This document shows positions 1 to 64,000 of a stretch of DNA of 64,000 nucleotides, piece by piece. Numbering within the stretch: position 1 is the first letter of the stretch; each line of letters begins with the position of its first letter. Both the position numbers and the translations under genes were made by a program. Origin of the DNA: Hyphomicrobium sp. (GTDB taxonomy: Bacteria > Pseudomonadota > Alphaproteobacteria > Rhizobiales > Hyphomicrobiaceae); NCBI RefSeq assembly GCF_019753045.1, contig NZ_JAIELN010000014.1:124001-188000 (forward strand), in the 5' to 3' direction. A model generated the notes under the pieces. That model was not told the origin of the DNA. It worked only from the letters and a program-made list of their open reading frames with translations, and made no database searches.

Positions 1-1819
1 ACTCTGGCCGTTCCGCATTGAACAATTGGGCATCGATATATTCGGCGAGCGCCTTCTCGAACGAGGCGCGATCATCGGTCGACAAATTCTGTTCCGCTTC
101 TCCGGCAATGGCTCGAGCGGCATCCATACGAACCAGGCGGGTCTCATCCCTCAGCAAAGGCGCGAGTAGCGACCGGCGCGTCTCTGGGGGCGCCCCGGCA
201 ATCACCGACACGGCCGCCGCTCGAATTTGGGGATCATCGATTTTCAAGGAGCTCGCCGCGAAGTCCAACACCTGAGGCGAGGGAAATCGTCGAAGCCTCG
301 CAATCGCGCTTGCGCGCGCGATGGGCGCCTCCGAGCTGGCTTTGGCAATTCCGATCAAGCCGAGTTGAGCGCCAGGAGCTCCCCAGTCGCCGCGATCGAA
401 CGCTTCAGCGAAATCTTGGAAGCCCGGTTTCGGCGAACGATACCATGCCTTGACGGCATCCATGGCCCATTTGGCGTTTTTGTCGGTATGACATTGATTG
501 CACGCGTTGGGCGTTCCGAGCTGCACCGTTCGATCGGGTCGAGGAATGCGGATTGAATGATCGGGGCGCCTGTCGATACCCATGTATGTGGTGGCCGGCA
601 TATGGCATGAGGCACATTCAGCGCCCTTTGAATTCGGCGCGTGGTGATGATGCGCACTAACGTCAAATCGTTCGGGCGCATGGCACTGCCCGCAAAGCGC
701 ATTTCCGGTTTGGCGTAGCTTCCCCGTGTGGGGATTGTGACAGTCGGAGCAGGTGACGCCTGCGGAATGCATGCGACTCTCGAGAAACGATCCGTAATTG
801 TAGACCTCGTCGCGCTGTTGGCCGTCGACATGATAGAGCCCGTCTTCCAGCAGCGACGGCCGGAAGGCGTCGAACAAGCGGCCAACGCTTCCAGGATCAT
901 CCGAGAACTGTTGGCGCCGCGAATGGCAGCCCGCGCAAACATGAATCTCATTGGCCGATGTACGAGGCACCGAGCGTTTAGCCTGCCCGGTGGCATCCAT
1001 TGGCCACGTCACGCCTTTGCGCTCGTCGAAGTTTTGCGCAAATCCCTTGCCGCGCTGATCGGACTGCTCCCATCCGTTTGACTTCGTCGCCCAAGCCACA
1101 TGGTCCGAGCCGGGCCCGTGGCAGGCTTCGCAACCCACGCTGATCTCGGACCAGGTTGTGTGAAAATCACCGCTCGCCTGATCGTAGTTTTTCTTGAGAT
1201 TGGTCGAGTGGCACCACGCACACTGGTAGTTCCAATTCTGATCGATGCCGGTCCAATGGAGCGGATCGCCGGCCTTCAACTTGCGGTCTGGATAGAGCTG
1301 AAACCAGCGCTGGCCTCCGGCTTCCTTCGAGCGCGCATCCCACGCAATGCCGAGCGCTTGAATGCGCCCTCCTGGAAGCTTGATGAGGTACTGCTGTAGC
1401 GGCCAGACGCCAAATGTGTAGCTGATCTCGAAATCGCCGAGCGCCCCGTCAGGCCCGTCGGTCCGTACCCAAAACTTGCCGTCAGTTTTGTAAAATTTGC
1501 TCGTGACGTTTTCATTGCTGAACGTAGTGCCGTCGAAGCGTCCAAGAACGGTATGCTCCGTCGCCTCCTGCATAGCCACTGCGTGTTGCGAGCTGAGCCA
1601 GTCTTTGTGCTCTGCTGCATGACATTGCGCGCATCGGTCCGATCCGACGAAATCGGGATGCGCAACCGGATCGGCCGGTTTCGCCAGCGCTTCTTCCGCA
1701 TGTGAACCCGGCGATTCAAGGCTGAAACTCACCGCCGCAAATAATGCCATGCAGGTCAGGATCGGCCATGAAATTCTTGCAGCGCATCGCCACTGAATAG
1801 AACACGCCGAGTGGTTCAT
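1..1819 (-). CDS. Multihaem cytochrome c (3' end outside the window)
   Basis: Read leftwards from an ATG at 1819; the frame stays open for 606 codons to the window edge, so the C-terminus is missing. Residues 1-42 look like a signal peptide or membrane anchor. Eight CXXCH haem sites are visible, in order CAQCH (about residue 63), CAWCH, CEACH, CAGCH, CSDCH, CGQCH, CASCH and CNQCH (about 439). The part after the last haem site is Ala/Arg-rich with helical repeats of HEAT type. Known family: periplasmic multihaem cytochromes related to cytochrome c554/NrfA-like electron carriers, often with helical-repeat tails. The partner and physiological role cannot be told. It is divergent from the sulfatase gene, with about 190 bp between. 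High confidence for the haem protein, low for its pathway. Confidence 0.85.
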   Translation of the reverse strand, partial: MNHSACSIQWRCAARISWPILTCMALFAAVSFSLESPGSHAEEALAKPADPVAHPDFVGSDRCAQCHAAEHKDWLSSQHAVAMQEATEHTVLGRFDGTTFSNENVTSKFYKTDGKFWVRTDGPDGALGDFEISYTFGVWPLQQYLIKLPGGRIQALGIAWDARSKEAGGQRWFQLYPDRKLKAGDPLHWTGIDQNWNYQCAWCHSTNLKKNYDQASGDFHTTWSEISVGCEACHGPGSDHVAWATKSNGWEQSDQRGKGFAQNFDERKGVTWPMDATGQAKRSVPRTSANEIHVCAGCHSRRQQFSDDPGSVGRLFDAFRPSLLEDGLYHVDGQQRDEVYNYGSFLESRMHSAGVTCSDCHNPHTGKLRQTGNALCGQCHAPERFDVSAHHHHAPNSKGAECASCHMPATTYMGIDRRPDHSIRIPRPDRTVQLGTPNACNQCHTDKNAKWAMDAVKAWYRSPKPGFQDFAEAFDRGDWGAPGAQLGLIGIAKASSEAPIARASAIARLRRFPSPQVLDFAASSLKIDDPQIRAAAVSVIAGAPPETRRSLLAPLLRDETRLVRMDAARAIAGEAEQNLSTDDRASFEKALAEYIDAQLFNAERPE

Positions 1820-2013
1820 ATCGCATCCGAGCATAAGACTACGGCCACGCCTGGCTGCACCATTGCCGCCGACAGATATGATAATCAGCACACTGTATAG
1901 AACCTATTTACGAACTAAATCGGCGTCGATTGCGCGCGTGCGTGAACTTGGGCAGCTTCGACTCTCGGTGTGCGGGCAGGTGCGTTGCATCCTCGGTTGA
2001 AGGAGCGCCAGAC

Positions 2014-3741
2014 ATGCATATCTCTCAAAAAATCGGGATCGGTTTCGTCACGCTACTGTGTGCGCTGCCAGTGGTAGGCTCGCAGGCCCCGGCACAGCAG
2101 ATCTCGGTGCCAGTGAGCAAGCCCAACATCATGTTCATCATGGGCGATGACATCGGCTGGATGCAGCCGAGCATCTACCATCGCGGCGTGATGGTTGGCG
2201 AAACGCCGAACATCGACCGCATCGGCAAGGAAGGTGCGATGTTCACCGACTATGTGGCCATGCAGAGCTGCACCTCCGGTCGCAACGCCTTCTTCACCGG
2301 CATGTATCCGCTGCGAACAGGCATGATCCCTCCACAACTGCCCGGCAGCCCATCCTTTCTGCAGCCCGGCACGCCGGCGTTGGCCAAGTTCCTGATCGAC
2401 CTTGGCTACACGACAGGCGAATTCGGCAAAAACCATCTGGGCGATCACACAGCAGCGCTTCCAACAGCACATGGCTTTCAGGAGTATTGGGGCTATCTCT
2501 ATCACCTCGATGCCATGCAGCAGGTGAGCTTCCCGGACATCAACAAGAATCCAGAAACCCAGACCGTCGCGCCGCCTTGCCGCAACACGCCGATCCCCGG
2601 CATCGCGGAGGTCCCGGGCGCAGTGGACCCCAAGACCACGACCTGTCTGACGCCGCCGCGGAATGTGCTGTCGTGCAAATCTGCCGACGGCACGGAGCGC
2701 AACCAGATGTGTGCCGATGAGGGGCCGCTGACGCTCGAGCGTTCCAAGACGGTGGACGAGGAAATCTCGGACAAGGTGGTCGACTTCCTCGACCGCAACG
2801 ACCCGAAGAAGACCAACAAGCCCTTCTTCGTCTGGTACAACCCGGCCCGCATGCATGTCGTGACCGTGCTGTCGCCGAAATATGAAGCCATGGTGGGCGA
2901 GCGCGGCGGCAGGGACTGGGGCGTGAACGAAGCCGGCATGAAGCAGCTCGATGACAACATCGGCGTTGTCCTCAAGAAGCTTCAGGACATGGGCCAGCTC
3001 GACAACACCATCGTGGTCTTCACCACCGACAACGGTGCTGAAGCCATCAGCTTCCCGGATGGCGGCGTTACTCCCTTCAAGGGCCAGAAAGGTGAGGCTT
3101 GGGAGGGCGGCTATCGCGCGCCGATGGTGATCCGCTGGCCGGGCGTGATCAAGCCGGGCACGGTCAACAACCAATTGTTCGCGGCCCTCGACTGGGTGCC
3201 GACGTTGGTCGACATTGCAGGCGGGCCCAAAGGGGATGGGCTGAAGCAGCAGATCGAGGCGGGGCAGTATCCCGGAATCGTCAAGACGACACTCGACGGC
3301 TTCGACCAGACCAACATGCTCGAAGGCAAATCCGCAAAATCGGCACGTGACTTCTTCTTCTACTATTCAGGGGCGACGCCGTCGGCGGTGCGCTACAAGA
3401 ATTGGAAGATGTACTACACCATGTCTCAGCCCGGCCCGGCCGGCTGGATCATGCCGTTGATCCCGTTTCACTTCACCTTGGTCCAGAACATCAAACGCGA
3501 TCCGTTCGAACAGGCGGTTGGCGTCGACCAGAAAACGGCGATGAGCCTCGGCGGCGCATTGGGCGCTCCGGCAACCGCATTCCAGTACGATTGGAACATG
3601 CTGCCGATCGGCCAACAGCTGTGGCTGCACCACCTTGAGTCCTACGACAAGTTCCCGCCGCTGCAGGCACCCGAGTCCTACAACCTCAGTGGAATTCTGG
3701 ATCAGGTTAAGAAAGCTCACGCGAGCCATCCGAGCGACTAG
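2014..3741 (+). CDS. Arylsulfatase, exported
   Basis: A 575-residue sulfatase (alkaline phosphatase superfamily) that hydrolyses sulfate esters, probably in the periplasm. The ATG at 2014 is chosen because it follows an AAGGAG-type ribosome site and opens a signal peptide (hydrophobic residues about 8-24, then AQQ). An upstream in-frame start at 1930 would bury the signal. Metal ligands appear in NIMFIMGDDIGW near the N-terminus and in TTDNGAE. The formylglycine site is C-T-S-G-R in SCTSGRNAFFTG, a variant of the classical C-x-P/A-x-R; CTAGR-type sites are familiar in bacterial arylsulfatases, so activity is likely but needs formylglycine modification. No sulfatase-modifying enzyme is seen nearby. 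Confidence 0.88.
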   Translation: MHISQKIGIGFVTLLCALPVVGSQAPAQQISVPVSKPNIMFIMGDDIGWMQPSIYHRGVMVGETPNIDRIGKEGAMFTDYVAMQSCTSGRNAFFTGMYPLRTGMIPPQLPGSPSFLQPGTPALAKFLIDLGYTTGEFGKNHLGDHTAALPTAHGFQEYWGYLYHLDAMQQVSFPDINKNPETQTVAPPCRNTPIPGIAEVPGAVDPKTTTCLTPPRNVLSCKSADGTERNQMCADEGPLTLERSKTVDEEISDKVVDFLDRNDPKKTNKPFFVWYNPARMHVVTVLSPKYEAMVGERGGRDWGVNEAGMKQLDDNIGVVLKKLQDMGQLDNTIVVFTTDNGAEAISFPDGGVTPFKGQKGEAWEGGYRAPMVIRWPGVIKPGTVNNQLFAALDWVPTLVDIAGGPKGDGLKQQIEAGQYPGIVKTTLDGFDQTNMLEGKSAKSARDFFFYYSGATPSAVRYKNWKMYYTMSQPGPAGWIMPLIPFHFTLVQNIKRDPFEQAVGVDQKTAMSLGGALGAPATAFQYDWNMLPIGQQLWLHHLESYDKFPPLQAPESYNLSGILDQVKKAHASHPSD

Positions 3742-3783
3742 CTGATTGACACGAGCGCGATGTGACGAAGAGGGCGCTCCGGC

Positions 3784-4716
3784 TTAGCGGACAGGGCGTC
3801 CTTGCGTCTTGCGCAATGAGGCGCCCGGCAATAGCCGCAGCTTCTCGGCTGCAAACGTCACGAATGACCGCACACGAGCGTTGCTTGAAGACGTCGGGCT
3901 ATAAACGAGCTGCACCGGGATTTCGGTGTCCTCGAAGCGATCCAGGATGGGCAGCAAACGCCCCTCGCGCAACGCGTCCTCTGCCTGATAGGAGAGAACG
4001 CGCGTGATGCCGATGCCCGCAGTCGCCGCAGCAACGGCCGCGTCGGCTGTATTTACCGACAACCGGGAGCGTACGCGTATAGCCTTGCGTCCATTGCGGC
4101 GGCTTCTGAAAATCCAGCGCGTTCCACCAGGAAGATTGGCAAACGTTACGCAATCGTGCTGGGTGAGGGCTGCAGGTGCCGATGGCGTGCCGCAACGCTC
4201 CAAGTAGGCCGGCGACGCGCAGGTCACGAGGCGCAACGAGCCCACGCGCGTCGCAAGAAGCGCGGAGTCAGGCAACTCGCCAATGCGAAGCGCAGTATCG
4301 ATTCCCTCCTCGAGAAGGTCGACCACGCGATCAACCAGCAAAAGACGTGCATTGATGCGCGGATACTCAGCCAAGAACTGCGCGAGCAGCGGCACCACAT
4401 ACATCCGTCCGAAGAGTACGGGCGCCGTCAAGGCCAGGTCGCCCGATAGCTCGTCTGCTTGGCCGGCAATGCGTCGCTCCGCCATTGCGATCGTATCGAG
4501 GACACTGCGGCATGTATCCAGGTATTCGCTGCCGGCTGGCGTCAGCACCATCTGCCGCGTCGACCGACGAAGCAAAGTGCAGCCGAGGTGTGCTTCGAGC
4601 TGAGAGATCATTCGGCTGAGGTTTGTGAGCGGTTCGCCGAGCGCTCGCGCCGCAGCCGACAGACTACCGGCCTCCGTCACCGCTACGAACGCAGCCATGG
4701 CACGTAGTCGATCCAC
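3784..4716 (-). CDS. LysR-family transcriptional regulator
   Basis: 310 residues with the usual LysR layout: an N-terminal winged helix-turn-helix (about 1-60, including TEAGSLSAAARALGEPLTNLSRMISQLE with the helix split over residues 16-40) and a C-terminal effector domain of the periplasmic-binding fold. It is divergent from the glutathione S-transferase gene 110 bp away. LysR proteins usually control the divergent neighbour, so the GST and the following PNPOx-like gene are likely targets. The effector is unknown. Confidence 0.88.
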   Translation of the reverse strand: MDRLRAMAAFVAVTEAGSLSAAARALGEPLTNLSRMISQLEAHLGCTLLRRSTRQMVLTPAGSEYLDTCRSVLDTIAMAERRIAGQADELSGDLALTAPVLFGRMYVVPLLAQFLAEYPRINARLLLVDRVVDLLEEGIDTALRIGELPDSALLATRVGSLRLVTCASPAYLERCGTPSAPAALTQHDCVTFANLPGGTRWIFRSRRNGRKAIRVRSRLSVNTADAAVAAATAGIGITRVLSYQAEDALREGRLLPILDRFEDTEIPVQLVYSPTSSSNARVRSFVTFAAEKLRLLPGASLRKTQGRPVR

Positions 4717-4826
4717 GTCAATTCTTCCGAAAAATGGAAATATCCTTACTGAACTTACCCACTAGCAGAAATAGCCAGGATGCGGGAGTCTATGTGGAGT
4801 GACTTCCGGCGGGAGGATTTTGGGCC

Positions 4827-5426
4827 ATGACGACGAAACTCTACGACCTCGAGCTTTCGGGGAACTGCTACAAAGTTCGCCTTCTCGCCAGCCTGCTCGG
4901 TGTTCCGTTGCAGATTGTGCCAGTCGATTTCCTTGCCGGCGAACACAAGAAGCCGCCATTGGTCTTGCTCAATCCATTCGGCGAAATCCCCATCTTCCAG
5001 GATGGAGACGTGGTCCTGCGCGACAGCCAAGCCATTCTCGTCTACATCGCACGCAAGTGGGGCGGAGAAAGCTGGCTGCCGATCGATCCGGCCGGACTGG
5101 CGCGTGTTTGTCAGTGGCTGATGACCGCCGCGAATGAAATCGCGCGCGGGCCGAATGACGCGCGCCTGCATGATAAGTTCGGCTACGATCTCGACGTCGA
5201 TCTCGCTCGCAAGAAGGCGCGTCGAGTTCTCGCTCTTTTGGAAGCGCACTTGTCGAACCAGCAGTGGTTGGCCATGGGCCGTCCGACCGTCGCCGATATC
5301 GCATGCATGCCTTACGTCGCCTTGGGCCACGAGGGAGGTGTGCCGCTCGACGACTTCCCCGCGATCCGCGCCTGGGTCGACCGCATAAAGGCACTTCCGG
5401 GTTTCATAGGAATGCCTGCCATCTGA
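4827..5426 (+). CDS. Glutathione S-transferase family protein
   Basis: 199 residues. The N-terminal thioredoxin-like half shows LYDLELSGNCYKVRLL, where the Ser/Cys region near residue 10-13 is the usual glutathione-activating site, then NPFGEIPIFQDGD and DSQAILVYIA for glutathione binding. The C-terminal half is all-helical and ends with FPAIRAWVDRIKALPGF, as in the family. Probable cytosolic conjugation or dehalogenation of a small electrophile. It is followed 17 bp later by a flavin-binding-fold gene, and both are probably controlled by the divergent LysR gene. Confidence 0.88.
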   Translation: MTTKLYDLELSGNCYKVRLLASLLGVPLQIVPVDFLAGEHKKPPLVLLNPFGEIPIFQDGDVVLRDSQAILVYIARKWGGESWLPIDPAGLARVCQWLMTAANEIARGPNDARLHDKFGYDLDVDLARKKARRVLALLEAHLSNQQWLAMGRPTVADIACMPYVALGHEGGVPLDDFPAIRAWVDRIKALPGFIGMPAI

Positions 5427-5443
5427 TTTCTGCACGCATTTGA

Positions 5444-6070
5444 ATGGGTGTGAGGATGATCAGCCACGCGTCCGATGTTGCGTTTACTTCCGCCGTGAAA
5501 GCCGAGCAGGTGAAGCGAGGCTCGCGCGAACAATACGAGGCGGTGGAGAGAGGCCGGGGTTGGCCGAGTACAGTCACGCCTGATCTGGCTGCGTTCCTAA
5601 CGACCGCGCGCTCATTTTACCTTGGGACGGCAAGCGCGGCCGGCCAGCCCTACATCCAGCACCGCGGTGGACCGCCAGGTTTTTTGAAAGTCATCGATGA
5701 CCGCACGCTGGGGTTCGCCGACTTCTCCGGCAACCGCCAATATATTACCGCAGGGAACCTCGCGGAGAATCCGCGCGCCTTCATCTTTCTCATGGACTAC
5801 GCACGCCGTCGGCGAGTTAAAATCTGGGGCAGCGCGCGGATCGTCGAGGATGATGATGCCCTGTTGGCGCAGCTGCGTCCGGCTGAGGGGAATGCGACTG
5901 CTGAATGGGTCATTTTGTTCACGATCGAGGCGTGGGACCGCAATTGCCCGCAGCACATCCCGCAACTCATTCCGATAGAGGAGGCAGCGGCGGTGGTGCA
6001 GCAGCTCCGGCAGCGCATCGAAGAGCTCGAGAGCGAACTCGCGCGTGCAAATGGTAAGCGGGGCGAATAG
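5444..6070 (+). CDS. Pyridoxamine 5'-phosphate oxidase-like (split-barrel) protein
   Basis: 208 residues with the PNPOx-like flavin split barrel: FYLGTASAAGQPYIQHRGGPPGF is divided here as FYLGTASAAGQ and PYIQHRGGPPGF, followed by RTLGFADFSGNRQYITAGNL and a VKIWGSARIV strand. The C-terminus (about 175-208) is a charged helix likely to form a coiled coil. Such proteins bind FMN or F420 and reduce diverse substrates; the true reaction is unknown. The start could also be the ATG at 5459. It probably shares a transcript with the GST gene. Confidence 0.78.
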   Translation: MGVRMISHASDVAFTSAVKAEQVKRGSREQYEAVERGRGWPSTVTPDLAAFLTTARSFYLGTASAAGQPYIQHRGGPPGFLKVIDDRTLGFADFSGNRQYITAGNLAENPRAFIFLMDYARRRRVKIWGSARIVEDDDALLAQLRPAEGNATAEWVILFTIEAWDRNCPQHIPQLIPIEEAAAVVQQLRQRIEELESELARANGKRGE

Positions 6071-6140
6071 ATCTTCGATGATCTCTGCAGCGAGTCGGTT
6101 GAGAAAGATTGTCGGTAGCCGTCAATGAAATTGGCAATAA

Positions 6141-6159
6141 GCGTCAATTAAGTTGACGC
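6141..6159. repeat. Perfect 7-5-7 inverted repeat
   Basis: GCGTCAA-ttaag-TTGACGC is a perfect dyad in the gap after the PNPOx-like gene. The word CGTCAAT occurs twice more close by (about 6119 and 6164). This looks like a regulator-binding site for whatever follows. It has no T-run and is not a terminator. Confidence 0.4.
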
Positions 6160-6344
6160 CAGTCGTCAATGTCGCCGAACCGATAGTGGCCTGAAATAAA
6201 TAGGCCCGCGTCAAATGAAGCACGAGCCAGCTTTCTGCGATTGCTCTTTTGCGATCGACTTGACTTCGCCACCATCAGAAACCAATTTTCCGCCAATGAA
6301 CGGTTCGACACAGGGCATCGATCGACTTACACGCGGCGTGCGTC

Positions 6345-6749
6345 ATGCCCGTGCGCGTGTCGGCATGCGGTCCCGCGCGGTCCCGCGCGGGTCAGTTCGT
6401 GAAAGTGCTTTTGGCCGCGTTGATCTTGGTTGCGGGCGTTCCGATTTCGGCTTTGTACGCGAGACCTCACTTCGACGGCCAGAAATCCCACGTCGGAGAG
6501 AGCGCTGCAAAATCCGTTGATGTCGCGGCGCAAAGCAGCTCCGACGCCGACACCTCACCAATTGGTGGGTTGGAGGATCACCCTTGTAGTTGCCCGTGTC
6601 TCCTCCATGCATTGCCGACGCGGTCTTGTTATGAGTCCGCTTACTTTGCCGGTACGCGCGTCAGCTATGCGGCTTACTTCGATACGCTCGGGGCGTCCTG
6701 CGAGCCGGATCCCCTTCACAAACCACTTCGGTTTGGCATCAGCGCGTAA
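6345..6749 (+). CDS. Small exported Cys-rich protein beside metal-efflux remnants
   Basis: 134 residues, or 116 from a GTG at 6399 (VKVLLAALIL), which would give a shorter and more typical signal peptide. The secreted part has an HPCSCPCLLHA cluster able to bind a soft metal and a proline-containing tail. Similar small exported proteins sit in front of czc/cus efflux operons. Here it is followed directly by broken pieces of such an operon, so it may be a leftover. No enzyme motif is seen. Confidence 0.5.
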   Translation: MPVRVSACGPARSRAGQFVKVLLAALILVAGVPISALYARPHFDGQKSHVGESAAKSVDVAAQSSSDADTSPIGGLEDHPCSCPCLLHALPTRSCYESAYFAGTRVSYAAYFDTLGASCEPDPLHKPLRFGISA

Positions 6750-6838
6750 GCGCTTACATATCCTCCGTCATCTGAAAAAATTGAAGCTTGGGCGTTCGCT
6801 CTGAAATCAGCGCGGCGTTCGGCATGGATTGTCTCGTT

Positions 6839-7084
6839 ATGAAGCGACTTGGTCTCGTCGCCGGCGGCATTCTCGTCGGCACGTTCGTCGTCGGTGTGTT
6901 CTTCTTTCCTAAGGGCGCTTTTCAGCTCGGTTTGAAGAATGTCGTCGGATCGGAATCACAAGCTCAACCCGCACATGCGGCGAAAGAGGATGACCACGGG
7001 CATGATCACTCGTCGGCGCATGAGAGCAGTGGTGAGCCAGAGGGCGCCCATGAGAGCGGGCACGGGAGCGGCCACGAGAAATAG
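6839..7084 (+). pseudogene. Truncated CzcB-like adaptor (N-terminus only)
   Basis: About 81 codons from an ATG at 6839: a membrane anchor (GLVAGGILVGTFVVGVFFF) followed by a His-rich stretch (DDHGHDHSSAHES, then HESGHGSGHEK). This is how membrane-fusion proteins of CzcB type begin. The reading frame stops at 7084 and the rest of the roughly 400-residue adaptor is absent; the next 190 bp resemble a different protein of the same pump. A functional small His-rich peptide is possible but less likely. Confidence 0.55.
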
Positions 7085-7086
7085 TC

Positions 7087-7275
7087 GTCCGCTTGCCTGA
7101 CGGCATGCGAGAGGATCTGGAGAAGCTGAAGCATTTGCCGGTGTCGCTGCCACCCGACAGCTCCGGCAAGACAGCCTCCGTCCTTCTCGAACAGGTCGCG
7201 AGCTTCGCCTTCACCGAAGGTCCCAATCAGATCAGTCGCGAGAACGGGAAAAGGCGCGTCGTCGATGATGAGTAA
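7087..7275 (+). pseudogene. Internal fragment of a CzcA/CusA-type RND pump
   Basis: The translated stretch begins VRLPDGMREDLEKLKHLPV and ends with EGPNQISRENGKRRVV. The last block is a highly characteristic segment in the middle of heavy-metal RND pumps of about 1,050 residues. Only about 60 codons remain, then a stop. With the adaptor fragment just upstream, this indicates a large internal deletion of a czcBA pair. Not functional as a pump. Confidence 0.7.
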
Positions 7276-7615
7276 AGCACAAATTTCAGCGGCTCGATTT
7301 AACGCCCGACGATCCGCATTCGAACCTGAGGAGCGCACATTGCTCGAGGCAAACATCGATGAAAGGTGGAACTCGCGCCTCGATGACGCGAGGAAGCTGG
7401 TGGCGGCGCAAATTGTGGAGTCGGTCAAGACCAAGTGGGGAACGGCCGTTGCGCTAGAGGCAGCAACGGGAATTTGCCAGACGGAGATTTCTCGCATCCG
7501 TCACGGAAAATTCGATCGGTTCTCGCTTGAGCGATTGGTTCGTCTGCTTTGGATCGTCGATCCCGATGTGGACGTGGAACTGGAGCTGAAGGTCGTCCCC
7601 AAAGCGGACGGTTGA
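7265..7615 (+). CDS. XRE-like helix-turn-helix protein
   Basis: 116 residues, start at 7265 or 7268. The C-terminal half contains TGICQTEISRIRHGKFDRFS followed by LERLVRLLWIVDPDVDVEL, the pattern of the HigA-like XRE subclass. No toxin gene of HigB type lies next to it. It starts inside the end of the RND-pump fragment, so its original promoter has probably been lost or replaced. Target unknown. Confidence 0.65.
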   Translation: MMSKAQISAARFNARRSAFEPEERTLLEANIDERWNSRLDDARKLVAAQIVESVKTKWGTAVALEAATGICQTEISRIRHGKFDRFSLERLVRLLWIVDPDVDVELELKVVPKADG

Positions 7616-7935
7616 CACTGTGGACTGGCGCGTCAGCCTCTGCGCTCCCATTCCCGTCCCCCTTTACAGTCCACCGGCTTCGCCGCCTCCGGTTCGCGAC
7701 GTACGCTCTCTGTTCTTCCTCGTAGCCATCATCATCGTGCGTCTCAGAAAGCTTGCGACAATGTTGGATGCGCGCGAGATTGAGACCAACATCGGCACGA
7801 TGTTGCTGCTCGGGGAGGCCAGAGCGGACCACGAGATGATCGACGGAATGCGCTCACGTCCGCGCCGCAAGATCGTTCTGCGGCTCGACACATGATTGCG
7901 CGCGATAGCTCCAGACGGTTCACACAAGGTGATAC
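7616..7935. other. Gap without a well-supported gene
   Basis: A 320-bp stretch between the XRE gene and the exported hydrolase. The only candidate is a weak 44-codon frame from the ATG at 7761 to 7895 with no recognisable domain and no clear ribosome site. It presumably contains the promoter of the hydrolase gene. Confidence 0.4.
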
Positions 7936-8841
7936 ATGCGCCCATTCTTTCTCACCCTCTTCCTTGGCCTGCTCGCAACCTCGGCCGCCGCTGAGAGCCT
8001 ATCCTATCCGTCGAATTTCACGACCCAGGAGATTACGACCAATGGGGTCACAATCCATGTCCGAACCGGTGGTGCCGGTCCCGCAGTGCTGCTTGTGCAC
8101 GGTTACGGCGAGACCGGGGACATGTGGGTGCCGATGGCAACCGATCTCGCGCACGATCACACGGTCATCGTTCCCGACCTGCGCGGTCTCGGACTATCAT
8201 CGAAGCCGGCCGGGGGCTTCGACAAGAAGACGCAAGCCGGGGACCTCGCAGGCGTCCTCGATCAGCTTCACATCGAGCGAGCCGAGGTCGTTGCGCACGA
8301 CATCGGCAACATGGTCTCCTACGCGTTCGCTGCCCAGTATCCAGCCCGCGTGACGAAGCTGGTCGTCATCGACGCGCCGCTGCCCGGTGTCGGTCCTTGG
8401 GAGGAAGTTCTCAAGAATCCCTTGCTTTGGCACTTTCGCTTTGGCGGACCAGACATGGAGCGGCTGGTTGCGGGACGGGAGCGAATCTATCTCGATCGCT
8501 TCTGGAACGAGTTCTCCGCGACGCCCGCACGCTTTACCGAGGCGGCGCGTGAGCATTACGCAAAGCTCTACGCGTTGCCTGGGGCCATGCATTCTGGCTT
8601 CGCCCAGTTTGCGGCCTTCGACCAGGACGCCATCGACAACAAAGCGTTCCTGGCAAAAGGCAAGCTCGATATGCCGGTTCTGGCTGTCGGAGGCGAGAAG
8701 TCGTTCGGGCCGATGATGGCGACCGTCATGCGATTTGCGGCCCTCGACGTTCGCGAGGCCGTAGTGCCGAACTCCGGTCATTGGATCATGGAGGAAAATC
8801 CCGACGCAACCATTCGCATCGTCCGCGAATTCCTACAATGA
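7936..8841 (+). CDS. Exported alpha/beta hydrolase (epoxide hydrolase/dehalogenase-like)
   Basis: 301 residues with a signal peptide (1-19, cleavage near AAAES). Alpha/beta-hydrolase landmarks: oxyanion HGYGE at 55-59, nucleophile elbow AHDIGN with Asp122, and SGHWIMEE with the base His282. An Asp nucleophile with an HDxG elbow points to the epoxide hydrolase/haloalkane dehalogenase branch rather than an esterase. It lies convergent to another member of the same superfamily. Substrate unknown. Confidence 0.82.
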   Translation: MRPFFLTLFLGLLATSAAAESLSYPSNFTTQEITTNGVTIHVRTGGAGPAVLLVHGYGETGDMWVPMATDLAHDHTVIVPDLRGLGLSSKPAGGFDKKTQAGDLAGVLDQLHIERAEVVAHDIGNMVSYAFAAQYPARVTKLVVIDAPLPGVGPWEEVLKNPLLWHFRFGGPDMERLVAGRERIYLDRFWNEFSATPARFTEAAREHYAKLYALPGAMHSGFAQFAAFDQDAIDNKAFLAKGKLDMPVLAVGGEKSFGPMMATVMRFAALDVREAVVPNSGHWIMEENPDATIRIVREFLQ

Positions 8842-8881
8842 CAGCCGTCGCCTAACGCCCGGGTGCTCCGTTGCGACGATG

Positions 8882-9766
8882 TCAATCGGTGAAGAACTGC
8901 AGAAGAGCCGCGAGCGTCGCCTGAGGCGCCTCCTCGGGAATGAAGTATCCGCAATCGAACGCTTCGCCCTCGAGGAGGCCGCGCGTTTTATCTCGCCAGC
9001 ATGCGAGTACATCGAACTGGCGTCCCACTGTACCGCGGCTTCCCCACAGCAGGAGCATGGGCGCCATGATCCGATGCGATGCGAGGTCGTCTGAGCGGTC
9101 GTGCTCCAGATCGATGGTCGCCGCCGCGCGATAGTCCTCACACGCAGCATGGACAGCGCCCGGCGCGGTGAACGCCGCTACGTAGGCAGCCATAGCTTCA
9201 TCGGTAATCGCCCCGTCGCTTTTGCACCAGCTGCTCAAGGTTCTGCGCAGGTAGAATGCGGCGTCCGCGCCGATGAGGCGTTCGGGCAGATCAAAGGGCT
9301 GAATGAGAAAAAACCAATGGTAGTAGGCCTCGGCGAAGTCGCGGTTCGCGTTCGCGTACATGGTTGCCGTCGGTGCGATGTCGAGGACAGCAAGCCGGAG
9401 GATGCGCTCGGGATGATCGAGCGCAAGACGGTGTGCGACGCGACCGCCGCGGTCGTGCCCAGCAAGGCAAAAGCGCTCGAAGCCGAGTGCCGACATCGCA
9501 CGTACCTGGTCTACGGCCATCGAGCGTTTCGAATAATTAAGATGGTTTGGTCCCTCCACGGGTCGGCTCGAGGCGCCATAGCCTCTGAGATCAGTGGCAA
9601 CCACGGTGAAGCGCTCTGCCAGAGGTTCAGCGATCTTGTGCCAGCAAACGTGCGTCTGCGGATAACCGTGCAGCAATAGAAGCGGCGGTCCGGAGCCCTT
9701 GTAGCGCGCGAATATTCTCACGTCGTCGCCGACGTCGATCAGTTCTGATTTGAAGCCGTCAAACAT
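8882..9766 (-). CDS. Fluoroacetate dehalogenase-like alpha/beta hydrolase lacking the catalytic His
   Basis: 294 residues from the ATG at 9766, the point where family members begin (MFDGFKSELIDVG); an upstream ATG at 9841 is possible. Motifs match haloacetate dehalogenases: HGYPQTHVCWHKIA, nucleophile Asp105 in GHDRGGR, and the halide-pocket pair His150-Trp151 in YYHWFF. The position of the usual catalytic His in xGHFxxEE reads CGYFIPEE here, so Tyr274 replaces it by one base change (TAC for CAC). The enzyme may be inactive, may stop at the ester intermediate, or the site may be a sequencing error. Confidence 0.8.
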   Translation of the reverse strand: MFDGFKSELIDVGDDVRIFARYKGSGPPLLLLHGYPQTHVCWHKIAEPLAERFTVVATDLRGYGASSRPVEGPNHLNYSKRSMAVDQVRAMSALGFERFCLAGHDRGGRVAHRLALDHPERILRLAVLDIAPTATMYANANRDFAEAYYHWFFLIQPFDLPERLIGADAAFYLRRTLSSWCKSDGAITDEAMAAYVAAFTAPGAVHAACEDYRAAATIDLEHDRSDDLASHRIMAPMLLLWGSRGTVGRQFDVLACWRDKTRGLLEGEAFDCGYFIPEEAPQATLAALLQFFTD

Positions 9767-9979
9767 GGCTGCTCGATAATATTCCGGCCGGCAGGACAAC
9801 ATTAGTCCACGGACCGCACATGACCCAGCCCTATTTGCCATAAGCTCGTCTATTGCGACGCGCGAAGGCGGCGCTGATCTTCCGCCGCACCCGAAATTCG
9901 CGCGTAGTCTTGCTCTTGCCTAGTCATCCGAAGATTGAGAGCGCCGCTACGACTTTTGATGAACCCTTGACGTCTTCGG

Positions 9980-11014
9980 TCAATATTTCTGCCGGGCTTC
10001 CTGTCCGAAGGACGACAACGGCGCCGATCCTTCGGGCAACACGATCTCACCGCGCGCACGACGCTCTTTCAAATAGGTGAAGCTCTGCATGGTCTGAGCA
10101 AAGAGGTGTTCACCTGCCTTCAGAGAAGCGCGCAGCGGTTTGTCTCCGGTCGCGTAACGCAGCAATGGAGCGACAACCGTGTCATAGTCGGCCGCGAAAA
10201 ATAGCGGAAACGAATAGCGCTCTTCTGACACTTTTCGAACGCGATGCGAAGTTGCGGTGAACTCGCCATTCGTCCAGATCTCCATCATATCGCCGATATT
10301 GACGACGTAGGCGCCCGGGAGGGGAGGAGCATCGATCCATTCGCCGGCGCCGTTCATGACTTCGAGTCCGGGGCTCGTCGATCTCAACAGCGTAAAGCAC
10401 TCGTAGTCGGTATGAGCTCCGATTCCGGGGCGATCTTCAGCGCTCGTGTCGAAAGGATAATGAATAAGCCGCAACTGACTTGGCGGCTTGGTAACGTATT
10501 GATCGAAGAACGTCGGCTCTTCGCCGATTGCCATCGAGAAGCCCCGCAGTAGGACGCGGCCCAAAGCGAAGACCGCTCTGTAGTAGTCGTCGACCGCCTT
10601 GGCGAAACCCGGCAGTTCCGGCCATTGATTAGGTCCGAGAAGCGGATTGCCTGAAACAAAGTCCGGATCGTCGGCCGGCAAATCCATCGAAAGATCGTAA
10701 GCCTCTTTCTTGTCTTTCGTTCCGGATGCGAAGACCTCTTCGCCCTCCGGAACGTAGCCGCGATGACAACGCGAGTTGCCGATGTAGACTTTCATTTTCT
10801 CGTCGTGCGGTAACGCAAAGAAGCGCTTGGTCGCATCGAGAACACCGTCAAAAAGCGATTCATCAATGCCACCACCGGCGATGTAGACGAAGCCGACTTC
10901 GCGAGCCGCCTTTCCAAGCTCTTCGGCAACCGCCTTCTGCTCGGCAAGCGTACCGATGCGGAGCTTGGTGATATCGACGATGGGGATACTCGAGAAGTTT
11001 TCCGACGTGCTCAT
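9980..11014 (-). CDS. Isopenicillin-N-synthase-like 2OG/Fe(II) oxygenase
   Basis: 344 residues. N-terminal DIOX_N region (IPIVDITKLR, then EVGFVYIAGGGI) and a C-terminal 2-oxoglutarate/Fe(II) domain with GIGAHTDYECFTLL (Fe ligands His and Asp), SHRVRKVS (third ligand His) and RYSFPLFF (Arg for the co-substrate). Cytosolic oxidation of an unknown small molecule. It shares strand with the ABC substrate-binding protein and the unknown gene upstream, with 45 bp to the next gene, so a common catabolic or uptake transcript is likely. Confidence 0.85.
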   Translation of the reverse strand: MSTSENFSSIPIVDITKLRIGTLAEQKAVAEELGKAAREVGFVYIAGGGIDESLFDGVLDATKRFFALPHDEKMKVYIGNSRCHRGYVPEGEEVFASGTKDKKEAYDLSMDLPADDPDFVSGNPLLGPNQWPELPGFAKAVDDYYRAVFALGRVLLRGFSMAIGEEPTFFDQYVTKPPSQLRLIHYPFDTSAEDRPGIGAHTDYECFTLLRSTSPGLEVMNGAGEWIDAPPLPGAYVVNIGDMMEIWTNGEFTATSHRVRKVSEERYSFPLFFAADYDTVVAPLLRYATGDKPLRASLKAGEHLFAQTMQSFTYLKERRARGEIVLPEGSAPLSSFGQEARQKY

Positions 11015-11059
11015 CTCTTGCCTCGTAAATCCTTTGGATAAGAAACCTGATCGCTGTCC

Positions 11060-12127
11060 CTAAAGCTTGTTGTCGGCGGCGAGCTGCATGAACGTATCGT
11101 CAAGCCGGAGCTTTACGTTCGAGGCGTCGCCGAGCGTCTTCCCTGGAAGCGCGATGCCGATCGCATCCTTGGACTTGGCGCCATTGCCCATGAGCTGATG
11201 ATCGAAACTGAAGCTGCGGATGAGATCCATCGCTGTCGTCATTTCCGGCGAGCGGATCGACTTCGCGCCAATGGCGGGATCGTAATAGAACGCTGTCGTC
11301 TCGATTTGCGAGTTGAGGCTCTCGACCGTCGTTCCAGAGAGGTCGGCCATGAACTTGCGAGCTTCCTTGCTCTTCTCGTCATTGCCATTGATGACGGCGA
11401 GCGTCTCGAACCAAGCCCCTGTGAGCGCCTTGCCGAATTCGGGATGGTCGTTCAGGACCTTGGTGTTGACGAGTAGCGCGTCGACAAGTTCGCCGGGCAT
11501 TTCGGTTGACTGATAGACGATGCTGACATTGGGCTGTTTCTTCAGCTCAATGAAAGCTGGATTCCAAGCAACGACAGCATCAACGTCTGACGTCTGAAAG
11601 GCCGCGACAAAGTCCGCGTCTGAAACATTCTGCAGCTTCGCGTCGTCGATATTCATGTGATGCGCCGAGAACGCGCGGGCCAACATGTAATGCGAAATGG
11701 AGAATTGGACTAAATTGATCTTCTTGCCCTTGAGATCGGCAAATGTCTTATTCGCACCCTTGAGGACTATCCCGTCATTTCCGTTCGAATAATCGCCCAG
11801 GATCGGAATGGTCGTGTCGACACCTCCGGCGGCGGGTATGGTGAGGGCGTCCATCGTTGTCGCAGCGACGGCATCGGCTTTGCCGCCGGTGAATTGATTG
11901 ATCGACTCGATGTAGTCGTTGACCTGCACCAGCTCGATATTGATGCCGTATTTCTTCGCCCACTTTTGAAGAATGCCGGCATGTTGTGCGTAGGGCCAGG
12001 GAAGGTATCCGGTATAAATAGACCACGCGACCTTGAAGGTCGGCTCGGCGCGCGCCGGATGCGCTGAACCGGCAAAAACAAGTACAGACGCGCAAAAGAT
12101 GAGACGAAGGATCGAACGGATTGTCAT
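11060..12127 (-). CDS. ABC transporter substrate-binding protein (NitT/TauT type)
   Basis: 355 residues with a signal peptide (about 1-27, cleavage near ARAEP). The body follows the NMT1/SsuA-type periplasmic-binding fold, with SIYTGYLPWPYA at the start of the ligand domain, DAVAATTMDALT and a hinge strand VDAVVAWNPAF. The closest family by feel is the substrate-binding protein of urea-carboxylase-associated ABC systems, but this is from memory of motif patterns. No permease or ATPase is next to it, so it is an orphan or works with a distant transporter. It overlaps the next upstream gene by one base. Confidence 0.78.
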   Translation of the reverse strand: MTIRSILRLIFCASVLVFAGSAHPARAEPTFKVAWSIYTGYLPWPYAQHAGILQKWAKKYGINIELVQVNDYIESINQFTGGKADAVAATTMDALTIPAAGGVDTTIPILGDYSNGNDGIVLKGANKTFADLKGKKINLVQFSISHYMLARAFSAHHMNIDDAKLQNVSDADFVAAFQTSDVDAVVAWNPAFIELKKQPNVSIVYQSTEMPGELVDALLVNTKVLNDHPEFGKALTGAWFETLAVINGNDEKSKEARKFMADLSGTTVESLNSQIETTAFYYDPAIGAKSIRSPEMTTAMDLIRSFSFDHQLMGNGAKSKDAIGIALPGKTLGDASNVKLRLDDTFMQLAADNKL

Positions 12128-12963
12128 CAGGCTCTCCCTGCCATTGATCGAAAAAAGGAAGGCGCCCCTTCGTCGTGTTCCTGCCCTGATGAATTTTGTT
12201 GTGGAGTGTCGACTTCGAGGTCGATGATCTTCCAGTTTCGCACTGACGCTTTTCCGGCTCCGGTGATGTCCGCAATCGCGATACTTTCACCGTCGATCGA
12301 GAACGATGGCGCGAGATCCGCATTGACGCGGAATGGGAGGCTGGATCGATCGATCAGCCACGAATCGCCACGCACGCGGCCCAACGAGATTTCGCAATCC
12401 AGCAGTATCCGCGCTTCTTCAGGCGAGCAGGCACTCACGAGCTCGACGAGCGAACTTCCGTGGGGAAGCGCTATCGCGCGGTTGCGCGCGTACATGAAAA
12501 CATCGCCGATCTGGACAAGAAATCCTTCGATGCCCTTCAAGTCTTGCATTCGCGCAGCGAAGTGCGGACGAGTGCGTGGCGATGTTTGATGCCAGTGCTC
12601 GATGTAGGGAATGTCTCGGCCGCGCTCGACGAGAACGCTGTCGGAAAAACTCAGGTAGCCGGCATCCGCTGTGTCGCTCGCGCACTGATAATCCATCATG
12701 CGGCGCCATTCAAAGGCGTCGCCAGCCCTCGCAAACCGGCCCGCGAAGCCCTCTTGCCGCGCCAGCCATTTGAAATGATCGGGCTGCAAGTCATCGAGGC
12801 AAGCGACGCCATCAAACGATGGCGGATTGTGCGGTTGCCGCAGATCGGCGAACAGGCTCGGGCCTTGCAGCCATGCGACGAACGTTGTCGTATCTTTTCG
12901 ACCGTCCGGCCAGGCGATCAGCGAGCGCTCCCACAAGCCGAGCGTATCTTTGACTTCAACCAT
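12127..12963 (-). CDS. Unknown protein coupled to the ABC substrate-binding gene
   Basis: 278 residues from the ATG at 12963, which follows a GGGGCG ribosome-like site; an upstream start at 12996 is possible. Trp-rich N-terminal half (LWERSLIAWPDG, FVAWLQGPSLFADLR) and no signal peptide or membrane span. No family is recognised. The stop codon touches the start of the substrate-binding protein gene, so the two are probably co-translated. It may process the substrate or control its uptake. Confidence 0.65.
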   Translation of the reverse strand: MVEVKDTLGLWERSLIAWPDGRKDTTTFVAWLQGPSLFADLRQPHNPPSFDGVACLDDLQPDHFKWLARQEGFAGRFARAGDAFEWRRMMDYQCASDTADAGYLSFSDSVLVERGRDIPYIEHWHQTSPRTRPHFAARMQDLKGIEGFLVQIGDVFMYARNRAIALPHGSSLVELVSACSPEEARILLDCEISLGRVRGDSWLIDRSSLPFRVNADLAPSFSIDGESIAIADITGAGKASVRNWKIIDLEVDTPQQNSSGQEHDEGAPSFFRSMAGRA

Positions 12964-13049
12964 CTGCGCCCCACGAAAGATAAGGCAGCATGACATCGGT
13001 AGGGGATCGTCAGAAGCCGCCGCATATCGATGCGAGCCATAGATGAAAT

Positions 13050-14015
13050 CTATGGCTCGACGTGCCCCGCTTCATATTCCGGAGTCGTCGGCTTCAAATT
13101 CGCGTCTGTCATGTCGAGAAGCGCGCGTGCCGGCGCACTAAGCTTTGCGTCGCGCGTGATCAGGAATACATGATACGTCGGCAAAATAGCCGGATCGAGC
13201 ATCGGCCAAAGTTCGCGGGCCTCGACGGCCTCAGCCGCAACCGCCGTCGGTAGAAAGCCGATCCCGATGCCGATTTGAATAAGACGCTTCACCTCGTACA
13301 GCGTCTCCGCAGACGCGCCTGCGCGTTCACCGAGCCCATACCGTTGGCGAAAGTCGGTGAGTTCCGCGGGCTCATCCTTTCCCGTTAGAACGAAAATCTC
13401 GTCGGCCAGAATTTCCGGTTCGAATATCCCTTTGCCGAATGCGGGATGTCCTCTGCCACAATAAAGCTGCTGCCATTCACGCGTCAGCGGACGATAGCAA
13501 AGCTCCGGACTAGCGACTGCGGCGCAAGCAATTCCGATATCCGCGCTGCCGTCCTTGACCGACAGCACCACATCGCGCCACGGCGCAATATCGAGACGAA
13601 TCTCAACGTCAGGATTGATTTGATGGAAGGCGACCATCGCCTGGTCGAATTCGGGCGAGACGAGATCTGAAATTACGCGCACGTTTACAAGCCCCTGCAG
13701 ATTCGCCGAAGTCCTCGCAACTTCGCCGGGGAGGCCCGATATCAAAACCTCGATTTCCTCGGCAGACTTGAGGAAGGAGCGCGCGGCAGGCGTCAACGCG
13801 ACACCCCTTGCCGTTCTGACAAAAAGCTTGGCTCCGACGTGATCTTCGAGGCGTTTGAGGCCCGCACTTATTGTCGGCTGCTGCTTGTTGAGCGCGCGTG
13901 CCGCGGTGCTGATACCGCCGGACCGCACGATGCCGAGGAACAACTTGACGAGGTTCCAATCGAGGTTACGGGCGAAGAGCTGACCGTTCTTTGATACGCG
14001 TAGTCCGTCGGCCAT
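13050..14015 (-). CDS. LysR-family transcriptional regulator
   Basis: 321 residues, N-terminal winged helix (about 18-80: WNLVKLFLGIVRSGGISTAA, then QPTISAGLKRLEDHVG) and a C-terminal effector-binding domain. It is on the same strand as the oxygenase/substrate-binding genes downstream, with an 86-bp gap, and probably regulates them. The start at 14015 keeps about 17 residues before the usual LysR beginning, so a start a few codons later is possible. Confidence 0.86.
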   Translation of the reverse strand: MADGLRVSKNGQLFARNLDWNLVKLFLGIVRSGGISTAARALNKQQPTISAGLKRLEDHVGAKLFVRTARGVALTPAARSFLKSAEEIEVLISGLPGEVARTSANLQGLVNVRVISDLVSPEFDQAMVAFHQINPDVEIRLDIAPWRDVVLSVKDGSADIGIACAAVASPELCYRPLTREWQQLYCGRGHPAFGKGIFEPEILADEIFVLTGKDEPAELTDFRQRYGLGERAGASAETLYEVKRLIQIGIGIGFLPTAVAAEAVEARELWPMLDPAILPTYHVFLITRDAKLSAPARALLDMTDANLKPTTPEYEAGHVEP

Positions 14016-14429
14016 GTAGGACAGCTTATCCTGTGCGTTAGCGCATCCGAGCAGCTCGGATCATGTGCGGCCAGATGCTCTCATCGTGGTCGAGCGCCCA
14101 CGCAGAGTGACGCGAGCAAACGCTCAAGTGAATGCTCCAACTTTTGGCAATTGATGGATCACGTCAAGCTCAATGCTTGTGCAAAGGACGCCTGATTTTC
14201 ATGCATCAAATCTGCTTCATTGGGTTCGCCGGAAGCTCGAAAATAAATTCGGGATTTAATTCGGCGTGGCTATTTCATTCGTGTGCACCATAGCTGCGGT
14301 AAGCGCTTCCGGAACGTCGCTATCATTAACGCTCAAGCCGCAGCGAAACAAAAAGAGAGATCAGACTCGATTCTTGGGAACGACGACGTGCCGGGGCCGT
14401 TGACCGACCATCACCCAAGGAGAGGACAA
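14016..14429. other. Divergent intergenic region
   Basis: 414 bp between the LysR gene (leftward) and the DUF992 gene (rightward). It must hold both promoters. No gene, repeat or clear terminator is seen. Confidence 0.45.
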
Positions 14430-14879
14430 ATGAAAACCGCGATAATGCTGGCGCTGTCGCTTTCAATCGGCACAACCGCGGGCTTGGCAGCGGCCTCGAA
14501 GCTGGAGCATGTCGGTGATTTGATCTGTACCGTTGGCGACCAAACCCCAAAAGCCGGCATGATCTGCGTCTTCCGGAACAAGAACACGGGTCTGGAAGAA
14601 ACCTATCAAGGCAGTCTATCCAATGCAGGCGGCGCAAAGTCAGTAACGCCCAAACGCACTTTGCTTTGGTCCGTAAATGCAAAGCCTACGGTCGAACTCA
14701 AGCCGGGCGTCCTTGCACAGCGTTATGAAGCGCCAGAGAGCGAGCAGAACAACGCAAAGTCTGTCGAAGGAGAAGTGAAGCCGGGCGTGTCTCTGAGTTT
14801 GATTACGGATAAGAACGACGATCTGTCGGCGCTGGCGACGCTTAGCATGGAGCTGAAACTTATTTCCGCGCCGACTTGA
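14430..14879 (+). CDS. DUF992-family exported protein
   Basis: 149 residues. The ATG at 14430 follows AAGGAGAGGAC and opens a signal peptide (TAIMLALSLSIGTTAGLAAAS). The mature part begins with a Cys-containing DLICTVGDQTPKAGMICVF block followed by GLEETYQGSLSNAGG, the pattern of DUF992, a family of small periplasmic proteins common in Rhizobiales. Function unknown. Monocistronic by appearance. Confidence 0.75.
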   Translation: MKTAIMLALSLSIGTTAGLAAASKLEHVGDLICTVGDQTPKAGMICVFRNKNTGLEETYQGSLSNAGGAKSVTPKRTLLWSVNAKPTVELKPGVLAQRYEAPESEQNNAKSVEGEVKPGVSLSLITDKNDDLSALATLSMELKLISAPT

Positions 14880-15024
14880 GGCCGCAATTTATGCATGGCC
14901 GCCGTCGCAATGGGCCACGTTGATAATCACCGTATAGCGGTCGCGATGTCCGCTCTCAATCGAAAGCGGACGCAGTCGACCCACGTGATAAGCGAAGGGC
15001 ACACTCAAGGTTCGCTCTTGAAGT

Positions 15025-15213
15025 TCATCTGACGAGAAAGAAATACATTCCCAGCAGGAGTACCGCCATGAATGCTAGGAACATTCTCGCGATCCGCAGC
15101 GCGCTTTGGTAGAAGCGCACATGCTCGTCAAAGTCTTGGGTGTCGGGAAAATGACCCGTAGCACCACGCCGCTCACCCTCACGTTGCAAAATACCCAGAG
15201 CAGAATCAGCCAT
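15025..15213 (-). CDS. Small protein resembling aa3-type oxidase subunit IV
   Basis: 62 residues. The ATG at 15213 is preceded by a strong GGGAGGTG ribosome site; a start five codons upstream lacks one. The C-terminal half has the pattern DFDEHVRFYQSALRIARMF followed by a single membrane span (LAFMAVLLLGMYFFLV), like the small bacterial aa3 cytochrome oxidase subunit IV. No oxidase genes are nearby, so this is an orphan or a paralogue. Confidence 0.55.
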   Translation of the reverse strand: MADSALGILQREGERRGATGHFPDTQDFDEHVRFYQSALRIARMFLAFMAVLLLGMYFFLVR

Positions 15214-15616
15214 GAAATCACCTCCCAAAAAATTGGTCTGAATTTTCCGTGCCGTTTCGCGCAGGTGAAGGCTAGGAGTTCACAGGGCGGAGTAAGCAAG
15301 TTCAGATTTGGGAAATATGAATTTCGGCAGTGCAGTGAGCAATGTCTTCGCCCCGTCTCTGATGGCGAGATTGCCAGTTTCCGGGTCGTTATTCAATGCA
15401 CTCAGTAGACGCTCGAAAGAAAAACTCAGACCAAGATCTCGCACGCGTTGTGCGCGTCATGGGTCGATCGATATCGCAGGTCGTTCGGAAAAAATAAAAA
15501 GTCCGGTTGCGAAATTCTTTGAACTAGTTTATCCGCTCACGCCATGAATCGCCGACCCATACATCCGACGAGTAGACCGGCACGCTACCAAGCGTGATCG
15601 GTTAATTGCGTTTCGT
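15214..15616. other. Gap before tRNA-Pro
   Basis: About 400 bp with no supported gene. It contains the promoter of the small membrane protein on the minus strand and that of the tRNA on the plus strand. No repeat is evident. Confidence 0.4.
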
Positions 15617-15692
15617 CGGGATGTAGCTCAGGGCGTAGAGCATCCGGTTTGGGACCGGAGGGTCGCAGGTTCAAATCCTGTCATCCCGACCA
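15617..15692 (+). tRNA. tRNA-Pro (UGG)
   Basis: 76 nt with CCA encoded. The acceptor stem CGGGATG pairs with CATCCCG; the anticodon stem TCCGG/CCGGA encloses the loop TTTGGGA with anticodon TGG; the T-arm is CAGGTTCAAATCCTG. All cloverleaf parts are intact. Confidence 0.96.
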
Positions 15693-15794
15693 ATTGCTTC
15701 CGTAACTCCAACTGTGGAACAGCCGTTTTGTACGAGCTGTTTGCGCGTTCGAGTCATGCCGGAAGCCCACTTTTTTGATCGTGGAGACCTTCGT

Positions 15795-17150
15795 ATGACT
15801 GAGAGAGCAGATCCTTATAAGGCCCGAGCGCGAGAGCTTGCCATCGCAGCAGGTTATGCGGACCCCGACATCAAAGTCGATCGCGGCCCAGAGCTGAAGC
15901 CGTGGCCCGCATGGTGCGCCTTTCGCAAGGCTGCGCGCGATGAACAGTTGGCACGCGAAGCTGCCGACGCAGCGAAGTCGATTGCAAATCTTCGCCCTCA
16001 GGACGCCAAGTATCGTGATGCGCCGATGCGGATCATCGGCACGCATGATGATGCGACGGTCGCTCAGATGACCAACTGTATGAGCGTCGGTAACGTCGTC
16101 GCCGGCGTCGTCTGCGCTGATGGCCATCTTGGCTATGCCCAACCGGTGGGTGGTGTTATCGCCTACGAAAAGCAAATTTCGATCTCGGGTGTCGGTTTCG
16201 ACATCGGGTGCGGAAACATGGCAGTTCGTCTCGATACGCCCTTTGCGGCGATTGAGGACAAGATTGGCGACATCGCTCGGGATATTGCGAAGGTGATCTC
16301 GTTTGGCGTCGGTCGCACCAATGCAGATCGCGTTGAACATGATCTTTTCGACGATGGCGACGCGTGGAAGACGTCGGATATGGGTGCGTATCGGCAGAAG
16401 GCTGTTGCTCAACTTGGCACGGTCGGGTCGGGAAACCACTATGTCGATCTTTTGCGCGACGAAGACGGCTTCGTTTGGATTGGCGTTCACTTCGGCTCGC
16501 GCGGCCTCGGCCACACGAGCGCGACGCGCTACCTGAAGGCCGCTGGCGGACAGGATGGCATCAACGTGCCACCCGCGATCGTCGACGAAGATTCCGAGCT
16601 CGGGACGCGCTACATCGCGGCCATGGAACTCGCGGGCCGGTATTCGTACGCAGGCCGGGAGTGGGTCGTTGAGCGCGTGCGTCAGATCATCGGCGGCCAC
16701 GTCACCGATCTCGTTCACAACCATCACAATTATGCTTGGCGCGAGACGCACGACGGCAAGGATCTCTGGGTTGTCCGCAAGGGCGCCACCCCGGCGTTCC
16801 CCGGCCAGCGCGGCTTTGTCGGTGGCTCGATGGGTGATGATGCCGTAATCCTCGAAGGCATCGACAGCTCCGAAGCAAAGGCGTCGCTTTACTCCACGGT
16901 CCATGGCGCCGGACGCGTCTTCGGGCGCAAGGAAGCAAAACGGCGGTTTTCGCGTCAGCAAATGGATGAATGGTTGCGGTCGCGCGGTGTCACGCTCGTC
17001 GGAGCCGATTTGGACGAGAGCCCGATGGCCTATCGCCGGTTGGATGAGGTGCTTGCGCATCACACCGATAGCGTCCGCGTGCTGCACAGGCTCACACCGT
17101 TCGTCGTCGTCATGGCCGGAGACGGCGAGTTTGATCCGTGGAAAGATTAG
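15795..17150 (+). CDS. rtcB: RtcB-family RNA ligase
   Basis: 451 residues from the ATG at 15795 (TERADPYKARAREL); an upstream start at 15714 would run into the tRNA spacer and lacks support. RtcB joins 2',3'-cyclic phosphate and 5'-OH RNA ends using GTP and Mn. Motifs: GVGFDIGCGNMAVRL with the metal-binding Cys, GSGNHYVDL, the metal-ligand HFGSRGLGH, HNHHNYAW, and the guanylylated His in STVHGAGRVFGR. It lies about 100 bp after an intact tRNA-Pro, in the same direction. No RtcA or RtcR is seen, so it may act in tRNA or rRNA repair under stress. Confidence 0.9.
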   Translation: MTERADPYKARARELAIAAGYADPDIKVDRGPELKPWPAWCAFRKAARDEQLAREAADAAKSIANLRPQDAKYRDAPMRIIGTHDDATVAQMTNCMSVGNVVAGVVCADGHLGYAQPVGGVIAYEKQISISGVGFDIGCGNMAVRLDTPFAAIEDKIGDIARDIAKVISFGVGRTNADRVEHDLFDDGDAWKTSDMGAYRQKAVAQLGTVGSGNHYVDLLRDEDGFVWIGVHFGSRGLGHTSATRYLKAAGGQDGINVPPAIVDEDSELGTRYIAAMELAGRYSYAGREWVVERVRQIIGGHVTDLVHNHHNYAWRETHDGKDLWVVRKGATPAFPGQRGFVGGSMGDDAVILEGIDSSEAKASLYSTVHGAGRVFGRKEAKRRFSRQQMDEWLRSRGVTLVGADLDESPMAYRRLDEVLAHHTDSVRVLHRLTPFVVVMAGDGEFDPWKD

Positions 17151-17158
17151 AAGCGAAA

Positions 17159-17185
17159 AGCCCTCGGCGCTTCGGCGCCGGGGCT
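17159..17185 (+). terminator. GC-rich hairpin after rtcB
   Basis: AGCCC(t)CGGCGC-ttcg-GCGCCG-GGGCT forms a strong hairpin with a TTCG tetraloop just after the rtcB stop. There is no T-run after it, so termination may be partial or Rho-assisted. Confidence 0.5.
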
Positions 17186-17291
17186 CGATTGCAGGCCCGC
17201 AGGGCGTCGCCGTGCTCGCAACCACTGGCGATTGAAACGGACTACCTCCGCGCCCAGATGACTCTCGTCGCCTGCCGAAGGAGCCCCCGTG

Positions 17292-17675
17292 ATGGCTGCT
17301 CAATTCAATCACACCATCGTCTGGTCTTCGAACCAGGGAGCCTCAGCCAAGTTTCTGGCCGAGATGCTGGGGCGACCGGCGCCGACCCGCTTCGGCCGCT
17401 TCGACGTCGTCGAGCTAGACAATGGCGTCTCGCTCGACTTTGCCGACGCCGAGGACCCGATCCGGCCACAGCACTACGCCTTCCTGATTGGCGAAGCTGA
17501 CTTCGACGCTGTCTTTGACCGCATCAAGGATCGCGGCCTCGACTACTGGGCCGATCCAAGGGGCAATCGGACCGGCGAGATCAACAACAACGATGGCGGA
17601 CGCGGCGTCTATTTCCGCGATCCGGACGGTCACGTCCTCGAAGTGCTCACGCGGCCTTACGGCAGCGGTGGCTGA
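17292..17675 (+). CDS. VOC (glyoxalase/bleomycin-resistance) family protein
   Basis: 127 residues from the ATG at 17292. Two beta-alpha-beta-beta-beta modules: the first with FNHTIVWSSNQGASAKFLAEMLG (shown in part: NHTIVWSSNQ) and the second with GRGVYFRDPDGHVLEVLTRPY, where the Glu is the usual metal ligand. Probably a metal-dependent lyase or a resistance protein; the substrate is unknown. Monocistronic. Confidence 0.8.
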   Translation: MAAQFNHTIVWSSNQGASAKFLAEMLGRPAPTRFGRFDVVELDNGVSLDFADAEDPIRPQHYAFLIGEADFDAVFDRIKDRGLDYWADPRGNRTGEINNNDGGRGVYFRDPDGHVLEVLTRPYGSGG

Positions 17676-17867
17676 GCGAAGGGGGCCAACCGCATCGGCT
17701 ATGACGCCGATATCAACGCAATCACTTTCCAAGTTCGCGGTGCAATGTTGAGCAAACGCAGCTGCGAGAAAGCCCGGCTGACCAAAGGCCGGGTGCCGGG
17801 TATCTTTCCAGCGTTACTCGTTTCTTTGCGTCGTCGCCGCGATGCGTGGCGAATTGGAGGAGTTTTC

Positions 17868-18056
17868 ATGCTGGGTAAAATGTTGGTCGTCGCCGGTGCG
17901 TTAAGCGTGCTGGTCGTATCCGCTGGTCCAATCGTGGCGAAGGAGAAAGCGAAGAAAACACCGGCCAAGCCACATATCTATTCGCAAGTGGAATGCACAG
18001 GCATGAAAAAAATGCATTGGGATGATGCAACGCAGACGTGCCAGAAAAACAAGTGA
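17868..18056 (+). CDS. Small exported Lys-rich protein
   Basis: 62 residues. The ATG at 17868 follows GGAGGAG. Signal peptide about 1-24 (MLVVAGALSVLVVSAGPIVA), then a basic mature peptide with two cysteines, CTGMKKMHWDDATQTC, that could form a disulfide. No family is recognised. Ends before a bidirectional hairpin. Confidence 0.55.
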   Translation: MLGKMLVVAGALSVLVVSAGPIVAKEKAKKTPAKPHIYSQVECTGMKKMHWDDATQTCQKNK

Positions 18057-18097
18057 CAGGTCGGCAGCGGAGTAGTCCGTGCCGCATAAATTTTTTA

Positions 18098-18126
18098 AAC
18101 GCGCCTCATGTTTCCAGAGGCGCGTT
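18098..18126. terminator. Hairpin between convergent genes
   Basis: AACGCGCCTC-N9-GAGGCGCGTT is a perfect 10-bp stem between two convergent genes. There is a run of T before it and only weak T-richness after it, so it may serve both directions imperfectly. Confidence 0.6.
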
Positions 18127-18195
18127 GTCTCCGTTCAGCAGGAGAGGCATCCACGGGGTTGGCTCGCGAACAGGCCGCTCCCTCGTTCTCTGATG

Positions 18196-18555
18196 TCAGG
18201 CACTCAAATGCCCGGAGGCGTGTTCGTTCGCCGACCACAGTGACAGCACAATCGCGGCGATGCCGATCACGACGCTCGTTCGCGTCGCTGTTGCATTGCC
18301 GCTGAAGCCTAACACCCATGGTGCTATGATCAGCCAAGCGCCCAAGACGGCACTGATCCATTCCTCCCAAACGCGAAAGGCAAACAAAGCCGCTAGAGCT
18401 AGCAACGCGATAACAGCCCCGACGATGTGTGCATTCAGTGCAGCGTTGGTGTCCGCTGCATAGTTTAGCGCCCAAGGCGAGATGAACAGTGCTATTCCGA
18501 GCAGGACGTTGACCGAGTCCTGCCAGTCGTTTGTGATGTTTTGCCTTGTATCCAT
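18196..18555 (-). CDS. SPW-repeat membrane protein
   Basis: 119 residues from the ATG at 18555, after GAGGAG. Contains two SPW-type motifs, LFISPWALNYA and LIIAPWVLGFS, in a protein with about four membrane helices. This small membrane family is common near stress genes. Function unknown. It is convergent with the small exported gene to its left. Confidence 0.78.
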   Translation of the reverse strand: MDTRQNITNDWQDSVNVLLGIALFISPWALNYAADTNAALNAHIVGAVIALLALAALFAFRVWEEWISAVLGAWLIIAPWVLGFSGNATATRTSVVIGIAAIVLSLWSANEHASGHLSA

Positions 18556-18922
18556 TGCCAACTCCTCTGGTTGACGTCGCGAGTCCCACCAGGGGAATTC
18601 GCGTCTTTGTATTTGAAGTAATTGGCCGTCTAACGCCTTCAAGGACACGGCAGCCGGAACCGCAAAATTTGATCGATCGCGCCGGCGTTACCGCACTGCA
18701 ATACGCTCGCTATGTACGATGCGGTCTACTCGGGTGAGGTGTCAGTAACCTTGTCAAAGACACTCCGTACGCGTTGCGATGGAGGAAACAACGGCCTAAA
18801 ATTTCCCCGATTGGATTCATTGGGCGGCGAGCGCGAGCTCTAAGTACCCGTAATGCTGTTTGGGAGGCCGTTGGGTCGACCAGGCACATCCTCCGGCACG
18901 CGATGCCGCAAAGGAGGATACA
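18556..18922. other. Divergent intergenic region
   Basis: About 365 bp between the SPW gene (leftward) and the cytidylate-kinase-like gene (rightward). It holds both promoters. The last bases carry an AAAGGAGG ribosome site. No other structure is seen. Confidence 0.4.
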
Positions 18923-19753
18923 ATGGCTGTCATTGCCATGACGCGCGAAATGGCGACGCGCGGAAGTGAAGTTTCTGTGAGCCTCGCAAAGCGATTGGGG
19001 CTTTCTATTGTTCACCATGAGATCGTCGAGCACGACATCGCCGAACGAGCCGGCATGCCGGAAAGCGAGGTGCATCGATTTCTCGAAGGCGAGACATCGT
19101 TGCTGGAGCGGTGGACTCTCGATCGCAAGCGAATGTCCCGGTATACGGCTCAAGAGATTTTGGAGCTGGCGCTAAAGGGAAACGTGCTGATCAGGGGCTG
19201 GGGCGCCACTTATCTCCTGAAATCCGTTCCGCATGTCATTTGCGTACGTATCTGCGCGCCGATGCTATTTCGCGAAAGAGTGCTCATCGAGCGGCTCGGC
19301 GTTGGTATCGCCGAAAGCGCACGGCGTGAAATCGAGCGCAGCGATGCTGCTCACAACGGAACAATGCAAAAGCTTTTTGGCATCGACTGGGAGGATCCGT
19401 CGCTCTATGCGATCGTGCTCAATACCGAACGGGTCCCGGTGGAAGACTGCGTCGAACATATCGTTCGCCTGGCAGAGAGTTCTGCATTTCAGGAGACCGC
19501 GCGATCTCGCAATATCCTAATGGACCAGGTTATCCTGTTTCGCGCGCGGGCCGCCATGGATCGACAGTTCGGCACCAAGTCCGTTCAAAATTGCTTTGAC
19601 GTGCATGTTTTCAGCGGCAAGGTGCTGCTCACGGGAGCAACGATGGATGAACAGATGATCGTCGATGCGGTGCGTTTACTGCAAGGCGTCGAAGGTGTGA
19701 CAACGGTCGAGAGCAGGGTTGCCCACGTTGCTTTCGTTCCGCATGCCGACTGA
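18923..19753 (+). CDS. Cytidylate-kinase-like protein with C-terminal BON-like domain
   Basis: 276 residues; the ATG at 18923 follows AAAGGAGG. Residues about 1-190 resemble the cytidylate-kinase-like family (ITRE-type start VIAMTREMATRGSEVS, then HHEIVEHDIAERAGM, and GNVLIRGWGATYLL). Residues about 215-276 look like a BON domain: QNCFDVHVFSGKVLLTGAT and VEGVTTVESRVAHV. The kinase part lacks a classical GxxGxGKS loop, so phosphotransfer is not certain. BON domains usually bind membranes or osmotic-stress partners. Followed 49 bp later by an SDR gene. Confidence 0.7.
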   Translation: MAVIAMTREMATRGSEVSVSLAKRLGLSIVHHEIVEHDIAERAGMPESEVHRFLEGETSLLERWTLDRKRMSRYTAQEILELALKGNVLIRGWGATYLLKSVPHVICVRICAPMLFRERVLIERLGVGIAESARREIERSDAAHNGTMQKLFGIDWEDPSLYAIVLNTERVPVEDCVEHIVRLAESSAFQETARSRNILMDQVILFRARAAMDRQFGTKSVQNCFDVHVFSGKVLLTGATMDEQMIVDAVRLLQGVEGVTTVESRVAHVAFVPHAD

Positions 19754-19802
19754 CAGCTGATCTGCTGGCCGAGCAAGAAACATAACGTCAAAGGAGATGG
19801 CC

Positions 19803-20525
19803 ATGGCGAGCAGGTTGGACGGCAAATTTGCTCTTGTCACCGGGGTTAGTAAGAACGGACAGATTGGGTTTGCCGCATGCCAAGCGCTTGCTGACCTTGG
19901 CGCGAGTCTCGCAATCGCGGCCCGCAATCGAACTAATGTCGAGGCACGGGCGGCCGAGCTAGGCTCAGGTGGTACTCGCGTTCTGGCGCTGGCCGCAGAT
20001 CTCACCAACGAGCAAGAAGTGAACGAGGCGATCGATCAGATGATCCGGGAGTACGGTCGCATCGATATTCTGGTGAACTTGGCGGGTGGTCTCACGCGTT
20101 ACAAGCCGGCTGTGGAGCACTCCTTGGATGACTGGCAGTATGAGATGAACAACAATCTTTTGTCGTCATTCTTGTGCTCGCGAGCCGCCTTTTTGCGCAT
20201 GCGGGATAGCGGGGGCGGAACCATCATCAACTTCGCGCGTGCCGGGCTGCCGCAGGCCAATATGGTCGCCTACAATTGCGCCAAGGCGGGCATCGAGGCG
20301 CTTACAAGAACGCTCGCACTCGAAGGCCGTGACGTTGATATCCGGGTCAACGCTGTGGCGCCAGGACTCGTAGATACGGAATCCAACATCGCCGCAATGA
20401 AGCCCAAAGACCTTAAGCATTGGGCGAAACGCGGTGATGTTGCCCAAGCCGTGGTGTTTCTGGCGAGTGACGCATCCGCCGGAGTGACAGGACAAGTCCT
20501 GGCAGTCACTGGATGGGGCATTTGA
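19803..20525 (+). CDS. Short-chain dehydrogenase/reductase
   Basis: 240 residues; the ATG at 19803 is six bases after AAAGGAG. Rossmann nucleotide site TGVSKNGQIGFAACQAL, NLAGG near residue 90, and the catalytic YNCAK. The usual Ser before the Tyr is not evident (INFARAGLPQ), which is seen in enoyl-reductase-like or atypical members. The sequence ends with TGQVLAVTGWGI as in classical SDRs. Probably in one transcript with the kinase-like and CBS genes. Confidence 0.82.
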   Translation: MASRLDGKFALVTGVSKNGQIGFAACQALADLGASLAIAARNRTNVEARAAELGSGGTRVLALAADLTNEQEVNEAIDQMIREYGRIDILVNLAGGLTRYKPAVEHSLDDWQYEMNNNLLSSFLCSRAAFLRMRDSGGGTIINFARAGLPQANMVAYNCAKAGIEALTRTLALEGRDVDIRVNAVAPGLVDTESNIAAMKPKDLKHWAKRGDVAQAVVFLASDASAGVTGQVLAVTGWGI

Positions 20526-20596
20526 GCCGCCGTAACGGCTGCAGTTTTTGAGATACCCGTTGTCGGTTGCCGCAAGATGTCGAGAGGTGACGCACG

Positions 20597-21031
20597 ATGG
20601 CAACCGTTCGCGATGTGCTCGATCAGAAAGGGCGCGGAGTCTATCATATTCATCCAGATGCTTCCGTGCTGGCCGCACTCGAGATGATGGCGGAACATCA
20701 GATTGGCGCGTTAGTTGTCATCGACGGTGGCGATCTCACAGGGATCATCACCGAACGAGACTACGCTCGAAAGATTGTGTTGAAGGGACGGACCTCTCCT
20801 CGGACGCTGGTACGGGAGATCATGGCGACGACCGTCATCTGCACCCGGCTGGATCAAACCGTCGAGGAGTGCATGGCTATCATGACCGCGAAGGCCGTTC
20901 GCCATCTCCCCGTCCTTGAGCACGCGACGGTTATCGGATTGGTTTCGATCGGCGATCTGGTCAAAAGCGTCATTGCAGATCAAAAGTTCATTATCGAGCA
21001 GCTCGAACTTTACATTAAAGGCGGCCGCTGA
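20597..21031 (+). CDS. CBS-domain pair protein
   Basis: 144 residues made of two CBS repeats: VRDVLDQKGRGVYHIHPDAS to GIITERDYARK, and VREIMATTVICTRLDQTVEE to GLVSIGDLVKSVI. Stand-alone CBS pairs bind adenosyl nucleotides and sense energy state. It sits after the SDR gene with a 70-bp gap that includes a GAGAGGTGA-like site. Partner unknown. Confidence 0.88.
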   Translation: MATVRDVLDQKGRGVYHIHPDASVLAALEMMAEHQIGALVVIDGGDLTGIITERDYARKIVLKGRTSPRTLVREIMATTVICTRLDQTVEECMAIMTAKAVRHLPVLEHATVIGLVSIGDLVKSVIADQKFIIEQLELYIKGGR

Positions 21032-21157
21032 AACGACGAGCGGGTGCGCAAGGGAGGCGGCCCGATCGGCAGCCGTCACGTAAATGCGGGCCGATGTCGA
21101 GCCGAAGGCATACCGGCCGGTTCGTCGGAAGCGTGTGGTGCGTGTGGGAGAGCCGAG

Positions 21158-21406
21158 ATGCAAATCGAAGAAACAAAAGGTCGGTTTGGGTTTCACTTTT
21201 CAGCAGGCGATGACGACGCCCATCCGGCAGCGGCTTTCGTCCAAATCTATGTGAAATCCAGCGCCATGAGCCGTGTGGCTGACCTACCCATTTCTCCGCA
21301 TATGAGGACGGCAGCCGAGATTGATCGTTTTGTCGACGATGCGATATTGGCTCTGGAAGCGGTCCGAAACGATGCGAAAAGTGCGCTCGCGACGAGCCCG
21401 CCGTGA
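21158..21406 (+). CDS. Small unknown protein after the CBS gene
   Basis: 82 residues from the ATG at 21158, after a GGGAGAG stretch. Acidic, no signal peptide or membrane span; contains GFHFSAGDDDAHPAAAFVQIY and a C-terminal helix. No family is recognised. Its placement suggests it belongs to the same stress-like cluster. Confidence 0.5.
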   Translation: MQIEETKGRFGFHFSAGDDDAHPAAAFVQIYVKSSAMSRVADLPISPHMRTAAEIDRFVDDAILALEAVRNDAKSALATSPP

Positions 21407-21585
21407 CAGGGATCCGGTTCGGATCATTGGCAGTCGATCGATGGACCCGTTCGAAGTTTGTGCTTCACCGGGCCAAAAATCCTCTCGCTTTCGAACGCTT
21501 GGTGGCGCTGGCGCAATCTTAGACGAGGAGAGGGAGAGCGCTTCAGGAATGAAGCCTTAACTGGCGGCCCGTCAGTACGAGCTAT

Positions 21586-21660
21586 TGGCTCCGCGGGTAG
21601 GATTCGAACCTACGACCATCCGATTAACAGTCGGACGCTCTACCACTGAGCTACCGCGGA
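21586..21660 (-). tRNA. tRNA-Asn (GUU)
   Basis: 75 nt on the minus strand with CCA encoded. Acceptor stem TCCGCGG/CCGCGGA; anticodon loop CTGTTAA giving anticodon GTT; T-arm TAGGTTCGAATCCTA. Intact cloverleaf. Confidence 0.96.
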
Positions 21661-22038
21661 ATGCCGAGAAGCGCCCCGCATAGCAGAACGTATCCGCGCT
21701 GGCGAGGCCTCAAGGCTATTTTCTTTAGTGCCTTCAACGGCGCCAAGCGGCGACAAGAGGAAGCACATAGGTGGAAGGCGACGACCAAGCGGAAAGTAGT
21801 GGCACGCGCTGGTCTTCAGTCCATCCGACTGGGCGGGTTGGTAGCCTTCTTTGATGGGGTGCGCAAGGGGCGAACGACGCATCCAAAGGGAATTCACGAG
21901 CGAACTCCGCGACCTGCGCAACTTTGCCTGCGACAGCTCGACGGGTGGCTTTCATGCTAGGATCGTTCGCGCACCGAGGCGGGCCAACGGCAGATGCTCG
22001 CCGGCATCCGGGGCCACTAGTGATGGAATGCTTTTTCG
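21661..22038. other. Gap between tRNA-Asn and a membrane operon
   Basis: About 380 bp. It must hold the tRNA-Asn promoter (minus strand) and the promoter of the membrane operon (plus strand). The frames present have no recognisable domain or good ribosome site. Confidence 0.4.
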
Positions 22039-22788
22039 ATGAGTAGTTTCTCGATTGTCTGGCCCGCGGTCGCCACGGCCTTTCTAGCCTCGCTGGTGGA
22101 AGCGGTTGAAGCCTTCACCATCGTCCTCGCGGCCAGCACGTTCCAAGGTTGGCGTCCTGCAATACTCGGGTCCGTCGCAGGATTGGCAACGCTTGCGGCC
22201 ATCGTGATCGCGCTGGGACCGGTGCTCAGCGTCTTTCCCATTCACGCGCTGCAGTTCGTGATCGGTGTGCTGCTTCTATTGTTCGGCATGCGATGGTTGA
22301 GGAAGGCTATCCTGCGTGCCGCGGGCATCATCCCGCTGCACGACGAAGCCATCGCCTTCACCAAGGAAACATCACTCATTCGCGACGAAGCCGCGCGCCA
22401 AAAATCCCGGCTCGATTGGATTGCGGGCGTGACGTCGTTCAAGGCGGTCTTGCTCGAAGGTCTCGAGGTCGTTTTCATCGTCATCGCGGTCGGCTCGGTC
22501 CGTGACATGCTTTGGCCGGCGAGCGTCGGCGCGTTGGCAGCCTGCGGCCTCGTCCTTCTGATCGGGCTCGCCGTTCACAAGCCGCTGTCGCGCGTGCCCG
22601 AGAACGCGCTGAAATTCGGCGTCGGAGTCATGCTGTCGGCGTTCGGCGTGTTTTGGACGGGAGAAGGGCTCGGCATCGCGTGGCCCGGAGAAGATCTGGT
22701 GATCGTCGAATTCGTGGCCGTGTTTTTGATCACCGGCCTTGCGCTCGCGGCAGTGCTCCGACGCGCAACAGGAAGGGTTTCCCAATGA
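22039..22788 (+). CDS. Integral membrane protein (COG4280-like)
   Basis: 249 residues with about six or seven membrane helices. The first helix contains LASLVEAVEAFTIVLA and a later repeat has FKAVLLEGLEVVFIVIA; the paired acidic residues in matching positions suggest an internal duplication and a cation-transport role as in GDT1/FTR1-like families. The family match is from motif memory. Its stop overlaps the next small membrane gene by four bases, so the two are co-translated. Confidence 0.7.
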   Translation: MSSFSIVWPAVATAFLASLVEAVEAFTIVLAASTFQGWRPAILGSVAGLATLAAIVIALGPVLSVFPIHALQFVIGVLLLLFGMRWLRKAILRAAGIIPLHDEAIAFTKETSLIRDEAARQKSRLDWIAGVTSFKAVLLEGLEVVFIVIAVGSVRDMLWPASVGALAACGLVLLIGLAVHKPLSRVPENALKFGVGVMLSAFGVFWTGEGLGIAWPGEDLVIVEFVAVFLITGLALAAVLRRATGRVSQ

Positions 22789-23006
22789 AGACGATCGGCG
22801 AAATTTTCCGCAGCCTCATCGGCCTTTTCCTGGACGACGAATTCCTCGCCATCGCAATCCTCGGCGTCGTTGCGTTAACGGCCTTCCTGGCCATCGGGCT
22901 TGAAATCCAGCCGAGGTGGGCAGGGTCATTCCTGCTGATCGCAATCGTTCTGGTTCTGGTTGGAAGCGTGTTGCGAACGGCCTGGAACAACGCGCGGCGC
23001 GACTGA
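22785..23006 (+). CDS. Small two-helix membrane protein
   Basis: 73 residues, starting at an ATGA overlap with the gene before. Two membrane helices (FLAIAILGVVALTAFLAIGL and GSFLLIAIVLVLVGSVL). Probably a partner of the larger membrane protein. It is the last chromosomal gene before the prophage. Confidence 0.65.
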   Translation: MKTIGEIFRSLIGLFLDDEFLAIAILGVVALTAFLAIGLEIQPRWAGSFLLIAIVLVLVGSVLRTAWNNARRD

Positions 23007-23105
23007 TCCGCGAATTGCGGTCGAGCAGCGATGAAACCGCCAGTTTCCGTCAGGAGACAGCACGTCCCCGTCCGTTGAAACTTATCAATTTTCTATGAAG
23101 ATTTT

Positions 23106-23150
23106 TGGAGGCCACGCCCGGAATTGAACCGGGGTACGCGGATTTGCAGT
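23106..23150 (-). other. attL: Prophage attachment site: 3' half of tRNA-Cys
   Basis: On the minus strand this reads from the anticodon loop CTGCAAA, through the 3' anticodon stem TCCGC and the T-arm CCCGG-TTCAATT-CCGGG, to acceptor CGTGGCC, T and CCA. It is a perfect tRNA-Cys(GCA) 3' half, but the DNA beyond position 23150 does not continue as a 5' half. This is the usual scar of a tyrosine integrase that crosses over in an anticodon loop. The whole tRNA-Cys should stand at the other prophage end, beyond this window. Confidence 0.8.
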
Positions 23151-23171
23151 TCGTTTCGGTAAAAAGCATAA

Positions 23172-24389
23172 CTATTTGCTTTTTAACGATTTTTTGTGTT
23201 TTTCAGAACGCCCCTGTCGGACATTTTGTCGGACATTTGAAAGGCGATCGCCAGCGGGTACGGCCACCTTGGCCTCAGCTGGGGCGGCCAAGCGCACCTT
23301 GCGACGGCCGCCGTTGGTCGGAATATGCACGGCCTCGCTCTGGGCGAGGCGTTGATGCAACGCATCCTTGGCGAGGAAAGCATAGCAGCGTTCGGTGACC
23401 TTGACGGACGAATGCCCAAGCCACTTGGCGACCTCCTCCATGGGCATCTTGCGATCCTGCAGCAGGCGGCAGCCGCAGGTGCGGCGGAGATCATGCCACT
23501 CAAGGTGGTTGGTGATGTTCGAGCGCTGGGCGGCGACCTGCAGGCCTTCCCAGAACGTGCTGCTGTTGGGCGAGAAGCGCTCGCCGAGCTGGGTTGTGAA
23601 AACGTACGGGGAGTTGCGCCGGGCAGCCCAGAGGCGCTTCAGGATGGCCAGGGAGCGGTCCTGCAGGGGCACGAAGCGGGCGCGACGGCCTTTGGCCACC
23701 TCCGCCCGTACATGCACCTCACGGGCCTTGAAATCGACATCCGTCCATTCCAGCGCGCACTGCTCCTCTTTCCGTAGCCCGGTGTCGATCGCCACCGCAA
23801 TCGCATCGTGAACGCCAGGGCGGCAGTTGTTGAGGATGAGGAACTCTTCATCGTGCGTCAGATAGCGCTCGCGCGGCGCCCCGTTCTTGAGGCCGGCCTT
23901 GGAGCGGGCCTTGATGAATTCGGTGACCGGATTGACGAGCGTCCATTTCCACTGGACGGCATAACCGAAGAGGACGCTAAGGCAGGCGAGGTCGCGCCGG
24001 ATGGTGGAATTGGTGACCTCATCCTCCTCGCGCCGGTGAACCTCGAACTCCATCAGCTTGGCGCTGTCGATCTTGCGGATCTCGAGGCCGTCGAAGACGG
24101 CGAGGAGGTTGTCGAGGGAGCAGAGGTAGCGCTTGGCGGATTTGGGCTTCAGCGTCGGGAAATGCTCGCGCCCGAACCGCAGGACGGCGGCATTGAAGGA
24201 ATGACTTTGAATTTCGCCCCAGTTGCTGGCCTCGAGCTCCTCTAGGAGCTTGTCACGACGCTTTTGAGCTGTTCGATAATCTCGCGTCTCGAGAGGCCGC
24301 TGAATCTTTTTGCCCTTGACCCTCTTCTCGAACCAGTAATGGTCGCCCCTTTTGTAGATATAGGCTGAAGGACGAGGCTTGTGTGGCAT
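23172..24389 (-). CDS. int: Phage tyrosine integrase
   Basis: 405 residues from the ATG at 24389, with an AAAGAG site upstream; a GTG start at 24419 is possible. Arm-binding N-terminus (YKRGDHYWFEKRVKGKKIQ), SAM-like core-binding domain (about 60-160) and catalytic domain with Arg206 (DTGLRKEE), Lys233, His299 and Arg302 (HDLRRTCG), His326 (LGHSSVKVTE) and Tyr336. All catalytic residues are present. It lies 22 bp from the attachment scar and overlaps the excisionase-like gene by about 148 bp. Confidence 0.93.
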   Translation of the reverse strand: MPHKPRPSAYIYKRGDHYWFEKRVKGKKIQRPLETRDYRTAQKRRDKLLEELEASNWGEIQSHSFNAAVLRFGREHFPTLKPKSAKRYLCSLDNLLAVFDGLEIRKIDSAKLMEFEVHRREEDEVTNSTIRRDLACLSVLFGYAVQWKWTLVNPVTEFIKARSKAGLKNGAPRERYLTHDEEFLILNNCRPGVHDAIAVAIDTGLRKEEQCALEWTDVDFKAREVHVRAEVAKGRRARFVPLQDRSLAILKRLWAARRNSPYVFTTQLGERFSPNSSTFWEGLQVAAQRSNITNHLEWHDLRRTCGCRLLQDRKMPMEEVAKWLGHSSVKVTERCYAFLAKDALHQRLAQSEAVHIPTNGGRRKVRLAAPAEAKVAVPAGDRLSNVRQNVRQGRSEKHKKSLKSK

Positions 24390-24610
24390 GGTGTGAGCTC
24401 TTTCTGGCGCTCTGCCCACCAGGGGAAGAACGACTCGCTCGCGACCACGTAATAGACCCGCTCCCCGATTTTCAGTTGTCGAGCGCCGGGGATTTTGCCG
24501 TTCGCGATCTGCTGCTGCCAGAATCGCTTACTGAAGGGCGTCAGTTTGGCAAGCTCCGCTGGCCGCAGATCTCGGCCCGCACGTTCGGGGTTTGGCTCAT
24601 ACATATCCAT
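24242..24610 (-). CDS. Excisionase-like DNA-binding protein
   Basis: 122 residues from the ATG at 24610 (a TTG at 24655 is in frame). A winged-helix/MerR-like core is suggested by LRPAELAKLTPFSKRFWQQQI and a wing IPGARQLKIGERVYYVVASE. Position directly upstream of the integrase fits an excisionase or integration regulator. The last 49 codons are read in another frame of the integrase start. An operator-like dyad (24673) and a weaker one (24626) lie just before it. Confidence 0.6.
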   Translation of the reverse strand: MDMYEPNPERAGRDLRPAELAKLTPFSKRFWQQQIANGKIPGARQLKIGERVYYVVASESFFPWWAERQKELTPCHTSLVLQPISTKGATITGSRRGSRAKRFSGLSRREIIEQLKSVVTSS

Positions 24611-24625
24611 GGCGGAGCTCTGAAA

Positions 24626-24642
24626 GTTAAAAATCCTGAAAC
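24626..24642. promoter_or_regulatory. Weak copy of the 17-bp operator
   Basis: GTTAAA-N5-TGAAAC with AAA and TTT flanks matches the dispersed operator in its outer positions only. It lies 16 bp before the excisionase ATG and 47 bp (centre to centre) from the strong copy at 24673. Confidence 0.35.
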
Positions 24643-24672
24643 TTTTCGCGGCCAAAAAGGTCCAGGCACAAA

Positions 24673-24689
24673 GTCTAGCAGGACTTAAC
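24673..24689. promoter_or_regulatory. Dispersed phage operator, copy 1
   Basis: GTCTAG-CAGGA-CTTAAC, flanked by AA and TTT. It includes the TAA stop of the gene to its right and stands before the excisionase/integrase genes, so it probably links integration and excision control to the phage switch. Confidence 0.7.
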
Positions 24690-25089
24690 TTTTGGATCTA
24701 GCCTCAACCGCAGCTTGTCCCTCGGGCGTATGCTTCAGGACCCGGTTCCAGCGGCTGACGACGGCATTTTTCGTGAACGGCTGGTGAAAGCGGCGGCGCA
24801 GGTTCTTGGCGATGCGGGAGCCAGCCATCCGGCCATAGTTGCGGATGACGTAGGCGTCGGCCTCGGGGCTCCAGGTCAGCCGGGAGGTGCCGCCGTAAAG
24901 GCGCTTGTGCGCGGCCTTGAGGGCGGCGGCGACCGTTTGGCGTTCCCAGTAGAGCAGGCGGTTTTCGCTGCCGTCATCGTAGCTGAGGACAACGACGACG
25001 CGGGCCTTGGCGATGTGATCGAGCTTGAGCGGCCGGCCTTGGCCGTAGCGGCGGCTATCGAAAAAGGAAACCTTTTCATGCCGACCCAT
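24685..25089 (-). CDS. Phage protein with SANT/GcrA-like helix-turn-helix
   Basis: 134 residues. The C-terminal half, WSPEADAYVIRNYGRM then GSRIAKNLRRRFHQ and KNAVVSRWNRVL, fits the three-helix SANT/GcrA-type DNA-binding fold with a W at each end. The N-terminal half is a small beta domain. Its stop codon is inside operator copy 1. A strong terminator isolates it from the porin gene upstream, so it needs its own promoter in 25,152-25,392. Confidence 0.6.
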   Translation of the reverse strand: MGRHEKVSFFDSRRYGQGRPLKLDHIAKARVVVVLSYDDGSENRLLYWERQTVAAALKAAHKRLYGGTSRLTWSPEADAYVIRNYGRMAGSRIAKNLRRRFHQPFTKNAVVSRWNRVLKHTPEGQAAVEARSKS

Positions 25090-25108
25090 GTCGTCCTCGA
25101 AGCTTCAG

Positions 25109-25151
25109 AAAAAAGCCCGCCCGAGCTTCCTGACCGGTGGCTCGGGCGGGC
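25109..25151 (-). terminator. Strong intrinsic terminator after the porin unit
   Basis: A perfect 12-bp stem (GCCCGCCCGAGC / GCTCGGGCGGGC, 13-nt loop) followed on the minus strand by six T. It ends leftward transcription from the porin gene. Confidence 0.88.
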
Positions 25152-25392
25152 AAATCAAGACCCCTAAAGAACAGGTCATCTTGCGGGTCCTGAATTTCGA
25201 GCCTTCAGGTGCTAGGGAGCGTCCGTCTGTTGCTCGAAATGGAAAAGTGGGGCTACTGACCTTTGACCCGCCCCGAGGCCATTCTTTCCTGTGTCAGCTC
25301 AGTTTCGAGGGATCGGACGGTTCCCCTCTCTTGCACTCGTCACCCTCCACGTCGCGCGCCGCTTCATCGGATGCCGTCCCGTGCCCAAGCTC
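25152..25392. other. Gap between the porin gene and its terminator
   Basis: About 240 bp; it probably carries the promoter of the SANT-like gene to the left. No operator copy is visible here. Confidence 0.35.
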
Positions 25393-26664
25393 TTAGAACT
25401 GGATCTTCAGGCCGCCCATGAAGAAGTCGGCATTCGATCCAGCAATGTCGTAGCGGCGATAGTCGACGTAGAGATCGGCCGCTGCTCCATCGAGATGCTG
25501 GACGGCAGCGAAGCCCCAATATTTGAGACCAAGGTCGATGTTGCCGAAATCGCTGTCGGCGTATTCGGCAAAGACCGTGGTGGCGCCAACCGGCAACCAC
25601 TGCTCTTCCGCACCCGCCTGCACCGTCCAGGCCGTGATGTCGCCGATGGCGTCACCGGTGACGCCCCCGAGATCGAGCTTGCCGGCGGCGCCGTTGACGA
25701 AGAGGCCGGAGGCAACGTGCTTGATCGAGGCCGAACCCGAGAGGATCTTGGGATCAACGTACTGCGTGCCGGAGAAGGACACCGAGCCGAGGTTGCCGAA
25801 CGGCGTCAGGGCGATGCCGTTGCGATAACCGATGCCAGCGAGGGCCTGGAAGCCGTTGAATTCGCCCTTCCAGCGCAGTGCGACGTCCCAGATGTCGCCG
25901 GTCGACCGATACTCAAGGCCGCCGGCAGCATAGGACGCTGACAGAACGGCGCCGAACATCGTGGGCGAGTCGTAGCGGACGAGGTTGGCGCGGCCGCCGT
26001 CGAAGATGTCGAGGGCGTCAGCGAAGTCGCCGCCGACGAGCGGCCTGAGGCTCAGCATGCGGGCCGCGACTTGCGTATTGGCGACAGAGAGTTCGGCGAC
26101 GCCGTCGGTCGCTTGTCCGGCGAGACCAACGGTGACCTTACCGAATTGATCGCTGTCGACGTAGCCATACGAACGGCGTGTGTAGACGCCGTTGCCCGTC
26201 CCATAGGCGAACGGCGAGTTGAGCTCATCGCCCATGGCGATCTCGAGCACGTATCCGGCCTTAAGATGCGGCATGACGACGGCTTCGCCCTTGACGCCGA
26301 TAAGCGTCTCGGCATTGGAGTTCTGTCCGACCGCCCAATTGCCGGAAAAGCCATCACCGGAAATATGCATGATGGCTTCATCGACGACGCCGAAAACCGT
26401 CAGCGAGATTTTACGGTTGCCCTTGCGCGCCGCCGTGGCTTCGAGTTCGGCTACGCGCTCTTCGAGATCGGCGCAGCAATCGCTACCGACGCCTTTGTCG
26501 GCAGCAAGGGCCTTGCTGGGTCCGATGACGGAGCCGCCATCGAAGATAAACGCGGCGGCCGCGAGGCCGGCAATAATGACGGCACGGCGGAAACCACCGG
26601 TGCCTTCGTTAAAGCTTCTGAGACTTCCGTGTCGCCCAGTGGGCGAGCCAAGCGTGCCTTCCAT
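25393..26664 (-). CDS. Outer-membrane porin carried by the prophage
   Basis: 423 residues from the ATG at 26664, which follows AAGGAAG. A long signal peptide (FRRAVIIAGLAAAAFIF to ALAADK), a short coiled-coil CADLEERVAELEATAA, then a 16-strand-like barrel ending in Phe (GGLKIQF). The family is the rhizobial general porin (Porin_2). It forms a diffusion channel in the outer membrane. It stands alone between operator copy 2 and a strong terminator, so it is a separately controlled cargo gene. Likely roles: receptor masking or altered uptake in the lysogen. Confidence 0.85.
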   Translation of the reverse strand: MEGTLGSPTGRHGSLRSFNEGTGGFRRAVIIAGLAAAAFIFDGGSVIGPSKALAADKGVGSDCCADLEERVAELEATAARKGNRKISLTVFGVVDEAIMHISGDGFSGNWAVGQNSNAETLIGVKGEAVVMPHLKAGYVLEIAMGDELNSPFAYGTGNGVYTRRSYGYVDSDQFGKVTVGLAGQATDGVAELSVANTQVAARMLSLRPLVGGDFADALDIFDGGRANLVRYDSPTMFGAVLSASYAAGGLEYRSTGDIWDVALRWKGEFNGFQALAGIGYRNGIALTPFGNLGSVSFSGTQYVDPKILSGSASIKHVASGLFVNGAAGKLDLGGVTGDAIGDITAWTVQAGAEEQWLPVGATTVFAEYADSDFGNIDLGLKYWGFAAVQHLDGAAADLYVDYRRYDIAGSNADFFMGGLKIQF

Positions 26665-26851
26665 GAGGGCTTCCTTTGCGTTTCGTTTTTGAGGGCAGAG
26701 GACAAATACGCTTACGCAACAAGGCCTTCTCTGGAAGGCGATACGCACCGCACCGGAATTTTAGCGGCCGATCCGGGGCTCTCTGGGCCCCACGGTGACT
26801 TTCGTCAGCGTCGTGATAAATACGACCGCCGAAAACGAACGCAAGCAATAA

Positions 26852-26868
26852 GTCTAGGCGTGCTTGAC
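26852..26868. promoter_or_regulatory. Dispersed phage operator, copy 2
   Basis: GTCTAG-GCGTG-CTTGAC, flanked by AA and TTT; about 190 bp upstream of the porin start and after the stop of the previous gene. It suggests the porin is under phage repressor control. Confidence 0.75.
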
Positions 26869-26917
26869 TTTCCACACACGTTCGTTGCCGTTCCGTCACA
26901 ATTTTAGCCGCTCGGCG

Positions 26918-27118
26918 CTACTGCGTGCCGGTGAACTTCGTAATGCACGGCAGCGGGAAGCAGTGCGCGTGCCCTTCCCCGTTACTACCGATCCACGAGC
27001 ACCAGGCCTGATCGCAGTCGCTATCTTCGTTCGGCGGCTCAATGCCGATAATGGTCATCGGTGGACCGCCGGAATTCAAGACCACAAGGCCGCCAATTTC
27101 GGCGTCTTCCTTCTGCAT
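26918..27118 (-). CDS. DUF2158-like small protein
   Basis: 66 residues; the ATG at 27118 follows AAAGGAAA. The core GGLVVLNSGGPPMTIIGIE and later CSWIGSNGE match the small YodC/DUF2158 family. Function unknown. Last gene of the thyA-containing run before operator copy 2. Confidence 0.65.
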   Translation of the reverse strand: MQKEDAEIGGLVVLNSGGPPMTIIGIEPPNEDSDCDQAWCSWIGSNGEGHAHCFPLPCITKFTGTQ

Positions 27119-27129
27119 GGCGTTTCCTT

Positions 27130-27426
27130 TCAGAATGGCGAGTCGGGAAGATTGGTGTTGAAAACGACGTTGACGTTGGTTTCGGCTTTGGCGAGACCAG
27201 CATCGTTGGCGGTCGTGAGGCGCGCGATCGTGGCCTCGAGCTGGCGATAGGCGTCGCGCGCAATCTTGACATCGCCCATCGTCAGTTGCCGGCGCGCCAT
27301 CGGCGACCCCATGGTGATGACCATGGATGGCGGCGTATGATCGGCCATCGTGCCGGCAAAATCGTGGAACGGCCGCAGGGCCGTCAGTGCCACTTCGATG
27401 TCGGCGACCAGGGCGGGATCGATCAC
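27130..27426 (-). CDS. Unknown phage protein
   Basis: 98 residues. Helical, with a central QLTMGDVKIARDAYRQLEAT segment; no family recognised. It overlaps the next gene upstream by four bases (ATGA), so it belongs to the thyA operon. Confidence 0.55.
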   Translation of the reverse strand: MIDPALVADIEVALTALRPFHDFAGTMADHTPPSMVITMGSPMARRQLTMGDVKIARDAYRQLEATIARLTTANDAGLAKAETNVNVVFNTNLPDSPF

Positions 27427-27662
27427 GCCGTCGTCTCCGATTTCTGCTTGGCCTCAATATCGTCTTTGAGCATGAACATGGCCGCCCGGTTGGCGGACGC
27501 CAGCTTTTTGATCAAAGACTCGATATGTACCGCGCCGAGAGTGAGCGTGAGGCCGTAGCTGTTTTCACTGCCAAAGCGTAGCTTGACGAGGCCCGGCTGC
27601 GCCGAGATCTCGACGATCTCGTCGAGCGACTTGCCTTCGATCGTTTCCTTGTGCTGCCACAT
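27423..27662 (-). CDS. Unknown phage protein
   Basis: 79 residues from the ATG at 27662. Beta-rich start (SLDEIVEISAQPGLVKLRFG) and a Lys-rich helical end. The start codon overlaps the stop of the upstream gene (TGATG). No family recognised. Confidence 0.55.
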   Translation of the reverse strand: MWQHKETIEGKSLDEIVEISAQPGLVKLRFGSENSYGLTLTLGAVHIESLIKKLASANRAAMFMLKDDIEAKQKSETTA

Positions 27663-27820
27663 CAACGCGCGCCTCCGAAAACGTCGATGTCCATGGCAGC
27701 CACCGATTTGCATCCGAGCGCCTCCCTGGCGGCGTCGACATTGTCAGCCATGGACCGGGTGCGAATGAGCAGTTCCTGCAGCTGGTAAAACTTACCGGTC
27801 TCCCGATCGCGAAAGCTCAT
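27662..27820 (-). CDS. Unknown small phage protein
   Basis: 52 residues from the ATG at 27820 ([19 protein letters not shown]). Coupled by overlaps to genes on both sides. No family recognised. Confidence 0.5.
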   Translation of the reverse strand: MSFRDRETGKFYQLQELLIRTRSMADNVDAAREALGCKSVAAMDIDVFGGAR

Positions 27821-27906
27821 GCCGAATTGCGAGGGGCGTCGCGCGCGATGCACTTCAGCTGCTTGGCCACCGCAACGAGCAAATCCGTTTCATCATCCAG
27901 CGTCAT
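27817..27906 (-). CDS. Very short phage gene after thyA
   Basis: 29 residues ([20 protein letters not shown], then a short basic tail). It starts in the thyA stop (ATGA) and its own stop overlaps the next ATG in the same way. The tight coupling on both ends is the main support; function unknown. Confidence 0.45.
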
Positions 27907-28706
27907 ACGGCCACCGGCGCCTTGATCGCCGGGTGCGGCAGGTAACCCTCGATGAAGATGTCCTTGGCCGTGAAGTCGAAGATCGATGTGACGTGCGGGT
28001 TGAGCATGAGCTTCGGCAGCGGCCGGGGCTCGCGGTAGAGCTGCTGCTTCACCTGCTCGAGGTGATTGAGATAGATGTGGACGTCACCGAAGGTATGGAT
28101 GAATTCGCCGGGCTTCAGACCCGTGACATGCGCCACCATGTGCGTCAGCAGCGCGTAGGAGGCGATGTTGAACGGCACGCCGAGGAACACGTCCGCCGAG
28201 CGTTGATAGAGCTGGCAGGACAGGCGCCCCTCGGCGACGTAGAACTGGAACAGGCAGTGGCACGGCGCCAGCCGCATATAGGGGAGATCAGCGACGTTCC
28301 AGGCCGAAACGACGAGTCGGCGCGAGTTGGGATTTTTCTTGATCTCGGCGATGACATCGCCGATCTGGTCGATTGGATGCTCGCGGCCAGCGTCGACCGC
28401 CATCCACGAGCGCCATTGCTCGCCATAGATCGGGCCGAGATTGCCGTGTTCGTCGGCCCATTCGTCCCAGATCGTGACGCCGTTGTCGTTCAGATATTTG
28501 ACGTTGGTGTCACCGGCGAGGAACCACAAGAGTTCGTGTACGACCGATGGCCAGTGGATGCGCTTCGTCGTCACCAGCGGAAAGCCTTGTGCGAGATCGA
28601 AGCGCATCTGGTGGCCGAAGACGGAGAGAGTCCCCGTGCCGGTGCGATCGCCTTTCTGGGTGCCCTCAAGGCTGATGCGGGAGAGGAGTTCGAGATATTG
28701 CTGCAT
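27903..28706 (-). CDS. thyA: Thymidylate synthase
   Basis: 267 residues, the typical ThyA length. It methylates dUMP to dTMP with methylene-tetrahydrofolate. Landmarks: [18 protein letters not shown], the catalytic Cys in [33 protein letters not shown] for dUMP binding and HIYLNHLEQ. Phages carry thyA to raise dTTP for their replication. It is coupled to the gene upstream by a TGATG overlap. Confidence 0.95.
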
Positions 28707-28960
28707 CAGGCGGCCTCCTCCGTGACTTCAACGCCAATGTCGCGCAGCTCCTGGAGGACGTTTTCGTAGTCCGCCTTGAGCAACGCCAAGTACTCGTCGA
28801 ACGCCGGACCCCGCTCGCGATAGTAGCCGACGCCGGCGCAGACGATGTGCACATACGCTGGGTGAGGGCGATTGCTGCTGATCATATCGAGCACGTAGGC
28901 GAGCTCTTTGCGGCGGCGAATAAGCTCTCCGGCGCGTTCGTAGTTCTCTGGTTTGAGCAT
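28706..28960 (-). CDS. Unknown phage protein before thyA
   Basis: 84 residues, helical ([20 protein letters not shown]). It resembles small phage proteins of unknown role. It overlaps thyA and the DUF3310 gene by one or two bases. Confidence 0.55.
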
Positions 28961-29292
28961 TACGCGATCCCCTTTCGCTGCTTGTACCCGGTCAGATAAT
29001 TGCCGTACCAGGCGGCCTTCTTTTCATCCTCAAGGCCGTTCTTGGCGCGAGCGCGGGCCTGGTACTTGATGATGTTGCCCCGGCAGAAGCCGATGAATTC
29101 TTCCGGCGTCATCCACTGCTCGAGCACCTTGATCACTTCATAGGGATTGTCGCCGCCGCCGTAGTGCGCCGGGTTGTTGACGGCTTCCTTGACAGGCTTA
29201 CGTGTGACGGCGTCGAACTCCTCCTCGAGGCCGGATGGAATGTTCGGACTGTCTTCGAGGCGCTGTGGCAGTGCAGTTGTTAGCGACGGCAT
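28960..29292 (-). CDS. DUF3310 protein
   Basis: 110 residues; the ATG at 29292 follows GGAGGG. NNPAHYGGGDNPYEVIKVLE, CRGNIIKYQARARAKNG and KAAWYGNYL match DUF3310, a small family common in phages next to nucleotide-metabolism genes. Its role is thought to be in nucleotide kinase-type functions but is not settled. It sits two genes before thyA. Confidence 0.75.
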   Translation of the reverse strand: MPSLTTALPQRLEDSPNIPSGLEEEFDAVTRKPVKEAVNNPAHYGGGDNPYEVIKVLEQWMTPEEFIGFCRGNIIKYQARARAKNGLEDEKKAAWYGNYLTGYKQRKGIA

Positions 29293-29521
29293 TGTTTCCC
29301 TCCATTTCCGTCAGTTCGATAAGCTTCCTGACCGCCACGATCTCAACGGCCTCGAGATCGCGCGGCGTCATCATGCGGTCCCGGCGCTTGATGGCATCGC
29401 GGATGGTATGGATGCCGATCGGTCCGATGAGGTGAGCGCGGGATTTGGCGATCAGCTCCTCTGCGATGGCGATGCCGAGCTCTCGAAGGCCCGGTTCGAG
29501 AGCGTAGGCGGCTCGGATCAT
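29198..29521 (-). CDS. Unknown phage protein
   Basis: 107 residues; a helical body (LIGPIGIHTIRDAIKRRDRM) followed by a basic tail. The tail overlaps the DUF3310 start by 95 bp in another frame, which is unusual here and may mean that the C-terminus is not conserved. Confidence 0.5.
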   Translation of the reverse strand: MIRAAYALEPGLRELGIAIAEELIAKSRAHLIGPIGIHTIRDAIKRRDRMMTPRDLEAVEIVAVRKLIELTEMEGNNAVANNCTATAPRRQSEHSIRPRGGVRRRHT

Positions 29522-29832
29522 GCAACGTCCTTGGCATTGGCTTGGGCCTCGAATTCACATCCGGGGCAAACGTGGTGCGTGGTGCCTCCGAACTCGAATT
29601 TGGCGGAGCGCGGGTCTCTGGCGTCGAAGAGCCGGCCGCAGTCCGATATCGAACAACTTTCGAGATGGTCGAGATCGGTGAAGATCTCCTCGGCGGCGCG
29701 CAGGGCGGGGCGCAGGTGATCGTCGATGATGATGCCAAGATAGCCGCGCTCGGCGATCGTGCGCGGCCGCTTCTGCAACCTGTCGCGGCGATATTTGCCA
29801 TTGAGGAGGGCGCCGGAAGATTTGCCAGCCAT
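29518..29832 (-). CDS. Unknown phage protein with a possible zinc site
   Basis: 104 residues. A CSISDC segment and HHVCPGC further on could hold one zinc ion. ATGA overlap with its neighbour. No family recognised. Confidence 0.55.
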   Translation of the reverse strand: MAGKSSGALLNGKYRRDRLQKRPRTIAERGYLGIIIDDHLRPALRAAEEIFTDLDHLESCSISDCGRLFDARDPRSAKFEFGGTTHHVCPGCEFEAQANAKDVA

Positions 29833-30155
29833 CAGTCCGGCGCCTTCTTCAGGGGATGATCGTACGCGCGTCGCGCGAGCTCAAAGACTTGCCCAGCGTA
29901 TTCGGGATCGTGAGGCAGCGCTTCGTTGGCGTAGGCGTTGAGCGCTTGCTCCGCATAGCGATCTTTCAGCTTGATCAGAAAGAATTCGTCCTTCTCGCCG
30001 ACGGCGCTCTCAAGGAGCACGGCATGCTTTTTCAACACGTCGAGCGCCAGTTTGACGTCCCAGAAGCTCAGCGGGTCGAGCTCTTTCATGACACGGCGCA
30101 TATTGATGGCTCCGTACTTGCCGATGCCGCTTTCGCCGTAGCGATCGAGCCTCAT
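29832..30155 (-). CDS. Unknown phage protein
   Basis: 107 residues, mainly helical, with SFWDVKLALDVLKKHAVLL. No known domain. Overlaps both neighbours by one to four bases. Confidence 0.55.
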   Translation of the reverse strand: MRLDRYGESGIGKYGAINMRRVMKELDPLSFWDVKLALDVLKKHAVLLESAVGEKDEFFLIKLKDRYAEQALNAYANEALPHDPEYAGQVFELARRAYDHPLKKAPD

Positions 30156-30427
30156 GCCGCCTCCGTCGCCATCTTCGGCGCAATGGTGACCTCGCCAAAG
30201 AGCAGTCCCGGGAAACTTCCGACATTGTACCGAGCTTCACAGGTCTCGTTGGAACAGAGCACGTTGATCGTCGCTCCGCCTTCTGGCCCAGCAAGCAGCT
30301 CGGCGTCACAGAACAGGCATTTGCCTGTCTCTTGGATCTGGCGCACGTATGTCTCGTCGAGCAGTCCGACGATTGGTGGCGGCCGTTGCGGCTTGCGATT
30401 GAACGGCCAAAAGCGAAACAAGGTCAT
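30152..30427 (-). CDS. Small zinc-ribbon-like phage protein
   Basis: 91 residues from the ATG at 30427, which overlaps the stop of the AAA+ gene. CLFCDAE and CSNETCEARYN give a four-Cys ribbon. Possibly a DNA- or protein-binding adaptor of the ATPase; no family recognised. Confidence 0.55.
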   Translation of the reverse strand: MTLFRFWPFNRKPQRPPPIVGLLDETYVRQIQETGKCLFCDAELLAGPEGGATINVLCSNETCEARYNVGSFPGLLFGEVTIAPKMATEAA

Positions 30428-31416
30428 GCAGCCTCCTCTTTCGGGTAGCGGTTCGGCGGCCACTTCATCGTCGACAGATTGGAAATGTTGATGGCGGCCT
30501 TGCTGTCGTTGATCCAGAGCGCCGGCCGGTCCATTTCTGGCGGCGGCTCGATCGCGTCCTTGACGGTTCGAAAGGCGAAAACCGGGTCGGCGGCGGCGCG
30601 TGACTTGCCGTCGGAAAGGACGATCGTCCGCTTCATGCCTTCCATCAGCTGACGTAGCAGCGACGGTGACGCCCCGGCGGTCAGCTCGGTCAGCGTTTCG
30701 ACCTCGCTATCGGCAAGATCGAACGGGTAGGCGTAGCGCTTGATGATTGCGAAGCGCTCGTTTTCGCTGGGCAGATCGATATTGATCTGCAGCGAAAACC
30801 GCCGCCACAACGCGCTGTCGATGGCAGCCTTGCGATTGGTGGCGCCAAACAGCACACCATGGAAACGCTCGACCCGGCGCAACAACACGTTGAGCGAGGC
30901 GGCGCGCTCCTGATCGGCGCCCGAGCCTTCGGTGCGCTTCGAGCCGAGGCTGTCGATCTCATCCATCAACACCACGACTTGCGCGACGCCGTTTTCATCG
31001 ATGCAGTCGTCGAGGGCGTCGAACAACCGGCCGATGTTTTTGCCGGTCGCGCCGAGATACATATCGATGATGCTCTCGCTCTTCACCGCCACGAGCGGCA
31101 GCCCGAGACGCGCCGCAAAGTGATGCGCAAACGTCGTTTTGCCGGTGCCCGGGGGGCCGTAGAGGAGGGCGGTGTTACGCGGCTTGAGACCAACGTCCGC
31201 CAGCTTGTCGCTGTTGCGGATCTCGATCAGCCAGTGATGGAGCGCGGCGCGCGCTCCCGGCGCCAGGATCGGCTCCTCGCAGTCTTCCGGCTCATGGATG
31301 AAGGCATAGTCGCGTAGCACCGCCATCGCCGTCTGCAATTTGTCGTCGCGGCGCTTTCGAGGTTCGGCGCCCGAGAGCTTGCGCGCTTGGCCAAGCAGAC
31401 CGTTATTTCTGGACAT
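30424..31416 (-). CDS. AAA+ ATPase
   Basis: 330 residues from the ATG at 31416. Walker A GPPGTGKTTFAHHFA, Walker B VVVLMDEIDSLG, and an arginine-containing SALWRRFSLQINIDLPS box of the type found in FtsH/CDC48-like AAA proteins. No protease domain is present. Likely a remodelling ATPase acting on protein or DNA-protein complexes. It overlaps by 14 bp the small membrane gene upstream and is coupled to the zinc-ribbon gene downstream. Confidence 0.85.
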   Translation of the reverse strand: MSRNNGLLGQARKLSGAEPRKRRDDKLQTAMAVLRDYAFIHEPEDCEEPILAPGARAALHHWLIEIRNSDKLADVGLKPRNTALLYGPPGTGKTTFAHHFAARLGLPLVAVKSESIIDMYLGATGKNIGRLFDALDDCIDENGVAQVVVLMDEIDSLGSKRTEGSGADQERAASLNVLLRRVERFHGVLFGATNRKAAIDSALWRRFSLQINIDLPSENERFAIIKRYAYPFDLADSEVETLTELTAGASPSLLRQLMEGMKRTIVLSDGKSRAAADPVFAFRTVKDAIEPPPEMDRPALWINDSKAAINISNLSTMKWPPNRYPKEEAA

Positions 31417-31654
31417 TTGCCACCCGCTGCTCAAGCCAACGAGACGCGCCGATGAAAGCAACGAGCAAGGACACAGCGACGCCGCCGGATATCACCGCCG
31501 CCATCCCCCAGCCAAGGTCGTAATCGAGCCAGGCCGCCACCTCTGTCAGAGGTCCCATCAGCGCAACAGTGATGGAGAGGAGGCCGAACGCAGTGACAGA
31601 AACCGCCGCCGCGACCCATAACCCCCACACCAAACTTTTGAGAAAAGCTTTCAC
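31403..31654 (-). CDS. Small membrane protein
   Basis: 83 residues with two membrane helices (WVAAAVSVTAFGLLSITVAL and GMAAVISGGVAVSLLVAFIG). It lies directly before and overlapping the AAA+ ATPase gene, suggesting a membrane partner. No family recognised. Confidence 0.6.
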   Translation of the reverse strand: MKAFLKSLVWGLWVAAAVSVTAFGLLSITVALMGPLTEVAAWLDYDLGWGMAAVISGGVAVSLLVAFIGASRWLEQRVANVQK

Positions 31655-31676
31655 TGATCAGGCTCCCGCTCTCAAT

Positions 31677-32447
31677 TTATGGATGCGCCTCTGGGCCACC
31701 TTCATCTTCCGGCGGCGGCATGAAATCGGGCTGGTGGACGCCATCCGAATTTTCGTCCTCGTCCTTCGGCTTCTTGACCTTGTCGTCCTTGCGGCGCAGG
31801 AACCACGGCACCTCCATGCCGTCCTCGGAACCCGCTTCCGACATCCAGCCCTCTTCCCAGGAGGCACGCTCCTTGGACGCCGGCGGATAGGTGTTCTCGG
31901 TGATCTTCTTGCCGGCACGCTGATCGGCGCGGCCTTTTTCGAAGGCGGCCTTGAGATCGTCTGGCAAAGGACCTTTCGGAACATCATCAATGACGTCCTC
32001 GAGGCTGTCATCTTCGGGCGGCATCGGCGCGCCACCCTTCATCGGCTTTTTCTTCGGCGACGCCGGCGATCGTGTTTTCGACTGCTTGAGCTGCTCCTTC
32101 TCTTCGTCGAGCTCCTCCATCATCTTCTTGATGGCGGCGTTGCCGAGCGGCGTGCCCCCGAGGTCGCCGATGCGGGCCAGATAGAGATCGATCTTGGCGG
32201 CGTAGTCTTCGCGTTCCTCCGGCGTCATCTTGCGGAGCTTAATGACGGCACGGACGATCTTCGGCTCGTAGCCGGCAGCCGTCAGCTCCTGGTAGATGGA
32301 GGTCTTGAACTTGGCGAGATCGGCCTGCTCTTCTTCGACCTTCTCGATGCGCTGAATGTAGGACTTGAGGTGAGCAGCGGCCTGGGCGCCCGGGTCCTTG
32401 CTTTCGAGTTCGTCCGGCTTGCTATTGAAGCCACCCGCACCGTCCAT
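31677..32447 (-). CDS. GapR (DUF2312)-RMF-like fusion protein
   Basis: 256 residues; the ATG at 32447 follows GGGGGAG. Residues 27-95 match GapR/DUF2312 (LKSYIQRIEKVEEEQADLA, then VIKLRKMTPEERED and LYLARIG). GapR binds overtwisted AT-rich DNA ahead of replication and transcription in alphaproteobacteria. A Lys/Pro-rich linker follows, and residues 166-205 carry the ribosome-modulation-factor pattern AFEKGRADQRAGK, NTY, SWEEGW. The tail is acidic. First gene behind a double operator (32,531-32,573). The fusion partner assignment is by pattern and needs a profile search. Confidence 0.72.
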   Translation of the reverse strand: MDGAGGFNSKPDELESKDPGAQAAAHLKSYIQRIEKVEEEQADLAKFKTSIYQELTAAGYEPKIVRAVIKLRKMTPEEREDYAAKIDLYLARIGDLGGTPLGNAAIKKMMEELDEEKEQLKQSKTRSPASPKKKPMKGGAPMPPEDDSLEDVIDDVPKGPLPDDLKAAFEKGRADQRAGKKITENTYPPASKERASWEEGWMSEAGSEDGMEVPWFLRRKDDKVKKPKDEDENSDGVHQPDFMPPPEDEGGPEAHP

Positions 32448-32530
32448 TACTCCCCCAAAGGTCCCGGCCTGAAACACGGCTCAGGGACAGCTGACGCGCA
32501 CGCGGCCGCCCGACTGAGGAACGGCCACGT

Positions 32531-32547
32531 GTTAAGTACGGCTTAAC
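32531..32547. promoter_or_regulatory. Dispersed phage operator, copy 3a
   Basis: GTTAAG-TACGG-CTTAAC, a perfect dyad. It is centred 26 bp from copy 3b and lies upstream of the GapR-like gene. Confidence 0.7.
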
Positions 32548-32556
32548 TTTCGAATG

Positions 32557-32573
32557 GTCAAGCAAGGCTAGAC
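32557..32573. promoter_or_regulatory. Dispersed phage operator, copy 3b
   Basis: GTCAAG-CAAGG-CTAGAC. On the minus strand its TTGACC could act as a -35 box 17 bp before TACTTA for the GapR-like gene, so binding here would block that promoter. Confidence 0.75.
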
Positions 32574-32575
32574 TT

Positions 32576-33775
32576 TTAATTCACAGCTGCGATGGCATGA
32601 GCCTGACCATTAGCTTCGTGGCTCTCGGTCGTCGTCTCGAGCAGCCGCTTGGCAACATCAGGGGCCGCTTCGATTTTGTTGAGCAACGTCGCGATGCGGC
32701 CCTCGAGATTGGCGGCGGCATCGAGCACGTTCTTGGTGAAGAACGACAAGTCCTTCTTGAGTGCGTGCAATTCGCGGACGATGTCGCGGCGCGACGAGTC
32801 GGCCACACTTGGTCCAAAAAATTCTTCGCGCCGCGCCGCGACTTCCTCGACCTTAACATTGAACCGCTTGGCGATCTTCTCGTCGCTCTCGCCAGCCGCG
32901 TAGCCGGTGTCGGCATCGATGTAGGCCTTGTCGATGGCGCGGTGGATCCTACGCCAGAGCGCCGTGTAGCGGAGCTCGGCCTGCCTCTCTTCTTCCAAGA
33001 AATCTTCGCGGGCGCGGTGTGCCTGCATGTTGATCGCCACGACTTTTTCGCTCAACGACTGACGGCCGACCGGAATACTGGTCAGCGGCATATGCGATGG
33101 CGTCATCGTCACCGGGGCCGCCATGTGCGGGGCGGGCAAAGCCTCGGTCGGCTGGCAAAGCTCCATCTTTTCAGGCGGCTTGCCGTCCATGATCGAAACG
33201 CACGATGGACAGACGTCTTCGGTTCGCGTCCGGCCGATAAGCCAGCCCTTGCCACGGAAATTCATCGTCAGGATCCAGAGCGACGGTGGCGTTGCCTTGC
33301 GCGAGTGGATGACGGCGCTCTCCGGGCAAAGGCAACATTGCACCCGGCTGACCGCCTGCAGCGCACCAGACTTTCCCGGCTCGATCGTCATCGGGAATGG
33401 TTCTGAATTTTTGATACTGCGGCGCTTCTTCTCCTCTACCGGCTCAGCGGCGGTTTCAGCGTCATCGAGGTCGAGGAGATTATCCTCCGAAGGCGTTGCG
33501 AGCACGGTCCTCAGTGGCGCCAGGGCCGCAAACGGATTGCCGTCGCTCTCGACCTTAACCATGTGTTCGCTGGTATGGCGAATACCGGCTTGCGTTTCGG
33601 CTCGGCGGATTTCGGATTTGAACCTTAATAGCTCTTCGGTGTGATTGGAGCCGGTCGTTTTAACGGGTCGCGCGATTTGTGGATGCGTGAACCGATAGCC
33701 GAATTTTTTGTCCGGTTCGCCCATCCAGCCCCGCTCCTCGGCGAAACGATGCATTTCCCGCAAGTTGCTATTCAT
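32576..33775 (-). CDS. Large unknown phage protein with Cys pairs
   Basis: 399 residues; the ATG at 33775 follows AGGAG. A central part has CCLCPESAVIHS and CPSCVSIMDG, a likely zinc site. The C-terminal half is helical, with DEKIAKRFNVKVEEVAARREEFFG (read here as EKIAKRFNVKVEEVAARR), a possible helix-turn-helix, and a last coiled-coil stretch. No family recognised. It starts inside the end of the small membrane gene upstream. Confidence 0.6.
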   Translation of the reverse strand: MNSNLREMHRFAEERGWMGEPDKKFGYRFTHPQIARPVKTTGSNHTEELLRFKSEIRRAETQAGIRHTSEHMVKVESDGNPFAALAPLRTVLATPSEDNLLDLDDAETAAEPVEEKKRRSIKNSEPFPMTIEPGKSGALQAVSRVQCCLCPESAVIHSRKATPPSLWILTMNFRGKGWLIGRTRTEDVCPSCVSIMDGKPPEKMELCQPTEALPAPHMAAPVTMTPSHMPLTSIPVGRQSLSEKVVAINMQAHRAREDFLEEERQAELRYTALWRRIHRAIDKAYIDADTGYAAGESDEKIAKRFNVKVEEVAARREEFFGPSVADSSRRDIVRELHALKKDLSFFTKNVLDAAANLEGRIATLLNKIEAAPDVAKRLLETTTESHEANGQAHAIAAVN

Positions 33776-33999
33776 TCCTTGGTCTCCTCTGTTTTGGCCC
33801 CTCTGGCCCTTCCCATCACTGCTATGAAATTGTGGACCAACGCTCCTAAGCTGACGCCGATCGTCAGCCCGAAGACCATTGTCGGCAACATTGGCACGCT
33901 GGCGAGCTCGTGCCGGCCATGGACGAGCAGGACGACCTGCAGGATCGTCAATGCCAAGAATGCCAGCGCCCAAAGGCCGTGGTCGCGACGACTCATCAT
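33772..33999 (-). CDS. Small membrane protein
   Basis: 75 residues from the ATG at 33999 after GGAG. Two membrane helices (ALAFLALTILQVVLLVHG and TMVFGLTIGVSLGALVHNF). No family recognised; coupled to the large unknown gene after it by an ATGA overlap. Confidence 0.6.
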   Translation of the reverse strand: MMSRRDHGLWALAFLALTILQVVLLVHGRHELASVPMLPTMVFGLTIGVSLGALVHNFIAVMGRARGAKTEETKE

Positions 34000-34009
34000 G
34001 GCGCAACTC

Positions 34010-34480
34010 CTATCGATCAAGGGCGCGATAGATCGCGTCGTTTTGGAAAGACTTCGCCTGGCTGGCGAGAATTTGCTCGGCGATATAGGCGGCAACGTCA
34101 TCGCGAATGGCCCGCCAGAAGATCTGCATCCGTTGATAGCTTGCCATCTTCACCCACTCGGGCGAGCGCTGCTGCCAAGGCTTGAAGGTGGTCCTGACCC
34201 GATGCTGCCGACCATTGAGGTCGAATGCGACAACGGCATTGAGGTCCTGCATGACCGGCTCAAGGAAGATCACCAGTTCGGCTTTGAGATCGTTGACCTC
34301 GAAGGGGCCGCGAAAGACCACCTTCTCGAGGATTTTCTCCTCCATCTCCTTGAGGAGCTTCACGCTCTCATCCGTCGGCGCCCGCTGGATCGTCACGTCG
34401 ATATTGCGATCGACGTATTCGGTGCGCGTGCCGGAGCCAGTGAGCATACTTAGTGCCAGAAGATCATCAGTCGTCAGCAT
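34010..34480 (-). CDS. Unknown phage protein
   Basis: 156 residues from the ATG at 34480 (MLTTDDLLALSMLTGSG). It has beta-rich and acidic helical parts and a Trp-rich QRMQIFWRAIRDDVAAYIAE end. No family recognised. Overlaps its upstream neighbour by 14 bases. Confidence 0.55.
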   Translation of the reverse strand: MLTTDDLLALSMLTGSGTRTEYVDRNIDVTIQRAPTDESVKLLKEMEEKILEKVVFRGPFEVNDLKAELVIFLEPVMQDLNAVVAFDLNGRQHRVRTTFKPWQQRSPEWVKMASYQRMQIFWRAIRDDVAAYIAEQILASQAKSFQNDAIYRALDR

Positions 34481-34730
34481 GGCGCTCCTGCTTGGGTTTC
34501 TTCTTGCGTTTACTGGCGACCGGGCGGTCAGCCACGCTATCGGCGTGGGCGCGTAGCGCCGCTCGTTTGTCGGGATCTGTCTCGATCTCGGGATAGCTGA
34601 AGGTGTGGGGAACATCGTTGCGCCACACCGAGCAGCCCGTCTCGTAGAGACCGACGTTGATGAAGCCATCGCCCTCCAAGAGAGCGATCAACGACGTCGA
34701 CCGGCGCTTATGAGCCTCGGGCGAACTCAA
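34467..34730 (-). CDS. Unknown phage protein with a TTG start
   Basis: 87 residues. The TTG at 34730 follows GGAGGGTGAG and starts one base after the previous gene ends. A hydrophobic start (STSLIALLEGDGFINVG) and a very basic tail (SKRKKKPKQERH). No family recognised. Confidence 0.5.
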   Translation of the reverse strand: MSSPEAHKRRSTSLIALLEGDGFINVGLYETGCSVWRNDVPHTFSYPEIETDPDKRAALRAHADSVADRPVASKRKKKPKQERHADD

Positions 34731-34731
34731 C

Positions 34732-35229
34732 TCACCCTCCGTTGAGGAAGTAGGTGGCGGGCCTAGGGCCGGCGGCCTGGTTGACGATGACGAGTTCGCC
34801 GCTCTCGACCAAGCTGTCGATGTAGCGGGCGGTGGCGCCGTGCGAAATGCCGATGACTTTGGCGAGTTTTTCGATGGAGATAACAACTTCGCCCTTCTTG
34901 TCGGCGAGCTGCATCATCTTCGACAGCATGCGCTGAATGGCTTTTTGCCGGGCCTTCTCGCGGTCCGTGAGGATGACCTTATCGTTGCCGGAACCATTGA
35001 CGGCACGAGGACTGGGAAGGATCGGAAAGCGATGCGATTTCGAAGGACCGTCGTCGATTTCAATAGCCGTGCCGTCGATCACGCCCTCTTTGGCATTTTC
35101 AAATTCGACGTAGCGGCGGGCTTTGTCGTGATCGCCGAACTCGGCGATGAATTCGTAGATCTTGCCGACGCCTGAGTATTCAAACACCCAGCTTTTATCG
35201 TCGTCCGTGGTGAGCCTGAAGAACGGCAT
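34732..35229 (-). CDS. Winged-helix phage regulator candidate
   Basis: 165 residues from the ATG at 35229. The C-terminal region KLAKVIGISHGATARYIDSL with the following ESGELVIVN is a good helix-turn-helix with wing, as in Lrp/ArsR-type proteins. The N-terminal 90 residues form an unknown domain (MPFFRLTTDDDKSWVFEYSG). It is the first gene behind operator copy 4 and may be a secondary regulator. Confidence 0.6.
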   Translation of the reverse strand: MPFFRLTTDDDKSWVFEYSGVGKIYEFIAEFGDHDKARRYVEFENAKEGVIDGTAIEIDDGPSKSHRFPILPSPRAVNGSGNDKVILTDREKARQKAIQRMLSKMMQLADKKGEVVISIEKLAKVIGISHGATARYIDSLVESGELVIVNQAAGPRPATYFLNGG

Positions 35230-35311
35230 GATGCCCTCACTGAAAAGAGGGCCCGCGAAAGGTGACTGGTACAAGAGTTCACGGGCACGAGACTTCTATT
35301 ACGCTTACAAA

Positions 35312-35328
35312 GTTAAGCTAACCGATAC
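35312..35328. promoter_or_regulatory. Dispersed phage operator, copy 4
   Basis: GTTAAG-CTAAC-CGATAC, flanked by AAA and TTT. A weaker match than the others (one half differs at two positions), upstream of the winged-helix gene. Confidence 0.55.
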
Positions 35329-35375
35329 TTTATCGAAATAGTGGGAGTGGCAACCCACAAATTGATGCTTATCCA

Positions 35376-35621
35376 CTAACCCCTGAGGCCATTGCCGACC
35401 TGCAGGCTAACCTCATCGTCCGTGCTCGGACCAAAACGCACCTCTTCCGTCGCGATATCGATGCTCTGGAGAAGCTCGCGCTTGATGGTGACGCGGCCGC
35501 CGACAGTCTTGAGAACGGCAATCAACAGGCGCCAAGCTTCATCGCGGGCGAGTTCGTCGCGCTTCAGCGTGTCGTCTAAATCGAAATTGGCCGTGACGGC
35601 ATCGTTGGCATCATCAGTCAT
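35376..35621 (-). CDS. Unknown phage protein
   Basis: 81 residues from the ATG at 35621, which overlaps the stop of the gene before. Acidic with a central DEAWRLLIAVLKTVGGRVT helix-strand. No family recognised. Last gene of the unit headed by operator copy 5. Confidence 0.55.
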   Translation of the reverse strand: MTDDANDAVTANFDLDDTLKRDELARDEAWRLLIAVLKTVGGRVTIKRELLQSIDIATEEVRFGPSTDDEVSLQVGNGLRG

Positions 35622-35947
35622 TGGCTGTCCCTCAAGAGCTGATGCAGGGTTTCGACGGTGAGACGCGGCTTGGTGGTGAAGCGCACCTTGCCATTCTCTT
35701 CGACAGGGATGACTTCGCCCCAGGGCAGGTACTGACCATCGACGGCGATGAAGCATCCCGTCGACCACGTCCATTGCGTGTCGACATTCATGATGCGGCC
35801 GGCTTCGCTGCAGCCTCTACCGCTGAAGAACCACTGGTAAGAGCCGACCAGGCCAACGATGAAAACGATGGCGCAGATGATCATGCCGAGAAACCACAGC
35901 AAGAAGCCGAGAAAGCTGTCGTCGACGTCGTAACGATGTGAATACAT
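35618..35947 (-). CDS. Membrane protein of unknown role
   Basis: 109 residues; the ATG at 35947 follows GGAGGCGAC. One strong membrane helix (LGMIICAIVFIVGLVGSYQWF) and a periplasmic-looking part with two Cys (GRGCSEAG, TGCFIAVDG). No family recognised. Confidence 0.6.
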   Translation of the reverse strand: MYSHRYDVDDSFLGFLLWFLGMIICAIVFIVGLVGSYQWFFSGRGCSEAGRIMNVDTQWTWSTGCFIAVDGQYLPWGEVIPVEENGKVRFTTKPRLTVETLHQLLRDSQ

Positions 35948-36065
35948 GTCGCCTCCAAAAGCGCTCGGGCTTGGTGCAGGCCTCCCGGCCGCGAAGAAGA
36001 GAGTGCGTTTTACCCCGTCGCTGCTCGCCAGGCGCAGCTCGCCTCTCTCCACCCGCACCAAGGTC

Positions 36066-36758
36066 TCAGAAATGATAATTGATACCGAATTTCACGGTGT
36101 CGACGTTGAGATCGGTCGTGTTGTGGAACTTGTAGCCGGCCGGCGTTGGATCATCGGCGACGAGCGACGTTTGATAGGCGTCCTGGTCGCCGAAATCGAA
36201 GTGTAGATATTCGGCCTTGATCGAGAGGCTCTCCGTCAGCGCATACTCGATGCCGCCGCCGGCAACCCAGCCGGTGAACGTGTCGGTGCCTGTCGGTGCG
36301 TAACCTGGGTTCGTCGTCGCCTGGCTGGCTTCGCCGCTATAAAACGCCAAGCCGCCTTTGCCGTAGACGAGGGCGCGACCAAGGGCAATGCCGGCGCGGC
36401 CGGTGATGTCACCGTAGGCGCCGCCGTCGAGTGTCAGATCCTGGTGATGGTCGGCATGCGTCGAGCCGATGATCCCCGAGCCCGCGACGTCCATGTAACC
36501 GATATCGCCTTCGATACCGAGCACAACGCGATCGAGTTGCAGATTGTAACCGAGCGTGCCGCCGGCCAGAACGCCATCGGGCGAATAGCCGAACGGTCCC
36601 GGATTGACGCCATCCTTTGCATTGTCGGTGACGGTGGCATCGCCCCAGCCATAGCCGACGCTGGCGCCCCCATAAAGTCCAGTCCAATGATACTCTTGAG
36701 ACATAGCTGTAGAGCTAGCGGCCATGACGATGGCCGCCGCGATAAGAAGTGCTCGCAT
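36066..36758 (-). CDS. Omp25-like outer-membrane barrel protein
   Basis: 230 residues; the ATG at 36758 follows GGAGGAGGAAG. Signal peptide (LLIAAAIVMAASSTAMSQ), then WTGLYGGASVGYGWG and repeats of beta-barrel strands such as GDITGRAGIALGRALVYGKG, ending with VKFGINYHF. This is the Omp25/Omp31 family of small eight-stranded porin-like proteins typical of Rhizobiales. It is embedded in the early operon that also encodes SSB, an unusual place for an outer-membrane gene. Confidence 0.85.
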   Translation of the reverse strand: MRALLIAAAIVMAASSTAMSQEYHWTGLYGGASVGYGWGDATVTDNAKDGVNPGPFGYSPDGVLAGGTLGYNLQLDRVVLGIEGDIGYMDVAGSGIIGSTHADHHQDLTLDGGAYGDITGRAGIALGRALVYGKGGLAFYSGEASQATTNPGYAPTGTDTFTGWVAGGGIEYALTESLSIKAEYLHFDFGDQDAYQTSLVADDPTPAGYKFHNTTDLNVDTVKFGINYHF

Positions 36759-36783
36759 AACTTTCTTCCTCCTCCGTTAAACG

Positions 36784-37101
36784 CTAGTGCAGGCGCTCCC
36801 CCGATGCGGGCTGATTGAGAGCCTGCACCTCCTGCACGCCGAGCGCGGCCGCATGCAGAAATTCCTGTGCCAAGGCGACGTCCTGCGTTGCCAGAAAATC
36901 GACGACGATCGGCAGCAGGGCGTTCGCCATGTAGTCGGCATCGTCGATACGCAAGATGGTGTCGCCGTATTCGTCCTCGCCGAGCGATTGCCCAAGCCCG
37001 TTGTCGATCATGTGCCGAGCGATCAGCTTGCACATTTCGCACTTCAGACAATCGCAACGCGACTTCTCGATCTTTGCGGGCTCGGATTGGGTGGTTGGCA
37101 T
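36784..37101 (-). CDS. Unknown phage protein with a Cys cluster
   Basis: 105 residues. Near the N-terminus SRCDCLKCEMCKLIA offers four Cys in a row of the type that binds zinc or iron-sulfur. No family recognised. Confidence 0.55.
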   Translation of the reverse strand: MPTTQSEPAKIEKSRCDCLKCEMCKLIARHMIDNGLGQSLGEDEYGDTILRIDDADYMANALLPIVVDFLATQDVALAQEFLHAAALGVQEVQALNQPASGERLH

Positions 37102-37109
37102 GCTCGTCC

Positions 37110-37604
37110 CTAGAATGGAATTTCGGTATCGGCGTAATTGGTCGGCGGCGGCTCGGATGAAGGAAATGATTCCGATCCCGATCCCGATGGCGAAGACGTG
37201 CCGAAACGATTGGCGGTTTCTTCATCATACCCGCCCGCGTCGCGGTCATCACGACGGCCGTCGAGCAAAGTCAGTGTGCCATTAAAGCCCTGCAGAACGA
37301 TCTCGGTGGTGAACCTTTCGACATTGTTCTTGTCGCTGTATTTGCGCGTCGCGAGCTGGCCCTCGACGTAGAGCTTTGAGCCCTTCTTGACGTACTGGTC
37401 GACGATCTTGGCGATGTTCTCATTATAAACGACGACGCGATGCCACTCGGTTTTTTCCTTCTTCTCGCCCGTCGCCTTGTCGCGCCAGGACTCGCTCGTC
37501 GCCAGCGAAAACATGGCAATTTGCTTGCCCGATTGCGTCGTCTTGATATCGGGGTCCTTGCCGACGTTGCCGACGACGATCGCCTTGTTGACACTTCCCG
37601 CCAT
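37110..37604 (-). CDS. ssb: Single-stranded DNA-binding protein
   Basis: 164 residues from the ATG at 37604. The OB fold begins NKAIVVGNVGKDPDIKTTQS and contains WHRVVVYNENIAKIVDQYVK and GSKLYVEGQLATRKY. A disordered Gly/Ser-rich linker leads to the acidic tip DTEIPF used to recruit replication and repair partners. It coats single-stranded phage DNA, and works with RecT and the exonuclease encoded further upstream in the block. Confidence 0.93.
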   Translation of the reverse strand: MAGSVNKAIVVGNVGKDPDIKTTQSGKQIAMFSLATSESWRDKATGEKKEKTEWHRVVVYNENIAKIVDQYVKKGSKLYVEGQLATRKYSDKNNVERFTTEIVLQGFNGTLTLLDGRRDDRDAGGYDEETANRFGTSSPSGSGSESFPSSEPPPTNYADTEIPF

Positions 37605-37617
37605 GTCTCTTCCTCTC

Positions 37618-37806
37618 TTAAGACGCGACGCCGGGCGCAAGAGCGGTCGTGTGCTCCTGCGCGCGCCGTGCGGCTGCGTTGATCTTGCCTGCCAGCTGCA
37701 GGCCGATGTTCATTTTCGAGCCATCCGTCAGCACGACCTCCAGCCATTGGAAGCCTTTGCCGTCGCCGCAGATGTTGACGTCGCCATCAATGTAAAGCTT
37801 GCTCAT
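37618..37806 (-). CDS. Small unknown phage protein
   Basis: 62 residues (MSKLYIDGDVNICGDGKG start). A small beta-rich protein, coupled by ATGA overlap to the gene before it, immediately before ssb. No family recognised. Confidence 0.5.
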   Translation of the reverse strand: MSKLYIDGDVNICGDGKGFQWLEVVLTDGSKMNIGLQLAGKINAAARRAQEHTTALAPGVAS

Positions 37807-38084
37807 GCCGCCTCCTGCTTCGCGGCCTCGATCGCAGCGTCGCCGAGTTCCTTTCGCTTGCTGGCCATCGCCAGGCCGATCTCGTAAGCGCGCTCTGCGA
37901 TCGCCGCAGCGCTCCAGTGGGCAGGCACCATCGCGATGATTGGCGCGAGAGCATGGGCCGCGAAGAAGTCGGCTACCGACACGCCGGCGTAGATGATCTC
38001 CGAGTCCTCATCCCGGAACTGGCTCGGGAAGGCCGCATCAAATGTCTTGAACATCATGTCGGCCAAGTTTTCGCCCTTGCTCAT
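37803..38084 (-). CDS. Unknown phage protein
   Basis: 93 residues from the ATG at 38084, which overlaps the upstream stop. Helical; contains DFFAAHALAPIIAMVPAHW. No family recognised. Confidence 0.5.
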   Translation of the reverse strand: MSKGENLADMMFKTFDAAFPSQFRDEDSEIIYAGVSVADFFAAHALAPIIAMVPAHWSAAAIAERAYEIGLAMASKRKELGDAAIEAAKQEAA

Positions 38085-38593
38085 AGGCCGATATCTCCCA
38101 TGCCGCCGACGCGGCGCTCGAACTTCGGCGCCATCTCCGCGCCTTCCGATTTGCCGGTGCATTCGTGTACCGAGACCAGATCCGTCTCGGTACGCTGAAG
38201 CACTTCGTCGGCGAAGACCCAGATTTTGCGCGGCACCTTGAGGTCGCCGGTCAAGAACATTTTCCCCGCCTGCGTGATCTTCCAGGCCTGCTTCGTGCGG
38301 CCCTTGCCGACACTGACCTCCACTTTTTCAGCAAGGCTCCAGTGAGCGAGTCGCGGGTAATCACGCTGCTTGGCGACGCGATCGGGAAAATCCTTCGGGA
38401 AAACCGGCCCATGATCGCGCATGTAGCGGAGAGCATCGACCATAATGGCATTGATCGAACGCTCCGTACGCTGAACGACACGGTCGCAGCACGGACACAT
38501 GATCGGCTGATCGGTAGCGAGCGCCAGCTGGATCTCGCGGCGGGCGAGGCCGACGCCGCGCCTGGCTTCTTCTGAGGTCTCAGGCGCTTCCAT
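38081..38593 (-). CDS. Phage protein with CPCC site and winged-helix-like part
   Basis: 170 residues from the ATG at 38593. Has IMCPCCDRVVQRTERS, then a helical-and-wing part (INAIMVDALRYMRDHGPVF with KITQAGKMFL) that resembles a small winged helix. No family recognised. Overlaps the upstream gene by 14 bases. Confidence 0.55.
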   Translation of the reverse strand: MEAPETSEEARRGVGLARREIQLALATDQPIMCPCCDRVVQRTERSINAIMVDALRYMRDHGPVFPKDFPDRVAKQRDYPRLAHWSLAEKVEVSVGKGRTKQAWKITQAGKMFLTGDLKVPRKIWVFADEVLQRTETDLVSVHECTGKSEGAEMAPKFERRVGGMGDIGL

Positions 38594-39014
38594 CGGCGGC
38601 TCCATTGAGGGTCGCCGCATTGGCATCCGTCGTCGTCGTGAAGTTAACGGACATGGCGACTTCGGAGAGTGTGATTGTATTGTTCGGCGGCAGGTTGCTC
38701 GCACCGCTGATGTCGTCCACGACAATCGGCGGTGCCACGTCCCCGGCCTTGTCGCCGTTTTTCAGAAACTCATAGAAGGCACGCGCCGCCTCGAGGACCT
38801 TTTCGTAGCCGAAGTGACCGCCGCAGGTTCGAACGGCATCGCCCAAGGCGATCTTGCGCAGCTCGCGCAATTCCATGACGTCATCCTCGATCCCGAGGGG
38901 ATCGAGCTCCGCCTCGAGCTTCAGGCGAGCCGCCCAAGTGGGGTCCTGCTTCTCGATCGCCCACTGCTGCGTGAGGTTGCGCGTCGAGGTCCGGTACGGG
39001 TTCTTGAAGGCCAT
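38580..39014 (-). CDS. Unknown phage protein, head of an early operon
   Basis: 144 residues. An N-terminal basic helix region (RTSTRNLTQQWAIEKQD) and a Thr/Asn-rich C-terminal part. No family recognised. It is the first gene behind operator copy 5. Confidence 0.5.
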   Translation of the reverse strand: MAFKNPYRTSTRNLTQQWAIEKQDPTWAARLKLEAELDPLGIEDDVMELRELRKIALGDAVRTCGGHFGYEKVLEAARAFYEFLKNGDKAGDVAPPIVVDDISGASNLPPNNTITLSEVAMSVNFTTTTDANAATLNGAADGSA

Positions 39015-39052
39015 GGTCGTGTTCCTTTGTGCGAGTGTCGCCCAACCCAGAA

Positions 39053-39069
39053 GTCAAGGCAGGCTAGAC
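39053..39069. promoter_or_regulatory. Dispersed phage operator, copy 5
   Basis: GTCAAG-GCAGG-CTAGAC. The TAG stop of the macrodomain gene is inside it, and the gene block leading to ssb and the Omp25-like gene follows. Confidence 0.75.
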
Positions 39070-39585
39070 TACTTTGGCGTCCTTGTTCCGCGAAGCCGGT
39101 TTCGGCAGCGGTTTCTTCACTTTTTCGTCCGTGTGCGGCGGATAAAGCTCAACTTCAACCTCGGGCGCGATCGTGCCGAAGGCTTTTTCGATCACCTTTT
39201 TGACGACCGGCCAAGCCAGCCCACCCTTGCCGCAACCAAGAGCTGGAATGGCGATCGACTTGATTTTCAGTTGCTTGCAGCGCTCAGCCAGGATCTCTGC
39301 GGCGGCAACGATCCACTCTATCTTCGACGGCCGCGACCAGTGATCCTTGGTGGCGACATGAAAGATGGTGCGCGGGGTGCGCCGGCCGTCGGCATGCGAC
39401 AGCACGCGGCCGGGCTCCAGCGTGTGTTCCTGGCAGGCGTTCTTGTAGCCGATGCAGCGGTCGGGATAGCGCAACCAGAATTCCTTGGCGAGGCCCGCGC
39501 CCATCACGCCGAAACAGTTGACGGGATTGCAGTAGGCCTCCGCCTTGGACTCGAACATGTCGTCTTTGACGATCGTAACCGGCAT
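39064..39585 (-). CDS. DarG/Poa1-type macrodomain protein
   Basis: 173 residues. A macrodomain covering about 1-150: YCNPVNCFGVMGAGLAKEF, later IFHVATKDHWSRPSKIEW, and the ADP-ribose loop IPALGCGKGGLAW. This subclass (DarG, TARG1-like) removes ADP-ribose from DNA or glutamates. No DarT toxin gene is seen beside it. In a phage it could undo host ADP-ribosylation defence. A basic C-terminal tail (KKPLPKPASRNKD) is extra. Its stop is part of operator copy 5. Confidence 0.82.
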   Translation of the reverse strand: MPVTIVKDDMFESKAEAYCNPVNCFGVMGAGLAKEFWLRYPDRCIGYKNACQEHTLEPGRVLSHADGRRTPRTIFHVATKDHWSRPSKIEWIVAAAEILAERCKQLKIKSIAIPALGCGKGGLAWPVVKKVIEKAFGTIAPEVEVELYPPHTDEKVKKPLPKPASRNKDAKVV

Positions 39586-39590
39586 TCCAC

Positions 39591-39887
39591 CTACTCCACT
39601 TTCCGTCGCGACTTGGCATTGCCGCGCACGGTCGTTGCTTGTTTCCGGATGCGATCGAACTCCATCGGCCGAGATGGCTCCGGCACTTCCTGCGCCGCGT
39701 TACGATCGCGCACGAACGCCATGATTTCTTTCATGGCGTTCGAGGAATACGCGATCAGGAAACCGCCGACGAGGACCATACCAATGGCGCCGATCGCCGT
39801 GCCGACCAGCTGAAGGAAGGCTCCGATCAAGCCGAAGGAACCGATCACCCAGCCGACAAACAGGCAAAACCATTCGCGTTCAGTCAT
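39591..39887 (-). CDS. Membrane protein of unknown role
   Basis: 98 residues from the ATG at 39887 after GAGGACG. Two membrane helices (FCLFVGWVIGSFGLIGAFL and AIGMVLVGGFLIAYSS) and a basic C-terminal tail. No family recognised. Confidence 0.6.
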   Translation of the reverse strand: MTEREWFCLFVGWVIGSFGLIGAFLQLVGTAIGAIGMVLVGGFLIAYSSNAMKEIMAFVRDRNAAQEVPEPSRPMEFDRIRKQATTVRGNAKSRRKVE

Positions 39888-39894
39888 GTCGTCC

Positions 39895-40311
39895 TCAGGC
39901 GGGGACGGGCTCCCCGGGTTCCTCGATCTCATCGTCTTCCGTCAGATAAACGGCAAAAGGTCCGTCCTCGGAGTTGTTGCGCGCGACCAACTCCCAGCCA
40001 GGCATGGCCGGCGGTATCCACTCCGCCAACACCAGCTCGCCGCGCGCCCATGCCTCGTTCAAGGCTCCGGCTTCGATGTCGTCTTTCATCGAAACCACCA
40101 GCATTTTAAAGCCGTAAGCCTTGACGATGTTGGCCGCCGTCTCGTTGCCGACGGCATAATGAAACATCACCGGGCCGAACGAGCCGTCCTTGTAGTAAAC
40201 GAGCATGGTGGGCGGCGGCATCTCATCGTCGAAGAAAAAATTGCGCTCAAGGTTACGCGCCTCTTCGTCGACCGCTTCGGCTGGTCTCTCTTCGGTTTGC
40301 GCTTCGCTCAT
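39895..40311 (-). CDS. Paralogous phage protein, copy A (family of unknown function)
   Basis: 138 residues; the ATG at 40311 follows AGAGAGGAC. The core reads YYKDGSFGPVMFHYAVG, then MLVVSMKDDIEAG, LAEWIPPAMPGWELVA and EDGPFAVYL. The same sequence of motifs, in a protein of the same length, occurs in the gene at 42,946-43,362. No known family is recognised. Confidence 0.6.
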   Translation of the reverse strand: MSEAQTEERPAEAVDEEARNLERNFFFDDEMPPPTMLVYYKDGSFGPVMFHYAVGNETAANIVKAYGFKMLVVSMKDDIEAGALNEAWARGELVLAEWIPPAMPGWELVARNNSEDGPFAVYLTEDDEIEEPGEPVPA

Positions 40312-40336
40312 CGTCCTCTCTTTTGGGTGGGTACGC

Positions 40337-41029
40337 TCACGCAGCTTTCGTACGCCGCCGCTCCAATTCGAAGCGGGCGGTGTAGAGGGCATCGGGGTCC
40401 ATGTTCTTCTGCTTCAGGACCCACTGCAGGTAGTCGGCGGGCACCTGCTCGATTGGGGTGCCCTGGTGCATGCCGAAGAAAAAGCGCGGCAGATAAAGTG
40501 GTGCGTTCGTCCACTCGACGAGCGTCGCAAAGTTCGCGACCTTGAGGAGCTCGGTCATGATGGCGCCGGTGACGAGAATGTCGGAATGAGCGCGGTGCGG
40601 CACGATCTTGGCGCGGTCGACGCCGAGCGGATTGATGAGGCCCTTGGCGTAGCGAATGACTTCGTTCTTATAGGACGGCAGATCGCGCCAGGCGCGGACG
40701 GCGCAGCGGTAGGTGCAGACCCAGACCTTCTTGCCGATCAGCGGCTCGAGGAAGTCGCGCTCCATTTCGAAATTGTGGGCGACGTAGGCGTCGGCGCCGT
40801 CATAATCGCCGATGACCTCGCGCATCTTGGGCGATTGCACCACGTCGGCATCAATGATGCCATGCACGGCCGAGCTCTCTGGCGGAATGGGCCGGCCCGG
40901 ATTGACCAGCGTCGACTGGGCGTTGACGAAGGTGCCGCCGGCCTTCAGATCGATACTGGCGATCTCGATAATGGCGTCGTTGACGGGGTCGAGGCCGGTG
41001 GTTTCGAGATCAATGACTTTGAGGACCAT
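40337..41029 (-). CDS. ExoX-like DEDD exonuclease
   Basis: 230 residues. DnaQ-like 3'-5' exonuclease core: Exo I VIDLETTGLDP, Exo II AYVAHNFEMERDF, Exo III with RAHSDILVTG, giving the DEDDh metal site. The C-terminus (PRFFFGMHQGTPIEQVPADYLQW split as FFFGMHQG and VPADYLQWVL) matches the small tail domain of exodeoxyribonuclease X. It trims single-stranded DNA ends in replication or recombination. First gene behind operator copy 6. Confidence 0.85.
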   Translation of the reverse strand: MVLKVIDLETTGLDPVNDAIIEIASIDLKAGGTFVNAQSTLVNPGRPIPPESSAVHGIIDADVVQSPKMREVIGDYDGADAYVAHNFEMERDFLEPLIGKKVWVCTYRCAVRAWRDLPSYKNEVIRYAKGLINPLGVDRAKIVPHRAHSDILVTGAIMTELLKVANFATLVEWTNAPLYLPRFFFGMHQGTPIEQVPADYLQWVLKQKNMDPDALYTARFELERRRTKAA

Positions 41030-41111
41030 GCAGGCTCGCAGCTCGTTTTCGATTTTCCACTCAGACCAGCACGCTACGAGAGGTCTGGTCGTATCGGTTT
41101 CGCACTCAAAA

Positions 41112-41128
41112 GTCTAGCGCTGCTTGAC
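41112..41128. promoter_or_regulatory. Dispersed phage operator, copy 6
   Basis: GTCTAG-CGCTG-CTTGAC, flanked by AAAA and TTTTT. It fills the gap between the HNH gene stop and the ExoX-like gene. Confidence 0.75.
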
Positions 41129-41131
41129 TTT

Positions 41132-41791
41132 TTACGCATCGTTCTTACGCGGCAGGGGACGGACGCGCGACACCCGGGGTTTGAGCTTGCCGTCAACCCC
41201 CTTGACGATGGGGTTGTCTTTGTTTGTCGCCATCTTGCGGCCCTTGGCGAAGCCCGAGCGGGTGAAGGCGCCGCCCTTACCGAAACTGGGGCGCGGTGTT
41301 TCGGCCCTCCCAAGCCCCGGCTTTTCGTCGAGCTCGTCGATGACATCCGGCGCAAAGTGGCCGCGCGCACCAGAGCCTGTGGCACGGCTCACCGGCTCCG
41401 GCTCGGCGCGGCCGGCTTTCACCTCCATGCGCGCCTTGTGCTCGGCAGTGGCGGCGATGACGCGGCGATCCTTGTCGCGGGTCTTGATGTCCTTTTTCGT
41501 CTTCGTCTGATGGTGGACGATCGTCTTGGCGAAGATGTAGGCCGGATCGTTCGCCTCCGGAATCGTATCGCCGTTCCATTCGTCCCAGTCGCGATTGACA
41601 AGCGCCGGGTCGTGATCGAACTGGACGTTGTCCATGCTGCCGAGTTTTTCATTGCAGCCGCAGCCGCAGCGGCCCTCCTGACGGACGAGAACCTCCATCT
41701 TGATCTTCGGCGGCATCGGCGGCCGGTAATCCTTCGGCCGGGGGATCTTCTGCATGCCAGGGTCGGTTGTCGGTTTTTTCATCTTCTCCAT
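41132..41791 (-). CDS. HNH-type nuclease-like protein
   Basis: 219 residues. An HNH-like core spans about 30-95: CGCGCNEKLG for zinc, QFDHDPALVNRDWDEWNG with the Asp-His pair, and IVHHQTKTKKDIKTRDKDRR at the end. The rest is basic and disordered (RPSFGKGGAFTRSGFAKG). Possible roles are nicking or packaging support; the catalytic state is not certain. Confidence 0.72.
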   Translation of the reverse strand: MEKMKKPTTDPGMQKIPRPKDYRPPMPPKIKMEVLVRQEGRCGCGCNEKLGSMDNVQFDHDPALVNRDWDEWNGDTIPEANDPAYIFAKTIVHHQTKTKKDIKTRDKDRRVIAATAEHKARMEVKAGRAEPEPVSRATGSGARGHFAPDVIDELDEKPGLGRAETPRPSFGKGGAFTRSGFAKGRKMATNKDNPIVKGVDGKLKPRVSRVRPLPRKNDA

Positions 41792-41973
41792 CCTCCCTTG
41801 GCCGAGGCGTGACCATCTTCGAAGGCGCGCTTGAGGATCCTCATGGCGTGGTCGAACTTGCCGTGATCACCGTCGCAGACGCGATAGAGCAGCGTCGTCA
41901 CGAGTGGCACGGGCTTACCATTGATCAGGAAATTCCCATCGCGAGCGTGAATGCACCATTCGTCAAAGGTCAT
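41779..41973 (-). CDS. Small unknown phage protein
   Basis: 64 residues (MTFDEWCIHARDGNFLING start). Overlaps both neighbours. No family recognised. Confidence 0.5.
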   Translation of the reverse strand: MTFDEWCIHARDGNFLINGKPVPLVTTLLYRVCDGDHGKFDHAMRILKRAFEDGHASAKGGWRR

Positions 41974-42365
41974 CCGTCGCTACCCACGATTTTGCGCACC
42001 TCGAGGCTCGCTTTGGATGCCGCATCGAACAGCACCGCAAATTCGTTCCAGTCCTCAATTTCCGTCACCAACGCGCCGTCGCCGATAAATTGCGCGCGGA
42101 AATTATCCGCTGCTTTCAGGGCTTTTCGAAGCGTGTCGACCTGGGCTCTGAGTTTTCCGATCTCGGAAAGCTCATCCCGCCAGCCGGGGATGAGCTCATC
42201 CAACTCGCGGGTGCCAAAGCCGCCTCGGCAATTCTTGCCCTCGAGGTCGATCAACGCCTCTTGCTTGCCGTACTTCTTGCAGTAGGCATCGTAAGCGCGC
42301 AGATGCATTGACCACGGGATACCCGCACTGAAGCCCTGCACTGGGGCCCGCTTCTCACTAGCCAT
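41970..42365 (-). CDS. Unknown phage protein with coiled coil
   Basis: 131 residues from the ATG at 42365. A central coiled coil (SEIGKLRAQVDTLRKALKAA). Ends with VRKIVGSDG, very similar to the end of the next gene upstream (MRKIVGSDHG), suggesting a small shared tail. No family recognised. Confidence 0.5.
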   Translation of the reverse strand: MASEKRAPVQGFSAGIPWSMHLRAYDAYCKKYGKQEALIDLEGKNCRGGFGTRELDELIPGWRDELSEIGKLRAQVDTLRKALKAADNFRAQFIGDGALVTEIEDWNEFAVLFDAASKASLEVRKIVGSDG

Positions 42366-42594
42366 GATCGCTTCCGACGATTTTGCGCATCTGGATCGGA
42401 TCGAGCGCCAGAACGCGGCAGAACGCCTTGAAGGCTTCGTCAGCTCGATAGCCGCCCATGACGAAATCTCTGTCATGCCAGCCGATGAACTTGATGACGG
42501 CCAAAATATCGCCGCTGAGTTGGTCCTTGCGCTCGCCGGCTTTGTAACCGCCGCGCTCGATGTATTTGTCAGCTATGTGCTTTGGATCAGTCAT
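42358..42594 (-). CDS. Unknown phage protein, DUF3310-like in size
   Basis: 78 residues from the ATG at 42594, overlapping the upstream stop. Contains GGYKAGERKDQLSGDIL and FCRVLALDPIQM. No family recognised. Shares a short C-terminal motif with its downstream neighbour. Confidence 0.5.
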   Translation of the reverse strand: MTDPKHIADKYIERGGYKAGERKDQLSGDILAVIKFIGWHDRDFVMGGYRADEAFKAFCRVLALDPIQMRKIVGSDHG

Positions 42595-42757
42595 CGTTCC
42601 TCGCAAGAAGATCTGTGAGCGCGTCATCCGTTAGGAACTTTTGCAGCCGCGTGATTGTTGCCTCGGCATAGGGGTAGAGATCGCCTTCATCGACGCGCTT
42701 GTCGGTCGGCGTGATCGCCCACAGCCGCAACAGATCCATGATCAGTTCGTCGTGCAT
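42587..42757 (-). CDS. Small unknown phage gene
   Basis: 56 residues from the ATG at 42757 (MHDELIMDLLRLWAITPTDK). It fills an otherwise empty 160-bp gap and overlaps its downstream neighbour by eight bases; its ATG directly follows the TAA of the gene upstream. Helical, no family recognised. Confidence 0.5.
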   Translation of the reverse strand: MHDELIMDLLRLWAITPTDKRVDEGDLYPYAEATITRLQKFLTDDALTDLLARNDD

Positions 42758-42949
42758 TTACTGCGGCACCCCCGGCGCAACAGAGGCGAGCAGACAGACA
42801 TTCGTCAGCACGTAATGCTGGGACTCGAGCGCTTTCGACGCCGCGAGACATTCGGCAAGATCATCAAAACGCATGATTGCTGGACCACCCCAGGCAAAAT
42901 TACCGACGCCACCGCCCACCAGAAGATAGAGAACATAGAAGGTCTTCAT
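42758..42949 (-). CDS. Small membrane or secreted phage protein
   Basis: 63 residues with one hydrophobic N-terminal segment (FYVLYLLVGGGVGNFAW). Could be a lipoprotein-free signal peptide or anchor. No family recognised. Confidence 0.5.
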   Translation of the reverse strand: MKTFYVLYLLVGGGVGNFAWGGPAIMRFDDLAECLAASKALESQHYVLTNVCLLASVAPGVPQ

Positions 42950-43362
42950 CGCGGAACCTCCTTGCAGCGACGCAAGTAGAGCGCCATCGGCCCATCTTCG
43001 GCGTCAAATTTCCCGACAAGATCCCAGCCGGCAACTTGGGGCGGCTGCCATCGCAGCAGGACGTCTGAGCAGCCCTTCTCGAAATAGTCGATGAAGATAG
43101 GGTCATCGTCCTCAACCACGTTTTCCATCGAGACGCCCTTGAGATCGAAGCCTTGCTCAAGAGCGATGGCGCGGAGATCAATGCCTTCGCCAGCAAAGTG
43201 AAACATCATCGGCAAGAACGATCCGTCAGCGTAGTGCACGATGTCGTCGGGCTTCGGCAACTCGTGGCCGTTCATGCCGAACTCGGCGCGGTAATCGGTC
43301 TGGCGCGTATGGTTCGACCAGCTGCGCTTGGAGAGGAGAGGGCCGGGGCCGTAGGCGCTCAC
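42946..43362 (-). CDS. Paralogous phage protein, copy B (family of unknown function)
   Basis: 138 residues from a GTG at 43362 that overlaps the upstream stop (GTGA). The core HYADGSFLPMMFHFAGEG, LKGVSMENVVED, LLRWQPPQVAGWDLVG and EDGPMALYLRR matches the gene at 39,895-40,311 along its length. The pair is the result of an old duplication in this block. No known family is recognised. Confidence 0.6.
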   Translation of the reverse strand: MSAYGPGPLLSKRSWSNHTRQTDYRAEFGMNGHELPKPDDIVHYADGSFLPMMFHFAGEGIDLRAIALEQGFDLKGVSMENVVEDDDPIFIDYFEKGCSDVLLRWQPPQVAGWDLVGKFDAEDGPMALYLRRCKEVPR

Positions 43363-43565
43363 GCTACGTTCCTCCGTATCTGCCGCTCCTCGATGATCTT
43401 CCAGAGCCGCTCGGCGACGTCGTCGCCGGTGCCGATGAAAAACAGGTAGGGATCTCTTCGGAAGGCCATCCAGAGCGCCTCGCTGGTTGAGACCTTTTCG
43501 GCAAACTCCCAGTGATCGATGCACCTGAGGATACGCAGCGCGTTGTGAAATTCCGGCAGGCTCAT
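43359..43565 (-). CDS. Small unknown phage protein
   Basis: 68 residues, Trp-rich (SEALWMAFRRDPYLFFIG). Overlaps both neighbours (ATGA). No family recognised. Confidence 0.5.
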   Translation of the reverse strand: MSLPEFHNALRILRCIDHWEFAEKVSTSEALWMAFRRDPYLFFIGTGDDVAERLWKIIEERQIRRNVA

Positions 43566-43900
43566 TGGACCACCTTCCCCTCTTTTTCGCGCATGGCTTC
43601 GCCGGCCCGGCGGCCGAGCTCGAAAATCTCCTCCGGCGACTTCTGTCCATCCTTGGCGGCGCCGAGGAACGGATGGACGGTGTCGTAGAGCTCTTCAACG
43701 CGCAGACGCGTGGCATGGTCGTAATAGCCCGCGAAATAGCCGACGTTGCGCTTGGCGATGACGGTCAGGAAGGCATCGCTGACGCCCTCCATCGCTTTGC
43801 GCAGCTGCACGATCATGGCATCGAGGCAGGCGTCGGCCTCCGCCCTCGTCTGGACCTCCATGGCCTGCTGCAACAGCTGAAATTGCGGCGAGTCGGTCAT
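43562..43900 (-). CDS. Unknown phage protein after recT
   Basis: 112 residues from the ATG at 43900, sharing one base with the recT stop. Helical, with NVGYFAGYYDHATRLRVEEL. No family recognised; may assist recombination. Confidence 0.5.
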   Translation of the reverse strand: MTDSPQFQLLQQAMEVQTRAEADACLDAMIVQLRKAMEGVSDAFLTVIAKRNVGYFAGYYDHATRLRVEELYDTVHPFLGAAKDGQKSPEEIFELGRRAGEAMREKEGKVVQ

Positions 43901-45039
43901 CACGCCCTCCTGCGCTGGGTCGATGTCGATTTTTTCGCCGTCTTCGAAGGCGACGACAGGCGCTGAACGGCCGCCTGCCACTGCTCGTTGGCGCGCAGCT
44001 TTTCTTCTCGCGTCCCGATGGCGTCCATGTCGGCCTTGAGCTCATGCGCGAGACGTTTCGCGTCGGCAAGCGTCTCGGCCTGCTCGAGGCCGCGCGCAAA
44101 GAGCTCGAAGATGCTTATCGTCGAGGGACCATCCTCCTCGTCGGTGACGCCGAAATCGAGCGAGACGTCCGGCTCGGCCGGCCGCGACGGCATGGCGATA
44201 ACCTCGGCGTCGATCGTCTTGGCGTTTCGAGGCGGCGGCATCGGCTCTTCCGCCGGCGGATTGAGCGGATCGCCGTTTTCGTCGAAATCGTCGAGGCTGT
44301 GGTCTTTGAGCGGATTGTCGCCGGCGGCGCGCGGGCCGAGCAGGTTCTGGCCTTCGAGAACGGGCGCAAAAGCGTCTTCGCGCGTGATGATGCGGCGACC
44401 TTCGTCCGACAGCGGCACCATCTTGGCGCCACGGTGAATGACGCTCTTCTTGGCCATTTCGCCGTACCAGTCGCGCCAGGCCTCGCCGTTGGGGTTCTGG
44501 CTCTTGCGGCGCACGTCCTCGATGTCGTTCCGGAGCATCACGGCGGTGTGGATGATCTGGTCGTTGAGGCCCTTGAAGTGCACGTAGGCGGCGCGCACAA
44601 GGCCACGGTCCTCAACCTCGGTGTTGGGGCGCCAATCGACAATCAGCTTGTTGTCGCGCGTGTAGACCTCGAAGAAATCCGCCTGGTAGACAGCCTGGCA
44701 GTCGATGCCGGTGACGTCGCCGAGGTCCTTCAGGCGCTCGAGGATGCCCTGGTACATGGGCATGTACTGCGCCAGGTACTGCTTGGTCTTTCGCTCGAAG
44801 AACGGCACCAGGATGGCGCGACGGCCATCGAAGATCATGCCGTCGTTGACGGCCTTCTGGCATTCGGCGACGACCGAGACCGGATCGCAGCGGAGCAGCT
44901 CGGGATGGCTTGCCACCCAGACATCAAGAGAGGAGAGGAAGCGGTCGAGCCGGTAGCCCTTCGGCATCAGCTCCTTGAAGCTGTCCTCGTGTCCGCGAAC
45001 ATCCTCACGCAGCGCAAGCGCAGTCGAATAGCGCGACAT
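43900..45039 (-). CDS. recT: RecT-family single-strand annealing protein
   Basis: 379 residues. RecT core: RFLSSLDVWVASHPELLRC, VAECQKAVNDGMIFDG, then QYLAQYMPMYQGILERLKDLG and GLVRAAYVHFKG, ending with EMAKKSVIHRGAKMVPLS. It anneals complementary strands produced by an exonuclease. The last 130 residues are an acidic, proline-containing tail. The partner RecE-like exonuclease is two genes upstream in the same operon, and SSB lies further down the block. Confidence 0.9.
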   Translation of the reverse strand: MSRYSTALALREDVRGHEDSFKELMPKGYRLDRFLSSLDVWVASHPELLRCDPVSVVAECQKAVNDGMIFDGRRAILVPFFERKTKQYLAQYMPMYQGILERLKDLGDVTGIDCQAVYQADFFEVYTRDNKLIVDWRPNTEVEDRGLVRAAYVHFKGLNDQIIHTAVMLRNDIEDVRRKSQNPNGEAWRDWYGEMAKKSVIHRGAKMVPLSDEGRRIITREDAFAPVLEGQNLLGPRAAGDNPLKDHSLDDFDENGDPLNPPAEEPMPPPRNAKTIDAEVIAMPSRPAEPDVSLDFGVTDEEDGPSTISIFELFARGLEQAETLADAKRLAHELKADMDAIGTREEKLRANEQWQAAVQRLSSPSKTAKKSTSTQRRRA

Positions 45040-45428
45040 CAGGCGGCCTCCTGCTTAGCAAAATCCGGCAGCCGCTCCTTGACGAGCTTGAGCGCTTCAT
45101 CGGCGTTGAAGGCCTCCGCCTTGCCGTCGATGGCGGCCAGCAACTGATGCCGGGATTTGAGGCCCAACTGCACGGCGCGGAGCGCGGCGATCGTCTTCAC
45201 AGTCGATGAACCGCACACGTATTTATAGAGCATCCAGATTTTCTCCTCGTAGATCTCGAGGGTGTCGAGGAACAGCACCGCGCCGATGCCGCCCATGACG
45301 TTGTCGGGATCGATGCTCGCGGTTTCCTTGAGGATGTTGGTCAGCACGATCGCGGCGCCTGGATTGCCGCCGGCGAGCTTGACGATGACGTCCATGGTGC
45401 TCAGGTCGAGTGAGTGAATACGGGTCAT
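45039..45428 (-). CDS. Conserved-looking phage protein of unknown function
   Basis: 129 residues. LDLSTMDVIVKLAGGNPGAA, then FLDTLEIYEEKIWMLYKYVC. This pattern resembles a small phage family found in many siphoviruses, function unknown. It shares one base with recT. Confidence 0.6.
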   Translation of the reverse strand: MTRIHSLDLSTMDVIVKLAGGNPGAAIVLTNILKETASIDPDNVMGGIGAVLFLDTLEIYEEKIWMLYKYVCGSSTVKTIAALRAVQLGLKSRHQLLAAIDGKAEAFNADEALKLVKERLPDFAKQEAA

Positions 45429-45462
45429 TTGGCCCCTCTATTGCGAGCAGCTTGATGTTTCA

Positions 45463-45639
45463 TCACCTCAACCCCGCGAAGACGTCGTCCATCAGCTTCA
45501 CCGCCTTGAGGACCTTCTTCTTGGCCTTCGCCAGCTTGCGCTTGTCGGCAGCGCCGTAGGTCTCAAGCTCGGCGATGCGCCGGAGCATCGGTTGGGCGTC
45601 GTCTTGAAAGATGGTTTCGGGACCTTCGACCTTCGTCAT
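45463..45639 (-). CDS. Small basic phage protein
   Basis: 58 residues from the ATG at 45639, overlapping the exonuclease stop by four bases. Mainly one Lys-rich helix (KRKLAKAKKKVLKAVKLM). No family recognised. Confidence 0.5.
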   Translation of the reverse strand: MTKVEGPETIFQDDAQPMLRRIAELETYGAADKRKLAKAKKKVLKAVKLMDDVFAGLR

Positions 45640-46811
45640 GCGGCGTTCCCGAGCCATGAGGGCAGGTCCTGTCCGGTGACGAGCTCGACCGGGTCCATGA
45701 CGAGCCACATTTCGCGGCCGAAGCGTTCGTAGAACTCGGTGTAGGTTTTGAGACCACGCTTCCTGTCATCGCAGGCGAGATCGAAGGCTGGATCATCGCG
45801 GCGGAACTCATAGCCTTTGGCGAGCGGTGGCCCGCCCTTGCCGAACATGACCCACACCCAGGTAAAATCCGTAGTCTTCGCAAAGACGTTGAGCCACTTC
45901 TGCGTCGGCATCGTCGGCCGCTGCACGATCTCGCCGGTGTCTTCGTCGTAATGCTCGAGCGTGCGGCCGCCCGTCATGTCGAAGACCTTGCCCTCAGTGA
46001 CGAACTGGCGTGCCATGTCGCGCGCCGTCTGATAGTGCGCGCACTGCATATCGTAGCGGTACATGGCGATGGCGCGATGGACGAGGCGATCGAAGGTCAA
46101 GTCATCGCGGTTGGTCAGGATCGACTTCAAGTCGACGGTGGCCTTGAGCTTCAGGTAATCGATGCGCGCCTTGCACGGCACGCCGTCCTCGACCCAGAAG
46201 ACCGAAACTTCCGAAAAACCGTCGCGGAACGACGGCTGCAGGTGCGGGTTTTTGGAGATCATGGCGCCGGAGAGCAGGATTTCGGCATGCATGCCGGGCT
46301 TGAGCAAGGTTTTACCGCCAGCCTCGGCGGCAGCGACGATTTCATCCCAAAAGGTCGCCTCGGGGTCGGCAGCCTTGAGGCGCTCGATAAGAACGGCCTT
46401 ATTGCCGGAGACGGGGAGGCCGAGGGCGGCCAGCTTTGCCTTGATGTCGTCGACGATGCGGCAGCAGCCCGGGTATTCATCGATGACCGGCGCCCGCGCG
46501 AAGCTTTCATCGAACGCGCTACGGCCCTCGAGCGTCAGCTTATGGAAGGCGCGGCCCCAGATGTAGGCATCGCTCTCCTTTTTCTCCTCCCGGAGCGGGT
46601 TCATCCAGCTTTCCCACCAGTAGTGTGGGCCGGAATAGCGAAGCCGCGCCACCGAATGCGAGCCGAGCGACGGGTCGGCGTGGTAGACGTCATCGGCCAG
46701 CCCGAAATAGATCCCAGGCGCCATAGGCTGACGCTCAGGCAAGGCGCCAGCCCCTGACGGCTCTGGCGGCGGTTCGGGCGCGAAACTCTCTGGGGAAACG
46801 GACTCGTCCAA
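45636..46811 (-). CDS. RecE/ExoVIII-like PD-(D/E)XK exonuclease with a SAP insert
   Basis: 391 residues. N-terminal YHADPSLGSHSVARL matches the start of ExoVIII-type phage nucleases. The nuclease core has WGRAFHKLTLEG, then VSVFWVED, CKARIDYLK (Asp218) and VDLKS (Asp227-Lys229), and CAHYQTA. A typical SAP motif (DDIKAKLAALGLPVSGNKAV) is inserted at about 121-147, a DNA-binding helix pair. It resects double-stranded DNA for RecT. First gene behind operator copy 7. Confidence 0.85.
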   Translation of the reverse strand: MDESVSPESFAPEPPPEPSGAGALPERQPMAPGIYFGLADDVYHADPSLGSHSVARLRYSGPHYWWESWMNPLREEKKESDAYIWGRAFHKLTLEGRSAFDESFARAPVIDEYPGCCRIVDDIKAKLAALGLPVSGNKAVLIERLKAADPEATFWDEIVAAAEAGGKTLLKPGMHAEILLSGAMISKNPHLQPSFRDGFSEVSVFWVEDGVPCKARIDYLKLKATVDLKSILTNRDDLTFDRLVHRAIAMYRYDMQCAHYQTARDMARQFVTEGKVFDMTGGRTLEHYDEDTGEIVQRPTMPTQKWLNVFAKTTDFTWVWVMFGKGGPPLAKGYEFRRDDPAFDLACDDRKRGLKTYTEFYERFGREMWLVMDPVELVTGQDLPSWLGNAA

Positions 46812-46903
46812 GAGATGACCTCATTAACACTCTGCAACGGGACTCAATCGGCCTTCGGCTGTTGAGCTATTGTCAGAGTATCATCACATTTAACCTCCAT
46901 AAG

Positions 46904-46920
46904 GTCAATGAAGGCTAGAC
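46904..46920. promoter_or_regulatory. Dispersed phage operator, copy 7
   Basis: GTCAAT-GAAGG-CTAGAC, flanked by TTT on one side. On the minus strand its TTGACC end could be the -35 box of the recombination operon, about 95 bp before the exonuclease start. Confidence 0.72.
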
Positions 46921-46933
46921 TTTATGCGCAACA

Positions 46934-46966
46934 AAAGACCGCAACGGCGAATCGCCGGCGGTCTTT
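46934..46966 (-). terminator. Intrinsic terminator after the repressor gene
   Basis: AAAGACCGC pairs with GCGGTCTTT, with an inner stem GGCGA/TCGCC. On the minus strand it ends in TCTTTTGTTG. It separates the repressor transcript from the recombination operon. Confidence 0.8.
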
Positions 46967-46988
46967 CTCGGAATACCAGATGTCAGGG

Positions 46989-47723
46989 TTAGCGGCGGAT
47001 CAGGCGCACATGCTCCACGAGAGTGCCAAGAAAAACAAACTCGGTGTCGGCGGCAATTTCAATATCGTCGTAACCCGGATTGTCGGCGCTCAGCTTGAAG
47101 GGTGCAGTCAGTTTTTTGGTGAGGCCGGAAGCTTTGTAGCGGCGGAAAAAGAGGTCGCCGGATTTGGGTACGCCAATCAAAAAACAATCGCCAGGGTCGG
47201 GCTGGACGGCCGGGTCGATCGTAATAACGTCGCCCTGCATGATCGGGTGTCTGCCGCCGTCCATCGCATTGTCGAAAATCTCAACCGAAATGGCCTTATT
47301 CGAACAGTCGGCATAGCACTGCCGCCGTTCTTGCACTTCTTCCGGCGCGACGTCCCCGATGGCAAATTTGATGATATCGTCGTAGCGGATCTTGGGAACG
47401 AAGCGGCCGCGCGTGACCTTCAATTTGCCAACGGAGCCGCCCTCTTTGGAGCCCCTGTTGCCCGTTAGAATGTAATCGATGGAGCAGCCATAGATCACAG
47501 CCAGTCGCGACATGTCAGTAATAGACAGTTCGGCACGCGCGAGTTCGTAGTGACAGATGCTCTGCTTGGACAGCCCAAGCACCCGTGCAACCTGTTGCTG
47601 GGTCATGTCGGCTTGTTTGCGGGCCTCCTTGAGGCGCTTGCCGATCGCAATTAACTCGTTCTGCATGCTGTTTTTTCGGGGGTCCCTGAGACGCTTGCCG
47701 ATCGCCGTGATGTTATTTTTCAT
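46989..47723 (-). CDS. cI: CI-like phage repressor (S24 fold, cleavage residues lost)
   Basis: 244 residues from the ATG at 47723 (SD TGGAAG); an ATG at 47666 is also possible. The N-terminus is a duplicated 19-residue unit, followed by an XRE helix-turn-helix (about 22-85: MTQQQVARVLGLSKQSICHYE). The C-terminal half is the LexA/CI S24 fold (IMQGDVITIDPAVQPDPGDC). The catalytic Ser in xNSM is Ala153 (DNAMDG) and the Lys is Arg194/195 (LFFRRYK), so self-cleavage is unlikely. It keeps lysogeny by binding the dispersed operators. Confidence 0.85.
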   Translation of the reverse strand: MKNNITAIGKRLRDPRKNSMQNELIAIGKRLKEARKQADMTQQQVARVLGLSKQSICHYELARAELSITDMSRLAVIYGCSIDYILTGNRGSKEGGSVGKLKVTRGRFVPKIRYDDIIKFAIGDVAPEEVQERRQCYADCSNKAISVEIFDNAMDGGRHPIMQGDVITIDPAVQPDPGDCFLIGVPKSGDLFFRRYKASGLTKKLTAPFKLSADNPGYDDIEIAADTEFVFLGTLVEHVRLIRR

Positions 47724-47761
47724 CCGGCTTCCATTACAATGAGGGGATAAGGGGTCAAGCA

Positions 47762-47778
47762 GTCAAGTTCGACTAGAC
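47762..47778. promoter_or_regulatory. Dispersed phage operator, copy 8 (switch)
   Basis: GTCAAG-TTCGA-CTAGAC in the gap between the divergent repressor and Cro-like genes. A single half-site GTCAAG starts at 47754 and a CTTAAC half-site at 47808. This places the dyad family at the lysis-lysogeny switch. Confidence 0.78.
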
Positions 47779-47786
47779 TATAGCGA

Positions 47787-47815
47787 TTGACAAAAAATAT
47801 CATGGTGCTTAACTT
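47787..47815 (+). promoter_or_regulatory. Rightward early promoter candidate (PR)
   Basis: TTGACA, 17 bp, then TAACTT. The -35 box is perfect, the -10 box is weak and overlaps the CTTAAC half-site at 47808. It would drive the Cro-like gene 40 bp downstream. Confidence 0.5.
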
Positions 47816-47854
47816 CCGTTGGCGTAAGTTGCTTGGTCAAAATAGAGAACCTGT

Positions 47855-48241
47855 ATGTCAGCTTTTTTCGACATTGCCCCAAAGTCCGGAATGGGACGAA
47901 CGTCGAGCAACGACTTGGTTAAGGAAGAGACAAAGCTATCGCCTCCCAAGTCGCGGAAATTGAACCTGAAGGGCGGTCCTCGCCGTGACGCGCATTCCCG
48001 CGACCTCCTCCGTGATGAGGCGCTTCTGCGGGCCTTTCGCGCCGTTGGCGGCCAATCGGCCCTGGCCCTGCTTCTCAACCGCAGCAAGCAGGCCACCTGG
48101 CACTGGCTGCGCGTGCCATCGCAATACGTGCTGAAAGTCGAAGAACTCACGGGCATCTCTCGCTACGAGCTGCGACCGGATCTCTACCCCCGCGAAGAGG
48201 TTCGCAAGGGCGCCGGCAAGGAGGTTTCACGGGCGCATTAG
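47855..48241 (+). CDS. Cro/YdaS-like DNA-binding protein
   Basis: 128 residues. The C-terminal half, ALLRAFRAVGGQSALALLLN, then SKQATWHWLRVPSQYVLKVE and GISRYELRPDLYP, is the YdaS/Cro-type helix-turn-helix with its typical RPDIYP-like end. The N-terminal 50 residues are extra and basic. It lies divergent from the repressor and is the natural counter-regulator. The start at 47855 has only a weak ribosome site. Confidence 0.75.
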   Translation: MSAFFDIAPKSGMGRTSSNDLVKEETKLSPPKSRKLNLKGGPRRDAHSRDLLRDEALLRAFRAVGGQSALALLLNRSKQATWHWLRVPSQYVLKVEELTGISRYELRPDLYPREEVRKGAGKEVSRAH

Positions 48242-48362
48242 TTTCGTTGGATGTCAACAGTATCACCCTCCTTTATCCCTAGTGCCAGTTCGGCCCAAGG
48301 CCCTAGTTCGAGTGGCGTAGCGGCAATAGTCGCAGAGAAATAACGCAACCGAACAGGGACCC

Positions 48363-49028
48363 ATGGCCCAGAAGCCTCCGCAACCGAAAGCGACGTACGC
48401 CAGCGTTAATCCGCCGTGGTCGGAGCGCGACGAACAACACCTGATTGCCGGCTGGAACAAGGGCAAAAACTCAACCCAACTCGGCTTTGAGCTCAACCGT
48501 AGCGCCAGCGCCATCGTCGGCAAAGTCATCCGCCTACGGAAGAGTGGTGTCAATCTCGTTGACCACGAACGGCCGCTGATCACGCCCAACAGCCCAAGAC
48601 CGGCGTCGGCGCGTCGGGAGAAAAATTCTCCAGAGCCGCAATCGTCGAGCCAGGCGCTGGTCACACCACGATGCACGCCCTCGCCCATAGCACGCAAGCA
48701 TCTGCAAGTACGTCGAAAAAAATGCACCACCGGTGTCTGGCCGGAGGATCTCGCCGATCATCATTGCCGGTGGCCGAAGGGCGACCCGCAGGACAAGGAG
48801 TTCCATCATTGCGGCAAACAAAGAGCTCCTGGGATCTCGTACTGTCCCTCGCACGCAAAGCTTGCCTTTCCGCAGCTGACTTCTTCGCAGATGTCGGCGA
48901 TGACGACGATCGCCGACGCGATGGAGGCGGCACGCAAGAAAGGTCAGCCGCAACCCTTTCGCAATCCCGTCGCGGCGCTGAAAGATTGCCAAGAGTCGTT
49001 GAAGCGCAAAGAGCTCTCAACCAGCTGA
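48363..49028 (+). CDS. Phage GcrA-like regulator
   Basis: 221 residues. N-terminal SANT-like DNA-binding part WSERDEQHLIAGWNKGKNST, then FELNRSASAIVGKVIRLRKSG; C-terminal zinc-like part CRWPKGDPQDKEFHHCG and YCPSHAKLAF. Both match GcrA, the alphaproteobacterial cell-cycle regulator that works with sigma70 at CcrM-methylated sites. A phage copy may tie replication genes to the host cell cycle or the methylation state. Second gene of the rightward early block. Confidence 0.8.
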   Translation: MAQKPPQPKATYASVNPPWSERDEQHLIAGWNKGKNSTQLGFELNRSASAIVGKVIRLRKSGVNLVDHERPLITPNSPRPASARREKNSPEPQSSSQALVTPRCTPSPIARKHLQVRRKKCTTGVWPEDLADHHCRWPKGDPQDKEFHHCGKQRAPGISYCPSHAKLAFPQLTSSQMSAMTTIADAMEAARKKGQPQPFRNPVAALKDCQESLKRKELSTS

Positions 49029-49378
49029 AGTCGCCTGCCGACGACGGAGATCTTTCGTCCGACCTCGCGATCGACGTCGAGCTGCCGCTGCCCCGTAGCA
49101 TCCAACCGGAGTCGATCGCCTCGTGGGTCATCGACGCCTTGACGATCATCTCCAATTCGGGTGCACGCGTCGTCGAAGGCCCAGCGGCTTTGCTGATCGA
49201 ATTGCCACACCGCATCGTTCACGGCACTCCATCCGGCGTCCTTTACTCGGTTGAACTTGTCAAAGCGCTTCTGATGCGCGAGAAATTCGTCGAAGGTCCA
49301 GAGGCTCTTGCCGACGTGTGTATTCGGCAAGGCGAACGCCCTGGCATCTATGTTGCGCTGAAGCCGTTCGCGGTCTGA
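48986..49378 (+). CDS. Unknown phage protein after gcrA
   Basis: About 130 residues from a TTG at 48986, within the end of the gcrA-like gene; the exact start is uncertain. Core ESIASWVIDALTIISNSGAR and GTPSGVLYSVELVKALLMREK. No family recognised. Confidence 0.45.
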   Translation: MPRVVEAQRALNQLKSPADDGDLSSDLAIDVELPLPRSIQPESIASWVIDALTIISNSGARVVEGPAALLIELPHRIVHGTPSGVLYSVELVKALLMREKFVEGPEALADVCIRQGERPGIYVALKPFAV

Positions 49379-49515
49379 CGCCGATCTTCTAGTCCAGTCG
49401 GTATAGTCGGTAATCAGCGCGCCTCTCGCTTTGCGAGATCGCCCCCAGTCGATCCAATTCAAGTTCATTTGCAGCGGTGCGCAACGGCGTCCCGCTCACG
49501 AGGGGACTTTGCCAA

Positions 49516-50862
49516 ATGCCAACCAAAGATGAAATTCTGCGGGGAGGCGACGCTGCGATCGGCAGCGCGTTGATCCTTGTTTTTCTGTCGGCGTCGTTCA
49601 TGGCCGATCTCTACGGCGTCTCCGCCGTCATGGACAACCAGCTCTCGATCTGGAACCAGTGTCTGATCGCCGGCGGGTGCGTCATGGTCAAGGCTTGCGG
49701 CCTGATCAAGACGCGCTCCGCCTGGCGTGACGGCTTCTGGCCCTCCGCCATCGCCATGGGCTTTCTAACGGTCATGGCGCTCGTCGTCTCGATCACCAAC
49801 GAGATGACCTACTACAACACCAACTACTCCGGGAAATCGGCGCGCCTCGCTGGCGACGTCACGGTGTCGATGGATACCGCCAAGGAAAAATCCGAGATCG
49901 AGGATCGCCTTGCCAAGGCCGGCAGCCTTCGCCCGCGCGGCACCATCGAAGGCGAAATCACGGAAGCACTGGCGTCGCCCGTTAAAGGCGACCGCGCCGA
50001 ACGCTCGCTCGGCATGCTGACGAAGAACTGCACGGCGGCGAAGAGTCCGCATTACGATCAGTGCCGCGATGTTCTCTCGCTGCGCTCCGAACTTGCCAAT
50101 GCCATCGAGCTCGCGCCGCAGGTCGAAAAGGATCAGGCGCGGCTCGAAGTCATTCGCGCCTCCAAGGCCTGGGTGACCACGATCGGCGAGGTCAATCCCG
50201 GCGCCGGCTTCTGGGTGCGCTCCTACAATCGCTTCGTTGATTGGAAGGGCTGGGGCAAGGAGCATTACATCACCAACCAGGACGGCCAGGATGCACTCGT
50301 CGTCGTGCTCATGCTGGTGCTGCAGAGCTTGAATTTGTTCCTGCCCTTCGCCTGGTTCTACAAGAAGGCAGACAGCGTTGCCGTCAAGAAGGCCATCGCC
50401 GGCCTCGTCGATCGCGCGAGCGACATGCCGTTGGCCGTCGAGAAGATCTCCAACGACAACGCGCGTATCGAAACCAAGAAGGCGGTCAAAAGGCTGGAGG
50501 CTGCAGCGACGGAGATTTCCGTCGCCAAGCCGAAGCCGATTGCGCTTCTGAAGAACAACGACATCAAGGGATTTGCCGATCGGTGCTGCGTTTTCAACCC
50601 TGGCTTTGCAGTACATCAGGGCGATGCGTACGCCGCATATCTGCAGGCCATCGGTGACAAGAACCCGCTGAGCTCGAAAGCCTTCCGCCAGCAACTCATG
50701 CTTCTGCCTGAGGCGCTGGGCGTGACGGAGTTCACCGGCTCGACGGGACAGAAGAGCTACAAGGGTTTCAAGCTGACACCGGTTGGCCTGCAGCTCCTTG
50801 GCAATGATCCCATGATTACGGCCGCCGACGCGGTGAAGGACAGGTTCGCCGACGCCGCCTGA
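49516..50862 (+). CDS. Membrane protein with primase-type winged-helix tail
   Basis: 448 residues; the ATG at 49516 follows GAGGGG. Three membrane helices in the first 95 residues (IGSALILVFLSASFMADLYG, CLIAGGCVMVKACGLI, AIAMGFLTVMALVVSI), a long soluble helical part, and a fourth span near 260-280 (VVVLMLVLQSLNLFLPFAWF). The tail (about 350-440), AYAAYLQAIGDKNPLSSKAF and TGQKSYKGFKLT, resembles the winged helix at the end of D5/P4-type primases. It stands just before dnaB. Perhaps a membrane anchor for the replisome; this is inference. Confidence 0.55.
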   Translation: MPTKDEILRGGDAAIGSALILVFLSASFMADLYGVSAVMDNQLSIWNQCLIAGGCVMVKACGLIKTRSAWRDGFWPSAIAMGFLTVMALVVSITNEMTYYNTNYSGKSARLAGDVTVSMDTAKEKSEIEDRLAKAGSLRPRGTIEGEITEALASPVKGDRAERSLGMLTKNCTAAKSPHYDQCRDVLSLRSELANAIELAPQVEKDQARLEVIRASKAWVTTIGEVNPGAGFWVRSYNRFVDWKGWGKEHYITNQDGQDALVVVLMLVLQSLNLFLPFAWFYKKADSVAVKKAIAGLVDRASDMPLAVEKISNDNARIETKKAVKRLEAAATEISVAKPKPIALLKNNDIKGFADRCCVFNPGFAVHQGDAYAAYLQAIGDKNPLSSKAFRQQLMLLPEALGVTEFTGSTGQKSYKGFKLTPVGLQLLGNDPMITAADAVKDRFADAA

Positions 50863-51777
50863 CCCGCCGGCGCTTTTCTGTTTGCGCCGAGCGGGCACGT
50901 GCGTTGCGTTGGTTCGCGTCTGTTCGCGTTGGAGTGAGTGAGCGTTTCACCAGGATGATTGAATGACAGTGAAAACTCGCAAATCGCATGAGCCCGGCAG
51001 CCGTTCACGGCCGCCGTAGGAAGAGGGAGAAACTTCCACATGCTCACACGGCCTCGGAAGCCTGGAGCAACCGGCGACATCCCCAATGTCTGAGCCGCGT
51101 ACAGTCTTCCGAGGATCTGACTTCCGACCCAAGCACTAGCGTAAGGCGTCCGCCAGTCTCCCGTTCCGCAACCATCAGGGCTCCCTGGATTTGATCCACA
51201 CCCTCCGGTCTCCGGTTCGAGTTGCATCAGGAGAGGCAATTGGGACACGGGTCGACCCGATTGCGGCGGAACGATCCTAGAACTCCTGGCAAGCCCATTG
51301 CGAAGCGATGCGAGGGCATGTCAGTTTCGGCGAGTTAAATTTGCTGAAACCTTCTTGGCCGCTTGGCCACATCGTTCCAGCAGCCTTAATCGACGGTGCG
51401 ATGGCGTAGCTCGGGCCCCGGCTACGCAAGCGACGAAAGGGGCTCCTTCCTTCCAGTAAACGTGCGTAAGGTTCGCGCTTTTGCCTGTGTTTTCGGGCAA
51501 AAGTTTAACCCGGTCACTCTTGCGAGCAACCGGGCCAAGTCGCGAATTTAGGAGAACCCCCTAGACGCTGGAAATCCAGTCCAACGGAAACAGCATCACG
51601 GGAACGCACCATGAGTATCAGCTTGCTTGACCTCTCGCAATGGCGAGACGCGCAAATCGAGTCGGTGCTCAAGCGGGCTGGGGATGAACCCGGCTGAATT
51701 TCTCCAGTGGCGTGCAGCGTGTGCGTGACGGTGACGGCCAGGCATCGGGCCCGGCTTGAGCAGATGGGGAAATTCTC
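50863..51777. other. 915-bp gap in the rightward early block
   Basis: No large gene fits. It contains tandem GTTCGCGT words at about 50,912-50,928, a strong hairpin at 51,404-51,427 (GCGTAGC / GCTACGC), two smaller hairpins at 51,481-51,534, and one 28-codon frame at 51,611-51,697 (MSISLLDLSQWRDAQIES). The size is remarkable in a block where genes overlap. It may hold a promoter, an RNA or a replication site. Confidence 0.4.
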
Positions 51778-53241
51778 TTGGCCGACGGCACCTTCGCACC
51801 ATTCCAGCCACGCTCCCTCGAGCCGCACAACGCCGAAGCCGAGGGCGCCATCGTCGGCGCCTGCCTCGGTTCTCCCAAGGCTTTCCACCGCATTTCCGGC
51901 TTGCTTGAGGGCATCGACTTCTTCGATCCGCTCTATGCCGACTGCTGGAAGGCGATGCGCGATCTCGGCGCCCAGGACCGCCGCGCCGATCTCGTGACGC
52001 TGGCGCCGGTCTTTGCCGAGCGCAAGGTCGGCGACATGGCGGCCCGCGATCACCTCGATCTCCTCGTCGCCTCCTACTCCGGTCACAACCTGCCGCCCGA
52101 CGAAACGCTCGACGCCTACGTCAACGAGCTCCGCCGCTATTCGGCGCAACGCCTGCTCGCCAAGGCCGCCAAGGATCTGGGTCATAACGCCCTCGCGCCC
52201 GACCCGGTCATCACCGACGTCGCCGCCAAGGCGCTGAATGAGATCGACAACGCCCTGATGAAGGCGCGCGGCGCCGACGACTCCGGCGCCTACCTCGGCA
52301 AGTACGCCAAGGACGCCATCGAGCTCTTCCTCGACGAGAACGCGCCGCGCGGCCTGCCGACGGGGCTCAAAGAGCTCGACGCCATGACCGGCGGCCTCTA
52401 TCGCGGCGACCTGTCGATCGTTGGCGGCCGTCCCGGCTCCGGCAAAACCACCGTCGGCGCCCAGCTGATGATGAACGTCGCCAAGCGTGGCTTCGGCACG
52501 CTGATGGTATCGATGGAAATGGGCGGCATCCCGGTCGCCGAGCGCTGCCTCGTCTCGGACGCCTTCTCGACCGACTTTCCGATCCCCTACACGCTCTTCC
52601 GTACCGATAAACTCGCCAAGCCCGAGGACCGTCGCATCGGGGCCCGCGAGCTCGCCCGCCTGCGCGACGCTCAGGACCGGCTCAAGACCTATCCGCTCTA
52701 TATCGAGCAGCGCCCCGGCCTGACCATCGCCGAGATCGGCTCGCTCTGCAGGAAGCTCAAGGCGCAGTATCAGAACCATGGCCGCGACCTCGACTTCGTC
52801 GTCGTCGACTATCTTGGACTTGTGTCGGCAACCAACCGCTACGCCGGACAGAAGGTCAACGAGGTCGGTGAAATCTCCAACGGCCTGAAGCAGCTCGCCA
52901 AGAACCTGAACGTCCACGTCATGGCGCTGCACCAGCTCTCCCGTGGAGTCGAGAGCCGCGACGACAAGCGTCCCCAGCTGCAAGATCTCCGTGACAGCGG
53001 CAACATCGAGCAGGACGCCGACCTGGTGCTGTTTGCCTACCGGGAAAGTTACTATCTCGAGCGCGCCCACTATGACGACGCCGAGCAGGAGAATGCCCGG
53101 CTCGAGGCGCTCGAGAAGTGCAAATACAAGATGGAGCTGAACATCGCCAAGCAGCGCGCTGGCATGGTCGGCTCGGCCGAATACTTCTGCCGCATCGATT
53201 GCAACGTCGTTCGTGACAGCGGCTTCGGAGGCTGGGCATGA
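51778..53241 (+). CDS. dnaB: Replicative DNA helicase
   Basis: 487 residues from a TTG at 51778 (no in-frame ATG before the N-domain; GGGGA lies upstream). DnaB layout: N-terminal domain PRSLEPHNAEAEGAIVG, linker, and RecA-like domain with Walker A GGRPGSGKTT (217-224), DFVVVDYLGLVSA (Walker B) and LARELKVHVMAL-type helix QLAKNLNVHVMALHQLSRGV followed by LRDSGNIEQDADLVL. It unwinds DNA at the phage fork. Probable partners: the iteron initiator and the primase-polymerase encoded downstream. Confidence 0.93.
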   Translation: MADGTFAPFQPRSLEPHNAEAEGAIVGACLGSPKAFHRISGLLEGIDFFDPLYADCWKAMRDLGAQDRRADLVTLAPVFAERKVGDMAARDHLDLLVASYSGHNLPPDETLDAYVNELRRYSAQRLLAKAAKDLGHNALAPDPVITDVAAKALNEIDNALMKARGADDSGAYLGKYAKDAIELFLDENAPRGLPTGLKELDAMTGGLYRGDLSIVGGRPGSGKTTVGAQLMMNVAKRGFGTLMVSMEMGGIPVAERCLVSDAFSTDFPIPYTLFRTDKLAKPEDRRIGARELARLRDAQDRLKTYPLYIEQRPGLTIAEIGSLCRKLKAQYQNHGRDLDFVVVDYLGLVSATNRYAGQKVNEVGEISNGLKQLAKNLNVHVMALHQLSRGVESRDDKRPQLQDLRDSGNIEQDADLVLFAYRESYYLERAHYDDAEQENARLEALEKCKYKMELNIAKQRAGMVGSAEYFCRIDCNVVRDSGFGGWA

Positions 53242-53906
53242 CGGCGGAAACTTATCCCCACAACCGCGCCGCGCGTGCACAACTTCGGTTCGACCTGCAA
53301 CGCTTCGAGAAGCTGTGCGGGATGCTGGCGTCACCGGCGGAAGGGGAGCGCGCCACCGCCGCCCTGATGGCGTCCGAGATGCTCAAAAGCGCCGGTTTGA
53401 CGTGGTCCGATATAGTCTCGCATACCGAGACTTTTGTAGCTCTCGTCCAGCCCGTAAAACGGGCGACCGAGACTTTCGAGAACCCGTATTCGAAGCCCCA
53501 GAAAGCCTCAAATACCTTCTGGGAGAACGGCCGCAAGGCTCCGCCAAAGTCTCGGTCGCGCGCCGGCCGGTCTTTTGAACAGTCTCGGCCGATCTACAAC
53601 CTGGAAGCCGAGGACCGCCGTCATCCACTGGGGCCCGACGGCAACCCCCGGTTTCGGACCTGGGCGGGCGTTATCGCTTTCGACGTCGTGATGGGGGTTT
53701 TCAACAGGCACCCGCCACTCTCCCCTTGGGAGGCCAGTTTCATGAGCAACCTGGAGGCGAAGGCGCTCGCTGGCCGCCCCAATCAATTCGGCGTCACCCA
53801 ATCGCAGTGGAAGTCGCTGCTCGCCATCGCCACCCGCCTCGGCATCATCCGGCAGGTGTCGATCGTGCCTGAACGCTACGAGCTCATCGAAGAGGACGAC
53901 GCATGA
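53238..53906 (+). CDS. Unknown replication-region protein
   Basis: 222 residues, coupled to dnaB by ATGA. N-terminal helical part (RFDLQRFEKLCGMLASPAEG), proline/serine-rich middle, and a C-terminal part with TQSQWKSLLAIATRLGIIRQ. No family recognised. Confidence 0.55.
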   Translation: MTAETYPHNRAARAQLRFDLQRFEKLCGMLASPAEGERATAALMASEMLKSAGLTWSDIVSHTETFVALVQPVKRATETFENPYSKPQKASNTFWENGRKAPPKSRSRAGRSFEQSRPIYNLEAEDRRHPLGPDGNPRFRTWAGVIAFDVVMGVFNRHPPLSPWEASFMSNLEAKALAGRPNQFGVTQSQWKSLLAIATRLGIIRQVSIVPERYELIEEDDA

Positions 53907-54154
53907 CCAATGTTCTCGCCAGGAAACGCGCCACGTCTCACCCGGCCAAGCTCGCAATCGGCTTCGAGAACCTTTCTCTGAAGGAAATGCTGGCAGCCGA
54001 GAAGAAGCTGAAGGCGGTCCTCGATCGCCCCGACATCTCCGGCGCCCAGGCCCTGAGCGAGATCCGCAAGATCGTCCTCGGCTTGAAGACCCCAAAGGTG
54101 CGTACGCGTCGGTTGAAGCCAGCAAAAACCAAAGCGGAGAAGCAACGAACATGA
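53903..54154 (+). CDS. Small basic phage protein
   Basis: 83 residues. Helical with NLSLKEMLAAEKKLKAVLD and a basic C-terminus (RTRRLKPAKTKAEKQR). ATGA overlaps on both sides. No family recognised. Confidence 0.5.
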   Translation: MTNVLARKRATSHPAKLAIGFENLSLKEMLAAEKKLKAVLDRPDISGAQALSEIRKIVLGLKTPKVRTRRLKPAKTKAEKQRT

Positions 54155-55779
54155 TGGCCGCAGAAATCCAGTCCATACAGACGAGGCACCCGATGACCCG
54201 ACAATCGCCAAAGCCCGCCAAAGGTGCTCCTGAGGCCCTGGAGCTCGACGAGCGCCCGGAGGTCCCTCTGACGGCCTACGAGGACGCCCCACAGGCCTAC
54301 GACGAGTGCGCCGCCCTGGTTTCCCGGACCAATGGCGTGGTCATCACCGGCCAGCAGCTGTTCAGCAAGTGGCAGGCCATCGACGCCGTCCTCGACAGCA
54401 TGGCCTACAGCCAGACGCAGGCGCTGATCATGATTGGCCTGATCTGCCGCTCCGACAAGAACTACGGCAATGCCTACCCCTCCGCCTCGACGCTGCAGAA
54501 GTACGCCAAGATCCGCAAGGAGGAGACCATCCACGCCGCCATCCGCTCGCTGGAGGCGGCTCCTTTCGGCGTCATCACCAAGCGCAAGTCGGGACGCAAG
54601 AACATCTATCAAATTCTGCCCGAGGCGGTCATGCGCCTCGTGGTCAGCGAAGCCGAAGCCCACAAGGCGAGGAAATTCGCCGCCCTTCCCCTCAAACAAC
54701 GAAACCGCGGAATAGGGGCTGTTGAACGGGAGTGGAGCAAAGGTCAGGAGCCACTCCCGTTGGAAGACCCCTTTTCAACCACCCCCGTTGAACGGGGAAT
54801 TTTCGACGCCGATGACAGTCAACCCCGCTCAATAACCCCTGTTCAACGGGGGCTTTCCAACGGACACCGTTCAACCACCCCCGTTCAAAGGGGGGCTTTG
54901 GAGCCCAACCACCCCCACTCACCGGGGGTGAACGAAGCGATAACCCCCTCCCAGGGGGGGACTAACCTTACTGAGTCCAATAGATACATAGGTTCTAGGT
55001 CTACCAATCTTACACTAGCAGCTAGCTCTGTTACTGAAGCTGCGCGCGAAGACAGCTTGCTGCTGCTGCAACCTGGCCGACGCCGGGGGAGCTACTCGGT
55101 CGCCGAGTGGACCGCGATGGAAGCGGCGCTGCGTGAAGCTGCTGGCCCGCTGTTGGCCGTGACCAGTCCGTCACTGGCGGTGATGGCCGACGTCGAGGGC
55201 TGGATCGCCGATGGCGCCGATTGGAACCTCGATATTTTGCCCGCCCTCCGGCATGTGGCCGCCACTGAGGTCGACAAGCATGGTGGCCGTATCGGCTCGT
55301 GGAAATGGTTCGGCCGGTCGGTTGTGAGCTACGCGCAGCGCCGTCGGGCTGTCGAGGCGCGTGACGCCGGTCTCTCGGCCGACATGACCTTGGCCACCAC
55401 CCGCGAGCCGCAACGGCCTCAGGGGCGCGCCTTGGCCGTGCAGGGCGCCCAGCCGCAGCCAGAGGCCTGGGACCCGAATGTCTTCACGGTTTCGGCGTCG
55501 GGGGCGCTTCGCGTCCACGGTGCTTTCCGCGACGAGCTGGCTGCCTCGTACCCAAAGGCCAACATCGACGCCGCCTGCGATCTGGTGGCGGGCGAAATCG
55601 CCCGTTTCCGCCGCAGCGGCGCCGGCAATCGCGAGGTTCAGCAGCTGATCCGCTCGAAGGTCGCGGAGGAACACCAGTCGAAGGTCAAGGCCGCCTCCTG
55701 GAGCAAGCGCCAGGCCGTACCCATCACCGGTGACCTGGACCAGGCCATGCGTAACATCTACGGCAGTGAGGAGAAGTAA
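54151..55779 (+). CDS. Phage replication initiator with internal iterons
   Basis: 542 residues. A winged-helix domain at about 60-165 (ALIMIGLICRSDKNYG, YPSASTLQKYAKIRKEE, TIHAAIRSLEAAPFGV) like the initiator/DnaT-type proteins of phages. The middle (about 190-275) is Pro/Gly-rich with the repeated peptide TTPVxRG; the DNA behind it forms iterons (54,719-54,959). The C-terminal half is a separate helical domain (WIADGADWNLDILPALRHVA). This design matches lambda O, where the origin lies in the gene of the initiator. Probably loads DnaB at that origin. Confidence 0.75.
   Translation: MMAAEIQSIQTRHPMTRQSPKPAKGAPEALELDERPEVPLTAYEDAPQAYDECAALVSRTNGVVITGQQLFSKWQAIDAVLDSMAYSQTQALIMIGLICRSDKNYGNAYPSASTLQKYAKIRKEETIHAAIRSLEAAPFGVITKRKSGRKNIYQILPEAVMRLVVSEAEAHKARKFAALPLKQRNRGIGAVEREWSKGQEPLPLEDPFSTTPVERGIFDADDSQPRSITPVQRGLSNGHRSTTPVQRGALEPNHPHSPGVNEAITPSQGGTNLTESNRYIGSRSTNLTLAASSVTEAAREDSLLLLQPGRRRGSYSVAEWTAMEAALREAAGPLLAVTSPSLAVMADVEGWIADGADWNLDILPALRHVAATEVDKHGGRIGSWKWFGRSVVSYAQRRRAVEARDAGLSADMTLATTREPQRPQGRALAVQGAQPQPEAWDPNVFTVSASGALRVHGAFRDELAASYPKANIDAACDLVAGEIARFRRSGAGNREVQQLIRSKVAEEHQSKVKAASWSKRQAVPITGDLDQAMRNIYGSEEK
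54719..54959. repeat. Iteron cluster: probable phage origin
   Basis: Six or seven imperfect repeats of about 20 bp with a dyad core CCCCCGTTCAACGGGGG: clear copies at about 54,781-54,797, 54,834-54,852 and 54,877-54,896, with looser ones near 54,719, 54,751, 54,910 and 54,942. An AT-richer stretch follows (about 54,960-55,030), as expected for strand opening. The cluster is inside the initiator gene. Confidence 0.7.
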
Positions 55780-55780
55780 A

Positions 55781-56302
55781 ATGCTTGCAATATCAGGCAA
55801 AAAGAGCCTTTGCCGGCAGCCGGTCCTGGAGCTTGTCGAGCTTCTGAAGACGATGTTTCGGCCGGAATTGCCGGAAGGCGCCGACCCCCGGTCGTTCGGC
55901 GAGCACTACGTCGTTGCGCTCGGCGAGGACTTTGATCCGCGCGACATCCGCAGCGCCGCCAAAATCCTGATGCGCGATCGCCGCGAGGTACGCTTTCCGC
56001 TGCCAGCCGAAGTCATCGAGGCGGTGAAGCTGGCGGCAAAGCGGCGTGTCAACCACGAGGAGTACGTGCAGTTCCGTCTCTCGGTCGACTACCTCGATGA
56101 ACTCCAGGGCCGGTTCTTCCGCATCAAGACCAGCTCGGAGGCGGAACGCGATGCCCTCAGTGCGGCGCTAGCGAAGACCGACGACCCGGTCGAGCGCCGC
56201 CGCATCGCCACCGCCGCGCTGATCAAGGCCGGGCAAAAAACGCCGGAGGACTTCGACAACGGCTACAGACTGCCGGTAAAACCGTCTTGGGACATCCAGT
56301 GA
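55781..56302 (+). CDS. Unknown replication-region protein
   Basis: 173 residues; the ATG at 55781 follows GAGGAG. Helical; LELVELLKTMFRPELPEGAD, then FRLSVDYLDELQGRFF. Its place after the initiator would suit a helicase loader, but no AAA+ motif is present. No family recognised. Confidence 0.5.
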   Translation: MLAISGKKSLCRQPVLELVELLKTMFRPELPEGADPRSFGEHYVVALGEDFDPRDIRSAAKILMRDRREVRFPLPAEVIEAVKLAAKRRVNHEEYVQFRLSVDYLDELQGRFFRIKTSSEAERDALSAALAKTDDPVERRRIATAALIKAGQKTPEDFDNGYRLPVKPSWDIQ

Positions 56303-56310
56303 GGTAAGCG

Positions 56311-56769
56311 ATGCTTGACCATCAGGAAGTAAAGCGGCCTACGCAACTTGTTTCACGTGAAATGTCGCCGGAAGGCCGTTCAGAACGCTTCAAACCGTCG
56401 CCGAAGGCCAAAAAAATCTATGATTTTCATGTGCCTAGCGCTCCGGCGTTCATTGCCGAGATGCGGCCGCCGCAGACCGGCAAGGACCAGCGCATCGAGT
56501 TCATTTTTGGCGCCTCGGCGCGTGTTTTCGGGATATCACGGGCTGAGATCTTCTACGGCTCGACAGCGGTCGGCCGACGGGCGCGACAGGTTGCCTGCCT
56601 ATTGACCTACGTCTGGGCCGAAATCCCGCTCCCTGACCTCGCCCTGGCCTTGGGCTGCGATCTGTCGACGATCTCGTTGTCGAACGTCAAGCTGCGCGAC
56701 GAGTTGCAAACCTCGAGCCGCATCCTGCCGCTGACGATGGACGCCATCGCCGCCGAGCTCGGAGGCTGA
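56311..56769 (+). CDS. DnaA domain IV-like DNA-binding protein
   Basis: 152 residues. Residues about 65-125 follow the DnaA C-terminal helix-turn-helix: VFGISRAEIFYGSTAVGRRA, RQVACLLTYVWAEIPLPDLA, LALGCDLSTISLSN. No AAA+ part is present. It may recognise DnaA-box-like sites at the phage origin or act as a regulator. It ends two bases before the primase-polymerase gene. Confidence 0.7.
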   Translation: MLDHQEVKRPTQLVSREMSPEGRSERFKPSPKAKKIYDFHVPSAPAFIAEMRPPQTGKDQRIEFIFGASARVFGISRAEIFYGSTAVGRRARQVACLLTYVWAEIPLPDLALALGCDLSTISLSNVKLRDELQTSSRILPLTMDAIAAELGG

Positions 56770-56771
56770 CG

Positions 56772-57695
56772 ATGGAGTTTCGCGACAAGGCGCAAGCTTA
56801 TCTGCAACTCGGCTGGGCGGTCTTTCCAGTGCACTCGCTCGTCTTCGAGACGGACATGCGGACGGGCGAGGTTATTCCGCGCTGCACATGCGGCTGGGAC
56901 GAGTGCCCGCGTCCGGGCAAGCATCCGCGCATTCCGAAAAAGCTCGGCGGCAACGGGGTGCTCGATGCGACCACCAACTCCGATCAGATCGACGCCTGGT
57001 CGGAGAGCTATCCCGACGCCAATCTCGCGGTAGCGACCGGCAGGCCGTCCGGCGTCATCGCCGTCGACATCGACGGCGCCGAAGGCGAGAATACCATCTC
57101 GGTGCTTGCCGCCAACAACTACCGCCTGCCGCAGACCGTCGAAGCCCGCTCGGGCTCGGGCGGTCGCCACCTCTACTACAAGTGGGCGCCGGGCATTAAA
57201 ACCGTGGCGTCCGTCATCGGCCCCAAGGTCGACCTGCGCGGCGATGGCGGCCAGTGCGTGCTGCCGCCGTCGATGCACAAGTCCGGCAACGCCTACACCT
57301 GGATCCGGCCCCCAGAGACGACCTTCATGCCGCCGATGCCGATGTGGATCATCCGCCGCTTGAAGGAGGTCGAGCTCGCCAAGCAGGGTCTGAAGTACGA
57401 GGAGTATGCCGCCGATCGTCCGAAGCGCCTTGGCCGGCCGGCGATCGAGCGCATCATGGACCGAGCCCGCATCGTCGCGGCGCTGTCGCCGGAGTGCGGC
57501 CACCGCAACCACACGCTCAATCAGCAGGCCTTCATTGCTTTCCGCATCGCCGATGAGGGCCACATCCCCGACAGCGAGGTCGAGCACCACATGCTCGCCG
57601 CCGCGCGCGCCTGTGGCCTGACCCCAGGCGAAGCCCGTCCGACCATTCTCTCGGCGCGTCGCTCGGCGCGCTCGAAGCCCGCCATGTCGCGATAA
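56772..57695 (+). CDS. Bifunctional primase-polymerase (PrimPol domain)
   Basis: 307 residues. An AEP-type PrimPol: CTCGWDECPRPGKHPRIPKK near the start, acidic pair VIAVDIDGAEG, SGSGGRHLYYKW, and VDLRGDGGQCVLPPSMHKSG. These form the metal site and nucleotide-binding part. It makes primers and may extend them. No helicase domain is fused; DnaB is separate. Confidence 0.88.
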   Translation: MEFRDKAQAYLQLGWAVFPVHSLVFETDMRTGEVIPRCTCGWDECPRPGKHPRIPKKLGGNGVLDATTNSDQIDAWSESYPDANLAVATGRPSGVIAVDIDGAEGENTISVLAANNYRLPQTVEARSGSGGRHLYYKWAPGIKTVASVIGPKVDLRGDGGQCVLPPSMHKSGNAYTWIRPPETTFMPPMPMWIIRRLKEVELAKQGLKYEEYAADRPKRLGRPAIERIMDRARIVAALSPECGHRNHTLNQQAFIAFRIADEGHIPDSEVEHHMLAAARACGLTPGEARPTILSARRSARSKPAMSR

Positions 57696-57764
57696 TGCGT
57701 CCGCGTAATCAGTCAGTGCTCGTAGCGTTCAGTCAGGGTCGAAAACCAATGAAGGAAGCACGAG

Positions 57765-58007
57765 ATGACGAGCCGCGAGGGGCTAGCTGAATGGCCGCTG
57801 CGAACATCGCACAGGAACGAGAAGAAGCTGATCCAGGTGGTCTACCTGGTGCCGGAGGTGATGGAGTTTTCCCGCCAGGGTCTCGTCACCGAGATCTACG
57901 ACTACGGCGACCCGCAACATCGCGCCATGATCGAGCGGGCGACGAAGAAACTTGGCTATGAGGTGATCTCGGTCACCAACTATGATGGAAAGACGTCGCC
58001 ACGATGA
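57765..58007 (+). CDS. Small unknown phage protein
   Basis: 80 residues. KKLIQVVYLVPEVMEFSRQG and HRAMIERATKKLGYEVISVT suggest a small alpha/beta fold. Overlaps the nuclease gene by four bases. Confidence 0.5.
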   Translation: MTSREGLAEWPLRTSHRNEKKLIQVVYLVPEVMEFSRQGLVTEIYDYGDPQHRAMIERATKKLGYEVISVTNYDGKTSPR

Positions 58008-58453
58008 GGTTTCGCACACGCAAGCTCACCAAGGCGCCGAAGGTGCCGCTGCCAAAGCTCACCGAGGCGCAGATCCAGAAGACGCTGCTCGATCATTTGC
58101 ACCATCGCGCCAAGCCGGGTGTCGTCTACTGGCATACGCCGAACGGCGGCGTTCGCGATCGCATCACCGGCCGCCAATTGAAGGATCAGGGCGTCGTCTC
58201 CGGCGTTCCTGATCTTCTCCTCTTCTTTCGAGGCCAGCTCTATGGCCTCGAGCTCAAGACCGAGAAGGGGCGCTTGCAGCCGACGCAAGTAAAATTCCAG
58301 GCCGCTCTTGCAAAACAGGGTGCGATCCTCGCCACCGCCTACGGTCTCGATGAGGCACTGAAGATCCTGTTGGGCTGGGGCGTTCTGGTCACGGCGGCGA
58401 TGTTTGAAGCGTTGGCAGCAAAAAACTTCGAGTCGGAAGTCAAGCAGGGCTAG
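58004..58453 (+). CDS. VRR-NUC domain nuclease
   Basis: 149 residues. VRR-NUC core: LTEAQIQKTLLDHL, VYWHTPNGGVRDRITGRQLK, then GVVSGVPDLLLFFRGQLYGL and ELKTEKGRLQPTQVKFQAAL with the metal-binding Asp/Glu/Lys set. Such stand-alone nucleases act on Holliday-like or flap structures. Its TAG stop is inside operator copy 9. Confidence 0.85.
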   Translation: MRFRTRKLTKAPKVPLPKLTEAQIQKTLLDHLHHRAKPGVVYWHTPNGGVRDRITGRQLKDQGVVSGVPDLLLFFRGQLYGLELKTEKGRLQPTQVKFQAALAKQGAILATAYGLDEALKILLGWGVLVTAAMFEALAAKNFESEVKQG

Positions 58454-58455
58454 AC
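58439..58455. promoter_or_regulatory. Dispersed phage operator, copy 9
   Basis: GTCAAG-CAGGG-CTAGAC, flanked by TTTAG. It overlaps the end of the VRR-NUC gene and stands 31 bp before the next rightward gene. Confidence 0.72.
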
Positions 58456-58485
58456 TTTAGTCGCGAACAAACTTAGCGACGAGGG

Positions 58486-58797
58486 ATGGATCGCGCTGGC
58501 AACATTCCGAACCTTGAGCCTTTCGATCGCCTGAAGGCGGCGATTGATGCGCAATTGTCGGGAGCGGCGTTGCAAGGCAGGGCAACCACAAAGGCCGGCT
58601 GTCCGGCGCAAAACTTCTTTCCCTTCTTTTTAGGCTGCATCGCCAGAACCGATCCAGAAGCCGCACGCGGCATCATTTCAATCTTTGAGATGGCGCTGCT
58701 CGATCATGCCGAAGACCTGCATTTGATGGCGAAGTACGGCTCCTTCAGATCGGTCAATCCGGTGAGTAAGAAGGCGGGCAACACCCGTCGAACCTAA
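58486..58797 (+). CDS. Unknown phage protein
   Basis: 103 residues. AQNFFPFFLGCIARTDPEAA and a helical end. No family recognised. First gene behind operator copy 9. Confidence 0.5.
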   Translation: MDRAGNIPNLEPFDRLKAAIDAQLSGAALQGRATTKAGCPAQNFFPFFLGCIARTDPEAARGIISIFEMALLDHAEDLHLMAKYGSFRSVNPVSKKAGNTRRT

Positions 58798-58867
58798 GCG
58801 TCCCAGTTGGTTCCCCAGTCGGTAACAGTCCCGTTTTGTCCGCCGCAAGATAGTCGGGGAACTCATC

Positions 58868-59047
58868 ATGCTTAGCGATACGACACTCTCGCCTGTCCAG
58901 CGTGCTCTCCTGGCGCCACCTATGACCGCCAATGAGGTGCAGGAAATGCGCAAGCTGCGCCGCAAGGGCTGGACCATCACCTCGCTCGAGAAGCGCTATA
59001 GCCGAACGCCGGCCGAGGTCAAGAACGCGCTCGGCCCCGATTTCTAA
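58868..59047 (+). CDS. Small helix-turn-helix phage protein
   Basis: 59 residues from the ATG at 58868. Mainly one helix-turn-helix pattern (MTANEVQEMRKLRRKGWTIT, SLEKRYSRTPAEVKNAL). Probably a regulator. No family recognised. Confidence 0.5.
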   Translation: MLSDTTLSPVQRALLAPPMTANEVQEMRKLRRKGWTITSLEKRYSRTPAEVKNALGPDF

Positions 59048-59117
59048 AGCCTGAACCAAAAAGTCGTCGCGAATGCTTCGCGCAGAGGGATGCCTCCGCG
59101 CGTTTGGAGGGACCTTT

Positions 59118-60062
59118 ATGTCTATCGTCAACGAGATCAGTTCCGGCACCGAACGCAAATATCGCCAGCAGTGGCGCCTGTGGCAGGAGTTCGCCGAAGT
59201 ATCTGGTATCGCCCCGCTGCCGGCGGAGCCCAAGATGGTTGCGAAGTTCCTGAGCGATCGCGCCGAAGCGGGACAGGCGCAGTCAACGCTGCGCGTCGTG
59301 CTCGGCGCCATCAAGGCCATGCATGATGCGCAAGGCCTGTCGTTTGACTCCAAGGACGCAGCCATCGTTGCGGTGATGGCGCGCAATTTCGAAGCGCCGG
59401 TCCCGCGCGCCAACTACGCGCTGCCGTCACAGGACTGGCTGATCGCCAATTTCGTCACCATCGAGGATGTCGAGTGGCGGGTGCTACGCGCCCTGCAGAC
59501 GATCCGTGCCGCCCCCGATCCCGATGCCAAGTTTCGCGGTGGTCTACGCGCCGTCTGGCCGAGCTTCACGCAGGATTGGACGGATCTTGCCTGGAACTGG
59601 AATTCCCGCGATGAGCGCACCGACATGGAAAAGCGCGCCACGCAGTTTCGCGCGACACCGCGCGACAATTCCGATTGCCTGACAGCGCTCGAGTGGCTGA
59701 GAGGCGTGCCGGTCTTCGTCAACGACGGCCTCGAGCGGCCGCAGCCGCGCATTCTATCCTACAGAGATCCGTTGACAAAAAAGCAAATCCAGCTGCTCGG
59801 CTGGATGGCCTCAGGCTATGGTCCGAGCTTCATCGCGTCGCGTTTGAACATTTCCAAGCAAGCCGTCCACCGTCGCTATAAAGACGTCATCCTCCAGGTC
59901 TTCAATGCCGCAATCCAGCACGCACTCGAAGCCGCCCGTCGCGCCGCCCGGCGATCGGAGATCTCGGGGCCGTCCCTCAAAGACGACCTCGACACATATA
60001 ACGCAAAAGCGCATGAAGGAGGCGGAGCAGACCGGGGAGAAGAAGGGCCTATTCGCCTTTAG
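59118..60062 (+). CDS. Integrase core-binding-like domain fused to a helix-turn-helix
   Basis: 314 residues from the ATG at 59118. Residues about 8-80 read like a tyrosine-recombinase core-binding domain (TERKYRQQWRLWQEFAEV, KMVAKFLSDRAEAG, STLRVVLGAIKAMHDAQG). No catalytic domain follows. Instead come a WRVLRALQTIRAAPDPDAK segment and a C-terminal helix-turn-helix (LTKKQIQLLGWMASGYGPSF, then IASRLNISKQAVHRRYKDVI) of LuxR or sigma region-4 type. At the end of the early rightward block this suits an activator of late genes, which is inference. Confidence 0.6.
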   Translation: MSIVNEISSGTERKYRQQWRLWQEFAEVSGIAPLPAEPKMVAKFLSDRAEAGQAQSTLRVVLGAIKAMHDAQGLSFDSKDAAIVAVMARNFEAPVPRANYALPSQDWLIANFVTIEDVEWRVLRALQTIRAAPDPDAKFRGGLRAVWPSFTQDWTDLAWNWNSRDERTDMEKRATQFRATPRDNSDCLTALEWLRGVPVFVNDGLERPQPRILSYRDPLTKKQIQLLGWMASGYGPSFIASRLNISKQAVHRRYKDVILQVFNAAIQHALEAARRAARRSEISGPSLKDDLDTYNAKAHEGGGADRGEEGPIRL

Positions 60063-60498
60063 GGCCCTCTTCATTGCCGGTCCCGTCGAAGGACCCGTGC
60101 GCATCGGTGTCTCGAAAGCGCCGGAGGATCAGCTTCGGCTGATGAACCGCCATTGCCTGCTCACCTCGCACTTGGGCTTTGAGGGCTGGTCGACATCGAG
60201 CGGGCCGCCGCAGCGCGTGTTGCATGCCATGCTCGATGTTGCTCGCCGGCAGGGTCTTCTACATCCCGATCCCGAGAAGGCCGACACCATCATGGTGCCG
60301 ATGGCGTCGGCGATCGAGACGGCGCTGAAGATCGCCAAGCGCTGCGGCGTCCAATTCATGACGGAAGCCGACAAGACGCAGGCGATCGCCGCCGTTGTCG
60401 ACGATCTCTTCGATGAGGTCGGCAGCATTTTTGCCGGTGAACAGAAGCCGAAGCGCAATGGCAATTCCCGCGCCTTCAATCCCGGCCGCTTCAAGTAA
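60013..60498 (+). CDS. Unknown phage protein
   Basis: 161 residues from the ATG at 60013, overlapping the gene before by 50 bp. LFAFRALFIAGPVEGPVRIGV gives a GIY-YIG-like opening (a strand with GxVRIG), but catalytic residues are not clear. Later VAAVVDDLFDEVGSI. Last gene of the block before a terminator. Confidence 0.5.
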   Translation: MKEAEQTGEKKGLFAFRALFIAGPVEGPVRIGVSKAPEDQLRLMNRHCLLTSHLGFEGWSTSSGPPQRVLHAMLDVARRQGLLHPDPEKADTIMVPMASAIETALKIAKRCGVQFMTEADKTQAIAAVVDDLFDEVGSIFAGEQKPKRNGNSRAFNPGRFK

Positions 60499-60521
60499 GT
60501 CGCACCGAAAAGCGCGCAAGA

Positions 60522-60556
60522 AAAAAGCGCCGAGGAGCGGGGTCCTGGCGCTTTTT
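60522..60556. terminator. Bidirectional intrinsic terminator
   Basis: AAAAAGCGCC pairs with GGCGCTTTTT. It ends the rightward early block and, from the other side, could stop leftward transcripts. Confidence 0.85.
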
Positions 60557-60558
60557 AG

Positions 60559-60878
60559 GGGGTCACTCAGTAAGTTTATCTCGACGCTAGCTCACCGACT
60601 CGGTACGCGACGCAATACAAACGACGGGCCTTCGCGAGAGCTGCCGGCGGATTACGCGACACAAAAGTCGCCGGCGAAACTCGGAGCCGAAAGGTCCTGA
60701 TACGCAAACTGATACGCTACGCCACTCACTGTACGCACACACGATACGCACGGGATGCCACTCACTCTTTATGCATCCCGCTCACTCTCACGGGGGGTGT
60801 CTGAAAAACAGCCTACCCCGGGATCGGTTCCAAATCAGGGTCAAAAAAAGTAAATCTCGTGAAACCATTGCGGCGATT
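60559..60878. repeat. Repeat-rich gap between convergent blocks
   Basis: About 320 bp with seven copies of TACGC between 60,604 and 60,749, two of CACTCACT (60,723 and 60,759), and a hairpin CGGGATGC / GCATCCCG at 60,751-60,780. No gene is supported. It separates the rightward and the second leftward block. Confidence 0.5.
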
Positions 60879-61064
60879 TCAGCCTGGCCGCAAGGCGATG
60901 GCCCTATACATCAGCGCGAGACGAACCGCTTCGACCTCGTCCTCTGGATCATCGAAGAGCTCGTCGTTGACGGCTTTTTTCAGCGCTTGCGCGGTGATGG
61001 CGGCCCCGCGCCGGCTCAGATCAAAGCGCGGCGTTGGGTCGAAGGGGACTGGATTTCCGATCAT
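60879..61064 (-). CDS. Small unknown phage protein
   Basis: 61 residues from the ATG at 61064 after GAGGAG. Contains RFDLSRRGAAITAQALKKAV. Last gene of the second leftward block. No family recognised. Confidence 0.5.
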   Translation of the reverse strand: MIGNPVPFDPTPRFDLSRRGAAITAQALKKAVNDELFDDPEDEVEAVRLALMYRAIALRPG

Positions 61065-61267
61065 TGGGCTCTCCTCTTTTCGTCTGCGATAACATCGTCT
61101 AGGAACCGCTTGCACAGCGCGCAGTATCGGTTCTTGATATCCTCAGGGTGAAAGCTTCGCACTCGGCATGGGTAGAACGTGATGGCGTCGCCGTAGACGT
61201 CGTAACCGTGCCTCGGGGCAGCCATACAGGCGTCCTTGTCCTTTGGTCCTGGCGTGCCGTAACTCAT
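61061..61267 (-). CDS. Small Cys-containing phage protein
   Basis: 68 residues. DITFYPCRVRSF-like segment (ITFYPCRVRSFHPED) and NRYCALCKRFLDD give a possible small zinc site. ATGA overlap with the gene before. No family recognised. Confidence 0.5.
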   Translation of the reverse strand: MSYGTPGPKDKDACMAAPRHGYDVYGDAITFYPCRVRSFHPEDIKNRYCALCKRFLDDVIADEKRRAQ

Positions 61268-61746
61268 GTCTCTGACCCTTCGTCATTGAGTTTGTCGATC
61301 GCGGCGAACGCCTCTTCGGCGGCATCCTTGATTTCATCTATGCGCTCGGTGATCTCGCTTTCCTCAAAGCCGCAGAACGTCATCTCGTAGAGAATGTTGG
61401 CGATGATCTCGGCGTCGCTGAGCTCCAGCGGCGGCTCGACATGGACATCCATCATCAACCACTCCGCCCACGGCTCGAACTCGATCGCATAGTGCAGCGC
61501 GTCGCCGGGACGGACGCCATAGACATCGACTGTCGGCAGCGGCGGCTCATCGAGCGAGAAGGTACGGGCGAGGCGGCAGCCCATCACCGTCGGCTTCGGT
61601 GTCATCGCTCTCAGTCGCGCGATCGTCTCGCGGTACTCCTCGCCATCCTGCTTATCGTAGAGCTCGCCCAGAGCCGTAACGATCGCCTCGGCATCGACGC
61701 CGGCGAGGATCGAGGCAACCGTGCGCACAGTGATCGCTTCAACCAT
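61264..61746 (-). CDS. Unknown phage protein
   Basis: 160 residues, acidic; PTVDVYGVRPGDALHYAIEF and a helical C-terminus (EITERIDEIKDAAEEAFAAI). No family recognised. Overlaps both neighbours. Confidence 0.55.
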   Translation of the reverse strand: MVEAITVRTVASILAGVDAEAIVTALGELYDKQDGEEYRETIARLRAMTPKPTVMGCRLARTFSLDEPPLPTVDVYGVRPGDALHYAIEFEPWAEWLMMDVHVEPPLELSDAEIIANILYEMTFCGFEESEITERIDEIKDAAEEAFAAIDKLNDEGSET

Positions 61747-62128
61747 GGACTGGACTGCCCTTGATGCCGAGGATTTCAGCCGCCTTTTCCATCGCCCGCG
61801 CCGTTGGCAAATGCGAGCGGATCGGCGCTATGCCCTGATTGAGCAGGGCGGCCGAGACGACGTTCGCCACCCATTCGATCTCGAGTTCGGCGCAGCGGAG
61901 CGCCCAATAATTTCCGTCCCGGCTCTTGCGCGCCTCGTGCGTCTGGTAAGTGGCGGCATCGAGCAACTTGCCGAGGTCGTCCGGATTGTTGGCCTTGAGG
62001 CAGCGCTCGAAACCATCGAGCGCGCCCTTGAGCTTCAGGGCGTCCTTTGGCGCCTTGTAGTCCCGGCGCGCCGCTGTCATGCCGTCGGCGCAGATGCGGG
62101 CGACAAAGGCGTGGAAGTTCATCGTCAT
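61739..62128 (-). CDS. Unknown phage protein
   Basis: 129 residues, helical; DALKLKGALDGFERCLKANN and WVANVVSAALLNQGI. No family recognised. Confidence 0.5.
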   Translation of the reverse strand: MTMNFHAFVARICADGMTAARRDYKAPKDALKLKGALDGFERCLKANNPDDLGKLLDAATYQTHEARKSRDGNYWALRCAELEIEWVANVVSAALLNQGIAPIRSHLPTARAMEKAAEILGIKGSPVHG

Positions 62129-62337
62129 GTCATCTCTCCGTCGATCTCAACGAGATCGTGCTCGCCGTCCGGCTCCGCGCCGCCAGCCTCAATGCGATTG
62201 TCGGCATTGACGTCGGCGGCGAATTCGAGCCGCAAATAGCCGAGCCGTTCATTGAGGAGTTTTTCCGCCTCGTCGGAGGTCGCCGCTTGCACGGTGAAGT
62301 GCGCGAAAAATTTGACATCGAATGTGAAGGCGCTCAT
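62125..62337 (-). CDS. Small unknown phage protein
   Basis: 70 residues. A beta-alpha pattern (FTFDVKFFAHFTVQAATSDE, AEKLLNERLGYL) and an acidic end. No family recognised. Confidence 0.5.
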   Translation of the reverse strand: MSAFTFDVKFFAHFTVQAATSDEAEKLLNERLGYLRLEFAADVNADNRIEAGGAEPDGEHDLVEIDGEMT

Positions 62338-62657
62338 GCGACGGCCTTTCTGCGGTTGTCTACTTCAAGAAAGGCCAGCACCCGAACCTGCAGATCGAGA
62401 ATGCGGCGTTCGAGTTTCAGCGTCTCGAGGGGCGCCGGCGACAGCTGCTCAAGCCGTCTGATGAGAAGCTCGCTGTTGGCGACGGCATCGCGGCGGCTGA
62501 CGAGCACATCGGCGAACGGCTCGAGGAAGCAGTCGCGGTCGAGGTTGGGCAAGAGGCGCTCGAGCGACCGGCGGTGGTAGCCGCGCATCAGTTCGGCCGC
62601 CTCGCGCCTGAGGTCGTTGAGGGAAGTCTCACCCGTCTTGCCCGTCGATTTGCTCAT
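62334..62657 (-). CDS. Unknown helical phage protein
   Basis: 107 residues from the ATG at 62657 (MSKSTGKTGETSLNDL); starts at 62663 or 62681 are possible. Long helices with LKLERRILDLQVRVLAFLEV. First gene behind operator copy 10. No family recognised. Confidence 0.5.
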   Translation of the reverse strand: MSKSTGKTGETSLNDLRREAAELMRGYHRRSLERLLPNLDRDCFLEPFADVLVSRRDAVANSELLIRRLEQLSPAPLETLKLERRILDLQVRVLAFLEVDNRRKAVA

Positions 62658-62738
62658 CGCCATGGTCCTCATCGCTCTCAAACATCGAGATCGTACGCAA
62701 ACAATCGTATCACCATGGCAGGCGACGCAACATATAAA

Positions 62739-62755
62739 GTCTAGTTTCCCGAGAC
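62739..62755. promoter_or_regulatory. Dispersed phage operator, copy 10
   Basis: GTCTAG-TTTCC-CGAGAC with perfect ATAAA / TTTAT flanks, so the symmetry reaches 27 bp. It lies between two leftward genes, upstream of the second block. Confidence 0.72.
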
Positions 62756-62772
62756 TTTATGAACAGGACAAA

Positions 62773-63432
62773 TCAGTTCGCAAATTTCTTGCTGATGTCG
62801 ATCGGCTGGAACGCTGCGAGCAGTTTTTGGCCGACCTCCTCTGGCAACGTCAGGCCCTCAGGCGGCAAGAGCTCGGTCAACAGCCCGCCGGTCTCCAAGA
62901 CGTCCGGATACTTGTCGCCCTTCGCTTGGCGTTTTCCGAGCCAGTCGGCGTCGCGGGTAGCGCGATCGCCGTTCGCGTCGACAAAGAGTTCTTTCTGGAT
63001 GGCGATCTTAAAGTTGCGACTGACGCCGACGCACATCAATATCTCGACGCGATACGGGTTGTCGGCGTTGCGGATCTCAGGGTCGTAGTGCTCCTCGCGG
63101 CAGCCCCAGGCTTCGGTGATATGAACGTAGTGCGTCGAGCCATTGGCGAGCAGGATGAGCCGCGCCATCGTCAGCATCTGCATTTTTTCTTCGTTGTCTT
63201 TCCAGCGCAGCGGGATGATGACGCCCTTCTTGTCGTCGGTGCCAGGTGCAAACATGAAACCCTGCGCCTCGTCGTTGCCCTCAACGATCTTGACGGCGTT
63301 ATCCATGATCTCGCGCATGAACGTCAGCAGCTCCTGACCTTCCGGTGTATCGAGCCGCTCGTCGAGCGGCGCTTCATGCTGGCGTTGGCGTATCTCATCC
63401 TTGATCTGCTCACGTACTGAGGCAATGGTCAT
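62773..63432 (-). CDS. Unknown phage protein
   Basis: 219 residues, acidic, no membrane span; VIIPLRWKDNEEKMQMLTMA, HYVHITEAWGCREEH. No family recognised. Followed by operator copy 10. Confidence 0.55.
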   Translation of the reverse strand: MTIASVREQIKDEIRQRQHEAPLDERLDTPEGQELLTFMREIMDNAVKIVEGNDEAQGFMFAPGTDDKKGVIIPLRWKDNEEKMQMLTMARLILLANGSTHYVHITEAWGCREEHYDPEIRNADNPYRVEILMCVGVSRNFKIAIQKELFVDANGDRATRDADWLGKRQAKGDKYPDVLETGGLLTELLPPEGLTLPEEVGQKLLAAFQPIDISKKFAN

Positions 63433-63438
63433 GTCCGG

Positions 63439-63753
63439 TCACTCCGATCGTTCCAGCTGCTTTAAAAGAGCCTTGCGGCGGGCCTCGAGGTTCCACGCCA
63501 TCGTCTTCATTTTATACGGAGCCTTGCCGGATGACACGAAGGCGAGGAGCTCGGCGAGGTCGGCATTTCTGAGAAATGCGAGCGTTTGCGCCCTGAGGTT
63601 TGGCGCCGCGATCGCGGGCGTTGCCAGGAGCGACTGACCGCGACGCGCAAGGCGGCGTGCCGCCGCAATCTTGTCGGCGGTTACGGTATCGCCAAGATAC
63701 GTCTCGTCAGTAACGCGGCGCTTAGGCCGCCCATCGTTCGTGTTGTCCTTCAT
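63439..63753 (-). CDS. Unknown basic phage protein
   Basis: 104 residues; ADKIAAARRLARRGQSLLAT and LRNADLAELLAFVSSG. Overlaps the end of the next upstream gene by 32 bases. No family recognised. Confidence 0.5.
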   Translation of the reverse strand: MKDNTNDGRPKRRVTDETYLGDTVTADKIAAARRLARRGQSLLATPAIAAPNLRAQTLAFLRNADLAELLAFVSSGKAPYKMKTMAWNLEARRKALLKQLERSE

Positions 63754-64000
63754 CGTCCCTCACGCACGAGACTTCGCTTGCCGTCATGTCGGGTGGCGTC
63801 GGCTTGCCGCCACAGAGGATATGGGCGATGTTGCGGAAGCGCCCGGATGGCGTCGCGCGGTCGGAGATCGCCCTGCCGTAGACAGCCACCTCCACGGCTT
63901 CCCGCCAGATGTGCTGGGTGTCGTCGAAATAGGCCTGGTTACGCGCCCGCCGGTATTCCCAGATGGCATTGTCGAGCGCGGTGACGCCGGCGATGAGATC
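63722..64000 (-). CDS. Unknown phage protein (5' end outside the window)
   Basis: 92 codons visible, open to the edge. Contains LDNAIWEYRRARNQAYFDDT, then HIWREAVEVAVYGRA. Ends with VRDDEGQHERWAA. No family recognised; its start lies beyond 64,000. Confidence 0.5.
   Translation of the reverse strand, partial: DLIAGVTALDNAIWEYRRARNQAYFDDTQHIWREAVEVAVYGRAISDRATPSGRFRNIAHILCGGKPTPPDMTASEVSCVRDDEGQHERWAA

What the first reader, a model, noticed from the sequence alone, without database searches (positions are those of the whole stretch)
24673..62755. A 17-bp operator repeated at nine loci across 38 kb of prophage
Seen: dyads of the form GTCWAG-N5-CTTGAC (or the reverse) at 24673, 26852, 32531, 32557, 35312, 39053, 41112, 46904, 47762, 58439 and 62739. 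Ten are good matches and 35312 is weaker. Most carry AAA/TTT flanks. All lie at gene ends or in gaps, and each stands before a new gene block: excisionase/integrase, porin, GapR-like, winged-helix gene, ssb operon, ExoX, RecE/RecT operon, cI/cro, the gene at 58,486, and the gene at 62,657. Known: temperate phages such as L5 scatter repressor sites genome-wide, while lambda-like phages use two clustered operators. Inference: one repressor/Cro pair controls about ten promoters, an unusual decentralised switch.
Basis: partly seen in the sequence, partly recalled or inferred. Interest (0 to 1): 0.82.

Follow-up and report, generated by a model that had tools for sequence, protein, structure and literature searches.

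The report
One repressor site repeated across prophage
A very large dormant virus in a bacterial chromosome carries the same short DNA switch in front of about thirty of its genes, so that one repressor protein probably keeps them all silent at once, a layout known from a few other viruses.

Summary
The repeat is real and larger than reported. It is a 23-bp palindrome, AAAGTCWAG-N5-CTWGACTTT. All 11 listed places hold a copy (32,531 weakly); a strong one at 53,415 was missed. Genome-wide, up to 3 mismatches, 27 of 29 places lie in one prophage, 3.2% of the genome. Its ends share a 45-bp att core in a tRNA-Cys gene, and three relatives fetched have the empty site: at least 128 kb over two contigs, about 147 kb with a third. 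It holds 33 sites of score 16 or more, against 0 in 170 kb of host DNA. Of these, 26 lie within 135 bp of a predicted gene start, apparently over a -10 region. The halves do not co-vary, so a protein dimer on DNA is likelier than an RNA hairpin. In two unrelated viral contigs the site lies in or beside a gap between CI-like and Cro-like genes. The prophage's CI-like repressor lacks the cleavage dipeptide, serine and lysine, so self-cleavage is unlikely. Dispersed operators are known (P1, phiC31, L5, SPbeta); this is a new variant. Binding is untested.

The parts
23106..23150 (.). attL core, 45 bp identical to the 3' end of tRNA-Cys(gca) at G000:C4:53,454-53,498 (attR side); left end of the prophage
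   Evidence: one core copy with both flanks meeting in G001, G016 and G014
23172..24389 (-). tyrosine integrase
   Evidence: Pfam Phage_integrase 4.9e-26, PHROGs integrase 3.4e-56
24670..24692 (.). operator, score 31.7; about 280 bp before the integrase start; weak second copy at 24,623-24,645 (14.3)
26849..26871 (.). operator, 28.7; before 25,393-26,664 (no family)
32528..32550 (.). weak tandem operator, 11.5, 26 bp from the next
32554..32576 (.). operator, 29.3; before the GapR-like gene 31,677-32,447
   Evidence: GapR_DNA-bd 2e-17
35309..35331 (.). operator, 25.7; before 34,732-35,229 (weak matches to replication O-like / DnaD-like families, E about 3e-4, and to a winged helix under its cut-off)
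39050..39072 (.). operator, 24.8; before 38,580-39,014 (no family), in the block that holds ssb (37,110-37,604)
41109..41131 (.). operator, 33.4; before the exonuclease (RNase_T) gene 40,337-41,029
46901..46923 (.). operator, 26.4; before the RecE/RecT block (45,636-46,724; 43,900-45,039)
46989..47723 (-). CI-like repressor, 244 aa: HTH_3 plus S24-like domain without the cleavage residues
   Evidence: Pfam HTH_3 9.1e-13, Peptidase_S24 1.5e-6; PHROGs transcriptional repressor 2.9e-24; alignment
47759..47781 (.). operator, 21.1, in the gap between repressor and YdaS genes; weak second copy 47,794-47,816 (13.7)
47855..48241 (+). YdaS/Cro-like regulator, divergent from the repressor
   Evidence: Pfam YdaS_toxin 2.1e-13; PHROGs transcriptional repressor 1.4e-11
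58436..58458 (.). operator, 31.7; 27 bp before the gene at 58,486 (no family)
62736..62758 (.). operator, 29.5; before the gene 62,334-62,657 (no family above cut-off)

Best explanation
The repeats are operators of one master repressor, dispersed over a giant (at least 128 kb, probably about 147 kb) integrated prophage of a tailed phage with a sheathed tail. Shown by sequence: 33 copies, prophage-specific, palindromic, mostly a short way upstream of predicted gene starts, with a -35-like signal 17 bp before a TANNNT that lies in the palindrome. Inferred: a dimer of the CI-like repressor (46,989-47,723) binds each palindrome, covers the -10 and spacer of each promoter and blocks RNA polymerase, silencing about 30 transcription units one by one, its own gene and the Cro-like gene included; the Cro/YdaS protein probably uses the same sites after induction. 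Because the repressor lacks the Ala-Gly dipeptide and the Ser and Lys of self-cleaving repressors, induction probably works through an antirepressor or a fall in repressor level.
For: 27 of 29 genome places (up to 3 mismatches) in the prophage; reversed-pattern control 3. Score 16 or more: 33 in 146,601 bp of prophage, 0 in 169,607 bp of host sample, 0.05 on average in 40 Markov shuffles; that matrix was built from 27 of these sites, but a matrix from ten window sites alone finds 18 sites outside the window and 0 in the host flanks scanned. One element: 45-bp att core on C8 and C4, empty site in 3 of 3 relatives fetched for it, and complementary genes (replication on C8, terminase on C32, portal, major head protein and sheath on C4). 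Placement: 26 of 33 within 135 bp and 19 of 33 within 60 bp of a predicted start; 26 of 92 tandem gaps of 25 bp or more and 3 of 11 divergent gaps hold a site, against 0 of 159 shorter tandem gaps and 0 of 12 convergent gaps. Promoter: mean -35 score 0.43 at 8 bp before the palindrome, other offsets outside the palindrome mean -1.30, sd 0.42, highest -0.39; TANNNT at +15 in 16 of 33 toward the gene, 6 of 33 away; best promoter score higher toward the gene, p 0.0015. In L162 the exact site and a second one lie between an HTH_3 gene and a cro-like gene; in L153 a 3-mismatch site lies between YdaS and HTH_3 genes. One full-length repressor relative in the genome, itself.
Against: No binding or expression data. 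Repressor relatives were not found closely enough to test co-evolution: 1 of 397 order genomes at E 1e-15 (this one), none in viral contigs or genome contigs, 11 phage records at low identity. Twelve of 14 contigs with the exact 23-mer do not support the model, and several look like terminators; in L153 the exact site is about 60 bp past the HTH_3 gene, not in the gap, and the starts used in L153 and L162 were chosen by me. Only 3 of 33 sites have TTG at -8, and the paired test there is modest (p 0.02). Seven of 33 sites are more than 135 bp from a predicted start. Orientation of each site was assigned by hand and gene starts come from my own caller. C32 is placed by content; no contig ends overlap.
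Confidence: 0.83

Rival explanations
1. The sites belong to the Cro/YdaS-like protein or to another phage regulator such as an early activator, and the CI-like repressor acts at only a few of them.
For: YdaS is divergent from the repressor and a predicted regulator; neither protein's specificity is known; a 3-mismatch site lies next to a YdaS gene in L153.
Against: The palindrome lies over the likely -10 and spacer, which suits repression; in L162 the gap holds an HTH_3 gene and a short HTH_3 cro-like gene, no YdaS family gene at its cut-off.
Confidence: 0.11
2. The repeats are RNA hairpins: intrinsic terminators or leader elements.
For: The palindrome could form a stem ending in UUU; perfect versions in viral records G819, G829 and G824 look like terminators.
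Against: No sign of compensation: complementary pairs match the number expected for independent halves at nine of eleven positions within about one pair and fall below it at two (positions 6: 11 against 17.2; 10: 5 against 9.8); 0 of 12 convergent gaps hold a site.
Confidence: 0.02
3. A host regulon, for example SOS boxes, that happens to include phage genes.
For: Recombination genes are among the targets.
Against: 2 of 29 genome places are outside the prophage, both with 3 mismatches; 0 in 169,607 host bases at score 16; of 21 same-genus genomes one has one match and 20 have none at up to 2 mismatches.
Confidence: 0.01
4. Stoperator-like sites that block elongation inside operons.
For: Dispersed and many; one lies inside a predicted gene at 53,415.
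Against: Palindromic, not asymmetric; 0 of 159 short tandem gaps hold a site; promoter-like signals at the sites.
Confidence: 0.03

Closest known systems
Phage P1 C1 repressor and its dispersed operators
   Same: One repressor with 22 operators dispersed over a temperate genome, inactivated by a bound protein, Coi (passages of PMC8546580).
   Different: P1 operators are an asymmetric 17-bp sequence; here palindromic, 33 of them, with a divergent CI/Cro-type module and chromosomal integration.
Streptomyces phage phiC31 repressor
   Same: Repressor sites dispersed over the genome (18-30 in phiC31 and L5; passage of PMC4557955); inverted-repeat operators (recalled).
   Different: phiC31 repressor is not in a divergent cI/cro pair and is made as three isoforms (same passage); much smaller genome (recalled).
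Mycobacteriophage L5 / cluster A operators and stoperators
   Same: More than twenty dispersed sites for one immunity repressor (passages of PMC9283540).
   Different: Asymmetric 13-mers bound by a monomer, orientation tied to transcription, some proposed to halt elongation.
Bacillus SPbeta MrpR and SPBRE
   Same: A prophage with one master repressor on a repeated element in about ten promoter regions (passages of PMC10516654).
   Different: MrpR has a tyrosine-recombinase fold and the motif is 15 bp; here an HTH_3/S24-like repressor.
Lambda CI and P22 C2 switches
   Same: Divergent repressor and Cro-type genes with operators between them (records); alignable domains.
   Different: Lambda and P22 operators lie in clusters beside the repressor gene; the cleavage residues are missing here.
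Gifsy non-cleavable repressors with antirepressors
   Same: Repressor without the self-cleavage signature (passages of PMC3121763).
   Different: Gifsy repressors are small (136 aa in LT2); here the domain is kept without its catalytic residues, and no antirepressor was identified.

Membership tests
Dispersed-operator master repressor system (functional class: P1, phiC31, L5, SPbeta) | Many copies of one site, specific to the phage genome | tested here: met
   27 of 29 genome places in the prophage; 33 against 0 in the host sample
Dispersed-operator master repressor system (functional class: P1, phiC31, L5, SPbeta) | Sites stand at promoters of many separate units | tested here: met
   by predicted genes and promoter-like signals only
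Dispersed-operator master repressor system (functional class: P1, phiC31, L5, SPbeta) | The phage's own repressor binds the sites | not testable with these tools
   needs EMSA, footprint or ChAP-seq
Lambda-type CI/Cro switch | Divergent repressor and Cro-type genes with an operator between | tested here: met
Lambda-type CI/Cro switch | Operators confined to one or two clusters | tested here: not met
   33 sites over three contigs
Self-cleaving S24 (LexA/CI) repressors | Ala-Gly cleavage site and Ser/Lys dyad | tested here: not met
   aligned with lambda CI, P22 C2 and a CobraSix repressor, the AG, GNSM/GDSM and FKK positions read DI, DNAM and FRR; that these are the residues of lambda and P22 is from PMC3121763 (passages) and recall
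Cluster A stoperators | Asymmetric site oriented with transcription | tested here: not met
   palindrome
P1 C1 operators | Asymmetric 17-bp consensus | tested here: not met
   against the consensus quoted in PMC8546580
Intrinsic terminators | Stem kept by compensation, at transcript ends | tested here: not met
   no compensation, 0 of 12 convergent gaps; transcript ends not testable

The most novel reading that the evidence does not exclude
A giant prophage in which one non-cleavable CI-like repressor holds more than 30 promoters individually, with half-site variants (22 of 33 sites pair an AAG-type with a TAG/TC-type half) grading affinity, so that a slow fall of active repressor, set by an antirepressor, opens the promoters in a fixed order: lytic timing written into operator strength rather than into a cascade of antiterminators.
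Probability: 0.2. Interest if true: 0.7.

Novelty: new variant of a known kind. Interest (0 to 1): 0.5.

Why it matters
Dispersed repressor operators have been worked out in only a few phages, with unlike repressors. Here a classical divergent CI/Cro-type module seems to serve a whole giant genome through 33 palindromes, with a repressor that has lost the self-cleavage residues. It gives a natural set of operator variants to ask how large temperate phages keep dozens of promoters quiet and how they induce without RecA-driven cleavage. For genome mining it shows that a repeated palindrome can tie contigs of one prophage together: here the motif pointed to two contigs that the att cores then showed to be the ends of one element.

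Tried and rejected
Relatives of the phage: repressor, AAA protein, DnaB-like helicase, portal, major head protein gave distant hits or none. 1 of 397 order genomes (this one) had the repressor at E 1e-15 or the AAA protein at E 1e-30. The C32 terminase is 54% like that of prophages of about 50 kb, which left open whether C32 is another prophage; 93 loci (1.35 Mb) brought in by terminase, portal and head protein hold 2 places of score 16 or more (19.0 and 17.6, the latter in the nearest terminase relative, L036), so the operator set does not simply come with that terminase.

Exact 23-mer in viral contigs: 14 contigs; 2 used, 12 set aside as unrelated, several terminator-like.

I first thought CTTGAC in the palindrome was the -35 box; the profile puts the -35 upstream and the -10 inside. 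In one search an offset overlapping the palindrome (-3) scored higher (0.58) than -8 (0.43); one search compares offsets outside it only. LexA-type boxes (recalled consensus) as a hint to an antirepressor: 4 in the prophage, 3 in 43 kb of host, no use. Structure prediction of the repressor from one sequence failed (mean pLDDT 33). The excess of unlike halves (22 of 33, 15.8 expected, p 0.02; classes set by hand) is suggestive only.

Gene starts come from a simple coding-score caller that I wrote.
Full report
WHAT WAS CLAIMED. Dyads GTCWAG-N5-CTTGAC at eleven places between 24,673 and 62,739, read as operators of a prophage repressor.

OBSERVATION. The window scan gave 31 matches (both strands counted) at up to 2 mismatches against 6.1 expected; 0 of 100 shuffles reach it. 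The eleven listed places were read with flanks. Aligning 27 genome copies shows a 23-bp palindrome, AAAGTCWAG-N5-CTWGACTTT, with little information beyond it. This is the held-out test; later counts use a matrix built from 27 of the sites counted.

SPECIFICITY. At up to 3 mismatches the genome (4.52 Mb, 35 contigs) has 29 places: 20 on C8 between 148,670 and 216,009, 6 on C4 between 12,152 and 53,155, 1 on C32, and 2 elsewhere (C1, C13; 3 mismatches each); the reversed pattern gives 3. At up to 2 mismatches this genome has 18; of 99 relatives 3 have one each and 96 none; of 384 other genomes of the class 58 have a match, none more than 4. With the final matrix at 16 or more: 33 in the prophage (22 C8, 2 C32, 9 C4), 0 in 43,105 + 26,502 + 60,000 + 40,000 host bases, 0 in 50,500 bases of G003; 40 Markov shuffles of prophage size average 0.05, largest 1.

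THE ELEMENT. The window is C8:124,001-188,000. The integrase is at window 23,172-24,389. A 45-bp direct repeat links C8:147,106-147,150 and C4:53,454-53,498; the C4 copy is the 3' end of a tRNA-Cys(gca) gene. In the three relatives fetched for this, G001, G016 and G014, the C8 left flank and the C4 right flank meet at one core copy; in a fourth, G003, about 45 kb of other DNA sits at the same tRNA. So C8 from 147,106 to its end and C4:1-53,498 are the two ends of one prophage (127.9 kb held). C32 (18.7 kb) is assigned by content: it has the large terminase subunit, not seen among the C8 and C4 genes that I scanned (a part of them), and 2 strong sites; no contig ends overlap. C4 has portal, Mu-F-like and major head proteins, head closure, tail sheath, a weak tape-measure match and endolysin; C8 has RecE, RecT, ssb, DnaB-like helicase, primase, ParB-like and AAA proteins.

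PLACEMENT. Of 33 sites, 26 are within 135 bp of a predicted gene start and 19 within 60 bp; seven are farther, up to 468 bp (orientation assigned by hand from the neighbouring genes). By gap type: 26 of 92 tandem gaps of at least 25 bp, 0 of 159 shorter ones, 3 of 11 divergent, 0 of 12 convergent. Toward the gene, a -35-like score peaks 8 bp before the palindrome, which is 17 bp before a TANNNT inside it (16 of 33 toward the gene, 6 of 33 away); only 3 of 33 have TTG at that offset. A bound dimer would cover the -10 and the spacer. Close pairs lie 24-26 bp apart at C8:156,528/156,554, C4:53,131/53,155 and C4:9,332/9,356; in the first and third pair one member is under 16.

DNA SITE, NOT RNA. 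At eleven opposed positions the number of complementary pairs equals that for independent halves within about one pair, except at positions 6 and 10, where it is lower. I see no compensation.

WHICH PROTEIN. The gap between the CI-like gene and the YdaS gene holds a site (47,759) and a weak one (47,794). The genome has one full-length relative of the repressor, itself; three others are short HTH matches. A search of viral contigs for the exact 23-mer returned 14 contigs. Two have GC of 0.59 and 0.62: in G832 (L162) sites at 1,916 and 1,949 (the exact one) lie between an HTH_3 gene and a short cro-like HTH_3 gene; in G823 (L153) a 3-mismatch site at 845 lies between a YdaS/P22-Cro gene and an HTH_3 gene, and the exact site at 1,324 lies about 60 bp past the latter. 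Gene starts there were chosen by me among the methionines of the open frames. The other twelve contigs do not bear on it. That contigs picked by the site alone carry it in or near such a gap is the best indirect evidence that this operator type belongs to CI/Cro-like proteins.

INDUCTION. Aligned with lambda CI, P22 C2 and a related phage repressor, the protein keeps the C-terminal domain but reads DI for the dipeptide AG, DNAM for GNSM/GDSM and FRR for FKK. Self-cleavage is therefore unlikely; non-cleavable repressors released by antirepressors are known (PMC3121763, passages). No antirepressor was identified.

KNOWN OR NEW. P1 C1 has 22 dispersed operators (PMC8546580, passages); phiC31 and L5 have 18-30 sites (PMC4557955, passages); L5-type sites are asymmetric and monomer-bound (PMC9283540, passages); SPbeta MrpR binds SPBRE in about ten promoter regions (PMC10516654, passages). 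The principle is known. I did not see the combination of a divergent CI/Cro-type module, a palindrome, 33 sites, a prophage of about 147 kb and a repressor without cleavage residues in the listings of the eight paper searches made here or the passages named; I read no paper whole.

LIMITS. No binding or expression data; own gene calls; one prophage without close relatives in what was searched, so no comparative footprint; C32 placed by content.

Noticed in passing
window 47,610-47,723: The repressor's N-terminus looks duplicated (AIGKRL twice within its first 31 residues); the true start may be the second methionine, residue 20.
   Followed up: no
G003:C1:2,591,100-2,636,300 (L144-L146): A same-genus genome carries about 45 kb of other DNA in the same tRNA-Cys gene, with a partial integrase relative (33%) at one end; no copy of this operator at score 14 or more.
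   Followed up: partly
IMG/VR records G829, G819, G824 (L159, L149, L154): Near-perfect palindromes AAAGTCAAGACSGTCTTGACTTT at 6, 5 and 1 places in records of 37-57 kb; probably terminators, but regular enough to look at.
   Followed up: partly
window 31,677-32,447: GapR-like DNA-binding domain at the N-terminus with a ribosome-modulation-factor match further on (7.6e-5, under its cut-off).
   Followed up: no
G000:C8:191,050-194,383 and window 30,424-31,416: Three AAA-type ATPase-like proteins of PHROGs families 3757 and 10440 in one prophage.
   Followed up: no
G000:C4:4,245-4,531: Three tRNA genes (Pro, Trp, Met) in a row a few kb from the portal gene.
   Followed up: no
window 50,863-51,777: A gap of 915 bp without a gene in my calls, before the DnaB-like helicase gene; a weak operator-like match at 51,612 (9.7).
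   Followed up: no
window 39,064-39,585: Macro-domain protein (6.2e-14) in the prophage.
   Followed up: no
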